This document shows, in pieces, positions 1 through 64,000 of a DNA stretch of 64,000 nucleotides. Numbering within the stretch: the stretch's first letter is position 1; each line of letters opens with the position of its first letter. The notes below the pieces were generated by a model. It was not told where the DNA came from, made no database searches, and saw only the letters and a list, made by a program, of their open reading frames with translations. Made by a program: the position numbers and the translations under genes. The DNA lies in NCBI GenBank assembly GCA_014239855.1, contig JAAZXY010000004.1, forward strand, positions 40,830 through 104,829, read 5' to 3'. This stretch comes from Acidimicrobiales bacterium (GTDB lineage: Bacteria > Actinomycetota > Acidimicrobiia > Acidimicrobiales > MedAcidi-G1).

Positions 1-180
1 GAATCAGCCATCGAGGTGTTCGCCCGGTCCATCGTCCGGGCCGGCCAGGAGTTCCTGGACGATCCATTGGAGACGCCGTTCATCCCCAGCTGGACGAGGG
101 TCCGCTCCGAACTCCCCGACCTCCCGGGTCGTCTGGTGGCAGCCGTCGAAGCCGACCACGCCGAGGCATCGGGTTCCTGA
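1..180 (+). CDS. C-terminal fragment of an unidentified protein (…ESAIEVFARSIVRAGQEFLDDPLETPFIPSWTRVRSELPDLPGRLVAAVEADHAEASGS*), truncated by window start
   Basis: Open frame 1 from base 1 to TGA at 178-180. Confidence 0.55.
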   Translation, partial: ESAIEVFARSIVRAGQEFLDDPLETPFIPSWTRVRSELPDLPGRLVAAVEADHAEASGS

Positions 181-231
181 CCAGATCTCCGGATCGGGCC
201 CGGTGATCAGTTGGCCGAATGGCCGGTGCGG

Positions 232-305
232 TGGAGGTGATGAGAATCGAACTCACGACCTCTACGTTGCGAACGTAGCGCTCTAGCCAACTGAGCTACA
301 CCCCC
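232..305 (-). tRNA. tRNA-Ala (anticodon CGC), CCA not fully encoded
   Basis: Reverse complement GGGGGTGTAGCTCAGTTGGCTAGAGCGCTACGTTCGCAACGTAGAGGTCGTGAGTTCGATTCTCATCACCTCCA folds as a cloverleaf; anticodon loop TTCGCAA; acceptor has the G3:U70 alanine identity pair. Confidence 0.93.
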
Positions 306-362
306 GCGACCGGGGGAGATGGTATCTGGAGGCTGGAGTTTCTGGAGGCTGGGGTTTCTGGA

Positions 363-908
363 TCAGTTGGCCCGGCGGCTCAACACGGCCTCGTCACGCA
401 TGGCCGACGAACCCGTCAGCCCACCCATGAGCGGGCCGTCCATCCGGAAGGGGATGACCGTCTCGCGTCGCTCGGCTTCCAACTGGTGGCGCTGGGTGAC
501 CAGCACGGCGTAGCCGACGAGCAGCAGGTCGACCAGGAAGTGGACCATCCAGACCGCTCCGCCGACGGCCACGCCACCCAGGAAGGTGAAGGCGGCAACG
601 CCGCCGAGGGTGAGCAGCAGGTCGCGACGGCGACGACGTGCCGCACCGACGTCATCGGGAACCGAGGTGGCCGCCGAACGCAGGTTCCGGAGGCGGCGTG
701 ACCGGACGCCGGCCAGCGAGGCGCCGACCCTCGGTCCGCCCGTTGATCGGCCAGCGGAAAGGGTGGCCGAACGGCCTGCCGAACGGGTGACCGATCGGGA
801 GGCCGAAGCCATGGCGGCCCACGGGCGGGTCAGGACGTCACGGTTGTGGATGACGGTGGGCGCCAGGACCGCAGCCCACAGGATTCCGAGTCCCAGCAGG
901 ATCAGCAT
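363..908 (-). CDS. Small hypothetical membrane protein (MLILLGLGILWAAVLAPTVIHN…)
   Basis: ORF with N-terminal TM and two further hydrophobic segments; start chosen at MLILLGLG (ORF track extends to 1007). Confidence 0.65.
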   Translation of the reverse strand: MLILLGLGILWAAVLAPTVIHNRDVLTRPWAAMASASRSVTRSAGRSATLSAGRSTGGPRVGASLAGVRSRRLRNLRSAATSVPDDVGAARRRRRDLLLTLGGVAAFTFLGGVAVGGAVWMVHFLVDLLLVGYAVLVTQRHQLEAERRETVIPFRMDGPLMGGLTGSSAMRDEAVLSRRAN

Positions 909-1060
909 CGACGACTTCTCATCTGGATCCACCCTCCGGTCCGCTCGTGCCCCTGTGGATAACGAGGGAAGGTAGTGGGGTTCCCGTGCCAAATGGTGGA
1001 TATTCACGCGCTCAGCGCGCGAATGTTCGCGCTAACCGCGCGAAAACGCCCCCGTAGGGG

Positions 1061-1558
1061 TCACGCAGGGTGGTCGTCCCGTCGCCAGTCACCCGACCGG
1101 CCACCCGACTTCTCCTGCAGCCCGAGCGACTCGACGGTCATCGACCGGTCCACGGCCTTGCACATGTCGTAAACGGTCAGCGCTGCCACCGAACAGGCGG
1201 TCAACGCCTCCATCTCGACACCGGTCCGGTCCACGGTCTCGGTCACCGCCTCGACGTCCACCCAGGCGTCGCCGACCACCAGGTCCACGACCACCGAACT
1301 CAACATCAGCGGATGACACAACGGGATGAGTTCCGACGTCCGCTTGGCGGCCTGGATCCCGGCCACGCGGGCCACGGCGAGCACGTCCCCCTTGGGCACC
1401 GTGCCGGCCGTCAGGGCCTCGGCGGTCTCGGGGCGCATGGCGATCCTGGCCCGGGCCACGGCCCTCCGACGGGTCACGTCCTTGCCACCCACGTCGACCA
1501 TGCGGGCCCGACCCTCGTCGTCCAGATGGGTGAAGCCGTCGGCTCCCGTGCCAGGCAT
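1061..1558 (-). CDS. moaC: Cyclic pyranopterin monophosphate synthase MoaC
   Basis: [23 protein letters not shown]…[13 protein letters not shown]…[27 protein letters not shown] motifs. Confidence 0.96.
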
Positions 1559-1574
1559 CGGGTCGGCCACCGGG

Positions 1575-2558
1575 TCAGCCGCCGATCTGGGACATCGAAC
1601 GGGCTGGACGGATGAACTCCACCCGACCGATCCCGTGCCCGGCCCACTTGGCGGCCACCGCACGCTCCAGCAGGGCCGCCACCTCGTCATCGGAGGCACC
1701 GGACCGCAGCAGCGACCGGACGTCGAACTCGTCCACCGCGAACAGGCAGTTGCGGAACTGGCCGTCCGCCGTGAGCCGGATCCGGTCACATGAATCACAG
1801 AAGCTCCGGGTGACGCTGGCCACCACCCCGATCTCGCCGCCACCGTCGAGGTAGCGGAACCGGCTGGCCGGTGCCGAGGTCCGGTCGATCGCCTCGAGGG
1901 GAAACACCTCGCCCACCCGGGCCACGATCTCGTCCACGCCCACCACGGACTCGAGCGTCCATGCCTCGTCGGCGTCCAACGGCATGAACTCGATGAACCG
2001 GACCACCACGCCCCGGTCCCGGCCGAAACGGGCGAAGTCGACCAACTCGTCGTCGTTGACGCCGCGCATCACGACCACGTTGATCTTCACCGGGTCCAGA
2101 CCGGCGGCCAGCGCCGCGTCGATCCCCTCGAGCACCCGGCCCAGTTCGTCGCGTAGCGTCAACTCGACGAACCGGTCGGCCCGCAGCGAATCCAACGAGA
2201 CGTTGATGCGCTTCAGCCCGGCGTCGGCCAGGACCGCCGCGGCAGAGCTGAGGGTGGCGCCGTTGGTGGTGAGCGCCAGATCCACCCCGAGGCCGGACAG
2301 CATCCCCACCAGGCGACCCAGGTCGGCCCGCACCGTCGGTTCTCCGCCCGTGAGGCGGATGCTGTCGATTCCGTGTCGTTCCACCAGCAGACGAGCCACC
2401 CGCTCGATTTCCTCGAAGGTGAGCAGTTCGTCCCGGGGTAGCCACTTGAGGCCCTCGGCGGGCATGCAGTAGCCGCACCGGAAGTTGCACCGGTCTGTCA
2501 CCGAGATCCGCAGGTCACGGTGCACCCGGCCGAAGCCGTCGATCAGGGGAAGAACCAC
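1575..2558 (-). CDS. moaA: GTP 3',8-cyclase MoaA (radical SAM)
   Basis: [18 protein letters not shown] radical-SAM CxxxCxxC; C-terminal [21 protein letters not shown]. Confidence 0.96.
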
Positions 2559-2580
2559 CCGGTCAGCGTACGGCTCGCCG

Positions 2581-3789
2581 TCAACCCAGCAACAAGACGT
2601 CGACCTCGTCGCCGTCGGACACCCCGTCGCCGTCGGGCAACACGGCCAGGCCATCGGCAGCCGCCATGGCCGTCAACTGGTGGGAACCCTGACCTCCCGC
2701 CGACCGCACCCTGAACCGGCCGTCGACCACCTCGACAGCCACCCGGGCGAAGTGGACCTTGCCGTCGGCGTGGCGTGGCAGCCCCCCGACCACGGTGGCC
2801 CGCACGCGGGTCCGATCGACCTCAGTGTGGCCCGCCATGGCCCGCAGGGCCGGCCGGGCGAACAACTCGAAGGAGACCATCGACGAGACCGGGTTGCCGG
2901 GCAGTCCGAACACCGGCACGCCGTCGATCCGACCGAAGGCCAGCGGCTTGGCCGGCTTGATGGCCACCTGCATCCAGCGCATGTCGCCGATCCGGTCCAG
3001 GACGACCTTGACGTAGTCGAAGTCGCCCATCGACACGCCTCCCGAGGTCAGCACGGCGTCGCACCGGGCCGCCCCGTCGAGCAGCGCCGCCTCGATGGCC
3101 GCCTCGTCGTCGGCCACCCGACCAAGATCGACCGCCTCGACGCCCAGTTCGTCGAGCAGGCCCAGCAGGGACGGCCGGTTGGCGTCCCGGATCTGTCCGG
3201 GGGCCAGAGCCCCGGGTCCTTCGCGCAACTCGTCCCCGGTGGACAGCACCCCGACCGAGAGCCGTCGGTGGGCCATCACCGTGGGGATCCCGATGCTGGC
3301 CAGCACCCCGAGATGGCCGGGGCCCAACACCGTGCCGACGTCGAACACCCGGTCGCCGATCATCAGGTCCTCGCCGGAAGACCGCACGTGGTTGCCGACC
3401 GGCACCTCGACGTCAACCGAGACGGTCGCCCCGTCGGCCGCCACCTCGGTGCGTTCGACCATGACCACGGCGTCGGCCCCCGGCGGCATCGGCGCACCGG
3501 TCATGATCCGCACCGCGGTTCCCGAAGCGACCTCGATGCCGGCCGCCACCGGATCCACGCCGGCGGCCACCGTGCCCACCACGTCGAGGACGACCGGCGG
3601 CCCCACGGTGTCGGCCGCCCGTACGGCGAATCCATCCATGGCCGTGTTGGCGAACGGCGGGACGTGCTCGGGCGAGACGACGGGCCGGGCCAGGACAAGG
3701 CCCCGGGCGTCGGACGAGGCGACCTCGACGGGTTCCGGTCCCCGGCAGCGGCTGAGGACGTGTTCCCGGGCTTCGGCCGGGGAGATCAT
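2581..3789 (-). CDS. moeA: Molybdopterin molybdotransferase MoeA
   Basis: MISPAEAREHVLSR…PPFANTAMDGFAVRA…TSGGVSMGDFDYVK…FGLPGNPVSSMVSFELF. Confidence 0.95.
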   Translation of the reverse strand: MISPAEAREHVLSRCRGPEPVEVASSDARGLVLARPVVSPEHVPPFANTAMDGFAVRAADTVGPPVVLDVVGTVAAGVDPVAAGIEVASGTAVRIMTGAPMPPGADAVVMVERTEVAADGATVSVDVEVPVGNHVRSSGEDLMIGDRVFDVGTVLGPGHLGVLASIGIPTVMAHRRLSVGVLSTGDELREGPGALAPGQIRDANRPSLLGLLDELGVEAVDLGRVADDEAAIEAALLDGAARCDAVLTSGGVSMGDFDYVKVVLDRIGDMRWMQVAIKPAKPLAFGRIDGVPVFGLPGNPVSSMVSFELFARPALRAMAGHTEVDRTRVRATVVGGLPRHADGKVHFARVAVEVVDGRFRVRSAGGQGSHQLTAMAAADGLAVLPDGDGVSDGDEVDVLLLG

Positions 3790-4406
3790 CGTCCCCAACC
3801 CTGCTCCTGGCCCGACACGAGGCGGGCGATGTTGGCCCGGTGTCGGACCAGCACCAGCAGGCAGATCCCGCTCGCCACCAGAAAGTCCGGCCAGCCCCGT
3901 CCGGTCGCTGCGACGCTGACGGGGAGGGCGATGCAGATGGTGACCGAACCCAGCGATGCCTTGCCGGAGAGCCGGGCCACCAGGGCGAACAGGACGACGA
4001 TCGCCGAACCGATGATCGGGAACAGCACGACGGCGCCACCGCCGCCGGTGGCCACGCCCTTTCCTCCACGGAACCGGCGGGTCGCCGGAAGGACGTGTCC
4101 CAGTGTGGCCGCCGCCCAGCAGGCCAGACCGAGGGCCCGTCCGCAGAAGGCCAGGCCGAGCGCCGTGGCGATCACACCCTTGCCCGCATCGGCCAGGAAC
4201 ACGGCCACGCCGGCCCCCCGGCCGGCGGTGCGGTAGACGTTGGTGGCTCCGGGATTGCCCGACCCCTCGGTCGTCGGGTCCACGCCACGCCGGCCGGCCA
4301 CCAGTTGGGCCGATGGCAGGGTGCCCAGCAGGTAGGCCACCACCAGGATCGCCCCGGTTCCGAGTCCAACGGGAATGTCCACACCGCCAGTGTGCCCGAC
4401 GGGCAC
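3786..4406 (-). CDS. plsY: Glycerol-3-phosphate acyltransferase PlsY
   Basis: YLLGTLPSAQLVA…GSGNPGATNVYR…RFRGGKGVATGGG motifs. Confidence 0.93.
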   Translation of the reverse strand: MPVGHTGGVDIPVGLGTGAILVVAYLLGTLPSAQLVAGRRGVDPTTEGSGNPGATNVYRTAGRGAGVAVFLADAGKGVIATALGLAFCGRALGLACWAAATLGHVLPATRRFRGGKGVATGGGGAVVLFPIIGSAIVVLFALVARLSGKASLGSVTICIALPVSVAATGRGWPDFLVASGICLLVLVRHRANIARLVSGQEQGWGR

Positions 4407-4495
4407 CGTTAGGCTGCACCGTCCGCCAATCGGGAACTGCCGACATCCCCCAGTGCGGCACCCGCCACGACCCGACGAGCCGAGGCCCCTCCGTC

Positions 4496-4936
4496 ATGCC
4501 GACCTACCAGTACCGCTGCCAGACCTGCGAAGGCGAGTTCGAACTTCGCCAGTCGTTCACCGACGATGCCCTGACCACCTGCATCGACGTCGAGTGCCGC
4601 GGTCCGGTGAACAAGGTGTTCAGCGGGGTGGGCATCTCCTTCAAGGGTGACGGCTTCTACAAGAACGACCACGGGTCATCGGCCAAGGGTCGTTCCTCGG
4701 AGAAGACCGCCTCCACCAGCGGTTCATCGGATTCCGGTTCGACGGATTCGGGGTCCTCGAGCGGGGACTCGTCCAGCTCGGATTCGTCCAATGCAAAGGA
4801 CACCCCCAAGAAGGACGCCTCGTCGGGCAGTTCGACGAGCTCCACCACCTCGGGGTCTTCGGCCGACAAGGCATCCTCGGCCAGCACGTCCTCGAGCAAC
4901 CCGTCCCCAAGTAACAGGGCATCCAGCGCGGCCTGA
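4496..4936 (+). CDS. FmdB-type zinc-ribbon protein with long Ser/Thr/Asp-rich tail
   Basis: MPTYQYRCQTCEGEFELRQSF…; ATG at 4496. Confidence 0.85.
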   Translation: MPTYQYRCQTCEGEFELRQSFTDDALTTCIDVECRGPVNKVFSGVGISFKGDGFYKNDHGSSAKGRSSEKTASTSGSSDSGSTDSGSSSGDSSSSDSSNAKDTPKKDASSGSSTSSTTSGSSADKASSASTSSSNPSPSNRASSAA

Positions 4937-5006
4937 CCGGGCACGCCTCCGCCAGCCTCACCCCTCACCTTCCCTCCCTGATCAACCCAGCCCCCGGGAG
5001 GGGACC

Positions 5007-5492
5007 GTGTCCTACCCCGTTGCCCGACTCCGGGCATGGGCCGCCCACCACCGCATGGCCTGGTGGTCGGCTGCCGCCCTCTTCGCCCTGCTCACCGGTC
5101 TGACCGTCCAGGCCGCCACAGCGGTTCCGACGTGCGTCGACCCCGTAGCGGTGGCTGCGTCGTCCGCCCCTTCCGGTGCTCCCGGTCCGAACGAACGCGG
5201 GGTGGCCCTGGCCAGAGGCCCCGACCCGTTGGCCCTGCAACCCGATGACCGGGTCGACCTGTGGGCCATGGACCCGACGGCATCATCGGGAACCTCGCCC
5301 GGCGTGCCCACGGCTCGAAGGGTGGTCGAGTCAGCCCGGGTGTTGATGCTCGACGAGCGAACCCTGACCGTGGCCGTACCCGCCGACCGGATGGCCCAGG
5401 TGGCCGGGGCCCTCCAGTGGGGCGACCTGATACCGGCGCTGGTACCGGCGCTGGCACCAGTACTGGTACCGGCGCTGGTGTCGGCTGACTAG
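5007..5492 (+). CDS. Secreted/membrane hypothetical protein with C-terminal LVPA tandem repeats (possibly CpaB/SAF-like)
   Basis: GTG start at 5007, TM segment AAALFALLTGLTVQAATA; ends LIPALVPALAPVLVPALVSAD*. Confidence 0.6.
   Translation: MSYPVARLRAWAAHHRMAWWSAAALFALLTGLTVQAATAVPTCVDPVAVAASSAPSGAPGPNERGVALARGPDPLALQPDDRVDLWAMDPTASSGTSPGVPTARRVVESARVLMLDERTLTVAVPADRMAQVAGALQWGDLIPALVPALAPVLVPALVSAD
5427..5486 (+). repeat. 5 x 12-bp in-frame tandem repeat (CTGGTACCGGCG) directly before a stop codon
   Basis: Units 5427, 5439, 5451, 5463, 5475; stop TAG at 5490. Confidence 0.9.
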
Positions 5493-6334
5493 CGGATGCC
5501 GGTGGCCAGCAGGATCAGGACCCCGAGGCCCACGACCACGCGATAGGCGGCGAATCCCCCGAGTCCGGTCCGGGCCAGCAACCTCAGCAGACCGTGGACG
5601 GCGAACCAACCGCTGACCGCCGCGGCCGCCATCCCGGCCAGGAACGGCGGCCACCACCCGGCCGGCACCGTCAGGTCGACAGCCGACAGCAGACCGGCTC
5701 CGGCGATGACCGGCAGGCTCATCAGGAAGACCAGCCGGGCCGCCTCGGTGCGCTCCACCCGCAGCGACCGGGCCACGCTCAGGGTCACCCCGGAACGTGA
5801 CACCCCGGGCTGGAAGGCCAGACCCTGGGCCACCCCCAGAACCACGGCGTTGCCGAACGAGAGGTCGGCCATCCCCCGGCCTGTCGCCTCATCAGAGGCC
5901 GCTCCGCGACGATCGGCGGCCCACAGCACCAGCCCGAACACGATCAGGCAGGTGGCCACCAGCCACGTCCGATCCCCCAGATCGTCGGTCATGGACACCA
6001 CCAGCAGCCCGAGGATCCCCGTGGGCACCGCGGTCACGGCCAGCAGGCAGGCCGTCCGGGCATCCCCGGCGGGAGCGGTGCCGACACCGGACCGCACCCA
6101 GGACACGCCGGCCCGCAGGTAGCGGGCCACGTCGGCCCGCAGGTAGAACACCGCCCCGCCGAGGGTGCCCACGTGGAGCGCCACGTCGAAGGCATCCTCC
6201 AGACGCCCGTCCCCACCGAAGTCATCCCAGCCGAACAACCACGGCACCAGCGCCAGGTGTCCGCTGGACGAGACGGGCAGGAACTCGGTCAGGCCCTGCA
6301 CCAGGCCCAACAGGATGGCGTGCAGGATCGGCAT
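5489..6334 (-). CDS. uppP: Undecaprenyl-diphosphatase UppP (BacA)
   Basis: AILLGLVQGLTEFLPVSSSGHLALV; AQGLAFQPGVSRSGVTLSVARSL. Confidence 0.96.
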   Translation of the reverse strand: MPILHAILLGLVQGLTEFLPVSSSGHLALVPWLFGWDDFGGDGRLEDAFDVALHVGTLGGAVFYLRADVARYLRAGVSWVRSGVGTAPAGDARTACLLAVTAVPTGILGLLVVSMTDDLGDRTWLVATCLIVFGLVLWAADRRGAASDEATGRGMADLSFGNAVVLGVAQGLAFQPGVSRSGVTLSVARSLRVERTEAARLVFLMSLPVIAGAGLLSAVDLTVPAGWWPPFLAGMAAAAVSGWFAVHGLLRLLARTGLGGFAAYRVVVGLGVLILLATGIR

Positions 6335-6352
6335 GGTCCGTCGGGCGGGGCC

Positions 6353-7714
6353 CTACACCCCGGAGACCGTCAGCTCGCCGATGACCAGCGTGACGCCGGC
6401 GGCCCGCATGGGCAGCCACTGGACGTCGTCACCGATGGCCACCAGATCGGTGAGCATCTTCTGGATGGTCGAGGCAATGGTGAACTCCCGGATCGGTTCA
6501 GCCAGCTCGCCACCACGGATCCGCAGGCCCTCGGCACCCGTCGAGAAGTCGCCGCTGACCGGGTTGACCCCCGAATGCAGCCCGCTGACACCCTGGACGA
6601 GCACCCCGTCATCGATGCCGGCCACCAACTCGGCGGGCGTCCGGTCTCCCCCCAGGATCGACACGGCCCGCACCCCGACGCCCGGCGTGGACGAATAACC
6701 CCGCACCGCCGAACCGGTGGATGCGGTGCCGGCCCGACGGGCCGTCTCGCTGTTGTGCACGAACCGTTCGAGACGACCACCGGAGACCAGCACGTTGCGC
6801 CGCGTGGCCAGGCCCTCACCGTCGGTCGCCGTGGCCGAGGTGGCTGCCGGATCGGTCGGATCGTCGACCAGGGTCAGCAGCGGCGAGGCCACCTCGTCCC
6901 CCAGACGGTCGGCGAACAGGGACCGGCCCTTCTGAACCGACTCACCGTTGAGCGTGCCGGCCACGATCCCCAGGAACTGGGCGCTCACCCACGGGTCGAG
7001 CACCACGGCAATGCGCCCCGACGCCGGCTTGACCGACCCCAGCATGCGGGTCGAGCGATCCGCGGCCTCGGCCGCCGCAGTGGCCACGTCCAGATCGCCG
7101 GGTTCGCGACCCAGCGAGAAGCCGAAGCCGGTCTGGGTCTCTCCGTCCTGCTCGGCCAACGCATAGGCCGAGAGGAAACAGCCGGTCTCCCGGCTGGTGG
7201 CCCGGATGCCCGTCGTGGTGGCCACCGCACTGGCCGACACCGAATCGCCGTACTCGGCCGACTCCACCCCGCTGATGCGCGGGTCGGCCGACCGGGTGAG
7301 CCGTTCGAGTTCGAGGGCCATGGCCACCTTGGCCTCGGTCGGATGGTCGACCAGTTCCGACCGGTACAGGTCCAGTTCGGCGACCGGCACTCCGTCGGGC
7401 TCGGCCACCGCGCAGTGCTCGTCGGGCGTGGCGAACTCCACGTTGTCCCGGGCCTCGCTCAGCACCTCCAGCAGCGCGTCGGCATCCAGGGTGCCCGCGT
7501 AGGCGAAGCCCTGGCGTCCGTCGCGCACCACCCGTACACCGATGCCCCGCGACTCGGCCGAGGTGAGTGACTCGATCTCGCCCTCGTAGGCCCGGACCTC
7601 GGTCTCGCGTTCGTGGACCACCACGGCCTCGATGGCCTCGCCCGGGGCGGCCATGGCCACCACCCGTTCGGCGATGGCCAGCAGGCCCGCCTCGTCGTTC
7701 TGCGTGGGAGCCAC
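6353..7714 (-). CDS. tldE: TldE/PmbA family metalloprotease subunit
   Basis: Paralogue of adjacent TldD; RGIGVRVVRDGRQGFAYAG; …LFADRLGDEVASPLLTLVDDP…ATDGEGLATRRNVLV. Confidence 0.88.
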   Translation of the reverse strand: MAPTQNDEAGLLAIAERVVAMAAPGEAIEAVVVHERETEVRAYEGEIESLTSAESRGIGVRVVRDGRQGFAYAGTLDADALLEVLSEARDNVEFATPDEHCAVAEPDGVPVAELDLYRSELVDHPTEAKVAMALELERLTRSADPRISGVESAEYGDSVSASAVATTTGIRATSRETGCFLSAYALAEQDGETQTGFGFSLGREPGDLDVATAAAEAADRSTRMLGSVKPASGRIAVVLDPWVSAQFLGIVAGTLNGESVQKGRSLFADRLGDEVASPLLTLVDDPTDPAATSATATDGEGLATRRNVLVSGGRLERFVHNSETARRAGTASTGSAVRGYSSTPGVGVRAVSILGGDRTPAELVAGIDDGVLVQGVSGLHSGVNPVSGDFSTGAEGLRIRGGELAEPIREFTIASTIQKMLTDLVAIGDDVQWLPMRAAGVTLVIGELTVSGV

Positions 7715-7715
7715 G

Positions 7716-9149
7716 TCAGGCCGCCGTTCCACCGACGGTGAGTCGGGCCACCCGCAGCGTCGGCGTGCCGTCCCCCACCGGCACGCCCTGGCCGTCCTTG
7801 CCGCACGTCCCCGGCGACCCCATGGCGAAGTCGCCGGCGATGGCGTCGATGGCCAACAGCGCCTCAGGACCGTTGCCGATCAGGTTCCCCTCCCGGATGG
7901 GGGCGGTGAGGCGACCGTTCTCGATCAGGTAGGCCTCGGTCATGCCGAACACGAAGTCGCCGGTGGCCGTGTTGACCTGGCCTCCACCAAGCTGGGCCAC
8001 GTACACGCCGTGGTCGGTTCCAGCCAGGATCTCCTCGGGATCATCGGCCCCGCTCTCGAGGTAGGTGTTGGTCATACGGACCATGGGCAGGTGCCGGTAG
8101 CTCTGGCGGCGACCGTTGCCCGAACCCTCACGCCCCTCCCGGCGGGCCCGGAGGCGGTCCCACATGTAGTCGGTGAGCACCCCGTCCTCGATCAGCACGT
8201 TGCGCTGCGCCGGACGACCCTCATCGTCGACGGCGAAGCAGCCCCACTCGCCGGGCATCGTGCCGTCGTCGATCAGGCTGACCGTCGGGGTGGCCACCAT
8301 CTCGCCGCGCCGGCCGGCGAAGACCGAGGCCGACTTGGCCACCAGGTCGGCTTCCAGGCCGTGGCCACACGCCTCGTGGAAGAGCACCCCGCCGCCGCCG
8401 GGACCGACCACGACGGGCATCTCCCCACTGGGTGCCGGCACGGCGTCGAGCTTGGTGATGGCCCGACCGGCCGCCCGGCGGGCCAGGTCGTCGACGTCCA
8501 CCCGGTCGAAGAGCTCGAACCCCACGGTGTGGCCGACCGACTCACGACCGGTCTGCATCCCGGTGTCGCCCGACGCCACGCACGAGATCGAGAAGAAGGT
8601 CCGGATCTGGCGATCCCCGGTCAACAGACCCTCGCTGTTGGCGATCTGGATTCGCCGCTGCGAATCGCCGTAACGGGCCGAGACCTGGCTGATGGCACCG
8701 TCGGCCGAACGGGCCGCCGCGTCGGCCCGCTGCAGCAGCGCCACCTTCCGGGCCTTGGGCACGTCGGCGGGCAGCACCTCGATCACCGCGGAGGCGGGGC
8801 CCGACGGACCGTCGAGGGTCACCTCGCGCACACCACCGCCACCCGAGCGGGCGGCGGCCGATGCCGCCTCGGCCGCGCTACGCAGACCGGCCGGCGAGAG
8901 GTCGGCCGTGTGGGCGAACCCGGTGGTCTCCCCCACCACCACACGGATACCGGCGCCGCGGTCACGGCCGCTGGACAACTCCTCGATCCGGCCGTCGTCG
9001 AGCACCGCCGAGGTCGACCGCCGGTCCTCCACGAAGACCTCGGCGAACTCGCCGCCCGTCGCCATGGCGACCGAGAGGGTGTCGGCCAGAAGGCCCGTTT
9101 CCAGAATGCCCCTGTCCGGTCCCGTGGAGGATCCGTCGCCGTCAGCCAT
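7716..9149 (-). CDS. tldD: TldD family metalloprotease
   Basis: GGGGVLFHEACGHGLEADLV (HExxxH) motif; DRGAGIRVVVGETTGFAHT. Confidence 0.93.
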   Translation of the reverse strand: MADGDGSSTGPDRGILETGLLADTLSVAMATGGEFAEVFVEDRRSTSAVLDDGRIEELSSGRDRGAGIRVVVGETTGFAHTADLSPAGLRSAAEAASAAARSGGGGVREVTLDGPSGPASAVIEVLPADVPKARKVALLQRADAAARSADGAISQVSARYGDSQRRIQIANSEGLLTGDRQIRTFFSISCVASGDTGMQTGRESVGHTVGFELFDRVDVDDLARRAAGRAITKLDAVPAPSGEMPVVVGPGGGGVLFHEACGHGLEADLVAKSASVFAGRRGEMVATPTVSLIDDGTMPGEWGCFAVDDEGRPAQRNVLIEDGVLTDYMWDRLRARREGREGSGNGRRQSYRHLPMVRMTNTYLESGADDPEEILAGTDHGVYVAQLGGGQVNTATGDFVFGMTEAYLIENGRLTAPIREGNLIGNGPEALLAIDAIAGDFAMGSPGTCGKDGQGVPVGDGTPTLRVARLTVGGTAA

Positions 9150-9253
9150 CAAACCTGCTCCTGCTCCTGCTTCTTCCTTCTTCGGCTCCCGGTCCGGATC
9201 CGGTTCCGGGCCGGTGTCCCGGTCGGGCCCGGGCGGATGCGTAGGGTACCGCT

Positions 9254-9643
9254 GTGCCTCCGATGCCCGGGTTGCGCGGTCGCGCCGCCCACACCGTCAC
9301 CGATGCCGACACGGCGATCGCCCTCCGCTCCGGCGAGGTGCCGGTCCTGGGTACCCCACGGCTGGTCGCCCTCATGGAGGAAGCCTCGGTTCAGGCCCTC
9401 GATGGTTCGCTGGCCTCCGGCGAGACCAGCGTGGGCATGCGCATCCACGTCGACCACGTCGCCCCCACGGCACCGGGCGTCGGCGTCACCGCCGAAGCGG
9501 TCCTCGAAGGCGTCGAGGGCCGACGCCTCACCTTCGGCGCCACGGCGACGGTGGGCGACGTCGTGGTGGCCACGGCCAGCATCATCCGAGTGGTCGTCGA
9601 GACCCACCGGTTCCTCGGTCGGGTCGACGGAGACACCACCTGA
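9254..9643 (+). CDS. Hotdog-fold thioesterase (FlK-like)
   Basis: VPVLGTPRLVALMEEASVQALDGSLASGETSVGMRIHVDHVAPTAPG. Confidence 0.8.
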   Translation: MPPMPGLRGRAAHTVTDADTAIALRSGEVPVLGTPRLVALMEEASVQALDGSLASGETSVGMRIHVDHVAPTAPGVGVTAEAVLEGVEGRRLTFGATATVGDVVVATASIIRVVVETHRFLGRVDGDTT

Positions 9644-9646
9644 ACC

Positions 9647-10510
9647 GTGCAGGCCATTCCCGCGGGAGGCAGGCCCGCGCACCCGCGTGACGAGATGGCA
9701 CCCGGCACCGGTCCGGTCCGGTTCCCCCGCCGTCCCGCCGGGCCGGGCAGCGGACTCCACTGGTGGGTCGAGATCCTCCTCGTCCTCGGCTTCTACGCCG
9801 TCTACTCGACCGTCCGGAACCTCTTCGGCTCCGAATCGGTGTCGGTGGCCGACGCCCTGGCCAACGCGGAACGGATCATCGACCTGGAACGGTCGGTGGG
9901 CCTCTACCGGGAGTTGGGCCTCCAACAGGCCTTCATCGACCATCGCTGGTTCATCCAGTTCTGGAACCTCTTCTACGGGACGTTCCACTTCGCGGTGACG
10001 GTGTTCGCCCTGGTCTGGGTGTACCGGCGCTTCCCCCACCTGTACGCCCGACACCGCTCGACCTTCCTGTGCACGACCGGCCTGGCCCTGATCGGCTTCG
10101 CCCTGTTCCCGCTCATGCCGCCACGACTGCTCTCGGACTGTGGAGACTTCGGGGCCTGCCTGGCCGTCATGCATCCGTACGTCGACACGGTGAGTGACAT
10201 CGGCGGACTCTGGTCGTTCGATTCGGGAACCATGCAGCAGGTCAGCAACCAGTACGCGGCGATGCCCAGCCTCCACTTCGCCTGGGCCGCCTGGAGTGCT
10301 CTGGTCATCTGGCCGACGGTCCGGAAGCGCTCCGTCCGACTGTTGGCCGCCGCCTACCCGGTGGCCACGCTGTTCGCCGTCATCGTCACCGGCAACCATT
10401 TCTGGCTGGACGCCGTCGGTGGCCTGGTTGCCCTCGGCGCCGGCTCGCTGCTGGCCGGCGTGCTGGTCCGGGCATGGGTCCGACTCCATCGACGGTCGCC
10501 CGCCATCTGA
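9647..10510 (+). CDS. PAP2-superfamily membrane protein (AUR1/inositolphosphorylceramide synthase-like)
   Basis: Multi-TM; AMPSLHFAWAAW and GNHFWLDAVGG PAP2 motifs. Confidence 0.83.
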   Translation: MQAIPAGGRPAHPRDEMAPGTGPVRFPRRPAGPGSGLHWWVEILLVLGFYAVYSTVRNLFGSESVSVADALANAERIIDLERSVGLYRELGLQQAFIDHRWFIQFWNLFYGTFHFAVTVFALVWVYRRFPHLYARHRSTFLCTTGLALIGFALFPLMPPRLLSDCGDFGACLAVMHPYVDTVSDIGGLWSFDSGTMQQVSNQYAAMPSLHFAWAAWSALVIWPTVRKRSVRLLAAAYPVATLFAVIVTGNHFWLDAVGGLVALGAGSLLAGVLVRAWVRLHRRSPAI

Positions 10511-10558
10511 AACCCTCCATCTGAAACCCTCCATCTGAAACAGGACCGCTGAACAGGC
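10503..10558 (+). repeat. 14-bp tandem repeat carrying the PAP2 gene stop codon (TGA at 10508, 10522, 10536, 10550)
   Basis: ccatctgaaaccct / ccatctgaaaccct / ccatctgaaacagg / accgctgaacaggc. Confidence 0.95.
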
Positions 10559-10587
10559 CCGGCTGGGCCGCGATAGCGTTTTCGGTC

Positions 10588-12456
10588 GTGCGCCTCGATG
10601 CCCTGCGGTCCCCCGCCGACCTCCGCGACCTCGGTCCCGAGGAACTCGCCTCGCTGGCCGCGGAACTACGTCAACGCATCGTCGACACCGTGGACCGCAC
10701 CGGTGGCCACCTGGGGTCGAACCTGGGCGCCGTGGAGCTCACCCTGGCCCTCCACCGGGTCTTCGACAGCCCCCGGGACGCCATCCTCTTCGACACCGGT
10801 CACCAGACCTACGTCCACAAGCTCCTGACCGGACGGGTCGCCGAGTTCGAGGGCCTGCGTCAGGCCGGGCAACTCTCGGGCTATCCGTCCCGGGACGAGT
10901 CGGCCCACGACTGGATCGAGAACTCCCATGCCTCGACCGTGCTGTCGTACGCCCACGGCCTGGCCACCGCACGCTCCACCACCGGCGACCGGCGGCGGGT
11001 CGTGGCGGTGATCGGCGACGGTTCGATGACCGGCGGCATGGCCTTCGAGGGTCTGAACAACCTCGGCCACAGCGGTCTGCCGGTGACCGTGGTCCTCAAC
11101 GACAACGGCCGGTCCTACGCCCCCACGGTGGGCCGCCTTTCCGAGAGCCTCATCCGGATCCGCTCCAACCCGACCTACATGCGCCGCCAGCGCCATCTCG
11201 AGGACCTGGCCGAGCGCCTCCCATGGGTGGGTGAACTGGTCGAGAGGGGCATCAGCGCCACCAAGGCCGCCCTGCGCGACATGTTCGAGCCCACGGCGTT
11301 CTTTGAGGCACTGGGTGTCCACTACCTGGGGCCGTTCGACGGCCACGACATCGCCGAGGTCGAGGACGCCCTGACCAACGCCGCCGAATTCGACGGGCCG
11401 GTCGTGGTCCACGTGCTCACCCAGAAGGGTCGGGGTCACGCCCCGGCCGAACAGGACCCGATCAAGCACATGCACGACACGGGCGGCGTGAAGCCCGGCA
11501 GCTACACCGAGGCGTTCACCGAGTCGCTCCTCAAGGCCGCCGAGTCCCGACCAGAGGTGGTGGCCATCACCGCGGCGATGCCCGACTCCACCGGCCTGCT
11601 TCCGTTCCGCGACCGGTTCCCGGATCGGTGCTTCGACGTGGGCATCGCCGAGCAGCACGCGGTCACCGCGGCGGCCGGCATGGCCATGGGCGGACTCCGT
11701 CCGGTGATCGCCCTGTACGCCACGTTCCTGAGTCGGGCCTTCGACCAGACCAACCTGGACGTCGGCCTGCACGGACTACCCGTGGTGTTCTGCCTGGACC
11801 GGGCCGGCATCACCGGCGACGACGGCCCGTCGCACCACGGGGTACTGGACATGGTGCTGCTGACCAAGGTGCCGGGAATGACCGTGCTGGCGCCCTCCTC
11901 GTATCAGGAACTGCAGCAGATGTTCGAGGACGCCATGGCCATGACCGATGGCCCGGTGGCCATCCGCTGGTCCAAGACGCCGGCTCCCCACGTGGGTTGG
12001 GACGAGGTGGGCCGGGGGCTGGCTGCCCGCCGGCTCCGTGCCGGAGACGGTCAGGTGTGCCTGCTGGGGGCCGGGAAGATGCTGGCCGCCGCTCAGGATG
12101 CCGCCGACGAGCTGGCCGCCGAAGGCATCGACGCCACGGTGTGGGACCCCCGCTGCATCCGCCCGCTGGACGAGGAGATGCTGGCCGACGCGGCCCGCCA
12201 TCGTCTGGTGGTCACCATCGAGGACGGCTTCCGTGAGGGCGGGTTCGGCACCGGGGTGCTGGACGCCCTGGCGGCGCGGTCGCACCAGAACGAGATGCCG
12301 GGTGTCTCGGTGCTGGGCGTACCGGTGGCTCACCACGCCCACGGATCAGCCGACGCTCTGCTGGCCTCGTTCGGACTGGACGGTCCCGGCGTGGCCTCCA
12401 CCGTGCGTTCCCGCCTCGGAACTGCTACTCAGGAGCAGAAGGGCCCTCAGGAGTAG
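10588..12456 (+). CDS. dxs: 1-deoxy-D-xylulose-5-phosphate synthase
   Basis: GGHLGSNLGAVELTLALHRVF, VIGDGSMTGGMAFEGLNN, IAEQHAVTAAAGMA, DRAGITGDDGPSHHG. Confidence 0.97.
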   Translation: MRLDALRSPADLRDLGPEELASLAAELRQRIVDTVDRTGGHLGSNLGAVELTLALHRVFDSPRDAILFDTGHQTYVHKLLTGRVAEFEGLRQAGQLSGYPSRDESAHDWIENSHASTVLSYAHGLATARSTTGDRRRVVAVIGDGSMTGGMAFEGLNNLGHSGLPVTVVLNDNGRSYAPTVGRLSESLIRIRSNPTYMRRQRHLEDLAERLPWVGELVERGISATKAALRDMFEPTAFFEALGVHYLGPFDGHDIAEVEDALTNAAEFDGPVVVHVLTQKGRGHAPAEQDPIKHMHDTGGVKPGSYTEAFTESLLKAAESRPEVVAITAAMPDSTGLLPFRDRFPDRCFDVGIAEQHAVTAAAGMAMGGLRPVIALYATFLSRAFDQTNLDVGLHGLPVVFCLDRAGITGDDGPSHHGVLDMVLLTKVPGMTVLAPSSYQELQQMFEDAMAMTDGPVAIRWSKTPAPHVGWDEVGRGLAARRLRAGDGQVCLLGAGKMLAAAQDAADELAAEGIDATVWDPRCIRPLDEEMLADAARHRLVVTIEDGFREGGFGTGVLDALAARSHQNEMPGVSVLGVPVAHHAHGSADALLASFGLDGPGVASTVRSRLGTATQEQKGPQE

Positions 12457-12479
12457 AAGGGCCCTCAGGAGTAGAAGGG
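12430..12479 (+). repeat. 18-bp tandem repeat spanning the convergent stop codons of dxs and the NfuA-like gene
   Basis: caggagcagaagggccct / caggagtagaagggccct / caggagtagaaggg. Confidence 0.95.
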
Positions 12480-13112
12480 ATTGTCGCCGGCCGAATGGTC
12501 GGTGGCGTCGACCACCTCGGTGATCTCCGGCACGGACTCGACAATGGCCCGCTGGATCCCCTCGGTGAGGGTGGCCTGGCTCATGGAACAGCCCTGGCAG
12601 CCGCCGCCCATGGTCACGTAGGCCGTGTGGGCGTCAACCCCGATGAGGGTGGCGAAACCCCCGTGGGAGGCCAGCATCGGGTTGACCGTCTTCTCGAGGA
12701 GCTGCTCGATCCGCTCGGGCACCTCGCCGGTCAGCTCCAGTTCACCCACGTCGCCCAGCGGGTTGGGGCGGTTGGGGTTGCGGATGATCAGGCCGCCCTG
12801 CACCGGGTTGCTGGGCAGGTCGAGGGTGGCGCCGGCCAGCTTGGACCGGCTCTCGTCGCCCACCGCCATGTCCAGGGTGGCATCGGCATCGGCATCGACG
12901 GTCCACCGGTGGCAGTCGTCGGGCAGTTCGGAAATGGGCACGAACGCCAGGTCGTAGACGTAGTCCACGCCCGACACGCCGGTCACGTCGATCAGGAGGG
13001 CCAGTGTGGTGGGGTCCTCGCCGTCGTCCTGGGAGTCGCGGACCTCCAGAACCTTGGTCAGCGCACCGTCGCTGACCTCCATGACCCGTTCCGTGGTGAG
13101 TGTTTCGCTCAT
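12465..13112 (-). CDS. NfuA-like Fe-S biogenesis protein (A-type-like N-domain plus Nfu CxxC domain)
   Basis: LLEKTVNPMLASHGGFATLIGVDAHTAYVTMGGGCQGCSMSQATLTEGIQRAI. Confidence 0.87.
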   Translation of the reverse strand: MSETLTTERVMEVSDGALTKVLEVRDSQDDGEDPTTLALLIDVTGVSGVDYVYDLAFVPISELPDDCHRWTVDADADATLDMAVGDESRSKLAGATLDLPSNPVQGGLIIRNPNRPNPLGDVGELELTGEVPERIEQLLEKTVNPMLASHGGFATLIGVDAHTAYVTMGGGCQGCSMSQATLTEGIQRAIVESVPEITEVVDATDHSAGDNPFYS

Positions 13113-13212
13113 GGTCTAAGGGTACCGGTGGCTCCATCCACTGGTCACCCCCGGGACCGGCGGGATGGGCCGACTGGGACGACCACGGGCCACCACCAGT
13201 AGGTTCGCCGCC

Positions 13213-13956
13213 ATGAGCGACGACACGACCCTGAGCCCGGTGACCGTCCGTTATGCGGAGGGCCAGCACACGGAGGGACCCACTGACGCCGGGATCGCCG
13301 TCATCACCATGGACGACGGCAAGGCCAACGCCCTGGGCCACGACCTGCTCGGCGCGCTCCTCGGGGCGCTGGACGAGGTCGAGGCCTCGGGTGCCGACGC
13401 GGTGGTCATCACCGGACGCCCGGGCCGGTTCTCCGCCGGTTTCGACCTGTCGGTCATGAATGCCGGCGGCACCGGACCCCAGGAGATGCTGGCCGCCGGC
13501 GTCGAGGTCTTCCTCCGGATCTACCAGTTCCCCCGGCCGGTCGTGGTGGCCTGCACCGGACACGCCATCGCGGCGGGCGCCATCATCCTGATGTCGTCGG
13601 ACATCCGGGTCGGCACGGCCGGTGAGTTCAAGATCGGCATGCCCGAACTGACCATCGGCATGCCGTTGCCCTTCTTCGCCACCGAACTGATGCGGGACCG
13701 CCTGTCCAAGCGCCACGTGGCCCGAGCCACCCTCGGCCAGATGTACGACCCCGAGACGGCGGTCGACGTGGGCTACCTCGACGAGGTGGTCGACGCCGAC
13801 GATCTGGTGGACACCGCGGTGGCCCATGCCCGGATCGCCGGAGCGGTCGGACGAGGCGCCATGAAGCGCACCCGGGTCACCACCCGTGGAGCCATTGCCG
13901 ACGCCGTTCGCTCCGGGTTGGCCGACGACCTCTCACACTTCGTGGTTGAGAGCTGA
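13213..13956 (+). CDS. Enoyl-CoA hydratase/isomerase family protein
   Basis: VVITGRPGRFSAGFDLSVM; GHAIAAGAIILMSSDIRVG crotonase motifs; ATG 13213. Confidence 0.87.
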   Translation: MSDDTTLSPVTVRYAEGQHTEGPTDAGIAVITMDDGKANALGHDLLGALLGALDEVEASGADAVVITGRPGRFSAGFDLSVMNAGGTGPQEMLAAGVEVFLRIYQFPRPVVVACTGHAIAAGAIILMSSDIRVGTAGEFKIGMPELTIGMPLPFFATELMRDRLSKRHVARATLGQMYDPETAVDVGYLDEVVDADDLVDTAVAHARIAGAVGRGAMKRTRVTTRGAIADAVRSGLADDLSHFVVES

Positions 13957-13987
13957 GGCCACGCCCGACCGCTGGAGCGGCGACCAG

Positions 13988-14980
13988 ATGAACACCGCCG
14001 GCGTGGAATATGACGCACTGCTGCTCGTGGCCTTCGGGGGGCCGGAGTCGATCGACGATGTGGCGCCCTTTCTGGCCCGGGTGACCGCCGGCCGACCCAT
14101 TCCTCCCGAACGCCTGGCCGAGGTGGCCGATCGCTACCGGTCGGTCGGCGGCCGCTCGCCACTGAACGGGCGGCTCCGGACCCTCCAGGCCGCGGTGGCC
14201 GCTGAACTGGTCGACCGAGGCACGGAGGTTCCGGTCTTCTGGGGAAACCGCAACGCCGCTCCCCTGCTGGCCGACACGGTCGCCGAGATGCGTGATGCCG
14301 GGGTACGCCGGGCACTGGCCTGGGTGGCCTCCCCCTACTCCTCCTACAGCACGTGTCGCCAGTACGCCGAGAACATCGAGACGGCCCGGACCGCCGTGGG
14401 CCCCGGCGCTCCGGTGATCGACCGCATCGGAGGCCACCACGACCACCCGGGGCTCGTCCAGCCCGCCGCCGACCGCCTGGCCGAGGCGCTCGACCTTCTG
14501 CCCGCCGACCGCCGTGACCGGGCCCACCTCCTCTTCTCGGCCCACAGCATCCCGAGCACCATGGCCGCCACCTGCGACTACGTGGCCCAGCTCCATGAGG
14601 TGGCCCGCCTCGTCGCCCAGCGCGTCGACCCCGACGGTCGACACGACCGGGAGGTGGTGTGGCAGTCCCGGAGTGGCCCGCCCCAGGTCCCGTGGCTGGA
14701 GCCCGACGTGGGCGACCGGATCGACACGCTGGCGGCGGCCGGAGTGGATGCCGTGGTGGTCTCGCCCATCGGCTTCCCGGTGGAGAACTTCGAGATCGTC
14801 TGGGACCTCGACGTGGAGGCGGCCGGTCGAGCCGAGCGGGCCGGCGTGGCCTTCCAACGGGCCGAAGCGGTCGATAACGACCCACGCTTCATCAACATGA
14901 TCGTCGACCTGTTTCTGGAACATGACCCCGACGCCGGCGACACCTGTCGTACCGACTGCTGCCCACCGGCTCCCCACTGA
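13988..14980 (+). CDS. hemH: Ferrochelatase (HemH/CpfC-type)
   Basis: YDALLLVAFGGPESIDDVAPFL; WGNRNAAPLLADTV; LLFSAHSIPSTMA; SPIGFPVENFEIVWDLD. Confidence 0.94.
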   Translation: MNTAGVEYDALLLVAFGGPESIDDVAPFLARVTAGRPIPPERLAEVADRYRSVGGRSPLNGRLRTLQAAVAAELVDRGTEVPVFWGNRNAAPLLADTVAEMRDAGVRRALAWVASPYSSYSTCRQYAENIETARTAVGPGAPVIDRIGGHHDHPGLVQPAADRLAEALDLLPADRRDRAHLLFSAHSIPSTMAATCDYVAQLHEVARLVAQRVDPDGRHDREVVWQSRSGPPQVPWLEPDVGDRIDTLAAAGVDAVVVSPIGFPVENFEIVWDLDVEAAGRAERAGVAFQRAEAVDNDPRFINMIVDLFLEHDPDAGDTCRTDCCPPAPH

Positions 14981-14996
14981 TCGGGTCCTGCAACTC

Positions 14997-15038
14997 GCCA
15001 TCCCCGAACGGCCATCCCTGAACAACTGGCCCTGAACG
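14997..15038 (+). repeat. Degenerate 14-bp tandem repeat downstream of the ferrochelatase stop codon
   Basis: gccatccccgaacg / gccatccctgaaca / actggccctgaacg. Confidence 0.75.
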
Positions 15039-15048
15039 GGTATTTTCC

Positions 15049-15369
15049 GTGGTGATGAACCACGCCCGCATCGCCACGGAGGCCCTTCGCTTCCGTCTGG
15101 GAACGTTCTCCGCCCGTGTCGACTCGCCACCCGGACTGACCGCCGACGATGCTGGCGCTCTGCTCGTGGCCTGCGGTGATCCCGGCGTCGACCATGCCCT
15201 CCGGATGGTGGGCGAGACCTGGTGTCAGGCCGGTCTCACGCCGGACCACATCGACCATCCGTGGACGGCCGGCGAGGCCGCCCGGCTCCGGTCGGTCGGC
15301 GGATCGGCCCTGCTGGACGCCCTCGACGAGCTCGTCACCGGCGTCACCCGCTGCCGCTTCCGCGGCTGA
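15049..15369 (+). CDS. Hypothetical protein, 106 aa
   Basis: Intact ORF between hemH and the topoisomerase A gene. Confidence 0.5.
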   Translation: MVMNHARIATEALRFRLGTFSARVDSPPGLTADDAGALLVACGDPGVDHALRMVGETWCQAGLTPDHIDHPWTAGEAARLRSVGGSALLDALDELVTGVTRCRFRG

Positions 15370-15515
15370 ACCGGCCCCGACCCAGGCTTCGACGGCGATC
15401 TGCCGCGGCCAGTCGGGCCCGCGCCTGTACGGTCGCCCGCGGGCCACCGAACGCTGTCGCACCCCTACGACAGACTGCCCGTCGACCGAACAGACCAGGA
15501 CCACCGACCGCACCC

Positions 15516-17933
15516 ATGGGCAAGCAGCAGAAGCTCATCCCCGACGAGATGAACTACGCCCGCGAGGTCGTGGACGTCACGGTCGAACAGGAGATGAAGG
15601 AGTCCTTCCTCGCCTATTCCCTGTCGGTCATCACCTCGCGGGCCATACCCGACATCCGTGACGGCCTGAAGCCGGTCCAGCGGCGGATCCTCTACTCCAT
15701 GCTCCGCATGGGCATCCGACCCGACACCCCGCACCGCAAGAGCGCCCGGGTGGTCGGCGACACCATGGGTCGATACCACCCCCACGGCGACGGGGCGATC
15801 TACGACGCCCTGGTGCGGATGGGCCAGCCGTTCTCCCGGGGCATGACGCTGATCGACCCGCAGGGCAACTTCGGTTCGTTGGACGACCCCCCGGCCGCTG
15901 CCCGCTACACCGAGTGTCGGCTCAGCGAAGCCGCCATGGCCATGGTGCGCGAGCTCGACGAGGACACGGTGGCCTTCCGGCCGACCTACGACGGCGAGTC
16001 CACCGAGCCCACCCACCTCCCCGCCCTGTTGCCGAACCTGCTGTTGAACGGCACCACGGGCATTGCCGTGGGCATGGCCACCAACATGCCCACCCACAAC
16101 CTGGCCGAGGTCCATGCCGCCATCACCCTCGTCATGAAGCAGCGACGACCCAGGCCGACGGTCGACGAGCTGCTGGCCGTCCTGCCCGGTCCGGACTTCC
16201 CCAGCGGCGGCATCGTGGTCGACGACGGCATCCGTGACGCCTACGCCACCGGCCGTGGGTCGATCCGGATCCGTGCCCGGGCCCACGTGGAGGACGTCGG
16301 GAAAGGCCGTCAGGCCATCGTGGTCACCGAGCTCCCGTACCTGGTGGGCCCCGAGCGGGTCATCGGCAAGCTCAAGGAACTCAACGAGGCCGGGCGGGTG
16401 GCGGGGATCGCCGACTTCAAGAACCTCTCGGACCGGCACACCGGGCTTCGGCTCCAGATCACCGTCAAGCCGGGGCACAACCCCCAGGCGGTGCTGGGCG
16501 AGCTGTACCGCCTGACCCCCCTGGAGGAGTCCTTCGGCATCAACAACGTGGTGCTGGTGAACGGCGAACCACAGACCGTCGGCCTGTACGACCTGTGTCG
16601 CCACTACATCGACCACCGACTGGAGGTCGTGGTCCGCCGGACGGCCTTCCGCCGCGAACGCGCCGAGGAACGGCTCCACATCGTGGCCGGTCTGCTGGTG
16701 GCCCTGGATGCCATCGACGAGGTGGTGGCCATCATCCGCGGTTCGGAGGACACGGCGACGGCCCGTGACGCACTGATGGAACGGTTCTCGCTGAGTCGTA
16801 TCCAGACCGACCACATCCTGGACATGCCGCTCAAGCGGCTCACCGCCCTGGAGGTCCGCCGCCTCGAGGACGAGCGGGCCGAGCTCGAAGCGGCGATCGC
16901 CGGCTACACGAAGCTCCTCGACTCGGAGCAACGCCAACGCACCCTGGTGCTCACCGAGCTCGGCGAGGCCGTCGAGCAGTTCGGGCGGGACCGCCGTACC
17001 GAGATCGTGAAACCCGACGACCTCCCGGTGTTCGATGCGGTGGAGGTGGCCGACGACGTGGCCGACGAGCCCTGCGTGGTCACGCTCTCCACCTCGGGCC
17101 AGATCGGTCGGCTGCCGGCGGAGGGCGCCAAGCGGGCCACGCCGGGCCGCCACGACGTGCTGGTCGCCCAGATCCTGACCCGCACCACGTCCAGGGTCAC
17201 CGCGGTCACCTCCGAGGGCCGGGCCCTGCAGGTCCTTCCCGCCGAGCTGGCCGACGGCGAGGGCCGGGCCCGGGGCGCCGGGGCCGCACAGGCCTTCGGC
17301 ACCAACCGGGGCGAGGTCATCCACACCGTGGTGGCCGACGGCGACGAACACCTCGTGGTGATCACCGCTCAGGGCGCAGCCAAGCGCCTCACCATGGCCG
17401 AGGTCCGCGAGACCCGGGGCGGCAAAACCCTCGTGAAGCTCAAAGCCGGCGATCGGGTGGCCGCCGCGTTCACCGCACCCGAAGGGGTCGACGTGATCTT
17501 CGTGGCGTCGGACGGCCAGGTGCTGCGCACCGCGGTCGACGGCATCAGCGTGCAGGGACGGGGTGCGGGCGGCGTGGCCGGCATGAAACTCCGTGACGGG
17601 GCCACCGTGGTGGCGGCCGCGGCGGCTCTCGGCGACGACGCACTGGTGACAGCCACCGACGACGCCTCGGTGAAGGCGACACCGCTGTCCGAACTGGAGA
17701 CCAAGGGTCGCGGCGGCATCGGTGTCCGGGTCTCCCGGCTGGCCGACGGCGCCTCGCTCACCGTGGCCCATGTCGGACCGGCCATCGGCCTACTGGCCAT
17801 CATGGCGAGTGACTCCGATCCGAAGAAGCCCGACCCCGCTCCCGTGCCCCTCATGTTGGAGGCCACCAGGCGCGACCTGGTCAGCGCGGCGTCGGAGCGA
17901 CAGATCCTGGCCATCGGGCCATCGAGGTGGTGA
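15516..17933 (+). CDS. Type IIA DNA topoisomerase subunit A (GyrA/ParC-like)
   Basis: SYSLSVITSRAIPDIRDGLKPVQRRILYSM…GRYHPHGDGAIYDALVRM…ARYTECRLS; canonical QRRGGKG GyrA box not seen in the C-terminal domain. Confidence 0.93.
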   Translation: MGKQQKLIPDEMNYAREVVDVTVEQEMKESFLAYSLSVITSRAIPDIRDGLKPVQRRILYSMLRMGIRPDTPHRKSARVVGDTMGRYHPHGDGAIYDALVRMGQPFSRGMTLIDPQGNFGSLDDPPAAARYTECRLSEAAMAMVRELDEDTVAFRPTYDGESTEPTHLPALLPNLLLNGTTGIAVGMATNMPTHNLAEVHAAITLVMKQRRPRPTVDELLAVLPGPDFPSGGIVVDDGIRDAYATGRGSIRIRARAHVEDVGKGRQAIVVTELPYLVGPERVIGKLKELNEAGRVAGIADFKNLSDRHTGLRLQITVKPGHNPQAVLGELYRLTPLEESFGINNVVLVNGEPQTVGLYDLCRHYIDHRLEVVVRRTAFRRERAEERLHIVAGLLVALDAIDEVVAIIRGSEDTATARDALMERFSLSRIQTDHILDMPLKRLTALEVRRLEDERAELEAAIAGYTKLLDSEQRQRTLVLTELGEAVEQFGRDRRTEIVKPDDLPVFDAVEVADDVADEPCVVTLSTSGQIGRLPAEGAKRATPGRHDVLVAQILTRTTSRVTAVTSEGRALQVLPAELADGEGRARGAGAAQAFGTNRGEVIHTVVADGDEHLVVITAQGAAKRLTMAEVRETRGGKTLVKLKAGDRVAAAFTAPEGVDVIFVASDGQVLRTAVDGISVQGRGAGGVAGMKLRDGATVVAAAAALGDDALVTATDDASVKATPLSELETKGRGGIGVRVSRLADGASLTVAHVGPAIGLLAIMASDSDPKKPDPAPVPLMLEATRRDLVSAASERQILAIGPSRW

Positions 17934-19996
17934 CGGTGGCCTCCACCCGATCAGGAAGCAGGCCGAAGGGCTCGGGCTACGACGCCGACGCCATCCAGAC
18001 CCTGGAGGGACTGGACGCCGTACGGAAGCGACCCGGTATGTACATCGGCGGCACCGGCACGCCGGGGCTCATGCACCTGGTCTGGGAGTTGGTCGACAAC
18101 GCGGTCGACGAGGCCGCCGCCGGTTTCGCCCGCAAGATCGAGATCACCCTGCACCGCGACCACTCGGTGGAGGTGTCCGACGACGGTCGGGGCATCCCCA
18201 TTGACCGCCACGCCAAGCGGAAGGTCTCGGCCCTGGAAGTCGTTCTCACCGAGTTGCACGCCGGCGGAAAGTTCGGCGGCGGGGCCTACGGCGCCTCCGG
18301 CGGCCTCCACGGGGTGGGCGCATCGGTGGTCAACGCCCTGTCCACCAAGTTGGTGGCCCAGGTCGACCGCGACGGCCACACCCACGAGCTCTCGTTCGGC
18401 GAACGGGTGGCCGGCCACTTCACCGGCTCGACCTTCAAGGCCGACCACGACCTGGCCCGGGTGAAGCGGATCTCCAAGAACAAGACGGGCACCCGCATCC
18501 GCTTCTGGCCCGATCGGGAGATCTTCGACGAGGACGCCCGCATCGACGCCGAGGAGATCCGCGAGCGCATCGTGCAGTCCTGCTTCCTCGTACCGGGCGT
18601 GAAGGTTCGCCTGGTCGACAAGCGGGCCGGTGGTGCCGAGCCGTTCGAGTTCGTGTCCCGCGGCGGACTGGCCGACCTCGTCGACCACCTGTCGGTCGGC
18701 GACAACGCCTGTGAGGTCATCACCCTTTCGGGCATCTCGGAGTTCACCGAGCGGGTTCCGGTCGACGGGAAGATGAGCGACGTCGTTCGTGAATGCACCG
18801 TCGAGGTCGCCCTCCGCTGGGTCAAGGGCTACGACCCGAGGGTCCAGTCGTTCGTGAACACCATCCCGACCAGCCACGGCGGCACCCACACGGCGGGGTT
18901 CGACCGGGCGTTGACCCGGGCCGTCAACGACGTGCTGCTCAAGGACACCCGAAAACTGGCCAAGCTGGCCAAGGAGAACAAGCACCGGGCCACCAAGGAG
19001 GACGTCCAGGAGGGCCTGGTCGCCGCGCTCAAGGTGGTGTTCCCCGAGCCGCAGTTCCGAGGCCAGACCAAGCAGGAACTGGGCACACCGGCCGTCGAGA
19101 AGATCGTCTACGAGGTGGTCAAGGGCGGGCTGGCCGACTGGTTCGGCGGCGGGGGGCCCAAGACCCACATCAATGCGGTGCGAGACAAGCTGACCAACGC
19201 GGTGATCAACCGGGTGACCTCCAAGCAGATGTTGGAGACCCGTCGCAAGGCCGCAAGCATGGGCTCGACCGGCATGCCCGACAAGTTGGCCGACTGTCGC
19301 ACCCACGGCCCGGATTCGGAGCTCATCATCGTGGAGGGCGACTCGGCCGCCGGACCGGCCAAAGCCGGTCGGAACTCAGCGAACACGGCCATCCTCCCCC
19401 TGCGGGGCAAGGTGGTGAACGCCGGGAAGGCCACCCTCAAGCAGGTCCTGGACAACGCCGAGGCCCAGGCCCTCTTCACGGCCATCGGTGCGGGTTCAGG
19501 CAACGACTTCGACATCGACTCGGCGCGCTACGGCCGCATCGTCATCCTGTGCGACGCCGACGTGGACGGCAGCCACATCCGCTGCCTGCTGTTGACCCTC
19601 ATCCACGAGTACATGCGGCCCCTCCTGACCGAGGGTCGGGTCTTCGCCGCCCAGCCCCCGCTCTACTCCCTACGGGTCGGCGACACCGTCCACCGGGCGT
19701 TCACCGACGAGGAACGCGACGAGATCACGGCTTCGCTGGCCAAGGGTGGCCGCAAGGTGGAGAACCTCCGGTGGAACCGGTTCAAGGGACTGGGCGAGAT
19801 GAATGTCGAGGAGCTGGCGGAGTGTGCGCTCGATCCGGAGACCCGGGTGCTCAAGCGGCTCACCATGGAGGACGGCGAAGAGGCGGCCGCTGCGGCGAAC
19901 CTGTTCGAGATCCTCATGGGCGCCGATGTCACACAGCGTCGGGACTACCTCATTGCCAACAGTGCCCTGCTGGATCCTGCGGCACTCGACGTCTAG
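17927..19996 (+). CDS. Type IIA DNA topoisomerase subunit B (GyrB/ParE-like)
   Basis: GLDAVRKRPGMYIGGTG, VEVSDDGRGIPID, IIVEGDSAAGPAK, PLRGKVVNAGKA, CDADVDGSHIRCLLL. Confidence 0.94.
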   Translation: MVTVASTRSGSRPKGSGYDADAIQTLEGLDAVRKRPGMYIGGTGTPGLMHLVWELVDNAVDEAAAGFARKIEITLHRDHSVEVSDDGRGIPIDRHAKRKVSALEVVLTELHAGGKFGGGAYGASGGLHGVGASVVNALSTKLVAQVDRDGHTHELSFGERVAGHFTGSTFKADHDLARVKRISKNKTGTRIRFWPDREIFDEDARIDAEEIRERIVQSCFLVPGVKVRLVDKRAGGAEPFEFVSRGGLADLVDHLSVGDNACEVITLSGISEFTERVPVDGKMSDVVRECTVEVALRWVKGYDPRVQSFVNTIPTSHGGTHTAGFDRALTRAVNDVLLKDTRKLAKLAKENKHRATKEDVQEGLVAALKVVFPEPQFRGQTKQELGTPAVEKIVYEVVKGGLADWFGGGGPKTHINAVRDKLTNAVINRVTSKQMLETRRKAASMGSTGMPDKLADCRTHGPDSELIIVEGDSAAGPAKAGRNSANTAILPLRGKVVNAGKATLKQVLDNAEAQALFTAIGAGSGNDFDIDSARYGRIVILCDADVDGSHIRCLLLTLIHEYMRPLLTEGRVFAAQPPLYSLRVGDTVHRAFTDEERDEITASLAKGGRKVENLRWNRFKGLGEMNVEELAECALDPETRVLKRLTMEDGEEAAAAANLFEILMGADVTQRRDYLIANSALLDPAALDV

Positions 19997-20009
19997 GAAC
20001 CCCCGACCC

Positions 20010-20837
20010 ATGCCCTCCCCACCCCGCTTCTTCTCGGTCTCATCGGCCGGCACGTTCAACCAGTGCCCCCGACGGTGGCGGTTCCGCTACGTCGAGAAGC
20101 GGTCCGACCCGCCGGGCGAGGCCGCCCTGCTGGGCACCTTCGTCCATCGGGTACTGGAGCTGCTCTGTGCCGAACCGGCCGGTGGGCGAACCACCGACCG
20201 CGCCCGGGAACTGGCCGCCACCGCCTGGCCCGAAACCCGCGACGACGGCGACTTCATCGCCCTGGCCCTGGATGACGACGCGCAACGGCAGTTCCGGTGG
20301 CGGGGCTGGACGGCCATCGAGAAGCTCTGGGAGTTCGAGGACCCGGCCCAGGTCGAGGTGGAGGCCACCGAAGCCAAGGTGTCGGCCACCATCGGCGGCG
20401 TCCCCTTCTTCGGCATCATCGATCGCCTCGACAACGCGGCCGACGGGCTGGTGGTCACCGACTACAAGACCGGCAAGGCCCCCCGCCCGGGTGACGTCCC
20501 CGAGAAACTCGACCAGGTCCTGCTCTACGCGGCGGCCGTCGAGGACCAGCGGGGCGAACGCCCCAGCCGGGGGCGCCTCTACTTCCTGGGCAACAGCATC
20601 ATCGAGACCCCGGTGACCGAGGACGGCCTCGAGGCGGCGGTGGGTCGATTCGTCGAAACGTGGGACGACGTCGGCCAGGCATGCGGGTCCGACGAGTTCG
20701 AGGCGAAGGTCGGGCCCCTCTGTGGCTGGTGTGCCCACGTGGCCGACTGCGAAGAAGGCGCCGCCGAGGTCCGCATCCGTGTCTCACGGGGCCGCATGCG
20801 GGCCGACGCTCCGGCCCGGACGTTGCTCGCTCTCTGA
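20010..20837 (+). CDS. RecB-type PD-(D/E)XK nuclease family protein
   Basis: SAGTFNQCPRRWRFRYVEK; GVPFFGIIDRLDN…LVVTDYKTGKAP; C-terminal Cys cluster LCGWCAHVADCEEG. Confidence 0.88.
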   Translation: MPSPPRFFSVSSAGTFNQCPRRWRFRYVEKRSDPPGEAALLGTFVHRVLELLCAEPAGGRTTDRARELAATAWPETRDDGDFIALALDDDAQRQFRWRGWTAIEKLWEFEDPAQVEVEATEAKVSATIGGVPFFGIIDRLDNAADGLVVTDYKTGKAPRPGDVPEKLDQVLLYAAAVEDQRGERPSRGRLYFLGNSIIETPVTEDGLEAAVGRFVETWDDVGQACGSDEFEAKVGPLCGWCAHVADCEEGAAEVRIRVSRGRMRADAPARTLLAL

Positions 20838-20856
20838 GGTACGGCGCTCTGAGCGC

Positions 20857-21129
20857 TCAGCCGTCCCGTCGGCGACGACGCACGGCCACCAGAACCAGCA
20901 CCAGGGCGGCCACGGCCGCCAGGACGCCCATCCGGTGCAACAGGTCGGCACGCTCGTCGGTCATCTCGACCGGCGGGGTCTCGAACGGCAGCAGTCCCTC
21001 ATCGGCCGGCTCATCGACCGGTGCCGGGGTCTCCACCCCGTCAGGAATGACGTCCAGCAGCCCGTCCACCGGACTGTCGGCCGGCGGAGCGGGACGGGAC
21101 CGCCGGGCCTGCGGGTCGTAGCCCGCCAT
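20857..21129 (-). CDS. Small C-terminally anchored membrane protein
   Basis: MAGYDPQARRSR…DLLHRMGVLAAVAALVLVLVAVRRRRRDG; overlaps the parA start. Confidence 0.6.
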   Translation of the reverse strand: MAGYDPQARRSRPAPPADSPVDGLLDVIPDGVETPAPVDEPADEGLLPFETPPVEMTDERADLLHRMGVLAAVAALVLVLVAVRRRRRDG

Positions 21130-22019
21130 CAGGCCGAACGCTCCATGAACGGCGGCGTCTCCGGGGAATCGACGTCCCGGGGGCTGCTCGCTGCGATCCC
21201 CGCCAGGTCGTCCAACGGCGCCACCCGGGCCAGCAACTCGTCGAACTCGGCGGCCGCCTCGGCGGCTCCCGGACGACGCAGTGCGTGGATGGGCATCGAC
21301 TGTGCGGCGGCCTCGGACACCGCGGCTCGCAGGTGCACCGGCGGCAGGCACCGCTCCGGGTAGGCCTCCCGGAGCTGTTCGTTCCAGTAGCGACCGTCGC
21401 GGGTCCGCCCCAGCCGATTCACGGCGATGCCGGCGATCTCGGGGCGGCCATCGGGACGGCGCATCTGGATGCGTTCGATGGTCTGGAGCATGCGTCCCAC
21501 CCCGTCCACCGCCCACGCCCCGGGTTCGGTCACCACCAGCACCGTGTCAGCGGCGAACAGTGCATTGACCGTCAGGAGCCCCAGCGACGGCGGACAGTCG
21601 ATCAGCACCAGTCGGTCATCGGGGGCGGCGGCCGAACCATCGTCGGGGGCGGCCCGCAGGCCCGGGCGCATGGCCAGGGCCAACCGATCCTGGGCACCCA
21701 GCGGGTCGGTGGCCAACTGGGGCTCGCGGACGGAGAGCTCGGGCGAGGACGCGGCGAGGCTGGGAACCGGCCCCACCTCGGGCGGCCATCCGCCCGGTTC
21801 GACCACCCCGGCGAGACCACCGGGGCGCTCTTCGGTCAGCACGGCGTCGACGCCCCGACCGGGTTCGAAGACCCCCAGACCGGTGGTGGCGTTGCCCTGT
21901 GGATCCAGGTCGACGACCAGCGTGTCGATCCCCCGGGACGACGCGGCCGATGCCAGCCCGAGGACGACCGTGGTCTTGCCCACGCCACCCTTCTGGTTCA
22001 CCACGGCCACCGTGAACAT
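21129..22019 (-). CDS. ParA family ATPase
   Basis: MFTVAVVNQKGGVGKTTVVLGLA deviant Walker A; VDLDPQGNATTGLG; LIDCPPSLGLLTVNAL. Confidence 0.94.
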   Translation of the reverse strand: MFTVAVVNQKGGVGKTTVVLGLASAASSRGIDTLVVDLDPQGNATTGLGVFEPGRGVDAVLTEERPGGLAGVVEPGGWPPEVGPVPSLAASSPELSVREPQLATDPLGAQDRLALAMRPGLRAAPDDGSAAAPDDRLVLIDCPPSLGLLTVNALFAADTVLVVTEPGAWAVDGVGRMLQTIERIQMRRPDGRPEIAGIAVNRLGRTRDGRYWNEQLREAYPERCLPPVHLRAAVSEAAAQSMPIHALRRPGAAEAAAEFDELLARVAPLDDLAGIAASSPRDVDSPETPPFMERSA

Positions 22020-22098
22020 GTTCGCAACCTAATCCACCCGACCCTTCGGACCGGGGTGCCCCGTCAGTCGGCCGGCTGGTCGGCGGTACCTTCGGACC

Positions 22099-22977
22099 AT
22101 GCCCGAACTCCCGGAGGTCGAGACGGTCCGAGCCCAGCTCGAACCACTGGTGAGGGGCGCCGTGGTCACCGACGCCCGGGCCCACCACTCCGCCAAGTTC
22201 GCCTCGGCCCCCGAGGCCATCGGTTCGGCCATCACCGGGATCACCCGTCGCGGCAAGTACCTGCTGTTCGGACTGGTCGACGCCGGACCTGACCGTCCCG
22301 ACCCGGTTCCGCACCCGGGTCCGGACCCGACGCAGGGGCCTGCCGATCGTGAGCTCATCGTGCACCTCGGCATGACCGGCGCCCTCCACGTCGACAACGC
22401 CCCGCGCCGCTACCCCAATGAACGAGACCCCTACGAGCGGGCCTCGTGGGATCTGGCCGACGGCCGGACCCTGTGGTTCCGCGACATCCGTCGATTCGGC
22501 CGGATCGCCGTGGTCCGGGCCGGCGACCACCGGTCGTTGCCCACCCTGTATCACCTCGGTCCCGAGCCGTTCGACCCGTCGCTGGACGGGCCACGTTTCC
22601 ACCGGTCGCTGGCCGCCAGCCGCCGCCGGATCAAGACCCAGTTGCTGTCCCAACGTCCGATAGCCGGCGTGGGCAACATCTACGCCGACGAAGCCCTCTG
22701 GCGGGCCGGGATCCACCCCGCGGCACGGCGGGTGGGTCCCGACCGGGCCGACCTCCTCCTGGGCCATGTCCGTGACGTACTGGCCGAGGCGCTGGACCAT
22801 GGCGGAACCACGCTGCGCGACTACCGCACGCCCGACCACTCCACCGGTCGCAACCAGTTTCGCCTGGACTGCTACGGCCGCTCGGGCCAGCCCTGTCGGC
22901 GCTGCGCCACACCGTTGACCTCCCGGGAGTTGGACCAACGCACCGCCACGTGGTGCCCCACCTGTCAGGCCCACTGA
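22099..22977 (+). CDS. mutM: Formamidopyrimidine-DNA glycosylase
   Basis: MPELPEVETVRAQL; VGNIYADEALWRAGIHP; C-terminal zinc finger CRRCATPLTSRELDQRTATWCPTCQ. Confidence 0.97.
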   Translation: MPELPEVETVRAQLEPLVRGAVVTDARAHHSAKFASAPEAIGSAITGITRRGKYLLFGLVDAGPDRPDPVPHPGPDPTQGPADRELIVHLGMTGALHVDNAPRRYPNERDPYERASWDLADGRTLWFRDIRRFGRIAVVRAGDHRSLPTLYHLGPEPFDPSLDGPRFHRSLAASRRRIKTQLLSQRPIAGVGNIYADEALWRAGIHPAARRVGPDRADLLLGHVRDVLAEALDHGGTTLRDYRTPDHSTGRNQFRLDCYGRSGQPCRRCATPLTSRELDQRTATWCPTCQAH

Positions 22978-23063
22978 CCCGGCCCGCCCGGGACCGGGCA
23001 ACAACCCGGTAACGGGCCGAGGGTGCCCCGGCTGAATCCGCGCCGACCCCTACGATCTCCGCC

Positions 23064-24659
23064 GTGCCCCGCATCCGTCGCCGCCGGTCCGCTCCCGCGG
23101 CGATCGTGGTCGGCGCCATGGTGATCCTGGGCGCCACGGGCTCGCTGGTGGCCGTCGCCGGCCCCTTCGACACCGAGATCGCCGCGCTGCGTGACGACAT
23201 TGGCGACCAGCGCTCGATCATCGCCGGACGCCGGAGCCACATTGCCGAACTGGAGGGCCGTCTGACCAACCTCGATCAGGAGGTGGCCGACACCGAGGGG
23301 CTCATCGGCAACGACGACCGGGAACTCCGCCTGCTCCCCATCCGCATCGAGTTGACGGCCGACCGGTTCGTGGAGGTCCTGGCGTCCCGGGATGCACCGT
23401 CGTCGCTGCACCGCACCATGGCCGTGGACGCCTACGTCAGCAACGACGAGCGGATGAACGACGTCCTCACCCAGTCGGCCCAACTCACGTCGACCGCGTT
23501 GGAGGGGGTCCGCCACCGGATGCTCTACGACTCGGTGATCCGTGAGGCCCAGCGGCGCATCGACCTGGTGGACGCCGAGATGCGGTTGACCTCCCGGGAG
23601 GTGGCCGCGCTCCGTTCGCTGGTCGCCGAAGCCGAGGACCGACGGGACGGCGCCCAGGAGGCCCGGGACCAGCTGATCGGCTCGCAGCCGGCCATCCACG
23701 CCGAGATCGCCTCGACCCGCACGGTCATCGCCGAGGCCGAGGCCACCATTGTCCGGCTGGAGGCCGAGATCGTGGCCTTCGAACGCATGGCCGTGACCCG
23801 ACGGTGGACCGGCACCCAGGGGACCGACACCGGCCGTCCGGCATTGGCCGTCAAGATCGACAACGTCACCCGGGCCCATCCCCAGGCCGGCCTCAACCAG
23901 GCCGACGTGGTCTACGAGGAGATCGTGGAGGGCGGGGTGACCCGACTGGTGGCCGTGTTCCAGTCCACCTCGGCCAACGTGGTCGGCCCGGTCCGTTCGG
24001 CCCGGACGTCGGATCCGCCGCTGCTGCAGGGCTTCGACCGGCCGCTGTTCGCCTACTCGGGCGCCAACCGGGGCACCCGCGACCAGTTGCGGGCCTCGCC
24101 GCTGGTCGACGCGGGCTACGACGCCCACGAGCGGGACTACTGGCGCGACCGGAAGCTCCGGGCGCCCCACAACCTGTTCACCGACACCGACCGCCTCTGG
24201 GCCCACCACACCCACCGGACCGACGTCCCACCGGCACCCTTCGTGTACCGCTATCCCGGCCAGGACCTCCACCGGTCGGCCGAGGAGGCCTCGGGCGTGT
24301 CGGTCGACTTCGGCCTGACCGAGGTCGACTACGCCTGGAACGGCACCGGCTGGGCACGTACCCACGGCACCCGGGCCCACAACGACGCCGACGGCGTCCG
24401 GGTGGCGCCGGCCAACGTGGTCGTCCAGTTCATCCGCTACGGCCGCTCACTGGCCGACCTCCGGTCACCGGAGGCCATCACCGTCGGGACCGGCGAGGCC
24501 TGGATCTTCACCGACGGCCACGTGGTCCGGGGCCAGTGGAACCGGTCCGACGCTTCCCAGCCGGCCACCTTCACCGCTGACGGCGAGGTGATCCGCCTCA
24601 CTCCGGGGAAGACCTGGGTGGCGCTGGCCAAGAAGGACACCGCCGTCTGGCGGGACTGA
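23064..24659 (+). CDS. DUF3048 (YerB-like) domain protein with N-terminal TM and coiled coil
   Basis: RPALAVKIDNVTRAHPQAGLNQADVVYEEIVEGGVTRLVAVFQS…VGPVRSARTSD. Confidence 0.85.
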   Translation: MPRIRRRRSAPAAIVVGAMVILGATGSLVAVAGPFDTEIAALRDDIGDQRSIIAGRRSHIAELEGRLTNLDQEVADTEGLIGNDDRELRLLPIRIELTADRFVEVLASRDAPSSLHRTMAVDAYVSNDERMNDVLTQSAQLTSTALEGVRHRMLYDSVIREAQRRIDLVDAEMRLTSREVAALRSLVAEAEDRRDGAQEARDQLIGSQPAIHAEIASTRTVIAEAEATIVRLEAEIVAFERMAVTRRWTGTQGTDTGRPALAVKIDNVTRAHPQAGLNQADVVYEEIVEGGVTRLVAVFQSTSANVVGPVRSARTSDPPLLQGFDRPLFAYSGANRGTRDQLRASPLVDAGYDAHERDYWRDRKLRAPHNLFTDTDRLWAHHTHRTDVPPAPFVYRYPGQDLHRSAEEASGVSVDFGLTEVDYAWNGTGWARTHGTRAHNDADGVRVAPANVVVQFIRYGRSLADLRSPEAITVGTGEAWIFTDGHVVRGQWNRSDASQPATFTADGEVIRLTPGKTWVALAKKDTAVWRD

Positions 24660-24674
24660 CCCGCTCCCAGCGTC

Positions 24675-25625
24675 TCAGGTACCGGCGACCGACGGCTCCA
24701 CGGCGAAGACGTCGGCGGGCACCGTGCCGTCAGCGGTGACGGTCAGCCGCTCAATTCCGTCGTCGGTCACCAGGAGCGTGTGCTCGAACTGCGCCGTTCG
24801 CCGTCCGTCCAGCGTGACGGCCGTCCAGTCGTCATTCCACATGCCGCACGCCGGATCACCCAGGGTGAGCATCGGCTCGATGGTGAACGTCATCCCCGGC
24901 ACGAGAATCGTCGAGGCCCGGGCGTCGTGGTAGTGCGGAATCTGCAGCCCGCTGTGGAACTCGGTGCCGATGCCGTGACCGATGAACTCGCGGACCACCC
25001 CGAGGCCGTGGCGACGGGCGTGCCGCTCGATGGCCCGACCAATGGCGTGCACCGGCTGTCCCGGCCCGGCCGCGGCGATCCCCTCGTCCATGGCCACCCG
25101 GGTCTCGGCCACCAGCCGACGGTCCATGTCGGACACCTCGCCGACGGCCAGCGTGATGGAGGTGTCGCCGTGGACCCCGTCCAGGAAGATCGTGACGTCC
25201 ACGTTGATGATGTCGCCGTCGGCCAACGGTCGGCTGTCCGGGATGCCGTGGCAGATCACCTCATTGACCGAGGTGCACACCGACTTGGGGTAGCCCCGGT
25301 AGTTCAGCGGGCTGGGGTAGCCGCCGCGGTCGATGCTGGCCTGGTGGACGATCTCGTCGAGTCGGTCGGTGGTGACCCCGGGAACGACATGGGGGCCGAC
25401 CTCCAGGAGGATCTCGGCCGCCGCCTGACCGGCCCGTCGCATGCGTTCCACCTCGTCGGGCGTCCGGACATTCGATGAACCCGACGGACCCGGATCACCG
25501 GTCTCGGCGTAGGGAGGGCGACCAATGGTGGGCGGCACGGTCCGCATCGGACTCTGCAGCGCCGGTCGGATGGGCGGCTCGGACCGAGGAGCGAGGGGTG
25601 CCTGACGACGCTTGCGTTTGACCAC
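24675..25625 (-). CDS. map: Type I methionine aminopeptidase
   Basis: NVRTPDEVERMRRAGQAAAEIL; SVNEVICHGIPD; INVDVTIFLDGVHGDTS; GHGIGTEFH; MTFTIEPML. Confidence 0.96.
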   Translation of the reverse strand: MVKRKRRQAPLAPRSEPPIRPALQSPMRTVPPTIGRPPYAETGDPGPSGSSNVRTPDEVERMRRAGQAAAEILLEVGPHVVPGVTTDRLDEIVHQASIDRGGYPSPLNYRGYPKSVCTSVNEVICHGIPDSRPLADGDIINVDVTIFLDGVHGDTSITLAVGEVSDMDRRLVAETRVAMDEGIAAAGPGQPVHAIGRAIERHARRHGLGVVREFIGHGIGTEFHSGLQIPHYHDARASTILVPGMTFTIEPMLTLGDPACGMWNDDWTAVTLDGRRTAQFEHTLLVTDDGIERLTVTADGTVPADVFAVEPSVAGT

Positions 25626-25679
25626 GGGCCGAATGCTACCGGTGGCGATCGAGCGGCTCGCCGTGCCCCTCCCGACGGC

Positions 25680-26135
25680 TCAGCGGAGGAAGCGGCTGAC
25701 GCTGTCGACCACGCAGGCCGGTCGGTCCGATCCCTCGATCTCGACGGTGATGCGGATCACCGCCTGCACCCCACCGGACACCTCGTCGACCTGGACCAGT
25801 TCCGCCCCTCCACGGACCCGTGACCCCACCACCACCGGCGACGGGAAGCGAACCCGGTCGACGCCGTAGTTGACGCCCATGGAGATTCCGTCGACCCGCA
25901 CGATGTCGGGCAGGAACTGGTTGGTCATGGCCAGCGTCAGGTACCCGTGGGCAATGGTGGCGCCGAACGGCCCGGCCGCCGCCCGTTCGGGATCGACATG
26001 GATCCACTGGTGGTCACCGGTCGACTCGGCGAACTGGTCGATGCGGGTCTGGTCGATCTCCACCCAGGCGCTGTGCCCCAGATGGGTGCCCACGGCCGGG
26101 GCGAGGTCGTCGGGGCTGGCGAAGACGGTCGTCAT
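25680..26135 (-). CDS. MaoC family dehydratase
   Basis: FAESTGDHQWIHVDPERAAAGPFGATIAHGYLTLAM hotdog/MaoC motif. Confidence 0.93.
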   Translation of the reverse strand: MTTVFASPDDLAPAVGTHLGHSAWVEIDQTRIDQFAESTGDHQWIHVDPERAAAGPFGATIAHGYLTLAMTNQFLPDIVRVDGISMGVNYGVDRVRFPSPVVVGSRVRGGAELVQVDEVSGGVQAVIRITVEIEGSDRPACVVDSVSRFLR

Positions 26136-26234
26136 GGGGGCTGACACTACGCTCGGTTGTCCCGACGGCCCGATCCGGGCCCGGCCCGTGCCCAACCAGG
26201 GCACGACGCACACTGAGCAGGAGAGGGATCGCAG

Positions 26235-27170
26235 ATGTCGGCATCAGGAGGCACCCGGGCGGTGGTCGCCGCGTTGGTGGCCAACGCCGGTATCGCGGTG
26301 GCCAAGTTCGTCGGCTTCGCCCTCACCCGGTCGTCGGCCATGTTGGCCGAGGCCATCCATTCGGTGGCCGACATGTCCAACCAGGCCCTGCTGCTGCTGG
26401 GCGGTCGCCGGTCCCGCCGGGCCCCAACCGAGACCCATCCGTTCGGTCACGGACGCGAGCGCTACTTCTGGTCGTTCGTGGTCGCCCTGGTGCTGTTCGC
26501 CGTCGGTGCCGCCTTCGCAATCCACGAGGGGATCGACAAGGTCCGCCATCCCCACGAGATGTCCTCCCCCGCTGTGGCAGTGGGCATCCTGCTGGCCGGC
26601 ATCGTGCTCGAGTCGTGGTCTCTGCGAACCGCGGTGGTCGAGTCCCGACCCCACCTCGGCGGCCGGAGTTGGTGGAACTTCGTGATCCGGTCCCGCAACC
26701 CCGAGCTGCCCGTGGTGCTGCTCGAGGACATCGGCGCCCTCCTCGGGCTGGTCATCGCCCTGGCGGCCATCGGCCTCTCGTCGATCACCGGTGAGCCCCG
26801 CTGGGACGGCGTGGGCACCATTGCCATCGGCCTCCTACTGGGCGCCATCGCCGTGGTACTGGCCCGCGAGATGCAGAGCCTGCTCATCGGCGAATCGGCC
26901 GACGCCGACGACCGGGAGGCCATTGTCGCTGCCATCGGCGCCGCTCCGGGCGTGGTGACCCTCGTCCATCTCCGCACCCAGCACCTGGGGCCCGACGAGA
27001 TCCTGGTCGGCGCCCGGGTGACCTTCGATCCGACCCTGGACAGTGCGGGGGTGGCGGCCGCCGTCGACGACGTGGAGCGCCTGGTACGCGACGCCGTTCC
27101 CACCGCCCATCCCATCTACGTGGAAGCCGCGCTCCCCCTGGAGCCACCCGCCGCCGAAAGCCCGTCGTGA
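26235..27170 (+). CDS. Cation diffusion facilitator family transporter
   Basis: SSAMLAEAIHSVADMSNQALLLLG…HPFGHGRERYFWSFVVAL. Confidence 0.93.
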   Translation: MSASGGTRAVVAALVANAGIAVAKFVGFALTRSSAMLAEAIHSVADMSNQALLLLGGRRSRRAPTETHPFGHGRERYFWSFVVALVLFAVGAAFAIHEGIDKVRHPHEMSSPAVAVGILLAGIVLESWSLRTAVVESRPHLGGRSWWNFVIRSRNPELPVVLLEDIGALLGLVIALAAIGLSSITGEPRWDGVGTIAIGLLLGAIAVVLAREMQSLLIGESADADDREAIVAAIGAAPGVVTLVHLRTQHLGPDEILVGARVTFDPTLDSAGVAAAVDDVERLVRDAVPTAHPIYVEAALPLEPPAAESPS

Positions 27171-27940
27171 CCTCGACGGGAAGGGTCCGCCTGGAAATGG
27201 ACCGGGCGGCGGGCGCCACGGTGGCCACCCTGGTGCTGGACGACCCGACCCGGCGCAACGCCATGGGCCGGGCCATGTACGCCACCATCCCCGACCTGGT
27301 GGCCGAGGTGGACGGCAATCCGGATGTCCGCGTCCTGGTTCTGCGCGGCGAAGGCCCGACGGCGTTCTGCGCCGGCTCGGACATCTCCGAGTTCCGGGCC
27401 CACCGACTGGGCGACGCCCACCCCGGGTACGAAGAGGTGGAGCGCCGGGCCACCGATGCGCTGGCTTCCTGCCGCGTCCCCGTCGTGGCGTGCATCCGGG
27501 GAGCGTGTATGGGTGGCGGGATCGGCCTGGCCCTGGCGGCCGACCTTCGCTACGCCGCCGCCGACGCCGTGTTCTCGGTGCCTCCGGGCCGTCTGGGCAT
27601 CGGCTACCCGTTGGACGCCGCAGAACGCCTGGTGGCCGTGGTGGGCCGGTCGTCAGCCACCGAGCTCCTGCTCACCGCCCGCCGTCTGGGCGCCGACGAG
27701 GCCCTGCGGATCGGCCTCGTCCACGAGGTGGTGCCCGCCGACCGGCTCGACGAGGTGGTCGCCGAACGCTGCACCACCATTGCCTCGCTCGCCCCGATGA
27801 CCCTCCGGGCCGCCCGGGCGGCCCTGGCCGGCCGGCCCGATGCCGCGGCCCTGACCGACGCCTGCTTCCACAGCGCCGACCTCGTCGAGGGGATCACCGC
27901 CTTCGAGGAGTCCCGTCGCCCCGAGTTCGACAACCGGTGA
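27167..27940 (+). CDS. Enoyl-CoA hydratase/isomerase family protein
   Basis: LRGEGPTAFCAGSDISEF; IRGACMGGGIGLALAADLRYA. Confidence 0.91.
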   Translation: MTSTGRVRLEMDRAAGATVATLVLDDPTRRNAMGRAMYATIPDLVAEVDGNPDVRVLVLRGEGPTAFCAGSDISEFRAHRLGDAHPGYEEVERRATDALASCRVPVVACIRGACMGGGIGLALAADLRYAAADAVFSVPPGRLGIGYPLDAAERLVAVVGRSSATELLLTARRLGADEALRIGLVHEVVPADRLDEVVAERCTTIASLAPMTLRAARAALAGRPDAAALTDACFHSADLVEGITAFEESRRPEFDNR

Positions 27941-28650
27941 CCGACCAACCGGCGGCCCCAAGAACAGTGACAGGGCGCCGCGATGGTCGACTGGCCCGAC
28001 GGATCCTGACCATGGGCGCCCTCGCCGCGGCGTGGCTGGCCTTCGACGCCCGCCTCGGCTCGCGTCGGGTGGGACGTGCCCGAGCCGCCAACCTCCGTGC
28101 CCGGGTGCGGTCGGTTCACCGGTCCAACCCGATCCGGGCCGGCGAGACGGTGTTCCTCGGCGACAGCATCACCTTCGACGGGAACTGGGAGGTCGCCTTC
28201 TCCGACCTCGGAGCCCGCAACCGGGGTATCGGCTGGGACACCACCGACGACCTGCTGGACCGGCTCGACGAATCCCTCGGCGGCCCACCGTCCACCGTGG
28301 TCCTCATGATCGGCACCAACGACCTGAACCTCGGCGTGCCCCACGCCAAGACGGTCCGCAACGTGGCCCACGTGCTGGACCGCACGGCCGAGGCGGCTCC
28401 CGACGCCCGGATCATCGTCCAGTCGGTGCTTCCCCGGACCGACCGCTACCACCCACTGGTCGCCCCGCTGAACGCCGCGTTGGCCCGGGTGGCCGCCGAG
28501 CGTGGCCTCGAGTTCGTCGACCACACGGACCGGTTCGCCGGTCCGGACGGCCAACTCGACCCCGCACTGCACGACGACGGCCTCCACCCCAACGGTGACG
28601 GCCATCTCCTGCTCGTCGACGCCCTCCGCCCCCTGCTGAACCGTTCCTGA
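27937..28650 (+). CDS. SGNH/GDSL hydrolase family protein
   Basis: GETVFLGDSITFDGNWE; NRGIGWDTTDDLLDRL; LMIGTNDLNLG; HDDGLHPNGDGH. Confidence 0.88.
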   Translation: MTDQPAAPRTVTGRRDGRLARRILTMGALAAAWLAFDARLGSRRVGRARAANLRARVRSVHRSNPIRAGETVFLGDSITFDGNWEVAFSDLGARNRGIGWDTTDDLLDRLDESLGGPPSTVVLMIGTNDLNLGVPHAKTVRNVAHVLDRTAEAAPDARIIVQSVLPRTDRYHPLVAPLNAALARVAAERGLEFVDHTDRFAGPDGQLDPALHDDGLHPNGDGHLLLVDALRPLLNRS

Positions 28651-28678
28651 CCCGCTGCAGGCGCCTCCGGGCCGGAAA

Positions 28679-29407
28679 TCAGGCCACCGACGCTCCGAGC
28701 AACCCGCCGATGAGGTAGGTGGCCAGGCACGCCCCGGAGGCCACCAGCAACTGGCGGACCACCGTGCGGACCACCGACCGTTCGGTCAATCGGGCCAGGA
28801 GCCCACCGACGGCTGCCGAGGCCCCCACACCCAGGCCGGCCGAGGCCCAGACCGCCCCGGTGCCCGCGCCGATCAGCCACGGAATCAGCGGGACGAAGGC
28901 CCCGATGGCGAACGCGAAGAAACTGGTCGTGGCGGCCGTCACGGGGTTCCCCAACTGGTTCGGATCCACGCCCAGTTCCTCACGGGCATGGACGTCGAGG
29001 GCCACGTCCGGATCCGACATGAGTTCGGCGGCCACCAGCTGGGCCTGCTCGGGATCCAGACCCCGCTCCACGTAGATGGCGGCCAACTCGGCCGTCTCGG
29101 CCTCGGGGTTCTCGGCAATGGAGATTCGTTCGATCTCCAGCTCACGTTCCACCAACTCGGCCTGGGCCTTGAGCGACACGTACTCGCCGGCCGCCATCGA
29201 GACGGCGCCGGCCAGCAGGCCCGAGACGCCGGCCACCCGCACGAACGCCGGATCGGTGCTGGCTCCGGCGATCCCCAGGATCAGGGCCACGTTGGACACC
29301 AGTCCGTCGCTCACCCCGAACACCGCGGCCCGGGCCGCCCCGCCCTGGACATCACGATGCCGGTGGACCCGACCACGCGCTGCCATGAAACCGTGTTCTC
29401 CGCTCAC
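28679..29407 (-). CDS. VIT1/CCC1 family iron/manganese transporter
   Basis: AAVFGVSDGLVSNVALILGIAGAS; VSMAAGEYVSLKAQAELVERELE; C-terminal TMs. Confidence 0.9.
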   Translation of the reverse strand: MSGEHGFMAARGRVHRHRDVQGGAARAAVFGVSDGLVSNVALILGIAGASTDPAFVRVAGVSGLLAGAVSMAAGEYVSLKAQAELVERELEIERISIAENPEAETAELAAIYVERGLDPEQAQLVAAELMSDPDVALDVHAREELGVDPNQLGNPVTAATTSFFAFAIGAFVPLIPWLIGAGTGAVWASAGLGVGASAAVGGLLARLTERSVVRTVVRQLLVASGACLATYLIGGLLGASVA

Positions 29408-29457
29408 CGGACCGACCGTAGTTCCCGCCGCCGGAAGGTCTCGTAGTCTCCACGCCC

Positions 29458-30570
29458 ATGGCCACCTCGACCGACCGATCCACCGCGCTGGTCATCGGCG
29501 GGACCGGGCCCACGGGGCCGGCCATCGTGCGGGGCCTCGAGGCCCGCGGCCACCGGGTGACCGTCTTCCACACGGGGCGCCATGAACTCGACGAGGTGGC
29601 CCACGTCGAGCACATCCACGGCGACCCGTTCTCGACAGAAGGCGTGGTGGCCACCCTGGGCGACCGGACGTTCGACGTCGTGGTGGCCTGCTACGGACGC
29701 CTCCGGACCATTGCCGAGGTGCTGGCCGGGCGTTGCGGCCGGTTCATCTCGGTGGGCGGGACCCCGGCCTACCGGGGCTACTTCGACCCCACCCGTTTCG
29801 ACCCCGTGGGGCTGCCCGTTCCCACCGCCGAGGACGCCCCCCGCTCCGGCGAGGACGACGACGGCAAGAGCTACCGGGTGGCCCGCACCGAGGACCGCCT
29901 CTTCGAACACCAGCCGGATGCCATCCACCTGCGCTACCCGTTCGTGTACGGCCCGCGTCAGATCGCCCCGCTGGACTGGTGCATCGTGCGACGGGTTCTC
30001 GACGGACGGTCAGCCATCGTCGTCCCGGAGGCCGGCCTCATGACCGAGACCCGCGCCTACAGCGAGAACGCCGCCCACGTGGTGCTGTGCGCCGTGGACA
30101 CCCCGGCAGCCGGCGGCCGATGCTTCAACGTGGGCGACGAGGAATCGCTCACCACGGCCCAACGCATCGCCCTCATCTGTGCCGAACTGGGCCACGAGAT
30201 GGAGGTCGTCGGGATGCCCACCGACCTCGCGCTCCCCGCCCGGCCACTCATGATGCAGGTCGAGCCGGGCCACCGGGTCCTGGACCTGTCGGCCACCCGC
30301 GACGTCCTCGGCTACCGGGACCTCGTGCCGGCACGAGACGCCGTCGGGATCGCCGCCCGTTGGCTGGCCGACAACCCACTGGAGCCGGGCGGCACCCAGG
30401 AGGCCGTCCTGGAGGACCCGTTCGACTACGCCCGCGAGGACCGGCTCCTGGACTGGTGGCGCTCGGCAACGGCCGATCCGCCCGATCTGGACTATCCCGA
30501 CGAGCCGGGCTACGGCCTCTACTACAGCGGTCCGGGCACCAGCCGCCGCCGGTCCGACACCCGCATCTAG
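29458..30570 (+). CDS. NAD-dependent epimerase/dehydratase family protein
   Basis: [32 protein letters not shown] Rossmann motif. Confidence 0.87.
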   Translation: MATSTDRSTALVIGGTGPTGPAIVRGLEARGHRVTVFHTGRHELDEVAHVEHIHGDPFSTEGVVATLGDRTFDVVVACYGRLRTIAEVLAGRCGRFISVGGTPAYRGYFDPTRFDPVGLPVPTAEDAPRSGEDDDGKSYRVARTEDRLFEHQPDAIHLRYPFVYGPRQIAPLDWCIVRRVLDGRSAIVVPEAGLMTETRAYSENAAHVVLCAVDTPAAGGRCFNVGDEESLTTAQRIALICAELGHEMEVVGMPTDLALPARPLMMQVEPGHRVLDLSATRDVLGYRDLVPARDAVGIAARWLADNPLEPGGTQEAVLEDPFDYAREDRLLDWWRSATADPPDLDYPDEPGYGLYYSGPGTSRRRSDTRI

Positions 30571-30585
30571 ATGACGGGTATCTGA

Positions 30586-31509
30586 TCAGTCGTTGGAAGC
30601 TGGACTGCCGGCGCGGGTCGTCATCCACGCCCCAGCCATGAGCGTGACCAGCCCGGCCACTTCCCAGAAGCCGAGCACCTCGTCGAGCACCACGACACCG
30701 AGGATGGCGGCCACGATGGGCACCACGTAGGTCACCGACGACATCCGGACCGGTCCCACCCGACCGATGAGCGTGGCCGCCGCGACGTAGGCGATGCCGG
30801 TTCCCCCGACCCCGACGGCCAGATTTGCCCCGACAGCGGACCAGGCGAAGTCCGAATCGGCCAGCCCGATCAGACCCCACGGGGTGGTGGCCAGCGTGGC
30901 CACCATCAGCACCCTGACCAGCACGGCCGGAGATCCGTATCGGCGTTGCAGCGGTCCGGCGATATTGGCCGCCATTCCGTAACACGAGATGGCCAACACC
31001 ACGAGGAGGACGCCCACCGCGCTGGCTCCTTCGCCACCGGTCGCCGTGGGGAGTCCGACCATGAGGATGCCCAGCACCCCGACCATCACGCCGGCCACCT
31101 GGAGCCGGTGGGTCCGGACCCCGAAGAACGCCGCTCCGGCCATCAACGTCATGATCGGCATGCCGCTGTTCATCATCCCGGCGATCGACGAGTCGATCCA
31201 TGTCTGGGCCAGCGGGAAGAGCGTCAGCGGAATGCCCATCCAGAGGAAGCCCAACAGACCGATGGCCGGCAGATCGCTCCGATCCACCGGGCGCCACGCA
31301 CCGGGGACGACCGCCAGGAAGCAGAGGCCGAGCGCGGGGCGCAACCAGGCCACCAGACCGGGGTGCTCGACCCGGAGGGCCACGTCCATGAACAGGAACG
31401 ACGAACCCCAGACGCCGGCCGCCGTCAACAACAGCAACCAGTCGAAGGCGGCCAACCGGGCACCCTCGGCCGCGGCCGCCGCCCCGTCGGTCCGCTCCCG
31501 CCTGATCAT
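30586..31509 (-). CDS. EamA/DMT-family transporter
   Basis: 10-TM pattern; AAGVWGSSFLFMDVAL; FWEVAGLVTLMAGAWMTTR. Confidence 0.87.
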   Translation of the reverse strand: MIRRERTDGAAAAAEGARLAAFDWLLLLTAAGVWGSSFLFMDVALRVEHPGLVAWLRPALGLCFLAVVPGAWRPVDRSDLPAIGLLGFLWMGIPLTLFPLAQTWIDSSIAGMMNSGMPIMTLMAGAAFFGVRTHRLQVAGVMVGVLGILMVGLPTATGGEGASAVGVLLVVLAISCYGMAANIAGPLQRRYGSPAVLVRVLMVATLATTPWGLIGLADSDFAWSAVGANLAVGVGGTGIAYVAAATLIGRVGPVRMSSVTYVVPIVAAILGVVVLDEVLGFWEVAGLVTLMAGAWMTTRAGSPASND

Positions 31510-31587
31510 CGCCGCACGCTACCGGGGACCCGGATTCCGGACGGGGCCGATTCCGCTTCCGGCCCCGACGGTTCCTAGGATCCCGCC

Positions 31588-32763
31588 ATGCCCGCCATGC
31601 CCGCCACCGAGACCGAGATCCGCTCCCGCATCGACCAACTGCTGGAAGTCGACTCCACCGACCGTCTGGCCTTCCTGGGCACCCAGTACGACCTGGGCCT
31701 GGCCTGGGTCCACTTCCCTGCGGGGAGCGGCGGCCTCGATGCCGACCGGGACCTGCAGGGCATCGTCCACGAGGCCGTGGTGGCCGCCAACGGACCGCAA
31801 CCCCGGTACGACATCGGCTACGGCATGGCCGCGCCGACCATCGTGACCTGCGGGACCTCTGAGCAGCACACCCGCTGGCTCCGCCCGCTGTTCACCGGCG
31901 AGGAGATCTGGTGCCAGTTGTTCTCCGAGCCGGGGGCCGGATCCGACGTGGCCGGCCTGTCGACCCGGGCGGTGGCCGACGGCGACGAATGGGTGGTCAA
32001 CGGCCAGAAGGTGTGGACCAGCAACGCCCACCTGGCGCGGTGGGGCCTTCTGGTGACGCGGACCGACCCGGACGCTCCCAAGCATCGGGGACTCACCTAC
32101 TTCGCCGTCGATCTGGAACAACCCGGGGTGGAGATCCGACCGCTGCGCCAACTCACCGGCCAGGCCGAGTTCAACGAGATCTACCTGACCGACGCCCGGG
32201 TTACCGAAGCCGACCGGCTGGGCGACGTGGGCGACGGGTGGCGGGTGGCGTTGACCACGCTGATGAACGAGCGGGTGGCCATCGGAGGCGAGACCCGATC
32301 GTCCGAAAAGGGAACGATCGACTGGGTGCTGGAAGCATGGCGGGACCACGGGCATGACGACCCGGCCCGACGGGACGACCTGATGCGCCTCTGGGTACGC
32401 AGCGAGACCCTGCGGCTCAACAACATGCGGGCCGAGCAGTCCCGGGAGACCGGCACGCCGGGCCCCGAGGGTTCGATCGGCAAGGTGCTGTCGGCCGAGT
32501 TGAACAAGGACGCCTTCGCCTTCGCCCTGGGCCTGACCGGGATGGCCGGCACCCTGTTCGACGCCGGCTACGACCAGGATCAGACCCGACCAGCCCTGGA
32601 CTACGACTCGCTGGTCGAGTACTTCCTACGGGTCCGGGCCAACTCCATCGAGGGAGGCACCACTGAGGTGATGCGCAACATCCTCGGCGAACGGGTCCTC
32701 GGACTCCCCGGCGACGTCCGTGTCGACAAGGACGTGCCGTGGATCGAGGTGCCCCGAAGCTGA
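31588..32763 (+). CDS. Acyl-CoA dehydrogenase family protein
   Basis: WCQLFSEPGAGSDVAGLSTRAVADGDEWVVNGQKVWTSNAHLA; IEGGTTEVMRNILGERVLGLP. Confidence 0.94.
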   Translation: MPAMPATETEIRSRIDQLLEVDSTDRLAFLGTQYDLGLAWVHFPAGSGGLDADRDLQGIVHEAVVAANGPQPRYDIGYGMAAPTIVTCGTSEQHTRWLRPLFTGEEIWCQLFSEPGAGSDVAGLSTRAVADGDEWVVNGQKVWTSNAHLARWGLLVTRTDPDAPKHRGLTYFAVDLEQPGVEIRPLRQLTGQAEFNEIYLTDARVTEADRLGDVGDGWRVALTTLMNERVAIGGETRSSEKGTIDWVLEAWRDHGHDDPARRDDLMRLWVRSETLRLNNMRAEQSRETGTPGPEGSIGKVLSAELNKDAFAFALGLTGMAGTLFDAGYDQDQTRPALDYDSLVEYFLRVRANSIEGGTTEVMRNILGERVLGLPGDVRVDKDVPWIEVPRS

Positions 32764-32798
32764 AGGGGCTGGGCAGCTGAATCGATCCGGTGGCCGGG

Positions 32799-33470
32799 TC
32801 AGTCCGCCGGGTTGCCGGCCGGGAAGAGCGCCCGCAACAGCGAGACGGCCACCCCCACTCCGACCAGCTGCATCACGATGAACATCGGCGCACACGACGG
32901 GTCGATCCCGGCGAACGTGTCGCTCAGGGTTCGTCCCACGGTGACCGCCGGATTGGCGAAGCTGGTCGACGAGGTGAAGTAGTAGGCCCCGCCGATGTAG
33001 GCGCCCACCACGTACGGCAGTTGCGAGTGGCGGCCCGTCCGGACGAGGGCGAACACCACCAGGAGCAGGCCCACGGTGGCGATCACCTCGGACAGCCAGA
33101 GGTGCCCACCCGATCGCGACGTGGTCGACCAGGTCACCGCCTCCAGGTCGAACATGAGATTGGCCAGCACCGTGCCGACCACCGCACCGACCACCTGGGC
33201 CACGATCATCGGGGCGACGTTGCGACCCTCCTGATGCCCGAGCACCCAGGCCCCGATGGTGACCGCCGGGTTGAAGTCGGCCGAGATGGTGCCGAAGACG
33301 GCGATGATGGCCACCAGCACCGCCGCGGTGGCCGCCGCGTTCTGGAACAACTGGAGGCCCACGTCGTTCGGGCTGAGCCGGGCAGCCATGATCCCCGACC
33401 CGACCACCCCGATGAGCAGCAGCGCGGTTCCCAGGCCCTCGGCCAGCAGAACCCTCGAACGCGACGTCAC
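32799..33470 (-). CDS. MIP/aquaporin family channel
   Basis: NPAVTIGAWVLG and NPAVTVGRTLSDTFAGI half-helix motifs. Confidence 0.9.
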   Translation of the reverse strand: MTSRSRVLLAEGLGTALLLIGVVGSGIMAARLSPNDVGLQLFQNAAATAAVLVAIIAVFGTISADFNPAVTIGAWVLGHQEGRNVAPMIVAQVVGAVVGTVLANLMFDLEAVTWSTTSRSGGHLWLSEVIATVGLLLVVFALVRTGRHSQLPYVVGAYIGGAYYFTSSTSFANPAVTVGRTLSDTFAGIDPSCAPMFIVMQLVGVGVAVSLLRALFPAGNPAD

Positions 33471-33496
33471 GATGGAAGCCTCCCGCCGATCCGGGG

Positions 33497-35119
33497 TCAG
33501 ACCGACGTGTGGAACAGGCCGTAGACCAGCGAGTCCACGAGGGCCTGCCAGGACGCCTCGATGATGTTCTCCGAGACGCCGATGGTCGTCCAGGTGCGCT
33601 CGCCGTTGGTGGTGTCGATCAGCACCCGGGTGACGGCGGCCGTTCCCTCACGGGTCTCCAGTACCCGGACCTTGAAGTCGGTCAGGTGGAGACGGTTCAG
33701 TTGCGGATGCCGGTCGCCCAGTGCCGACCGGAGCGCGGCGTCCAGGGCGTTGACCGGACCGTTGCCCTCGCCGGTGGCCACCAACCGTTCACCGTCCACG
33801 TGGATCTTGACGGTGGCTTCGGTCTCGACCTCGACGGCCACCTCGTTCCACGCCCGGCTCCCGCTCCCCGACCGGTGCCCGACGGCGACCGAGAACGACT
33901 CCAGCTCGAAGAAGTCGTGGGACCAGCCGGCAGCGGCCCGCATGAGCAACTCGAGGGAGGCATCGGCCGCCTCGAAGTGGTAGCCGGCGTACTCCAGTTC
34001 CTTGAGGGTTTCGACGATCTCGCCCAGGGTGCCGCCATCGAGTTCGATGCCCAACTGAGTGGCCTTGAGCTCGATGGTGGACCGCCCCGACATGTCCGAG
34101 ACCAGGAAACGGGTGCCGTTGCCCACCAACTCGGGTTCCACGTGCTCGTAGGCGTCGCTCCGACGGGCAATGGCGCTGGTGTGGAGGCCCGCCTTGTGGG
34201 CGAATGCCGTCGCACCCACGTAGGGCTGCTGGGGATCGGCGGCGAAGTTGACCAGTTCGGCCACATGGTGGGCCACCGGGGTGAGCTCGGCCAGATGCCC
34301 CTCGGGAAGGGTCTCGATTCCCCACTTCAGGGTCAGGTTGGCGATGATCGGTACCAGGTCGCAGTTTCCGACCCGCTCGCCGTAGCCGTTGATGGTGCCC
34401 TGCACGTGGGTGGCTCCGGCGGCCACGCCAGCCAGGGCGTTGGCCACGCCACACCCGGTGTCGTTGTGGAGGTGCACACCCACCGCACAGTCGACGACCG
34501 ACACCACCTCGCGCACCATGGCCTCGATCCGACCGGGGAGCGAACCGCCGTTGGTGTCGCACAGCACGAGACAGTCGGCTCCCGCCTCTGCTGCGCCGAG
34601 CAGAACCCGCATCGTGAACTCCGGGTCGTCGGCATAGCCGTCGAAGAAGTGCTCGGCGTCGAAGAACACCGTCCGACCGTGGGACTTCAGGTAGCGGATC
34701 GAGTCGGCCACCATGGCCACGCCCTCGTCCAGGCTGGTCCGTAGTGCCTCGGTGACGTGGTACGCCGACGCCTTGCCGACGATGCACACCACCTCGGTAC
34801 CGGCCTCGAGCAGGTTGGTCAGGGTGGCGTCACCCTCGGTCTCGCCACCCACCCGGCGCGTCGAACCGAAGGCCACCAGCGTCGAGTGCTGGAGGTCCAG
34901 TTCGGTCCGGGCCCGCTCGAAGAACTCGACGTCCTTGGGGTTGGCGCCCGGCCAGCCGCCCTCGATGTAGTGCACGCCGAGACGGTCCAACTGCTCGGCG
35001 ATACGAAGCTTGTCGTCGACGGTCAGTGAGATGCCCTCCAACTGCGCGCCGTCGCGAAGCGTGGTGTCATATATCTCGACCGCCTTCGGCAGGTCGGTGG
35101 GTACGTCAGGCGTTGACAT
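33497..35119 (-). CDS. cimA: (R)-citramalate synthase
   Basis: AVEIYDTTLRDGAQLEGISLTVDDKLRIAEQLDRLGVHYIEGGWPGANPKD; LCDTNGGSLP; HLHNDTGCGVANALAG. Confidence 0.93.
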   Translation of the reverse strand: MSTPDVPTDLPKAVEIYDTTLRDGAQLEGISLTVDDKLRIAEQLDRLGVHYIEGGWPGANPKDVEFFERARTELDLQHSTLVAFGSTRRVGGETEGDATLTNLLEAGTEVVCIVGKASAYHVTEALRTSLDEGVAMVADSIRYLKSHGRTVFFDAEHFFDGYADDPEFTMRVLLGAAEAGADCLVLCDTNGGSLPGRIEAMVREVVSVVDCAVGVHLHNDTGCGVANALAGVAAGATHVQGTINGYGERVGNCDLVPIIANLTLKWGIETLPEGHLAELTPVAHHVAELVNFAADPQQPYVGATAFAHKAGLHTSAIARRSDAYEHVEPELVGNGTRFLVSDMSGRSTIELKATQLGIELDGGTLGEIVETLKELEYAGYHFEAADASLELLMRAAAGWSHDFFELESFSVAVGHRSGSGSRAWNEVAVEVETEATVKIHVDGERLVATGEGNGPVNALDAALRSALGDRHPQLNRLHLTDFKVRVLETREGTAAVTRVLIDTTNGERTWTTIGVSENIIEASWQALVDSLVYGLFHTSV

Positions 35120-36026
35120 GCTCATTCCATTCCGAGTATTCGGGGCGCTCTCCGCGGACCGCCTGGAAGAAGACCTCCTGGACACGGCTGGTCACCGGAC
35201 CCGGAGCGCCGATGACCCGGTCGTCGACCGACCGGATGGGCACCACCTCGGCGGCCGTACCGGACAGGAACGCCTCATCCGCGGTGTACAGGTCGCTGCG
35301 AAGGATGTTGCCCGTGGTGTACGGGATCCCCAGGTCCTCGGCGATGCGATGCACCGCGCTCTGGGTAATGCCCTCCAACGCTCCGGCACTGGACGGGGGC
35401 GTGACGATGCTGCCGTCGCGGACGACGAACAGATTCTCCCCCGTGCACTCGGACACGTAGCCCTGCGGCGACAAGAGGATGGCCTCGTCGTAGCCGGCCT
35501 TCACGGCCTGGACCTTGGCCATCTGCGAGTTGATGTAGTGGCCGACGCCCTTGGCGGCCGGCGGCATGGCGTTCGGATCGTGACGCTGCCACGACGAGAT
35601 CATGAGGTCCACGCCCTTGGCCAGACCCTCGTCGCCCAGGTAGGTCCCCCAGGGCCAGGTGGCGATCGAGACGTCGACCGTGCAGGGCAGCGGGTTGAGG
35701 CCCATCTCGCCGTAACCGAGGTACACCAGCGGCCGGATGTAACACGACTGGTGGCCGTTCACCCGGACAGTGTCCAGCGTGGCGGTGACCAGGTCATCAA
35801 CGGTGTACGGGACGTCGAGGAAGAGGATCTTGGCCGAGCGGAAGAGTCGCTCGATGTGCTCGGTCAGGCGGAACACCGCCGGCCCGCGGTCGGTCTCGTA
35901 GGCGCGGATGCCCTCGAACACGCCGTTGCCGTAGTGCAATGTGTGGGTGAGCACGTGGACCGTGGCGTCGTCCCAGTCGACGAGCTCGCCGTTCATCCAG
36001 ATCTTCGACGACTTCTCGATCGGCAT
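35106..36026 (-). CDS. ilvE: Branched-chain amino acid aminotransferase
   Basis: KIWMNGELVDWDDATVHVLTHTLHYGNGVFEGIRAYETDRGPAVFRLTEHIERLF; GYVSECTGENLFVVRDG. Confidence 0.96.
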   Translation of the reverse strand: MPIEKSSKIWMNGELVDWDDATVHVLTHTLHYGNGVFEGIRAYETDRGPAVFRLTEHIERLFRSAKILFLDVPYTVDDLVTATLDTVRVNGHQSCYIRPLVYLGYGEMGLNPLPCTVDVSIATWPWGTYLGDEGLAKGVDLMISSWQRHDPNAMPPAAKGVGHYINSQMAKVQAVKAGYDEAILLSPQGYVSECTGENLFVVRDGSIVTPPSSAGALEGITQSAVHRIAEDLGIPYTTGNILRSDLYTADEAFLSGTAAEVVPIRSVDDRVIGAPGPVTSRVQEVFFQAVRGERPEYSEWNEHVNA

Positions 36027-36055
36027 GTCAGTTCCTCTTCTCGGTTCGATCGGTG

Positions 36056-36113
36056 GTGGCGGTCATGACCGCCCGTTCAAACGGTTCCGTGCAGGCCAGC
36101 CGGTTCAGGCCAG
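36056..36113 (-). repeat. Degenerate 14-bp periodic repeat spanning the leuB stop codon
   Basis: On + strand TCA at 36063, 36077 and 36105 with GCA at 36091: exact 14-bp register around core CCGkTCA. Confidence 0.75.
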
Positions 36114-37085
36114 CAGGCTGGCGATGGCGTCGCCGATGGCCACGGTGCCCTCGACGTCGGTGGACGGATCGGCGCACGCCGCCTCGACACGGGCCGCTGC
36201 GTCGGACTCCCCGAGGAAGTCCAGCATCATGGCGCCCGACAGGATGGCCGCCTTCGGGTTGGCGATCCCCTGCCCGGCAATGTCGGGGGCCGAACCGTGC
36301 ACCGGTTCGAACATCGACGGGGCCGTGCGATCCGGGTTCAGGTTGGCCGATGACGCCAGCCCGATGCCGCCCGACACGGCGCCACCGAGGTCGGTGAGGA
36401 TGTCACCGAACAGGTTGTCGGTGACGATCACGTCGTACTGCTGGGGCGACTGCACGAAGTAGATGCAGGCCGCATCGACGTGGTTGTAGGCCGTCTCGAC
36501 GTCGGGATAGTCCTCGGCCACCTCGTTGAAGGTGCGCTCCCACAGGTCACCGGAGAAGGTCAGCACGTTGGTCTTGTGGACCAGCGTGAGGTGACGCCGA
36601 CGGGTCATGGCCAGGTCGAAGGCGAACCGGATGGCCCGCTCGACGCCGTGTCGGGTGTTGACCGAGCCCTGGGTGGCGATCTCGTGCGGCGTGCCCTGAC
36701 GCAGGAAGCCGCCCTCGCCGGCGTAGGTCCCCTCGGTGTTCTCGCGTACCACCCGGAAATCGATGCCCCTGGCCGGCAGCACGAACGGCCGGAGGTTGAC
36801 GTACAGGTCGAGGGAGAACCGCATCTTGAGCAGCAGACCCCGCTCGATCAGGCCCGGCGGCACCTCGGGGGTTCCCACCGCTCCCAGGTACAGGGCATCG
36901 AGCTGGCGCCACTCGTCGAGGATCTCGTCGGGAAGGACGGTGCCGTCACGCCCGTAGCGGGCACCACCGAGGTCGTAGTCCACGGTGTCCAGGGCGACGC
37001 CGGCCGCCTCGATGACCTTCAGGCCCTCGGCGATGACCTCGGGGCCGATGCCGTCGCCACCGATGATGCCGATGCGGTGCGCCAT
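36105..37085 (-). CDS. leuB: 3-isopropylmalate dehydrogenase
   Basis: [71 protein letters not shown]. Confidence 0.95.
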
Positions 37086-37151
37086 GGTCTCTACTCCTAC
37101 GGATTTCTCTGGGCTGAGTCGGAACTTGTGTGGGGAAGCGGGCGGGGAACG

Positions 37152-37178
37152 AAAAAACCGCCCACCGAGGTGGACGGT
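37152..37178 (-). terminator. Intrinsic terminator in the leuB leader (attenuator)
   Basis: Minus strand ACCGTCCACC-TC-GGTGGGCGGT followed by TTTTTT, 66 bp before the leuB ATG. Confidence 0.85.
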
Positions 37179-37182
37179 CACG

Positions 37183-37205
37183 GCGCACACCAGAGCGGTG
37201 TGCGC
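37183..37205 (-). promoter_or_regulatory. Perfect hairpin in the leuB leader (9-bp stem, 5-nt loop), candidate pause/anti-terminator element
   Basis: GCGCACACC-agagc-GGTGTGCGC, overlapping the last base of the leader-ORF stop codon. Confidence 0.75.
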
Positions 37206-37240
37206 TAGCGAATGATGATTACCCGTGGTCGATCGTTCAC
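37205..37240 (-). CDS. Candidate leader peptide [11 protein letters not shown]
   Basis: GTG AAC GAT CGA CCA CGG GTA ATC ATC ATT CGC TAG; Val-Ile-Ile-Ile run followed by hairpin and terminator upstream of leuB-ilvE-cimA. Confidence 0.75.
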
Positions 37241-37247
37241 GAGGTCA

Positions 37248-37278
37248 AGTGTACCGCTCCGGTCCAGCGGCAGGTCAA
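37248..37278 (-). promoter_or_regulatory. Candidate SigA-type promoter for the leuB leader transcript
   Basis: TTGACC (37278-37273), 19-bp spacer, TACACT (37253-37248), 7 nt to the GTG of the leader ORF. Confidence 0.65.
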
Positions 37279-37350
37279 ACGGGTATCGCCGCCGAAACGC
37301 CCGTCGTCCACCGGCCCCCGGAGATCGCGCCCCGTGGCTACCCTCGCGGG

Positions 37351-37824
37351 ATGGCCGATACGCACCAGCTCTCCCAGGAGGCCCACGACCGGCTCGCCGC
37401 CGAGTTCGAGGACCTCACCACCCGCGGACGGATCGACATCGCCCGCAAGATCGAGACGGCACGCGAGCTCGGCGACCTGTCGGAGAACGGCGACTACCAC
37501 GCGGCCAAGGAGGAGCAGGGAAAGATGGAGGGCCGGATCCTCCATCTGGAGAGCATCCTCGAGAAGGCCGAGATCGTCGAACTGTCGGCCGGTGGCGTCG
37601 ACGTGGTGGCCCCCGGAACCATCGTGGCCGTCGTCTACGAGGGTGATGACGAGCCCGAGCGGATGCTCGTCGGGTCGATCGAGGAACAGCGGGACGACGT
37701 CCTCGTCGTCTCTCCGGGATCGCCTCTCGGCGGGGCACTGCTGGGTTCGGCGGTCGGTGACACCGTCTCGTTCGAGGCTCCGGGCGGGATGTTGGCCGTC
37801 GAGGTCGTCGCCATCGAGCGATGA
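37351..37824 (+). CDS. greA: Transcription elongation factor GreA
   Basis: ELGDLSENGDYHAAKEEQGKMEGRI; GDTVSFEAPGG. Confidence 0.94.
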   Translation: MADTHQLSQEAHDRLAAEFEDLTTRGRIDIARKIETARELGDLSENGDYHAAKEEQGKMEGRILHLESILEKAEIVELSAGGVDVVAPGTIVAVVYEGDDEPERMLVGSIEEQRDDVLVVSPGSPLGGALLGSAVGDTVSFEAPGGMLAVEVVAIER

Positions 37825-38732
37825 CCGTCGGGGCGTCCACGGACTTCATCCCGGACGCCCCACCCTGGCGGCGTATCGAACTGCCGGGGCTCGGACCGGT
37901 CGAGGTCCGCGACTCCGGGCCCGTCGAGGGTCTGCCGGACCGGCCGGCGATCCTGCTCCTGCACGGTTGGACGGCCAGCACCGACCTGAACTGGTGCCGG
38001 ACCTACGAAGCCCTGGCCCGATGGAGTTCGGGACAGACCCGGATCGTGACGTGGGACCAACGTGGCCACGGCGCGCGGGGGCTGCGAACCGGATCCACCA
38101 CCCGGATCGACGACATGGCCGATGACGCGGCGGCCATCGCCGCGGCACTGGGCATCGAACGGGCGATCGTCGTCGGCTACTCGATGGGCGGAGCGGTCGC
38201 TCAGGCCACCTGGCGACGCCACCCCGGCCTGGTGGCCGGCATGATCCTGGGCGCCACCGCGGCGAGGTTCGCCGTCGACGATCGCCAACGCCTGGACTTC
38301 ACCCTGATGGAGCGGGGCATCGGCCCGTCACGGCGGTTGGAGTCTGTGGGCTGCAGCGGTCTCGCCTGGCGGGGAGCCCGCTGGTTCGGTGACCGGCGAG
38401 CCGGTCGAGCCGCGACGGGCGACCCGTCGTTCGATGCCTGGGCATGGGACGAGACCCGGTCCGGGGTGCTGTCACGGGTGCTGGCCGCCGGTCACGACCT
38501 CGGTGGGTTCGACGCCACCGGCTGGCTCGGAGAGGTCGACGTGCCCCATGCCGTGCTGATCTGCAACGACGACGACATCGTGCCGACGGAGCGTCAGCGC
38601 GAGCTGGTCGATGCCCTGCCGGATCCGTTCGTCCACGAGATGGCCACCGACCACGCCGCCTGTGTGGTGCGGCCCGATCTGTTCATCCCCGTGCTGACCG
38701 CCGCGCTCGATGAGGTCACGGGGGCCCGCTGA
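37821..38732 (+). CDS. Alpha/beta hydrolase
   Basis: AILLLHGWTAST; WDQRGHGARGL; IVVGYSMGGAVAQATW; catalytic-type DHAA near C-terminus. Confidence 0.9.
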   Translation: MTVGASTDFIPDAPPWRRIELPGLGPVEVRDSGPVEGLPDRPAILLLHGWTASTDLNWCRTYEALARWSSGQTRIVTWDQRGHGARGLRTGSTTRIDDMADDAAAIAAALGIERAIVVGYSMGGAVAQATWRRHPGLVAGMILGATAARFAVDDRQRLDFTLMERGIGPSRRLESVGCSGLAWRGARWFGDRRAGRAATGDPSFDAWAWDETRSGVLSRVLAAGHDLGGFDATGWLGEVDVPHAVLICNDDDIVPTERQRELVDALPDPFVHEMATDHAACVVRPDLFIPVLTAALDEVTGAR

Positions 38733-38733
38733 A

Positions 38734-40167
38734 TCAGGAGAATCGCCGGACGCAGCCCTCGCCCGCCCACATCAGCAGCACCCGCCCCGTATCGGTGGTG
38801 TTGCCCACCGCGCCGAGGATGCCGTCGCCCAGTCGGGGTTCGGTGTCGAACCAGCCGGCCGGGTCGCGCTCCGACGGCTGCTCGAGGGACATCCCCACTC
38901 CATGGGCGGCCCGCAGATCGGCCACCGTGGATCCGATGCCGATCCGCTCGAGGGTCCACCATGACGTCACGGTGGAGTCGAGGCCATCGAGGTACCACTG
39001 GACGAAACGTCCGGAATCGTCAGCCGAGTTGCGGGCCAGCACGATCTGGAGGCCACCCCAGCCCAGGCGACGGACCTCGGCGGCCGAGCAGGCACCATCG
39101 GCACCCCAGCCGCTGTCTCCGACCGGTTCACCGAGTGCTCCCGACACCAGGGGCAGCGCCGTCCCGGCATCGTCACCGAAGCCGACCAGCACCTCGTCAT
39201 CGGTCGTGGCATCCACCGTCAGGCCGATGCCCGACAACGTCACCGTTCCCAGGCGGGGGGCCTCGGTCGTGGTCGCCACGTCGGGAACCGTGGTCGCCAT
39301 GTCGGGAACCGTGGTCGTGGGCACGGCGACATCTTCGACATCGGCTGACGTCACCGGGGACGGAACCGTGGTGGGGGGAACCGTGGTGGTGGGAACCGTG
39401 GTCGTGGGATCCGTCGCCAGCGGATCCGTGGTGGACGGAGCGGTAGAAGGAACCGTCTCTGACGGAACGGTCGTCGTCGGGACAGTCGTCGAGACCGGGA
39501 GCGTGGTGGTCGCAGGCGGCGGGGCAATGGGCTGTTCGTCGGACCGCAGCACGAGGAGTGCACCGAGTACCCCGAGGGCCACCACGACGACGGCCGAAGC
39601 CAGCGGCAGCGAGGCCCAGCGACGACGTCCGGTCGATCCGCCGTCCTCCTCGAACACCGTGCGTGGACCGACAGCCACCACCGAGGGTGCCGCTGGCGGC
39701 CGGTCCGGCCGGGAATCTCCCCCCAGATCAGCACGGGTCACGATCGGCTTGGGCCCGGTCGGGGCATCGCCGCGGCGATGCCAGAAGATCCCGCCGAGCG
39801 CCGGTGCCAGGTCGCGGCTCACGCCCCGTGGCCCATGGGCGGCCAGGGCGGCGACGGCCCGCATCTCGTCGAGCAAGGCCGGCTCGGGAACCCGGGCCCG
39901 TCGGGCCGCCTCGACCAGAACCGGGTCGATGGCACCGGCCCCATCGGCCCGGACCAGCACCAACTCGTCGGGAACGGCATCGGCGATGCGAACACACCGG
40001 GCGTGGGCGTCCACCAGCAGCCGGACCAGACCATGCCCGTCGGTGGGGTCGGGCGCCTCCACCGATGGGCGATCGTCGGCGAGGGCCAGCACGTCGATCC
40101 GGCCGTCGACGGAGACGGCGGCGTGCACGGCGTTGGCGCCGAGGTGGAGTGAGAGGACGGTCGGCAT
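38734..40167 (-). CDS. Single-TM protein: N-terminal Hsp70/actin-like phosphate-1-like segment, TM, T/P/V-rich linker, C-terminal domain
   Basis: MPTVLSLHLGANAVHAAVSVDGRIDVLAL…ASAVVVVALGVLGALLVLRS…TTTVPTTTVPPTTVP…. Confidence 0.65.
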   Translation of the reverse strand: MPTVLSLHLGANAVHAAVSVDGRIDVLALADDRPSVEAPDPTDGHGLVRLLVDAHARCVRIADAVPDELVLVRADGAGAIDPVLVEAARRARVPEPALLDEMRAVAALAAHGPRGVSRDLAPALGGIFWHRRGDAPTGPKPIVTRADLGGDSRPDRPPAAPSVVAVGPRTVFEEDGGSTGRRRWASLPLASAVVVVALGVLGALLVLRSDEQPIAPPPATTTLPVSTTVPTTTVPSETVPSTAPSTTDPLATDPTTTVPTTTVPPTTVPSPVTSADVEDVAVPTTTVPDMATTVPDVATTTEAPRLGTVTLSGIGLTVDATTDDEVLVGFGDDAGTALPLVSGALGEPVGDSGWGADGACSAAEVRRLGWGGLQIVLARNSADDSGRFVQWYLDGLDSTVTSWWTLERIGIGSTVADLRAAHGVGMSLEQPSERDPAGWFDTEPRLGDGILGAVGNTTDTGRVLLMWAGEGCVRRFS

Positions 40168-40374
40168 CAGGGGGAACGGGTCGGGGAACCGGTCGACGGC
40201 GAAGGGCTTCGGATCCGGTCCGACCCTACGGCGCCCGGCCCCGCCACGGGGGCCACCCGAGCAGGCCGAAGAGCCGTTTCTGATGAGCCGGGAGCCCAAT
40301 GACCCGAGTCCCCCATCGGCCGGGTTTCCCATCAGTGACGCGGATGCATCGCTGCCGTGGCATCCTCGTTGGCG

Positions 40375-41292
40375 ATGGACCTCCGCCAACTCGGCCACCT
40401 GCTGGCCGTCGTCGAGCACCGCAGCTTCTCGGCGGCCGCACGCGCCCTCCACACCGTCCAGTCCAACGTCTCGACCCACGTGGCCAAGCTGGAAAAGGAA
40501 CTGGGCACCGTCCTGATCGACCGGCATGCCATGGTGCCGACCGCCGAAGGCCTCGCCGTGGTCGAGCGGGCACGCCGGATACGAACCGAACTACAGGCCA
40601 TCGAGGATGACATCGTCTCGATGCGTCACGAGGTGGCCGGCGAGGTCCGCATCGGTTGCATCGGCACCACCGGTCGGTGGATGGCCACTCCCCTGCTGGG
40701 CGAACTCTCGGACCGCCATCCGGCGCTGCATCCGGTGCTGGTCGATGCCACCACCACGTCGCTGGCCCCCCGGGTCCTCAACGGCGACCTGGACATGGCG
40801 GTGGTCAACACCCCGGTCGTCGAAGCCGGCCTGGAGACCGAGCCGCTGTTCGACGAGGAACGCATCGTCGTGGCCCCCGGCGACCACCCCCTGGCTGGAG
40901 CGGGCACCATCGACGTGGCCACCCTGGCCGAGCATCGGGTGATGCTCACCCCGGCGGGCACCACCTTCCGTGACGCCATCGACCGGGAACTCGACGCCGT
41001 GGGTCTACGCCTCCAGGCCGCCGCCGAGGTCGACGGACTCCGCCTTCTGGCCTCGCTGGCCTACCAGGGCTACGCACCGGCCCTCCTTCCAGCCAGCGCG
41101 GTGTCGGGCTATCCGGAGGGCGACTGGTCGCTGGTACACGTCGAGGGGCTGGCACGTCGGTCAGTGGGGCTGGTTCGCAACCGGCGAACCACACCATCGA
41201 TGCCCGTACTGGCCACCCGCGACGTGCTGCGTGACGTGATCCGCGAGATCGCCCCCCACCAGCCCGGCATCCATGTCACGCTGGAGCCATGA
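40375..41292 (+). CDS. LysR family transcriptional regulator
   Basis: MDLRQLGHLLAVVEHRSFSAAARALHTVQSNVSTHVAKLEKELGTVLIDR. Confidence 0.94.
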   Translation: MDLRQLGHLLAVVEHRSFSAAARALHTVQSNVSTHVAKLEKELGTVLIDRHAMVPTAEGLAVVERARRIRTELQAIEDDIVSMRHEVAGEVRIGCIGTTGRWMATPLLGELSDRHPALHPVLVDATTTSLAPRVLNGDLDMAVVNTPVVEAGLETEPLFDEERIVVAPGDHPLAGAGTIDVATLAEHRVMLTPAGTTFRDAIDRELDAVGLRLQAAAEVDGLRLLASLAYQGYAPALLPASAVSGYPEGDWSLVHVEGLARRSVGLVRNRRTTPSMPVLATRDVLRDVIREIAPHQPGIHVTLEP

Positions 41293-42692
41293 GCGACCCT
41301 GCTGAGACGCCGTCCAACGGCGAGACGTCCGAGGTGCCACACCCCGCGGGACCCGGCGGCCTGGCGCTGCGGAGTCGCACCGGCGGTTCGGTGGCCTTCG
41401 GCGTCCGTGACCTCGGCGGTCGACGGGTGCTGGCCGTGGAGATCTCCGGCGAGAATCGGGGCGCCCTGCGTCCGGCTGACGGCGAGAACCTGGCCATCGC
41501 GGCGCGAACGGCCCGCGACAAGCGAATCCCCCTGGTCTGCTTCGTGGCCTCCAGCGGTGCGGCCATCGAAGAGGGCGTGGGTGCGGTCCACGGCTGGGGC
41601 ACCGCGGCCCGGGAGTTCGTGGCCAACTCCGGCATCGTGCCCACCATCTTCTGCGTGACCGGGCCGACGGTGTCCGGCCCGGCACTCCTCCTGGGTCTGG
41701 CCGACCTCGTCGTCATGGTCGACGACTCCTACGCCTTCGTGAGCGGCCCGGCCATGGTCCGCCAGTTCACCGGCGAGGACCTCTCCAACGAGGGCCTCGG
41801 CGGGTCATCCATGCACGCCGGCACGTCGGGCGTGGCCCATTTCACGGTGGCCGACCGGGCCGAAGCCGACGACCTGATCGCCGAACTGCTGGGCTACCTC
41901 CCCGATCATTCCGACGTCGCCCCCGCCGGTTGGCCGTGCACCGACCCGGTGGACCGGTCCACGCCCGAGGCCGGCGAACTCATTCCCGACACAGCCACCG
42001 GGAGCTACGACGTCCGTGACGTACTGACCGCCGTGGTCGACGACGGGCACCTCCTCGAACCGCGGTCCGGCTGGGCCACCAACCTGGTGACGGCGTTCGC
42101 CACCATTGGCGGCCGTCCCGTCGGGCTGGTGGCCAACCAGCCCCAGTCGGTGGCCGGCACGCTGGACATCCCGGCGTCCCAGAAGGGCGGCCGCTTCGTG
42201 GCCTTCTGCGACGCCTTCAACCTGCCGCTGGTGACCTTCGTGGACACATCGGGCTTCTACCCGGGCAAGGATCTGGAGTGGCGGGGCATGATCCGCTACG
42301 GCGCCCAGATGGCGTTCGCCTACGCCCGAGCCACCGTGCCCCGGGTCTGCGTGACACTCCGCAAGTCCTACGGCGGTGCCTACATCGTCATGGATTCCCG
42401 CTACATGGGCAACGACCTGATGCTGGCCTGGCCGTCGGCCGAGATCGCCGTCATGGGCGCCAAGGGCGCCGTGGAGATCCTCCACCGCAAAGCCTCCGAG
42501 GACGAGAGAGCCGACCTGGTGGCGGCCTACGAGGATCGACTCCTGAACCCGTACATCGCCGCCGAGCGGGGCTCGGTGGACCGGGTCATCGAACCTGCAG
42601 ACACGAGGGCCGAGTTGGTGGCCGCCCTCGACGTGCTCTCGGGCAAGCGGGAGCGACTGCCCCGGCGTCGCCACGACAACACGCCGCTCTGA
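41289..42692 (+). CDS. Acyl-CoA carboxylase carboxyltransferase (beta) subunit family
   Basis: GRPVGLVANQPQSVAGTLDIPASQKGGRFVAFCDAFNLPLVTFVDTSGFYPGKDLEWRGMIRYGAQMAFAYARATVPRVCVTLRKSYGGAYIVM. Confidence 0.93.
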   Translation: MSDPAETPSNGETSEVPHPAGPGGLALRSRTGGSVAFGVRDLGGRRVLAVEISGENRGALRPADGENLAIAARTARDKRIPLVCFVASSGAAIEEGVGAVHGWGTAAREFVANSGIVPTIFCVTGPTVSGPALLLGLADLVVMVDDSYAFVSGPAMVRQFTGEDLSNEGLGGSSMHAGTSGVAHFTVADRAEADDLIAELLGYLPDHSDVAPAGWPCTDPVDRSTPEAGELIPDTATGSYDVRDVLTAVVDDGHLLEPRSGWATNLVTAFATIGGRPVGLVANQPQSVAGTLDIPASQKGGRFVAFCDAFNLPLVTFVDTSGFYPGKDLEWRGMIRYGAQMAFAYARATVPRVCVTLRKSYGGAYIVMDSRYMGNDLMLAWPSAEIAVMGAKGAVEILHRKASEDERADLVAAYEDRLLNPYIAAERGSVDRVIEPADTRAELVAALDVLSGKRERLPRRRHDNTPL

Positions 42693-42875
42693 CCCGACCC
42701 TGGCCCGTTCCCTGAGAGGTGGCCGCCGGAAACGGCGACCAGAACGCGCGTACGGCGAAAATCCACCTCTTCTTCGGCCGGATCGACCACATCCAGACCC
42801 CTTCGCTCCCGGTACGGTGAAAACAGTTGGAGGATTCGGACGCACCGCGCCGAAACGACCAGAAGGGACCGGACC

Positions 42876-44144
<1,269 letters not shown>

Positions 44145-44178
44145 GACCCGCTTCCTAAGGGGCCCGCTCTCCCGCCGA

Positions 44179-45192
44179 TCAGGCGGGACGCACCTCGAGC
44201 AGGATCTTCCCCACGCTGACGTTGGTCTCCATGTGGGCGTGCGCTTCGGCGATCTCGTCCAGATTGAACCGACGGTCCACCACCACGGTCAGGCGACCAT
44301 CCTCGAAGCCGGGCACGACCTGTTCCTCGAAGGCACGGCTGACCACGACCTTCTCGGCCAGCGACCGGGCCCGCAGGGTGGTCCCGACCACCGATGCCCG
44401 CTTGAAGAGGAGCTTGCCCAGCCCGAAGGTGGCCGAACCGCCACCCATCACCCCGACCTGGACAATGGTGCCGCCGGTGGCCAGACAGTCCAGGTTGCGG
44501 TCCAGGTAGTCCCCGCCCACCACGTCGAGCACCACGTCCACCCCCCGACCGCCGGTGTGCCCGGACACGGCGGCCACCCAGTCCTCGGACGTGTAGTCCA
44601 CGGCCAGGTCGGCCCCGAGGGCCGTACACCGGTCCAGCTTCGGCGCCGATGCGGTGACGATCACGTCGGCTCCCAGCATCCGGCACAACTGGATCGCCGC
44701 GGTACCGACCCCGGACGCCCCGGCGTGCACCAGAGCGGTACCTCCCGGAACAGTGCCTCCAGAAACCGTGCTTCCCGGAACGAGGCCTCCCTGCATGACG
44801 AGGGCGTCCCACGCGGTGATGAACACCTCGGCCAGCCCACCGGCCACGTCCAGCGCCATCCCGGACGGCACCCGGACGGCCTGGTCCTCGTGCACCACCG
44901 CCCGCTCGGCGTAGCCACCACCAGCGGTGATGGCCATGACGGCATCGCCCACCGACCAGCGCGAGACGCCGTCGCCCAGTGCTGCCACCCGGCCGGCGAA
45001 CTCCAGACCGGGGATCTCGACGTCCATGGGCGGCCCCGGGTACAGGCCCATGCGCTGCAGGAGGTCGGCCCGGTTGCAGGCCGTACCGACCACGTCGACC
45101 AGCACCTCGCCCGGCGCCGGCTCGGGATCCGGTACGTCACGGACCGTCAGGACCTCCGGGCCACCATGGCCATCGAGGACGACGGCCCGCAT
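44179..45192 (-). CDS. NAD(P)H-quinone oxidoreductase (zinc-independent MDR family)
   Basis: ALVHAGASGVGTAAIQLCRMLGADVIVTASAPKL; VVLDVVGGDYLDRNLDCLATGGTIVQVGVMGG. Confidence 0.93.
   Translation of the reverse strand: MRAVVLDGHGGPEVLTVRDVPDPEPAPGEVLVDVVGTACNRADLLQRMGLYPGPPMDVEIPGLEFAGRVAALGDGVSRWSVGDAVMAITAGGGYAERAVVHEDQAVRVPSGMALDVAGGLAEVFITAWDALVMQGGLVPGSTVSGGTVPGGTALVHAGASGVGTAAIQLCRMLGADVIVTASAPKLDRCTALGADLAVDYTSEDWVAAVSGHTGGRGVDVVLDVVGGDYLDRNLDCLATGGTIVQVGVMGGGSATFGLGKLLFKRASVVGTTLRARSLAEKVVVSRAFEEQVVPGFEDGRLTVVVDRRFNLDEIAEAHAHMETNVSVGKILLEVRPA
44741..44785 (-). repeat. 3 x 15-bp in-frame tandem repeat inside the quinone oxidoreductase gene
   Basis: cctcccggaacagtg / cctccagaaaccgtg / cttcccggaacgagg, encoding LVPGSTVSGGTVPGG. 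Confidence 0.85.
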
Positions 45193-46406
45193 CAGCCGCT
45201 CTTCTTCAGGTCGGAGTACGCCGCGTCCTTGTCGACCCGGGGCTCGCCGGGCAGACCGAGGATCCGTTCGCCCACGATGTTGCGTTGCACCTCGTCGGTG
45301 CCCCCACGGATCGACATCGACGGTGCGGTCAGGAACTCCAGGTGGCCGTCAGCGTCGGTCAACATCCCGGCGGCTCCGCTTAGGTCCTTGCCCAGGTAGG
45401 CCCGGGCCTTGAAAGCGGCCACGCTCCGCAGCTTGGCCCCCGAGCCCGACGGTCCCGGCGCCTCACCCTCACCCAGTGCGGCGGCCACCCGGGCCACCGT
45501 GAGTTGGTTGACCCGATGCAGGATGAACGCCCGCACGGCCCGCTGTCGGGCCACCGGGTCGGCCAGATGGCCGGCGATCCGCCAGTCCTCCATCCATGAC
45601 GGCAGGCCGTGTTCCTCGTCGTCGCCGCCACCGAAGGCCCGGCCGCCAATGGTGGCCCGTTCGTGGGCCAGAGTCTCGACGGTCAGGCCCCAGCCGGCAC
45701 CCAGTTCGCCGATCCGGTCGGCGTCAGCCACCCGGGCGTCGGACACGAACACCTCGGTGAAGTGCTTGTCGCCGTTGATCTGTTCGAGGGATCGAACCTC
45801 CACGCCGGGCCCCGTCATGTCGACGGCGAACATGGTCAGGCCCCGGTGCTTGGCCACTGAAGTGTCGGTGCGGGCCAGGCACATGCCCCAGCGGGCGTAG
45901 GCACCGCGCGACGTCCAGACCTTCGAACCGTTCAGGATCCATTCGTCGCCGTCGCGCTCGGCACGCATCCCGGCGTTGGCCAGGTCCGAACCGGCATCGG
46001 GCTCGGAGAACATCTGACACCAGATCTCGGATCCGTCGGCGATGGGTCGCAGCCACCGTTCCTGCTGGTCGGGCGAGCCCCGCTCCAACAGCACCGGTCC
46101 GACCAGGTTCAGGCCCACCCCGTAGGGATAGAGGTCGGCCACGTCGTAGTCGCCCATGGCGGCGTCGATCCGGGCCGCCTCACCGGCATCGGCGTCCCGG
46201 CCGCCATGGCGGACCGGCCAGGACGGAACCATCCAGCCGCCGTCCACCAGCACCTCGAGGAATCGTCGGCCAGCCTCGAGGTCGTCGCTGCCCGCGCCCA
46301 GCACCGTGCCCGACGCATCGGGGTCCCGGCGGTCGAGCAGTACGCCCAGCGCGGCGTGGATGGCCTCGGAGGTAAGCGCTTCGGAAGGTGGGGCCGATTC
46401 ATCCAT
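45192..46406 (-). CDS. Acyl-CoA dehydrogenase family protein
   Basis: WCQMFSEPDAGSDLANAGMRAERDGDEWILNGSKVWTSRGAYARWGM; IRGGTDEVQRNIVGERILGLP. Confidence 0.93.
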   Translation of the reverse strand: MDESAPPSEALTSEAIHAALGVLLDRRDPDASGTVLGAGSDDLEAGRRFLEVLVDGGWMVPSWPVRHGGRDADAGEAARIDAAMGDYDVADLYPYGVGLNLVGPVLLERGSPDQQERWLRPIADGSEIWCQMFSEPDAGSDLANAGMRAERDGDEWILNGSKVWTSRGAYARWGMCLARTDTSVAKHRGLTMFAVDMTGPGVEVRSLEQINGDKHFTEVFVSDARVADADRIGELGAGWGLTVETLAHERATIGGRAFGGGDDEEHGLPSWMEDWRIAGHLADPVARQRAVRAFILHRVNQLTVARVAAALGEGEAPGPSGSGAKLRSVAAFKARAYLGKDLSGAAGMLTDADGHLEFLTAPSMSIRGGTDEVQRNIVGERILGLPGEPRVDKDAAYSDLKKSG

Positions 46407-46465
46407 CGACGCATTCTGCCCGCCCGGCCCCGACGGCGTGCAGCCCGGACGGCCATGATGGGGAC

Positions 46466-47677
46466 ATGCACCAACTTCTCGATGCGGCCTCGGCCGTCAC
46501 CAACGACGTCATCGCCCTGCGACGGGACCTGCACCGCCACCCGGAACTGGGGCTGGACAACCCGTCCACCCAGGCTCGGGTACTGGCCGCACTGGACGGT
46601 CTGGGCCTCGATATCCGGACCGGCACGGGCTGCACCTCGGTGGTGGCCGATCTGGTGGGCGAACACGACGGCCCGACGGTCCTGCTTCGGGCCGATACCG
46701 ATGCCCTCCCCATGACCGAGGACACCGACCTCGACTTCTGCTCGACGATCGAGGGCCGGGCCCACGCCTGCGGGCACGACACGCACACCGCCATGCTGGT
46801 CGGTGCCGCCCAGATCCTGGCGGGCCGCCGGGACGAGATCCGGGGACGGGTCCGGTTCATGTTCCAACCCGGCGAGGAGGGCTTCGCCGGCGCCCGGATC
46901 ATGATCGACGAGGGCGTCCTGAACGGCGTGGACCGGGCGTTCGCCCTTCACATCAGTCCCAAGATGCGGGCGGGCCTCGCGGCGTGTCGAGCGGGAGCGC
47001 TCCTGGCCGGCGACACGTCGCTCACCGTCACCGTGACCGGCCGGGGTGGCCATGCATCGGCCCCCCACCACGCCACCGACCCCATCCCGGCCACCGCGGC
47101 GATCATCACCGCCCTGCAGACCGCGGTGACCCGTGAGGTCGACGTGTTCGACCCGGCGGTGCTGACCATCGCCCACCTGGTGGCCGGCACCACGACCAAC
47201 GTGATCCCCGAGACGGCCTTCTTCGAGGGCACCATCCGCTGCGTGTCCGAACACACCCGCAAGCGGATCCGCGAGGCGGTGGCCCGCACCGTGCACGGGG
47301 TGGCCGAGGCCCACGGCTGCACGGCATCGGTCGACATGGTCGACGGCTACCCGGTCACCCTGAACGACCCCGGTGAGGCGGCCCGGTTCGCCGAGGTCTG
47401 CACGGCCACTCTGGGAAGCGACAGCCACCGTGTCCTTCCCGCTCCGGCCATGGGCGGCGAGGACTTCTCCTACGTGCTTCAGGAGGTTCCCGGGGTGATG
47501 GCGTTCCTGGGCGTCTGCCCGGACGACGAACCCGACCCCCGCAAAGCCCCCGACTGCCACTCCAACCGGATGCGGGTCAACGAGGACGGGCTGGTCCACG
47601 GGGTGGCCCTCCACGTCGGGATGGCTCTCCACGGTGCGCCCGCCCCCGGCAATCCGGCCCTGGAGGAAACCGCCTGA
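46466..47677 (+). CDS. M20 family amidohydrolase/metallopeptidase
   Basis: RRDLHRHPELGLDNPSTQ; HACGHDTHTAMLVGAAQIL; FMFQPGEEGFAGARIMIDEG; APAMGGEDFSYV. Confidence 0.95.
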   Translation: MHQLLDAASAVTNDVIALRRDLHRHPELGLDNPSTQARVLAALDGLGLDIRTGTGCTSVVADLVGEHDGPTVLLRADTDALPMTEDTDLDFCSTIEGRAHACGHDTHTAMLVGAAQILAGRRDEIRGRVRFMFQPGEEGFAGARIMIDEGVLNGVDRAFALHISPKMRAGLAACRAGALLAGDTSLTVTVTGRGGHASAPHHATDPIPATAAIITALQTAVTREVDVFDPAVLTIAHLVAGTTTNVIPETAFFEGTIRCVSEHTRKRIREAVARTVHGVAEAHGCTASVDMVDGYPVTLNDPGEAARFAEVCTATLGSDSHRVLPAPAMGGEDFSYVLQEVPGVMAFLGVCPDDEPDPRKAPDCHSNRMRVNEDGLVHGVALHVGMALHGAPAPGNPALEETA

Positions 47678-47678
47678 C

Positions 47679-48491
47679 ATGGCTTGGGAGATCACCGACT
47701 TCAGGAGCCTGCTGGCACTCGAGTCCCACGGACCCGACGTGTTCGTCGGGGTCAGCCCCGAGTACCCGTGGGGCCGCGTCTACGGCGGCCAGGTGGTGGC
47801 CCAGGGGCTCCGGGCCGCACAGGCCACCGTCGACTCCGACCACCACGTGCACTCGCTGCACGCCTACTTCATCCGGGGTGGCACGAGTGACGAACCGATC
47901 CGCTACGAGGTCGACCGGATCCGCAACGGCCGGTCGTTCGTGACCCGACGGGTGGTGGCCCGTCAGTCCGACGGGGCGATCCTGAACCTGGCGTGCTCGT
48001 TCCAACTCCACGAGGAACAGGCCGACGTCCAGGAATCACAGATCCCCGACGACGTGGGCGAACCCGGCTCGGGAACCAACGAGGACTGGGAGATTCTCGG
48101 CCGCCGCGTGGCCCACCAGTCCGTCGGCCGGTCGGCCATCTGGCTCAAGGTGCTCGACGAACTGGGCGACGACCCCCGCCTGCAGGCGTGCGCGCTGGCC
48201 TACACCTCCGACGACATCCCGACCAACGCGGTGGGCAGCACCCATCCACGGATCGGCGAGGTTCGGGACGACTCGATCACCACCTACGGCGAGGTGTTCA
48301 TCGGGGCCAGCCTCGACCACTCCATCTGGTTCCACCGGCCACCGCCTCCCGACCAGTGGCTGCTCCACGACCTCCGGTCGCACGGCCTGGCCAGCGCACG
48401 GGGCCTGGCCGTGGGCGAGGTGTTCGCCCCATCGGGTGTGCACGTGGCCACCGTGGCCCAGGAGGTCCTGATCCGCGAACGCACCCGCTGA
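47679..48491 (+). CDS. Acyl-CoA thioesterase (TesB-like)
   Basis: GRVYGGQVVAQGLRAAQATV; HSLHAYFIRGGTSDEPIRYEVDRIRNGRSFVTRRV. Confidence 0.93.
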   Translation: MAWEITDFRSLLALESHGPDVFVGVSPEYPWGRVYGGQVVAQGLRAAQATVDSDHHVHSLHAYFIRGGTSDEPIRYEVDRIRNGRSFVTRRVVARQSDGAILNLACSFQLHEEQADVQESQIPDDVGEPGSGTNEDWEILGRRVAHQSVGRSAIWLKVLDELGDDPRLQACALAYTSDDIPTNAVGSTHPRIGEVRDDSITTYGEVFIGASLDHSIWFHRPPPPDQWLLHDLRSHGLASARGLAVGEVFAPSGVHVATVAQEVLIRERTR

Positions 48492-48525
48492 GACAGGCCC
48501 GCTGAAACGGGCCTACTGAGCCAGG
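48484..48525 (+). repeat. 3 x 14-bp tandem repeat carrying the thioesterase stop codon (TGA at 48489, 48503, 48517)
   Basis: cccgctgagacagg / cccgctgaaacggg / cctactgagccagg. Confidence 0.93.
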
Positions 48526-48532
48526 TCGGGCC

Positions 48533-49105
48533 TCAGTCGTCGATACGACCGAGCGTCACGGCCACCGCACTCCGCAGCATCTCCCGGATGTGCTCCTCGT
48601 CGCGGCGCTCGCACATCCAGGCCATGAGGGCTGCAAACCAGACGCCACCGACCACCCGGGTCACGTCCAGACGGCGGTCAAAGCCGATGTCGTCGCCCAT
48701 CTGGCTGAACAAGAGTTGCCCGAACGAGAACTCGATCCGCCCGACGATCTCGATGCCCATCGGATCCGGCGACGAGAACGCGCGGATGCAGGTCCGGAGC
48801 AGATCCGGCCGCTCCAGGGCCAGGTCGATGGTCTGTAACAGGGTGGCTTCCATCCGGTCAGCCGGTGTCCCGCCCTCCATCGGCTCGGATCCGACCGTCT
48901 CCACCATCTCGTCGATCCAGCCGGCCATCACGGCGAGGATCAGGAGGTTCTTGCCGGCGAACCATTTGTAGAGCGTGGCCAACGCCACCTCGGACTCGTC
49001 GGCCACCTGCTTCATCCGCACCGCGTCGTAGCCCTCGCCGGCCAGCCGGGCGGCCACCTCGAGCACCTGTTGACGTCGCCTCTCCTGCGCCGGTCCTGCA
49101 GCCAT
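48533..49105 (-). CDS. TetR/AcrR family transcriptional regulator
   Basis: QVLEVAARLAGEGYDAVRMKQVADESEVALATLYKWFAGKNLLI. Confidence 0.92.
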   Translation of the reverse strand: MAAGPAQERRRQQVLEVAARLAGEGYDAVRMKQVADESEVALATLYKWFAGKNLLILAVMAGWIDEMVETVGSEPMEGGTPADRMEATLLQTIDLALERPDLLRTCIRAFSSPDPMGIEIVGRIEFSFGQLLFSQMGDDIGFDRRLDVTRVVGGVWFAALMAWMCERRDEEHIREMLRSAVAVTLGRIDD

Positions 49106-49160
49106 GGCGAGAGTCTGGCCGGTCGGGAGGCGCTCGCGACACCGTGCCAGACTCCCGGCC

Positions 49161-50111
49161 ATGGACTCCTCTGATCGGACCCCGGTCCTCGTCCACCTGT
49201 GGGGCGGCCACTTCCCGTCCGACGCCGTGCGGGAACGGTTCCCGACCGTCGACTTCATCCCGGTACCCACCGACGGTCCGGTGCCCGACGGCGTGTGGGG
49301 CGGGGCCTGCATCACCCAGGCCGCCCGTACCGGCAACCTCGAGGAGGTGCTGAACCGCGGGGTGCGGTGGGTCCACGTCCTGGGCCAGGGGATCGACCAC
49401 TTCCCCCTCGACCACCTGGGCGACCGGACCCTGACGTGTGCACGCGGGGTCAACGCCGTACCCATCGCCGAATGGGTGGTGGCCATGCTCCTGACGGCGG
49501 CCAAGCAGCTCCCGGACCGGTGGGTGACCGAACCGCCCCGCCACTGGGTGCTGGCCGACCTCGGGAGCCTGGACGGGGCCACGGTGGCCTTCATCGGCTT
49601 CGGCACCATCAACCAGGCCACGGCCGAACGCCTCGCCCCGTTCGGCTGCCGGATGGTGGCCGCCACCCGGAGCGGTGCCCCCAGCGGCATGGACGGGGTG
49701 TCGACGACGACCGATGTGCACGCCGCGGTGGCCGGCGCCGACCATGTGGTGGTGGGCGCTCCGCTCACCCCGGCCACCGAGGGAATGGTCGACGACGAAC
49801 TGCTGGCCGCCATGAAGCCCGGGGCCCACCTGGTCAACATCGCCCGGGGTCGCATCGTCGACCAGGAGGCGCTCCGCCGGTCGCTGGACGCCGGCCACCT
49901 CGGGCTGGCATCGCTCGACGTCTGCGACCCGGAACCGCTCCCCGCCGGCCACTGGCTCTACGACCACCCCCGGGTACGGCTCAGCCCCCACGTGTCGTGG
50001 GCCGACCCGGGGGCCATCAACCGACTCCACGCCGCCTTCGCCGACAACCTCGAACGCTGGATGGCCGGGCAGCCGCTGGTCGACGTGGTCGACGTAGGCG
50101 CTGGCTACTGA
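49161..50111 (+). CDS. D-isomer 2-hydroxyacid dehydrogenase family protein
   Basis: ATVAFIGFGTINQATAERLAPFGCRMVAATRS; GAHLVNIARGRIVDQEALRRSLDAGHLGLASLDVCDPEPLP. Confidence 0.93.
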   Translation: MDSSDRTPVLVHLWGGHFPSDAVRERFPTVDFIPVPTDGPVPDGVWGGACITQAARTGNLEEVLNRGVRWVHVLGQGIDHFPLDHLGDRTLTCARGVNAVPIAEWVVAMLLTAAKQLPDRWVTEPPRHWVLADLGSLDGATVAFIGFGTINQATAERLAPFGCRMVAATRSGAPSGMDGVSTTTDVHAAVAGADHVVVGAPLTPATEGMVDDELLAAMKPGAHLVNIARGRIVDQEALRRSLDAGHLGLASLDVCDPEPLPAGHWLYDHPRVRLSPHVSWADPGAINRLHAAFADNLERWMAGQPLVDVVDVGAGY

Positions 50112-50160
50112 GTTTCCGGCTACTGAACTGACCCGTTACTGAGAAGAACCGGTTACCGAG
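50104..50160 (+). repeat. Degenerate ~15-17-bp tandem repeat carrying the 2-hydroxyacid dehydrogenase stop codon and leading into the next gene's RBS
   Basis: ggctactgagtttcc / ggctactgaactgacc / cgttactgagaagaacc / ggttaccgag(gaaag). Confidence 0.8.
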
Positions 50161-50176
50161 GAAAGAGGACCCACCC

Positions 50177-51121
50177 ATGCCGATGTCCGAAGAGTTCCAG
50201 GCGTTGTCCGCCCGTGTCCGCAACTGGGGGCGCTGGGGCGACGACGACCAGGTGGGCACCCTGAACCTCATCACCCCGCAGGTGGTGGCCGCCGCGGCGG
50301 CCGGCGTCCGCCATGGCCGGACCATCGCTCTGGCCGTCCCCCTCGAACACGACGGCGTGCAGGCCGGGTTCGTCCCCGGCCGGGACAACCCGACACGCAC
50401 CATGCACGCCGTGAACGAGCCTCTGGACCCGGAAGCCGGCCCCGATGCTTTCCACACCAGCGACGACCACGTCACGATGGGCCTCCAGGCCGGCACCCAC
50501 TGGGACGGCCTGGGCCACGTGTCCTACTCCGGCCTGATGTACAACGGCTTCGACGCGGCGACCATCACTGAGGCCGGGGCGTCACGCTGCGGCATCCACC
50601 ACCTCCGCAGCGTGGTCTCCCGGGGCGTCCTGCTGGACGTGGCCCGGGCCAAGGGAGTCGACGTCCTGGACTGCCCGTACGCCATCACCGCCGACGACCT
50701 CGACGAGGCGGCCGCGTTGGGTGGCGTGGAGGTGCGGTCGGGCGACATCGTGCTCGTCCGAACCGGTCGGATGGCCATCTACCACGAGGCGGGCGGCATG
50801 GCCTACTGCCTCGGCCCCGGCCAGGACGGCTCCAATGCCGGCATGGGACTGTCCAGCGTGGCCTGGATGCACGACCACGACGTGGCCGCGGTGGCCAACG
50901 ACACCCTGGCCTTCGAGGTCTACCCGTCAGAGGCGGACATGCTGGCCGTGCACCTGCTGCAACTGGTCGACATGGGCCTGACCCAGGGGCAGAACTGGGA
51001 CCTCGAGACCCTCTCGGCCGACTGCGCCGCCGATGGCGTGTACGAGTTCCTCCTCAGCGCCACGCCGGACCCCTTCGTGGACGCTGTGGGCAGCCCCGTC
51101 GCACCGGTGGCCATCAAGTAG
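50177..51121 (+). CDS. Cyclase family protein (kynurenine formamidase-like)
   Basis: WGDDDQVGTLNLITPQVVAAAAAGVRHGRTIALAVPLE; GTHWDGLGHVSYSG; LVRTGRM. Confidence 0.88.
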   Translation: MPMSEEFQALSARVRNWGRWGDDDQVGTLNLITPQVVAAAAAGVRHGRTIALAVPLEHDGVQAGFVPGRDNPTRTMHAVNEPLDPEAGPDAFHTSDDHVTMGLQAGTHWDGLGHVSYSGLMYNGFDAATITEAGASRCGIHHLRSVVSRGVLLDVARAKGVDVLDCPYAITADDLDEAAALGGVEVRSGDIVLVRTGRMAIYHEAGGMAYCLGPGQDGSNAGMGLSSVAWMHDHDVAAVANDTLAFEVYPSEADMLAVHLLQLVDMGLTQGQNWDLETLSADCAADGVYEFLLSATPDPFVDAVGSPVAPVAIK

Positions 51122-51258
51122 CGGCCCCTCGTCGGAGCGGCCCGACGAGTCCGATGACACAGGTGATGGCCGTCACGAATCGCTATGGGCCCACCCAACC
51201 GGTGCGATGCTGAACCCGTGGCTCGGACCGACCGGGACCTGAACACGGGAGACCAACC

Positions 51259-51687
51259 ATGGCTTCACGACACGATCGCTGCCAGGCCGCACTGGCCGGC
51301 GTCGGCCTCTTCTCTGAACTGGGCAAGGGCCAGCAGCGCTCGCTGGCCCGCCTCATGACCTGCGTGGAGGTGCCGGCCGGCCGGACCCTGACCACCGAGG
51401 GCGAACCCGGTCGCGAGTTCATGATCATCGTCGACGGTCAGGCTTCGGTCCGCCGTGGCGGCCGCCTGGTGGCCACCCTCGGCGACGGCGACTTCCTGGG
51501 CGAGATGAGCCTCATCGCCGGCACCCCCCGCTCGGCCACGGTGACCGCCGAGACCGACATGGTCGTCGAGATCCTGAACCGTCGCGAGTTCTCCAGCCTG
51601 CTGGACCAGAGCCCGGCCGTGGCCCGCAAGGTCATGATCGGTGCCGTCAAGCGCCTCCAGGAAGTGGCTGGCGGACCCGTCGCCTAG
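51259..51687 (+). CDS. Cyclic nucleotide-binding (Crp-like) domain protein without HTH
   Basis: LFSELGKGQQRSLARLM…GEPGREFMIIVDGQASVRRGGRLVATLGDGDFLGEMSLIAGTPRSATVTA. Confidence 0.9.
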   Translation: MASRHDRCQAALAGVGLFSELGKGQQRSLARLMTCVEVPAGRTLTTEGEPGREFMIIVDGQASVRRGGRLVATLGDGDFLGEMSLIAGTPRSATVTAETDMVVEILNRREFSSLLDQSPAVARKVMIGAVKRLQEVAGGPVA

Positions 51688-51692
51688 ACCCC

Positions 51693-51714
51693 TTTCCTAC
51701 ATTTTTCCTACATG
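51693..51714 (-). repeat. 2 x 11-bp tandem repeat duplicating the stop codon of the minus-strand enoyl-CoA hydratase gene
   Basis: tttcctacatt / tttcctacatg; CTA (minus TAG) at 51697 and 51708. Confidence 0.9.
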
Positions 51715-52481
51715 CCGGTGAAGTCGGGTGGTCGCTTCTCGGCGAACGCCCGGAGGGCCTCGGCGTTGGCCGGGCCACCCATCAGGTCGGCGAACATCCG
51801 GTCCTCACGGATGCGGGCCTCGGCGATCGCCTCGGCCAACGGCGCCGTCAGCAACTGCTTGGACGCCACCAGTGAAGCCACCGGCTTGGCCGCCAGGCGT
51901 CGGGCGTGGTCCATGGCGTCGTCCATCAGCGACTCGGGGGCACAGAGCCGCCAGGCCAGGCCCATTCGCAGGCACTCGTCGGCATCGATCCACTCCGAGC
52001 TCATGAGCACCCACGTGGCGTCCTGGCGATTCAGGAGCCGGGGAAACAGGTAGCTGGACGCCGCCTCGGGCACCACGCCGAGCGCCGTGAACGGACACTG
52101 CAGCCGGGCTTCGGTGGACATGAAGACCAGGTCGGCGTGACCGATCACCGTGGCACCGATGCCGATGCCCAGGCCGTTGACGGCCACCACGACCGGCTTG
52201 GGAAAGGTGGACAGTCGGTCCATGAACCCGGCGAAGCCGTGACGACCGGGCACGAATCCCGAGTCGGGGTCCTTGCGGCGTTCCATGTCCCCCAGGTCGG
52301 TACCGGCACAGAAGGCACGGCCGGTGCCGGTCAGGACCACCACCGCCACGTCGGTTGAGACGCGGGCATCGTCGAGGGCGTCGGCCAGTGCGTCGTAGTG
52401 GGCCTCGTCGAGGGCGTTGAGGGCCTCGGGCCGGTCGATCCTGAGGAGACGGACCCGGTCTGCGTCGTCGATGTGGAGCAT
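51708..52481 (-). CDS. Enoyl-CoA hydratase/isomerase family protein
   Basis: VVLTGTGRAFCAGTDLGDM; VNGLGIGIGATVIGHADLVFMS. Confidence 0.92.
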   Translation of the reverse strand: MLHIDDADRVRLLRIDRPEALNALDEAHYDALADALDDARVSTDVAVVVLTGTGRAFCAGTDLGDMERRKDPDSGFVPGRHGFAGFMDRLSTFPKPVVVAVNGLGIGIGATVIGHADLVFMSTEARLQCPFTALGVVPEAASSYLFPRLLNRQDATWVLMSSEWIDADECLRMGLAWRLCAPESLMDDAMDHARRLAAKPVASLVASKQLLTAPLAEAIAEARIREDRMFADLMGGPANAEALRAFAEKRPPDFTGM

Positions 52482-52489
52482 GGTCGAGT

Positions 52490-53125
52490 GTGGCAGGGAT
52501 GGACCCCGGGAGCGATGCTGGGCCGGTGGAACCGGTGCGCTGTCTCCTGCTGGACGATCCGGATCCGGACATCGTCGACCTGACCTCGCGACCGGGGGTC
52601 ATCTCGGTCGACGTGGTCGACCACGAGCGGATCCACCTGCTGGCCGAGCGGTCCATGCCGGCCGCCGCTCCGAGCTGGTCGGCGCTGATCTGGACTGCCG
52701 TCTGGACTGCCGCCGGGCCGGCACACGGCGACGTCGCGACGACGCTCCACGTGGATCGCCACCCGGTCTGGGGCGACCACCTCGACGATCCGGGGGATGC
52801 CCTGCTGATGGTGTCCCTGGTGGCCTCACTGCCCGGGATGGAGGCCGCCGACTTCGCCGGGCGGTACCGGGCCCACGCCGAGGTGGCCCGCACCCACCAC
52901 GGCTTCGACGCCTACCGGCAGAACGTCGTCACCAGCCGGTCGGGCCATCTCGCCGACGGCACGGCCGCCGTGTCCGAGATCCTGCTGGCCACCGAGGACG
53001 CCTGGCGGAACAGCTTCTACGCCACGCCCTCGTCGGCCGAGATCGTGGGGAATGACGTGACCCGGTTCCTCGATCGTACGGGCACCTCGTCGACGCTGGT
53101 TCGTCGCTTCCCCGGCACGGCCTGA
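52490..53125 (+). CDS. Hypothetical protein (possibly EthD/dimeric alpha-beta barrel)
   Basis: Intact ORF; FAGRYRAHAEVARTHHGFDAYRQNVV reminiscent of EthD-type domains. Confidence 0.6.
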   Translation: MAGMDPGSDAGPVEPVRCLLLDDPDPDIVDLTSRPGVISVDVVDHERIHLLAERSMPAAAPSWSALIWTAVWTAAGPAHGDVATTLHVDRHPVWGDHLDDPGDALLMVSLVASLPGMEAADFAGRYRAHAEVARTHHGFDAYRQNVVTSRSGHLADGTAAVSEILLATEDAWRNSFYATPSSAEIVGNDVTRFLDRTGTSSTLVRRFPGTA

Positions 53126-53179
53126 CCGGGCCGCGACCCTTCCCCTCCCCCGGGCGGGACTCGACTCCGCGGGGATGCC

Positions 53180-54139
53180 ATGCTCTCGGATGTGGAAGCT
53201 CCTCGTGTCGTGGTGGTCGGCTCGGCCAACCTCGACATCGTGGTGCCGGTCCCCCATCACCCGGTGACCGGCGAGACGGTCATGGGCGGCGACCATGCAC
53301 TCGTCCCGGGCGGCAAGGGCGCCAATCAGGCGGTGGCCGCCGCCCGTCAGGGTGCGGCCGTGTCCTTCGTGGGCCGGGTGGGCGACGATGACGCCGGCGT
53401 GTCCCTACGGGCCTCGCTCGAGGAATCGGGCGTGGATACCACCCATCTGGCGGTCGACGACGATGCCCCGAGCGGGATCGCCCTCATCGGGGTGGACGCC
53501 GAGGGCGACAACGCCATCGTGGTCAGCCCGGGAGCCAACGCCCGGGTCGACTCGGCGGACGTCGACGGTGCCTCGGTTGTGTTGACCGATGCCGCCGTGG
53601 CGCTCCTCCAGTTGGAGGTTCCGATCGACACCGTCACCGCGGCGGCCGTCGCCGCCACCGCAGCCGGTGGCACCGTCGTCCTGAACCCCGCACCGGCCCC
53701 CGCCGTCCCCGGGACGCTCCCGGCCGACCTCCTGACCCGTGTCGACGTGCTGGTTCCCAACGCCATCGAGTTGGCCCAACTCACCGGATCCGACCCGTCC
53801 GGCGACGTTCAGGCGTTGGCGGCGACGGCCCGTCTCCTGGACGTGGAAACCGTCGTGGTGACCCGCGGGGCCGACGGCGCCCTCGTGGTGACCGCCGATG
53901 ATGCCGTCGAGGTGCCGGCGCCGACCATCACCCCGGTGGACACCACCGGGGCCGGCGACTCGTTCTGCGGAACGCTGGCCGCTGCCCTGGCCCGCGGCGC
54001 GACGATCATCGAAGCCGTCCACGCTGCGGTGCACGCCGGATCCATCGCCGCCACCCGGGCCGGCGCCCAACCATCGATGCCCACGGCCGACGAGGTGGCG
54101 CACTCGATGGGCGCCCGATCCGACGTACCAACCTCCTGA
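53180..54139 (+). CDS. rbsK: Ribokinase (PfkB family)
   Basis: VVVVGSANLDIVVPVPHHPVTGETVMGGDHALVPGGKGANQAVAAARQGA; VDTTGAGDSFCGTLAAAL. Confidence 0.94.
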   Translation: MLSDVEAPRVVVVGSANLDIVVPVPHHPVTGETVMGGDHALVPGGKGANQAVAAARQGAAVSFVGRVGDDDAGVSLRASLEESGVDTTHLAVDDDAPSGIALIGVDAEGDNAIVVSPGANARVDSADVDGASVVLTDAAVALLQLEVPIDTVTAAAVAATAAGGTVVLNPAPAPAVPGTLPADLLTRVDVLVPNAIELAQLTGSDPSGDVQALAATARLLDVETVVVTRGADGALVVTADDAVEVPAPTITPVDTTGAGDSFCGTLAAALARGATIIEAVHAAVHAGSIAATRAGAQPSMPTADEVAHSMGARSDVPTS

Positions 54140-54189
54140 TCGGGCACACTCCGGCCATGGCGGAACCGAGCTCAACCAGGACATACCCG

Positions 54190-55119
54190 ATGACCGAGCG
54201 TCCCCGGATCATCCTCGACTGCGACCCCGGCGTGGACGACGCCATGGCCATCATCGCGGCGGCGCGATGGGCCGACCTGGTGGGGATCACCACGGTGGCC
54301 GGAAACGTCGAGTTGGAACACACCACGGCCAACGCCTGCCGGATGCGTGAACTCCTGGGCCTCGACGTGGAGGTCCACGCCGGCGCTGAGGGACCGCTGG
54401 TCGGTGCACAGGAGTTCGCCCACGAGGTCCACGGGGCTACCGGTCTCGGAAGCCTGGTGCTCCCCGACCCGGCCCGGGGCGCCGATTCCGACGATGCCGT
54501 CGGTTGGCTGGTCGAGACCACCCGAGCCGAGGAGGGACTGCACCTCGTGCCCATTGGTCCGCTGACCAACGTGGCACTCGCTCTCCGGGCCGACCCGGGC
54601 ATGGCCGACCGGGTCTCGTCCATCACCTTGATGGGCGGCGCGGCCCTGAGCGTCGGCAACGTCACGGCGGCTGCCGAGTTCAACGTGTACGCCGACCCCG
54701 AAGCGGCCGACGAGGTTTTCCGGTCCAGCGCACCGCTGACCATGCTGGGCCTCAACCTCACCCACCAGGTCCGGATGGGCAGTGCGCACGGTCGGGTGTG
54801 CGCCACGTTCGGGACACCGGTGGGCGACGCCATGGCCGAACTACTCGAGTTCTACACGACCTTTCACGTGGCCGAGGAGGAGACCGAGGACGGGCCGGTC
54901 CACGACCCCTGTGCCGTGCTGGCCGTCACCCACCCGCACCTGTTCGACATGGAGTCCCGTCCGGTGCACGTGGAGGTCGACGGGACCCACACCCGGGGCA
55001 TGACGGTGGTCGACGAGCGTGGTCCCCGGGCCGAAGGGCCGCACAACTGTGATGTGGCCTACGGGGCCGACGCCGAGGCCCTCATCGACCTGGTGATGCA
55101 GGCGGTCCGGGACGCCTGA
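54190..55119 (+). CDS. Inosine-uridine preferring nucleoside hydrolase family protein
   Basis: RIILDCDPGVDDAMAIIAAARWADLVGITTVAGNVELEHTTANA; VPIGPLTNVALAL; EFNVYADPEAADEVF. Confidence 0.94.
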   Translation: MTERPRIILDCDPGVDDAMAIIAAARWADLVGITTVAGNVELEHTTANACRMRELLGLDVEVHAGAEGPLVGAQEFAHEVHGATGLGSLVLPDPARGADSDDAVGWLVETTRAEEGLHLVPIGPLTNVALALRADPGMADRVSSITLMGGAALSVGNVTAAAEFNVYADPEAADEVFRSSAPLTMLGLNLTHQVRMGSAHGRVCATFGTPVGDAMAELLEFYTTFHVAEEETEDGPVHDPCAVLAVTHPHLFDMESRPVHVEVDGTHTRGMTVVDERGPRAEGPHNCDVAYGADAEALIDLVMQAVRDA

Positions 55120-55122
55120 CCC

Positions 55123-55186
55123 GTTACCGGGGCCTTCGCTCACCGGGGCCTGCGCTCACTGGGGCCTGCGCTTACCGAGGCGAGTG
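55123..55186 (-). repeat. 4 x 16-bp tandem repeat carrying the stop codon of the minus-strand hypothetical gene
   Basis: gttaccggggccttcg / ctcaccggggcctgcg / ctcactggggcctgcg / cttaccgaggcgagtg; minus-strand stops at 55124 (TAA), 55140 (TGA), 55156 (TGA), 55172 (TAA). Confidence 0.95.
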
Positions 55187-55645
55187 CACCGAGACCCGGA
55201 ATCGCCCGTTGGTGGGCAGCGGGCAGAACAGTGCCGTGGCCTCCATCAGGAACACGGCCAGCAGCGGACCATCGGGCAACCCCGGCGCACCGGTCTCCCA
55301 GACGAGGCCCCGCTTGGGGTTGTCCTGTCGGAGCGACCAGCCGGCGGGGGCCACCACTCCGGCGTCCCGTAGGCGATCGCCGGCGCCCCGTCCGGTGCTG
55401 TGGTCGAGTCCAACCGAGGAAGCATCCCGGTCCGATCCGGCCACGAACGTCGCCACGGGCACCTGAGACCCACGAGCCGAGAACCAGGCGAAGAGGCCCG
55501 GCACGTCGGCCCGGAGCGCGTCGTCAACGTCGGGTTCCACGTTGACCCATGATCCCGGTGAACCGGCTGCCTCGCCGAGCACGTCGACCAGGTCCGCCGG
55601 ATCGGCAGAGTCGACGAGGAACGTCTCGGTGTCAAAGCTGGCCAC
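55172..55645 (-). CDS. Hypothetical protein, 157 aa
   Basis: Intact ORF between two well-defined genes, ending at the TAA inside the 16-bp array. Confidence 0.6.
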   Translation of the reverse strand: MASFDTETFLVDSADPADLVDVLGEAAGSPGSWVNVEPDVDDALRADVPGLFAWFSARGSQVPVATFVAGSDRDASSVGLDHSTGRGAGDRLRDAGVVAPAGWSLRQDNPKRGLVWETGAPGLPDGPLLAVFLMEATALFCPLPTNGRFRVSVHSPR

Positions 55646-55682
55646 GTCCGGACGCTAGTGGTGCCACCGGTACGGTGGCACG

Positions 55683-57506
55683 GTGACCGACCGGCCGCCC
55701 CATCCCCTTCGGATCGCCGCACTGGTCAAGCAGATCCCGAAGTTCCAGGAGATGCGCCTCGGTGACGACGGCCGTCTGGTACGCGACGGCCTTGAGCTCC
55801 ACATGAACGACTACTGCCGACGAGGGGTGCGGGCCGGTTGTGACCTGGCCGAGGCCACCGGCGGCACGTGCACGGCGATCACCCTCGGTCCGGACACCGC
55901 CGACACCGTGCTGCGCGAGGCGATCCTGTGCGGCTGCACCGACGGGATCCACGTGACGGGCGCCGCGTTCGCCGGAAGCGACACGTTGGCCACCGCCCGG
56001 GCCGTGGTGGCCGCGCTCGAAGCCACCGGCCCGTGGGACCTGATCCTGTGCGGTCGCAACTCGGTGGACGCCGACACCGGTCAGGTGCCTGCTCAGGTCG
56101 CCGAACTCCTGGACCTCCCTCTGCTGGTGGGGGCCCGGGAACTCGACCTGGTCGCCGGCAGCGGGGAACAGGAGGGTGGCCTGGCCGCCCTACTGGAGCA
56201 CGACGACGAGTGGTTGCGTGTCGAGGTGGACCTCCCGGCCGTGGTCTCGTGCGCCGAGCGGCTGTGCGATCCGTGCAAGGTCAAGGAGCCCGAGGCGTGG
56301 GCCACCGTGGACGGCGATCGGATCCGCAGACTGGGGCCCGATGACCTGGGGCCCGGCCCGTGGGGCGCGGCGGCCAGCCCGACGGTGGTCGGATCCGTCC
56401 GGGTGCTCGAGATCGAACGGACCGGCGAGCGCCTCGGTGGCGCCACCCCGGCCCATCTGGAGCGGGTGGCCGAGGTAGTGCGATCCCGAGGCGCCCTCCG
56501 GACGTCCGACGACCAGACCGGGGAGGTGGCCCGGCCGTCAGGGCCGGGAAACGGCGGTGAGATCGTGGTGATCGGCGAACCCGGCCGGGCCCGCTCGACC
56601 GCCGAACTCCTGGGCGCCGGCGCCGACCTGGCCGCCACCATCGGCGGCCGGACGGTACTGACCATCGACGTGGTCGACGACTGGGAGGCCCTCAGCGGGC
56701 AGGGTGCCGACCGGGTGATGCGACACCCCGGGGTGACCGGGGCCGATGAGGTGGCTCGCCTGGTGGCCGGGCCCCTGACGACCGACCCGCCGTGGGCCGT
56801 GCTGGCACCGTCGACGGCGTGGGGCCGCGAGGTGGCGGCCCGCCTGGCCGTTCGCATGGATGCCGGCCTGACCGGCGACGCCGTGGGCCTCGAGGTCCGG
56901 GACGGCCGGCTGGTGGCCCTCAAGCCGGCCTTCGGTGGCCGCCTGATGGCCGAGATCACCTGCACCTCCGCTGTCCAGATGGCCACCGTCCGCTCCGGCA
57001 TCCTCCCCATGTCGGCCCCTCGGCCCGGGGCTCCGTTCGCCGCCGACCTGCTGTCTCCCGCTCTGTCCTCGGCGCCGGACACGTCACCTGACCGGCTGGT
57101 CCGGGTTCTGGAGCGGCGCCGCGACGATGACAGCGACCTGTTGGCCAACGCCGAGGTGGTGGTGAGCGTCGGACAGGGCATCGACCCGGCCGACCTTCCC
57201 CTCGTGGAGGAGTTGGCCGGTCGGTTGGGCGCCGAGTTGTGCGCCACACGAAAGGTCACCGATGCCGGTTGGATGCCCCGGGCCCGTCAGGTGGGCATCA
57301 CCGGGCATGCCATCTCCCCCCGACTGTGCATCGCCATCGGCACGTCGGGGAAGTTCAACCACACCGTCGGGCTTCGGGGCGCCGACACGGTGGTCGGCAT
57401 CAACCCGGACCCCGGCTGCGAGCTGTGGGGCTGGTGCGACGTGGGCCTGGTCGCCGACTGGCGTGACGCCCTCGAGCCGCTCATCAACCGGCTGACCGCC
57501 GACTGA
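55683..57506 (+). CDS. Fused electron transfer flavoprotein, EtfB-like N-half plus EtfA-like C-half
   Basis: ALVKQIPKFQEM…VDADTGQVPAQVAELLDLPLLVGA (beta) and AVQMATVRSGILP…LCATRKVTDAGWMPRARQVGITGHAISPRLCIAIGTSGKFNHTVGLRGADTVVGINPDP (alpha FAD domain) in one 607-aa frame. Confidence 0.93.
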   Translation: MTDRPPHPLRIAALVKQIPKFQEMRLGDDGRLVRDGLELHMNDYCRRGVRAGCDLAEATGGTCTAITLGPDTADTVLREAILCGCTDGIHVTGAAFAGSDTLATARAVVAALEATGPWDLILCGRNSVDADTGQVPAQVAELLDLPLLVGARELDLVAGSGEQEGGLAALLEHDDEWLRVEVDLPAVVSCAERLCDPCKVKEPEAWATVDGDRIRRLGPDDLGPGPWGAAASPTVVGSVRVLEIERTGERLGGATPAHLERVAEVVRSRGALRTSDDQTGEVARPSGPGNGGEIVVIGEPGRARSTAELLGAGADLAATIGGRTVLTIDVVDDWEALSGQGADRVMRHPGVTGADEVARLVAGPLTTDPPWAVLAPSTAWGREVAARLAVRMDAGLTGDAVGLEVRDGRLVALKPAFGGRLMAEITCTSAVQMATVRSGILPMSAPRPGAPFAADLLSPALSSAPDTSPDRLVRVLERRRDDDSDLLANAEVVVSVGQGIDPADLPLVEELAGRLGAELCATRKVTDAGWMPRARQVGITGHAISPRLCIAIGTSGKFNHTVGLRGADTVVGINPDPGCELWGWCDVGLVADWRDALEPLINRLTAD

Positions 57507-57522
57507 CCTCCGACTGACCGCA
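57490..57522 (+). repeat. 3 x 11-bp tandem repeat spanning the fused-ETF stop codon
   Basis: ggctgaccgcc / gactgacctcc / gactgaccgca; TGA at 57493, 57504 (stop), 57515. Confidence 0.93.
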
Positions 57523-57547
57523 CCGTCCGGCCGGACGGGTCAGTCGG
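57510..57547. terminator. Inverted repeat between convergent genes, candidate bidirectional terminator
   Basis: CCGACTGACC … GGTCAGTCGG (10-bp stem) enclosing CGTCC-GGCC-GGACG; no clear T-tract. Confidence 0.55.
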
Positions 57548-57902
57548 GCCGATCGACTCCAGCGGCCCGCAGGGCCTCGGCGTCCACCCACTCGAGGCTG
57601 AGGATGTGGGTGGCGGCCAGCAGAACGAGCGGCGCCGCCCCGGCCTCGTGAGCCTCCTGCCACCGTGGGGCGCATAGGCACCAACGGTCGCCGGGGTGCA
57701 GTCCCGGGAAGCCGGGCCGCGGCGTGGAGAGGTCGTTGCCTGCCTCCTTGGAGAAGGCCAGGAACTCCTCGGTCATCAGGGCGCACACGGTGTGCACGCC
57801 GAGGTCGTCGGCCCCGGTGTTGCAGCAGCCGTCCCGGTAGAAGCCGGTCAGCGGGTCGACGCCGCATTCCTGGAGCGGCGTGCCCAACACGTTCACGGCC
57901 AT
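57540..57902 (-). CDS. DUF2237 family protein
   Basis: MAVNVLGTPLQECGVDPLTGFYRDGCCNTGADDLGVHTVCALMTEEFLAFSKEAGNDLSTPRPGFPGLHPGDRWCLCAPRW. Confidence 0.9.
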   Translation of the reverse strand: MAVNVLGTPLQECGVDPLTGFYRDGCCNTGADDLGVHTVCALMTEEFLAFSKEAGNDLSTPRPGFPGLHPGDRWCLCAPRWQEAHEAGAAPLVLLAATHILSLEWVDAEALRAAGVDRPD

Positions 57903-57933
57903 CAGACGGACCTGGCTACCGGTCTCAGGGGCC

Positions 57934-59799
57934 TCAGGCGCTGGCGTGCTTGAGGCGCTTGACGGTCCGGGCCCGGGCGTTGGCGTCCAGCTCGACCTTG
58001 CGGAGGCGGACCACGGCCGGCGTCACCTCGACGCACTCGTCGTCGGCGATGTACTCCAGCGCCTGCTCCAGGGAGAGTCGGCGGGCCGGGGTGAGACGGA
58101 TGGTGTCGTCGGACGACGAGGCCCGCACGTTGGTGAGCTTCTTCTCGCGACAGATGTTGACGTCCATGTCCTCGGCCCGGGGGTTCTCGCCGACGATCAT
58201 CCCGGCGTACACGTCCTCGGTGGGGCCGATGAACATCGAGGCCCGCTCCTGGATTCCGGTGATGGCGTAGGCCGTCGCGCTACCCGTCCGGTCGGCCACC
58301 ACGCTGCCCGTCTGGCGGAGGCGAAGATCGCCCATCCACGGCTCCCAACCCTCGAACACGTGGTGCAGCAGGCCGGTACCCCGGGTCTCGGTCATGAACT
58401 CGGTCCGGAAGCCGATGAGCGCCCGAGCGGCCACCACGTAGTCGAGGCGGACCCAACCCGTGCCGTGGTTCGTCATGTCCTCCATACGGGCCCGGCGTTC
58501 GCCGAGCAGCTGGGTGACGGCGCCCACGTACTCCTCGGGCACGTCGACCGAGAGCCGCTCGGTGGGCTCGTGCAGGGTGTCGTCGATCTCGCGCAGCAGC
58601 ACGGCGGGCTTGCCCACGGTGAGCTCGAAGCCCTCGCGACGCATCGTCTCGACCAGGACGGCCAGCTGCAGCTCGCCGCGACCCTGGACCTCCCACGTGT
58701 CAGGACGCTCGGTGGGCATGACCCGCAGCGACACGTTGCCGACCAGCTCGGCGTCGAGACGGGCCTTGACCTGACGGGCGGTGAGTTTCGTGCCGTCCGA
58801 TCCGGCGACCGGCGAGGTGTTCACCCCGATGGCCATCGACAGGGTGGGCTCGTCGACGGTGATGACGGGCAGCGGGCGGGGGTCTTCGAGATCGGCCAGC
58901 GTCTCGCCGATGGTGACGGCTTCGATGCCCGAGACGTAGACGATCTCGCCCGGCCCGGCCTCTTCGACGTCGACCTGACCCAGCGCGTCGGTCACCGTGA
59001 TGGTGCCCACCTTGGCCGGCTGGATGGTTCCGTCGGTCCGACACCAGGCCACCGGGGCGCCGCGACGCAGGGTTCCGCTGTCGATGCGACACACGGCGAT
59101 GCGACCCAGGTAGGGCGAGGCGTCGAGGTTGGTCACGTGGACCCGAAGCGGGGCCGACTCGTCGAACGACGGCGGCGGGACGTGGTCGAGGACCACGTCG
59201 AAGAACGGGCTGAGGTCGGTACCGGGAACCGACGGATCCAGCGTGGCGGTGCCGGCCCGGGCGTCGGTGTAGACGATCGGAAACTCGATCTGATCCTCGG
59301 TGGCGTCCAGATCAAGGAACAACTCGTAGGTCTCGTCGACCACCTCGTCGAGGCGGGCGTCGGGACGGTCGACCTTGTTGACGACCAGCACGATGGCCAG
59401 GCCGGCTTCCAGTGCCTTACGCAGCACGAAGCGGGTCTGGGGGCGGGGACCCTCGGCGGAGTCGACCAGCAGGATCACGCCGTCCACCATGTTCAGCGCC
59501 CGCTCGACCTCGCCACCGAAGTCGGCGTGGCCGGGAGTGTCGACGATGTTGACCTTGACGCCGTTGCGAACGACGGCTGTGTTCTTGGCCAGGATCGTGA
59601 TGCCCTTCTCACGCTCGAGGTCCATGGAGTCCATGACCCGCTCGGCGACCTCCTCGTTTTCCCGGAAGGCCCCGGACTGACGCAGCAGGGCGTCCACCAG
59701 GGTCGTCTTGCCGTGGTCGACGTGGGCGATGACGGCGACGTTGCGAAGGTCGGGACGGCTGCCCGTGCGCGTCGGATCGGAGGTCTGAGAAGCATTCAC
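57934..59799 (-). CDS. typA: Translational GTPase TypA/BipA
   Basis: [77 protein letters not shown] start 59799. Confidence 0.96.
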
Positions 59800-59876
59800 G
59801 TCGAAAAGGCTACGGCCCCCGGACCCTCCGGGGACGGAGGTGTGACCAATGTGCCCCGACCCGGAATCGTTCCGGA

Positions 59877-60563
59877 TCAGCGGTGGCGGCCGGTCTCCAG
59901 ACGCCGACGGGGCGCCTCGCTCCCCCGGCGGGCAATGGCCACACCCAGGTCCTCCACCGCGTCGTCGAGGTCGGGCCACGTCCCGAAGGCCGGCCCGGTG
60001 GTGCCCAACATGGCCAGGCGCTCGGCGGCATCGGCCACCAACAGGGGGTGGGGGGGACGCCCGTCCACCTCGTCGACCGCGGCGCGGGTGGTGGCCGCCC
60101 AGAGAACGAGGTCGGACGCCACCGGGACCTGCACGGCGTGCAAGGGGGTGCTTCCCCGGACACGACGCCCGGTGAAGGTCACCACCATCCGGGGTCGGGT
60201 CCGACGCCAGGATTCGAGGCGGGTGGCCAGCGTCTTGTGGGGCACGCCGAGTCGCTCGGCCAGCTCCCGGACGCCGCCGTCGCCGAGCAGGATGAATCCG
60301 ACGTGTTCGGGTCGGGCCGTGGCCTCGTCGGCCAGGCGGGCCCACAGCGAGCGCTGCTGATGGCTCTTGAGGGGGTCGGTCCGCCGAAGGCCGGGGGCCC
60401 GTGAGAGGCCGGCGGCGATGCCACGCATGATCGACCTGGGCACCAGCGAGTCGGGCGACCGGTCGGCGGCTTCGCGGATCACCTCGAACCGTGTGGCCAG
60501 CGCGCCGAACTCCAGAGGCTCCTGCCCGGGACCCCGGGGATCGTCGTCGACTAGAGCAGCCAC
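59877..60563 (-). CDS. Hypothetical protein, possible DNA-binding segment
   Basis: GTG start 60563; GGVRELAERLGVPHKTLATRLESWRRT resembles an HTH. Confidence 0.55.
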   Translation of the reverse strand: MAALVDDDPRGPGQEPLEFGALATRFEVIREAADRSPDSLVPRSIMRGIAAGLSRAPGLRRTDPLKSHQQRSLWARLADEATARPEHVGFILLGDGGVRELAERLGVPHKTLATRLESWRRTRPRMVVTFTGRRVRGSTPLHAVQVPVASDLVLWAATTRAAVDEVDGRPPHPLLVADAAERLAMLGTTGPAFGTWPDLDDAVEDLGVAIARRGSEAPRRRLETGRHR

Positions 60564-60675
60564 GGCCGAAACGGTAGTCCGGCCGGAGACGGGAGTCGGT
60601 ACGCGACAATGGTCGGGTCGGGTCTCCGCCGTCGGCTCGGGGCCGACGTTCGAAGACCAGGAGGGTGAGGGAGAC

Positions 60676-61095
60676 GTGTCACGGAACTGGCAACGGTCGA
60701 TCCTGATCGGCCTCGGTTTGGCGAACATCGTGTCCGGGTGCTGGGCCGTGTTCGCCCCGTCGAACTGGTACGAGAACTTCCCCGGATGGTCTCCACGGGT
60801 CGTGTCGGCACTACCGCCCTTCAACGCGCACCTCGCGTCGGACACGGGGTCCGGGCTCCTCGCCACCGGACTGCTGGTGCTGATCGCCGGCCTGTACCTC
60901 CGGCGGGACGTCACGGTGGTCGCCACGGTCGGCTACCTGGCCTTCTCCGTTCCCCACGCGGTGTTCCACCTGCGACACCCCGGCGACGGCCTGTCGACCA
61001 CCGAGGAGGTCGTCAACGTCGCCGGACTGTGGCTCGTGGTGGTCCTGGCCGGAGCGGTGCTCGTGACCGAGGTCAGGCGGAAGGCGCCCTCGTGA
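60676..61095 (+). CDS. Hypothetical 4-TM membrane protein
   Basis: MSRNWQRSILIGLGLANIVSGCWAVFAPSNWYENFPGW…; RBS-like gagggtgagg upstream of GTG. Confidence 0.7.
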   Translation: MSRNWQRSILIGLGLANIVSGCWAVFAPSNWYENFPGWSPRVVSALPPFNAHLASDTGSGLLATGLLVLIAGLYLRRDVTVVATVGYLAFSVPHAVFHLRHPGDGLSTTEEVVNVAGLWLVVVLAGAVLVTEVRRKAPS

Positions 61096-61364
61096 GCAGA
61101 ACCGTCCGGCCCACCGACTCCAGCCAACCGAGCTGACGGCGCATCCACGCCTGGGTCGAGAACCCGCAGGTCAACATCGGGATCTACCGAGATGCCCGTC
61201 GGCAAATCGCTGCCGGCCGACTCTCTCAGTCGACGGCTGCTGCTGCCATCAGAACCGTCACGAACACGGCAACTCGTTTCACCAGCCTCTGTCCGTCGCT
61301 CCTCCCTTGGGGAGAGGGAGGGGCGACATCGGAGCCCCCAGGCAGAGACAAGCGAAACGGCGTC

Positions 61365-61403
61365 CTGGCTCGGCGGTCTGGCTCGGCGGTCTGGCTCGAA
61401 TCT
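61365..61403 (-). repeat. 3 x 13-bp tandem repeat abutting the stop codon of the DUF2061 gene
   Basis: ctggctcggcggt / ctggctcggcggt / ctggctcgaatct. Confidence 0.9.
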
Positions 61404-61948
61404 CACGCACTCCCCGGGATGATCCCCCAGCGAATCCGCGCCCAGTAGCGCTCGTGGAAGAAATAGAGCACCAACTTCGTGATGACCTCAAACCCGCCGA
61501 TCGAAATCGCCGTCCCCAGATTTCCGGTGAAGACGAAGCCGAGCACCATGGTGTCCGCGCTCGCCAACACCCGCCATGTCGCCGTCTTGGTAGCCGAACG
61601 CCGCCGACCGTCCCGGTAGTGACCTTCCTCGTCCAGGGTGCGGTTCCATTGCAATCGCGACCAGAGTCGCTCATGCAGGTAGTAGAGCGTCATCTTGGTC
61701 GCCACTTCGGTCAGGGCAATCCAGGCAGCGGTTCTCAATTTGTCGGCGCCGCTCGCCTCCTCGAGGCCGAAGAATGGACCGAGAAAACTGAGGATGACGA
61801 AAGACAGGATCAGGGTGTCGAGCGTTCCCACCACCCGCCAGGAGATCGCCTTGACGATCGAGCGCGCAGGTTGAATCTCCGGCGGGTTCGGAGGATCCAG
61901 CCGCGGGTCTTCAGGACCGAAGATCGGGGTTTCGGGGTGCTCTCTCAT
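61403..61948 (-). CDS. Protein with two DUF2061-like domains
   Basis: KAISWRVVGTLDTLILSFV…LYYLHERLWSRLQW and KTATWRVLASADTMVLGFVFTGN…LYFFHERYWARIRWG. Confidence 0.87.
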   Translation of the reverse strand: MREHPETPIFGPEDPRLDPPNPPEIQPARSIVKAISWRVVGTLDTLILSFVILSFLGPFFGLEEASGADKLRTAAWIALTEVATKMTLYYLHERLWSRLQWNRTLDEEGHYRDGRRRSATKTATWRVLASADTMVLGFVFTGNLGTAISIGGFEVITKLVLYFFHERYWARIRWGIIPGSA

Positions 61949-62101
61949 TGCGGTCTGAGTCTGTCATGCCTTCCCGTAGGGGGGGTAGGGGCGACTTCGA
62001 AGCGCCCACGGATAAAGGCGTACAGGCATCAGGCGGTCGTGGTCGCCCGTCGGCGTGCTTCTCCCGTCCAACTGGCGAGCAGGACACCACCCAAAACCCA
62101 G

Positions 62102-62127
62102 AGATGACCAGCGTTTCCGCTGGTCAT
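62102..62127. terminator. Perfect 11-bp stem/4-nt loop hairpin next to the tRNA-Val 3' end
   Basis: GATGACCAGCG-TTTC-CGCTGGTCATC. Confidence 0.7.
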
Positions 62128-62139
62128 CCGCTCCTGGAT

Positions 62140-62198
62140 CTGGTGGGCCGTGAGGGATTCGAACCCCCGACCCCCTGCGCGTCATGCAGGTGCTCTAG
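62140..62198 (-). tRNA. tRNA-Val (anticodon GAC) 3' portion; matching 5' acceptor strand not found, so probably a fragment/attachment-site remnant
   Basis: Reverse complement …GCTAGAGCACCTGCATGACGCGCAGGGGGTCGGGGGTTCGAATCCCTCACGGCCCACCA: intact anticodon arm, T-arm, 3' acceptor and CCA; upstream GGGAAAACTCAG does not pair with ACGGCCC. Confidence 0.6.
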
Positions 62199-62205
62199 CC
62201 GCTCT

Positions 62206-62228
62206 AGACGTCAGCCCTCGGCTGACGT
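62206..62228. repeat. Perfect 10-bp inverted repeat (GACGTCAGCC-CTC-GGCTGACGTC) where the tRNA D-loop would be
   Basis: Read directly from sequence. Confidence 0.9.
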
Positions 62229-62355
62229 CAGCCAACTGAGTTTTCCCTGATCAAGGCCCCTGTTGGCCGAAACGTCCGGCGGGCACCCATCCGGGTGCCG
62301 GACGGGCGTGAAGGCCGAATGGCTACCAGTTTGGCTACCCGCAGGGATCAGGGAA

Positions 62356-63488
62356 ATGGGTTCTACGAATCGAAGCGAGCGCGGCGCGGGCTCGTTGTTC
62401 TTCGACAAGGGATCGAAGCGTTGGGTGATGATGCCGTCGTTGCCAAAGACCAGCGACGGGAAACGGCGACGGTCAAGGCGTTCGTCCAAAACCAGAGCCG
62501 GCGCGATGGCGTTCCTCACCAATGAAACCACGACAGAACCGGAGTCCGTCAAGGTGACGGTCTCGGATTTGTTGGACGGTTGGCAGAGGTGGGTACACCG
62601 CCGGCCAGCAGCCAACCAGTTGGCTGTGTCCACCGTTGAGTTGTACGAGCTGTGCGTACGCCACCTCAAAGTCGGTCTAGGTACCCGACGCGCAGTCGAC
62701 GTCAGTGTCGACGAGTTGGAGCGGTTCCTGGCCTGCCAGTCGGAGCGACTGTCAGGGCAGCATGTGGTGATGCAGCGCAACGTGCTCGATCAGGCGTACA
62801 GGTGGGCGCAACGCAACCGCCTGCTGACCTGGAACCCCGCTCAGCTGTCCACCTGCCCTGCACAGTTGGACCACAAGCCATGCGTCGCACTGACTGCCTC
62901 ACAGGCCCAACGCCTGTTGGAGACGTCTCGAGGCGACAGGTTGCATGCCTTGTGGGCGGTGATGCTCGGTGTCGGCTTACGCCCAGGCGAGGCCATGGCG
63001 TTGACATGGCCGTGCGTGGATTTGGGTTCGGATCCTGGGGTGCTGCACGTCCGCCACTATCTGCGGCGGGGTACGGATGGGGTGTTTCTGGGTGCGCCGA
63101 AGACGGCGCAGAGCTCTCGTTCGTTGGACATGCCAGCCTTCGTTTCTGATGCCCTGAGGGCACATTCAGAAGGCGTTCAGACGCGCCCTGAGGGCTCGTG
63201 GCGGGACCTGGTGTTCTCTACGGGTGGCGGGGCACCCCGCACGGCCACAGGAATTTGAGAAGGGCCCTGAGAGGCCTCTGCGAGGACGCTGATCTACCTG
63301 TTCTGACCCTGTATGACCTGCGTAGTACGGCGGGGAGCTTGCTGGTCGATGCGGGGGTGCATCTGGAGTGTGTGGCTGACCTGGTGGGGCATTCGAGTGT
63401 GGCGACGACTCGTCGGCATTACGTACCGGCGGTGCGTCCGACAGTGCCTCACGCCGTCGGGTTGGACGCTGTCCTCGGGCCAGGGTGA
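62356..63488 (+). pseudogene. Tyrosine recombinase/phage-type integrase split across two frames (62356-63258 and 63198-63488)
   Basis: Frame 1: SAM-like core-binding region and LGVGLRPGEAMALTW (catalytic Arg). Frame 2: TLYDLRSTAGSLLVDAGVHLECVADLVGHSSVATTRRHYVPA (RxxH-type box and Tyr). Frames overlap near 63198-63258. Confidence 0.8.
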
Positions 63489-63568
63489 GCCCCCACCCCG
63501 AGGGGGGGGTGAGGTACGAACCCCTAGGTGTAGATTCGAACAGGCGGGTCACAGGTCGGTTTCACCGT

Positions 63569-63988
63569 CTAGGGAAGGGCGATGACCACGATTCGCCAAC
63601 CCACCTGTTCGGTCGCCTCCACCGTGACAGAAATGTTGCCAGCACCAAGGGCTGAGGTTTCATAGGTGCTAATCCCACTGCTCTCAGGTCGGTGGTAGAT
63701 GCTTCTTTCACCACTTCCGTCGTCCACCGTGACCTTTATGGGTCCGCGATCGGACGCAATCACTAGGGCGTAGTTGTCGACTGCATCAAAGGGCTCGAGT
63801 TGCGGAGCCCCAGATCCATCGAAAGAGGCCAGCACAGTGCGACCATCGGCTAGAGACTCGGTCGACGGAATCGAGACCTCTATGGCAGCAGGCTCTTCCG
63901 TCGGCATCGATTGTTCTATCTCTGGGCTCCCTTGAAGGAATACATAGGCGCCAACATCGCGGGTGACGAAGTCTTCTCCCTCACACAT
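63569..63988 (-). CDS. Hypothetical protein, possibly continuing beyond the window
   Basis: 139-aa ORF, less GC-rich codon usage than the rest of the window. Confidence 0.5.
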   Translation of the reverse strand: MCEGEDFVTRDVGAYVFLQGSPEIEQSMPTEEPAAIEVSIPSTESLADGRTVLASFDGSGAPQLEPFDAVDNYALVIASDRGPIKVTVDDGSGERSIYHRPESSGISTYETSALGAGNISVTVEATEQVGWRIVVIALP

Positions 63989-64000
63989 GAGTGGGTTGGC

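What the first reader, a model, noticed from the sequence alone, without database searches (positions are those of the whole stretch)
321..61403. Recurrent minisatellite-like arrays at stop codons
At many gene 3' ends in this window, short locus-specific tandem repeats (11-18 bp units, 2-4 copies) span or directly abut the stop codon: 331, 10503, 12430, 14997, 36056, 48484, 50104, 51693, 55123, 57490, 61365, with weaker cases near 20835, 30568, 32761 and 57925. The unit differs at each locus and generally includes the local end of the CDS, so they look like independent local duplications, not a dispersed repeat family. Where the stop lies inside the unit and the unit length is not a multiple of 3 (11, 14 or 16 bp), the copies place stop codons in more than one frame. 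I noticed no comparable arrays at 5' ends. Hypotheses: fail-safe termination for frameshifted ribosomes, a 3'-UTR or mRNA-end signal, or slippage tolerated only where a stop survives. The neutral explanation is live: a random unit length is non-multiple-of-3 two thirds of the time. I know of no description of such a pattern, but did not search.
Basis: partly seen in the sequence, partly recalled or inferred. Interest (0 to 1): 0.82.

Follow-up and report, generated by a model that had tools for sequence, protein, structure and literature searches.

The report
Young tandem duplications at stop codons
In this uncultured actinobacterium about one gene end in seven to fourteen carries a recent short stutter of its own sequence at the stop codon; the pattern is real and specific to a few lineages, and is best explained by a high rate of small duplications that survive mainly where they do not change the protein.

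Summary
In 920 kb of the window's genome (G000), 65 of about 890 stop codons carry a tandem array within 40 bp. A more sensitive test gives 15.1% of stops, against 0.35% in shuffles and 4.0% at starts. Two close congeners have 1 in 287, and E. coli 0 in 138. Orthologous sites in congeners lack the array, and syntenic spacers with an array are a median 17 bp longer in G000, so the arrays are young insertions.

The fail-safe reading is not supported. Unit lengths show no frame preference (11, 11 and 9 for mod 0, 1 and 2). Stop triplets in the copies are not significantly better kept than other triplets. Out-of-frame arrays add no in-frame second stop.

In-frame 12/15/18-bp duplications inside genes are also about 3-fold raised in G000, equally at both protein ends. 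This favours a lineage-specific rise in short tandem duplication, filtered by selection: a duplication across a stop keeps both the protein and the 3' flank. Some stop-anchoring beyond this model remains unexplained. Stop-overlapping VNTRs of the same kind are published in Yersinia pestis. What is new is the density, the lineage-specific burst and the genome-wide quantification.

The parts
325..362 (-). 16-bp unit, 2.4 copies, directly after the TGA of gene 363-908 (-), before a tRNA-Ala gene; G002 has a single short flank here (32 bp less)
10499..10541 (+). 14-bp unit, 3.1 copies, spans the TGA of gene 9647-10510 (+); G002 lacks it
12428..12479 (.). 18-bp unit, 2.9 copies, contains the stops of both convergent genes 10588-12456 (+) and 12465-13112 (-); absent in G002 and G012
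14997..15037 (+). 14-bp unit, 2-3 degenerate copies, starting 17 bp after the stop of gene 13988-14980 (+)
48484..48519 (+). 14-bp unit, about 3 copies, spans the TGA of gene 47679-48491 (+)
50103..50126 (+). 15-bp unit, 2 copies plus degenerate further ones, spans the TGA of gene 49161-50111 (+)
51693..51713 (-). 11-bp unit, 1.9 copies, spans the TAG of gene 51708-52481 (-), between convergent genes; G002, G012, G006 and G011 lack it
55126..55181 (-). 16-bp unit, 3.5 copies, spans the TAA of gene 55172-55645 (-), between convergent genes; five congeners lack it
57489..57519 (+). 11-bp unit, about 3 copies, spans the TGA of the ETF gene 55683-57506 (+)
61365..61398 (-). 13-bp unit, 2.6 copies, begins 4 bp after the stop of gene 61403-61834 (-)
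20829..20853 (+). marginal 15-bp repeat at the TGA of gene 20010-20837 (+); not clearly above chance alone
31582..31606 (+). 9-bp unit, 2.8 copies, spans the ATG of gene 31588-32763 (+): a 5'-end counter-example

Best explanation
These are independent, recent tandem duplications of 11-18 bp of local DNA, some re-expanded to 3-5 copies and then decaying. In this species' lineage such duplications arise, or persist, more often than in its close relatives, throughout the genome. Selection then filters them. Inside a gene most destroy the frame, and in-frame ones survive mainly near protein termini. Near starts they disturb the ribosome site or promoter. A duplication whose unit spans or abuts the stop codon leaves the full reading frame with its stop upstream and an intact copy of the 3' flank downstream, so nothing is lost. 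Survivors therefore pile up at stops, most visibly in short convergent spacers where stop ends are the only free DNA. Shown: excess over chance, derived state, lineage specificity, absence of frame or stop-triplet selection, and raised in-frame duplications in coding DNA with no bias to the 3' end. Inferred: that the raised coding rate reflects a mutational change, and that tolerance rather than a stop-centred mutational hotspot sets the position. The molecular source (slippage, flap re-ligation or staggered-break fill-in without Ku) is unknown.
For: Arrays are derived: 24 array genes with a congener orthologue show no array there, and syntenic spacers with arrays are longer by a median 17 bp (n=22) against 0 without (n=181). 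Lineage-specific: 65/890 stops in G000, 1/287 in G002+G003, 0 in G001, G011, G012 and G017, yet present in G013, G025 and G029. Coding DNA shares the rise: 12/15/18/21-bp in-frame repeats 58 in 862 kb against 6 in 274 kb in G002+G003, ratio 3.1, P=0.005; interior CDS alone ratio 2.9, P=0.005. Against G002 and G003 orthologues, tandem-type in-frame insertions number 4 in G000 and 0 in the relatives. N- and C-terminal in-frame repeats are equally raised (11 and 8), which argues against a stop-centred hotspot. Coding repeats are nearly all multiples of 3 (121 of 136), while noncoding ones are flat over 12-16 bp. No frame or stop-triplet preference. Published precedent with the same reasoning: Y. 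pestis VNTRs overlapping stops (PMC3689786).
Against: Plain uniform tolerance does not fully fit. Noncoding DNA more than 50 bp from any stop or start, which should be most free, has 2.3% in arrays against 11.6% near stops. In convergent spacers arrays lie closer to a stop than uniform placement gives (P=0.0003-0.009), although in codirectional spacers the fit is acceptable once 15-45 bp before starts are protected. A terminator-protection account for this was not supported. Coding excess counts are modest (58 vs 6), and G025 and G029, which have stop arrays, show no clear coding excess. G000 is one 83%-complete MAG without strain data.
Confidence: 0.66

Rival explanations
1. The arrays come from a duplication-generating process that acts preferentially at translation or transcription ends (for example R-loops, stalled or colliding RNA polymerases, or local strand opening), so stops are a mutational hotspot as well as a tolerant place.
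For: Array starts peak at -3 to +5 relative to the stop. Near-stop noncoding coverage is 5-fold that of far intergenic DNA. In convergent spacers arrays sit nearer to stops than uniform, and the shortest convergent spacers carry arrays as often as longer ones. The same anchoring is seen in G013, G025 and G029.
Against: In-frame duplications in coding DNA are not biased to the 3' end (11 N-terminal vs 8 C-terminal). Codirectional spacers fit uniform placement with a protected start side. Far intergenic DNA may simply be more constrained.
Confidence: 0.2
2. Fail-safe termination: the repeats are selected because they add stop codons for read-through or frameshifted ribosomes.
For: Stop-spanning arrays do add stops: 38.7% have an in-frame second stop within 6 codons against 9.3% of other genes, and all three frames are closed within 45 nt in 4 of 31 against 2%.
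Against: That gain comes only from multiple-of-3 units (10/11); other units give 10%, as background. There is no enrichment of any frame class, stop triplets are not significantly better kept (P=0.26), and arrays are absent in orthologues. Additional stop codons are not favoured in eubacteria (PMC6764699).
Confidence: 0.04
3. The arrays are functional 3'-UTR elements (terminator, Rho entry, RNA stability or protein binding) that evolved in this lineage.
For: Position directly after the stop, many at convergent ends.
Against: Units share no 6-mer and have no C-over-G bias on the sense strand (C 0.328, G 0.320); hairpins are no commoner at array stops and show no consistent relation to arrays; no conservation.
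Confidence: 0.07
4. Chance or an assembly artefact.
For: Draft MAG in 144 contigs.
Against: Shuffles give 0.35% against 15.1%. Units and whole arrays (mostly under 60 bp) are shorter than a sequencing read. The copies differ by substitutions. The same kind occurs in G029, which is nearly closed (2 contigs).
Confidence: 0.02

Closest known systems
Yersinia pestis VNTR loci overlapping ORF ends (PMC3689786)
   Same: Locus-specific tandem repeats, mostly 7-21 bp units; ten overlap stop codons and six start codons (one of the six is a CRISPR); the paper argues that copy changes at stops leave the coding sequence unchanged.
   Different: There, a minority of a genome-wide VNTR set, defined by strain polymorphism. 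Here stops are the main noncoding site, in 7-15% of genes, as a burst not shared by close congeners; polymorphism is untested.
Mycobacterial interspersed repetitive units (MIRU), from general knowledge
   Same: Tandem repeats in short spacers of actinobacteria, some overlapping stop and start codons.
   Different: MIRUs are, by general knowledge, one dispersed family of longer units; here units are 11-18 bp and share no 6-mer between loci.
Small tandem duplications from filled-in staggered breaks joined by Ku-dependent end joining (PMC8355091, mammalian cells)
   Same: Small head-to-tail duplications of local sequence.
   Different: Requires Ku there; Ku is not found in G000, G013 or G029 and is present in array-free G020 and G024.
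TAACTGA direct repeats of Beggiatoaceae (PMC4679880)
   Same: Short direct repeats in bacterial intergenic DNA with a patchy distribution.
   Different: One fixed heptamer, mostly just upstream of starts; here units differ at each locus and sit at stops.
Fail-safe additional stop codons (PMC6764699)
   Same: Extra stops downstream of the primary stop.
   Different: Not supported in eubacteria there, and not supported by the frame or triplet tests here.

Membership tests
Bacterial minisatellite / VNTR loci | Head-to-tail copies of a short locus-specific unit | tested here: met
   units 11-24 bp, 2-5 copies.
Bacterial minisatellite / VNTR loci | Copy number varies between strains | not testable with these tools
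   Only one genome of the species is held; between species, congeners have no array.
Bacterial minisatellite / VNTR loci | Units inside genes are multiples of 3 | tested here: met
   121 of 136 wholly coding arrays.
Dispersed intergenic repeat families (MIRU, REP, TAACTGA type) | Homologous unit sequence shared between loci | tested here: not met
   No 6-mer shared by six or more of 59 units.
Fail-safe stop codons | Extra stops favoured in frame, or conserved more than neighbouring bases | tested here: not met
   Period mod 3 flat (11/11/9); stop triplets kept 47/53 against 413/506 for other triplets, P=0.26.
Ku-dependent fill-in duplications | Presence of the Ku end-joining protein | tested here: not met
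   No Ku hit in G000, G013 or G029; Ku present in array-free G020 and G024.
Rho-entry or terminator elements | C-rich sense strand, or a hairpin | tested here: not met
   C 0.328, G 0.320; strong hairpin at 11 of 57 array stops, mixed placement.

The most novel reading that the evidence does not exclude
Stop codons are true nucleation sites for short tandem duplication in some actinobacterial lineages: a mutational process coupled to the end of translation or transcription makes 11-18 bp duplications there, switched on independently in several lineages.
Probability: 0.2. Interest if true: 0.72.

Novelty: new variant of a known kind. Interest (0 to 1): 0.42.

Why it matters
The arrays are a ready record of how often short tandem duplications arise and where selection lets them live, in a lineage whose congeners serve as nearly array-free controls. 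That makes the origin of bacterial minisatellites testable: which repair or replication change raises duplication, and whether gene ends are only tolerant or also prone. It also warns that repeated stops at gene ends need not mean fail-safe termination.

Tried and rejected
Ku end joining as the source: rejected by presence/absence. Loss of NucS, of the PolA 5' nuclease domain (a finer check of its catalytic residues failed technically), of ExoVII large subunit or of RecG: none separates array-rich from array-poor genomes. Terminator hairpins confining arrays to the stop side: not supported. Rho-entry composition: no C-over-G bias. A shared motif: none at 6 bases; GGCCA and GCCAG are modestly enriched 5-mers. 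Frame and stop conservation tests for fail-safe function: negative. Literature searches for Acidimicrobiia with tandem repeats, and for short tandem duplications by replication slippage in bacterial intergenic DNA, found nothing.

Full report
What was examined. The window is contig C89:40830-104829 of a 2.35-Mb draft genome (G000; 144 contigs, 83% complete), 70% G+C. Relatives that could be named are mostly Acidimicrobiia draft genomes. 920 kb of G000 was fetched. Genes were called with a dicodon model written for this purpose (902 genes, 94% coding). Tandem arrays were sought as runs of self-match at periods 7-30.

The observation. Site 14997 lies 17 bp beyond its stop. Three of the four weak cases are at noise level and one is marginal. 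Genome-wide there are 226 arrays. Of these, 136 lie wholly in genes and 121 of them have a unit divisible by three. Of the 90 that touch noncoding DNA, 41 overlap a stop codon, 26 more lie within 60 bp downstream, and 7 overlap a start. Density is 4.1/kb in convergent spacers, 1.45 in codirectional and 0.54 in divergent ones (convergent against divergent ratio 7.6, P=8e-9). In an equal-sized test around each end, 15.1% of stops, 4.0% of starts and 0.35% of shuffled stops reach the threshold.

Lineage specificity. The same scan gives 65 of about 890 stops in G000, 0 of 175 genes in G002, one simple repeat in 112 genes of G003, and none in G001, G011, G012 and G017. Arrays of the same kind occur in congener G013 (5 among 43 genes) and in two other families of the order, G025 (6 of 87) and G029 (4 of 85). 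About 1,100 genes from named actinobacterial loci give about 0.8%, including a few clear stop-spanning cases. E. coli K-12 gives 0 of 138.

Derived state. For 24 array genes an orthologue was found in a congener, and none had the array. Examples: after the stop at 363 G000 has 32 extra bases where G002 runs on directly; at C56:84233 the unit TCCTGATGGCC(A/G)GT occurs three times in G000 and once in G003; at C67:45951 two extra copies of CACTGATCCGGGC-like units precede the ancestral copy. For most stop-spanning arrays the reading frame ends at the same codon as in the relative; at C67:77647 an in-frame 12-bp copy lengthens the protein by four residues. Syntenic spacers with arrays are a median 17 bp longer than in G002/G003 (n=22), those without 0 (n=181).

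Tests of function. Stop-spanning units are divided 11/11/9 over period mod 3. Stop triplets are kept in 47 of 53 copies against 413 of 506 other triplets (P=0.26). Units not divisible by three have an in-frame second stop as rarely as genes without arrays (10% and 9.3%). Composition is strand-neutral. No 6-mer is shared by six or more units. Strong hairpins occur at 11 of 57 array stops with no consistent placement. A systematic study found no selection for additional stops in eubacteria (PMC6764699).

Mutation and filter. If duplications are raised everywhere and only filtered, coding DNA should show raised in-frame duplications. It does: 58 in 862 kb against 6 in 274 kb of G002+G003 (ratio 3.1, P=0.005), and 4 tandem-type insertions in G000 against 0 in its orthologues. 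They are commoner near both protein ends, with 11 in the first and 8 in the last 90 bp, so the coding side shows no pull toward the stop. A duplication across a stop keeps the protein and one intact 3' flank, so the stop is where the free zone begins.

What does not fit fully. Noncoding DNA more than 50 bp from any gene end has 2.3% in arrays against 11.6% near stops, and in convergent spacers arrays lie closer to stops than uniform placement gives. Either distant intergenic DNA is more constrained than it looks, or stops are also prone. In codirectional spacers the positions fit uniform placement with a protected zone before the next start. Restricting convergent spacers to under 200 bp leaves only a moderate excess in the shortest class (5 against 1.6 expected, P=0.03).

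Source of the duplications. Not found. Ku is not found in array-rich G000, G013 and G029 and is present in array-free G020 and G024. NucS, the PolA 5' nuclease domain, ExoVII and RecG do not separate the groups. Unit lengths of 11-18 bp would suit re-ligated flaps or slippage; this is inference only.

Placement among known things. The arrays are minisatellites. Stop-overlapping VNTRs with 8-41 bp units, and the argument that they spare the protein, are published for Yersinia pestis (PMC3689786); notably that paper found low diversity at some of these loci and suspected constraint. What is new here is the density, the lineage-specific burst with nearly array-free congeners, and the quantitative rejection of a fail-safe role. 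Strain variation could not be tested.

Noticed in passing
window 12428-12479: One 18-bp unit contains a stop codon for each strand, so a single array repeats the stops of both convergent genes.
   Followed up: yes
window 55126-55181: The copies at the gene end read GTAA, GTGA, GTGA, GTAA: the stop position varies between TAA and TGA but stays a stop in these copies.
   Followed up: partly
window 39268-39439: Adjacent 21-bp and 15-bp arrays, both multiples of 3, inside gene 38734-40527 (-), a stretch also open on the other strand.
   Followed up: no
window 15516-19996: Adjacent GyrA/topoisomerase IV A-type and GyrB-type genes, A before B.
   Followed up: no
L118 10436-10475 (G000 contig C60): A 12-bp array of 3.3 copies lies 15-55 bp upstream of the polA start, a rare 5'-side case.
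   Followed up: no
L164-L168 (G003 contig C55, first 100 kb): A perfect 6-bp microsatellite (GGCGAT) of about 18 copies downstream of a stop in G003, the only stop-side repeat found there.
   Followed up: no
loci of the genus: G+C content differs widely inside one genus (about 57% to 75%); the two array-rich members, G000 and G013, are at the high end, but G001 at 68% has none.
   Followed up: partly
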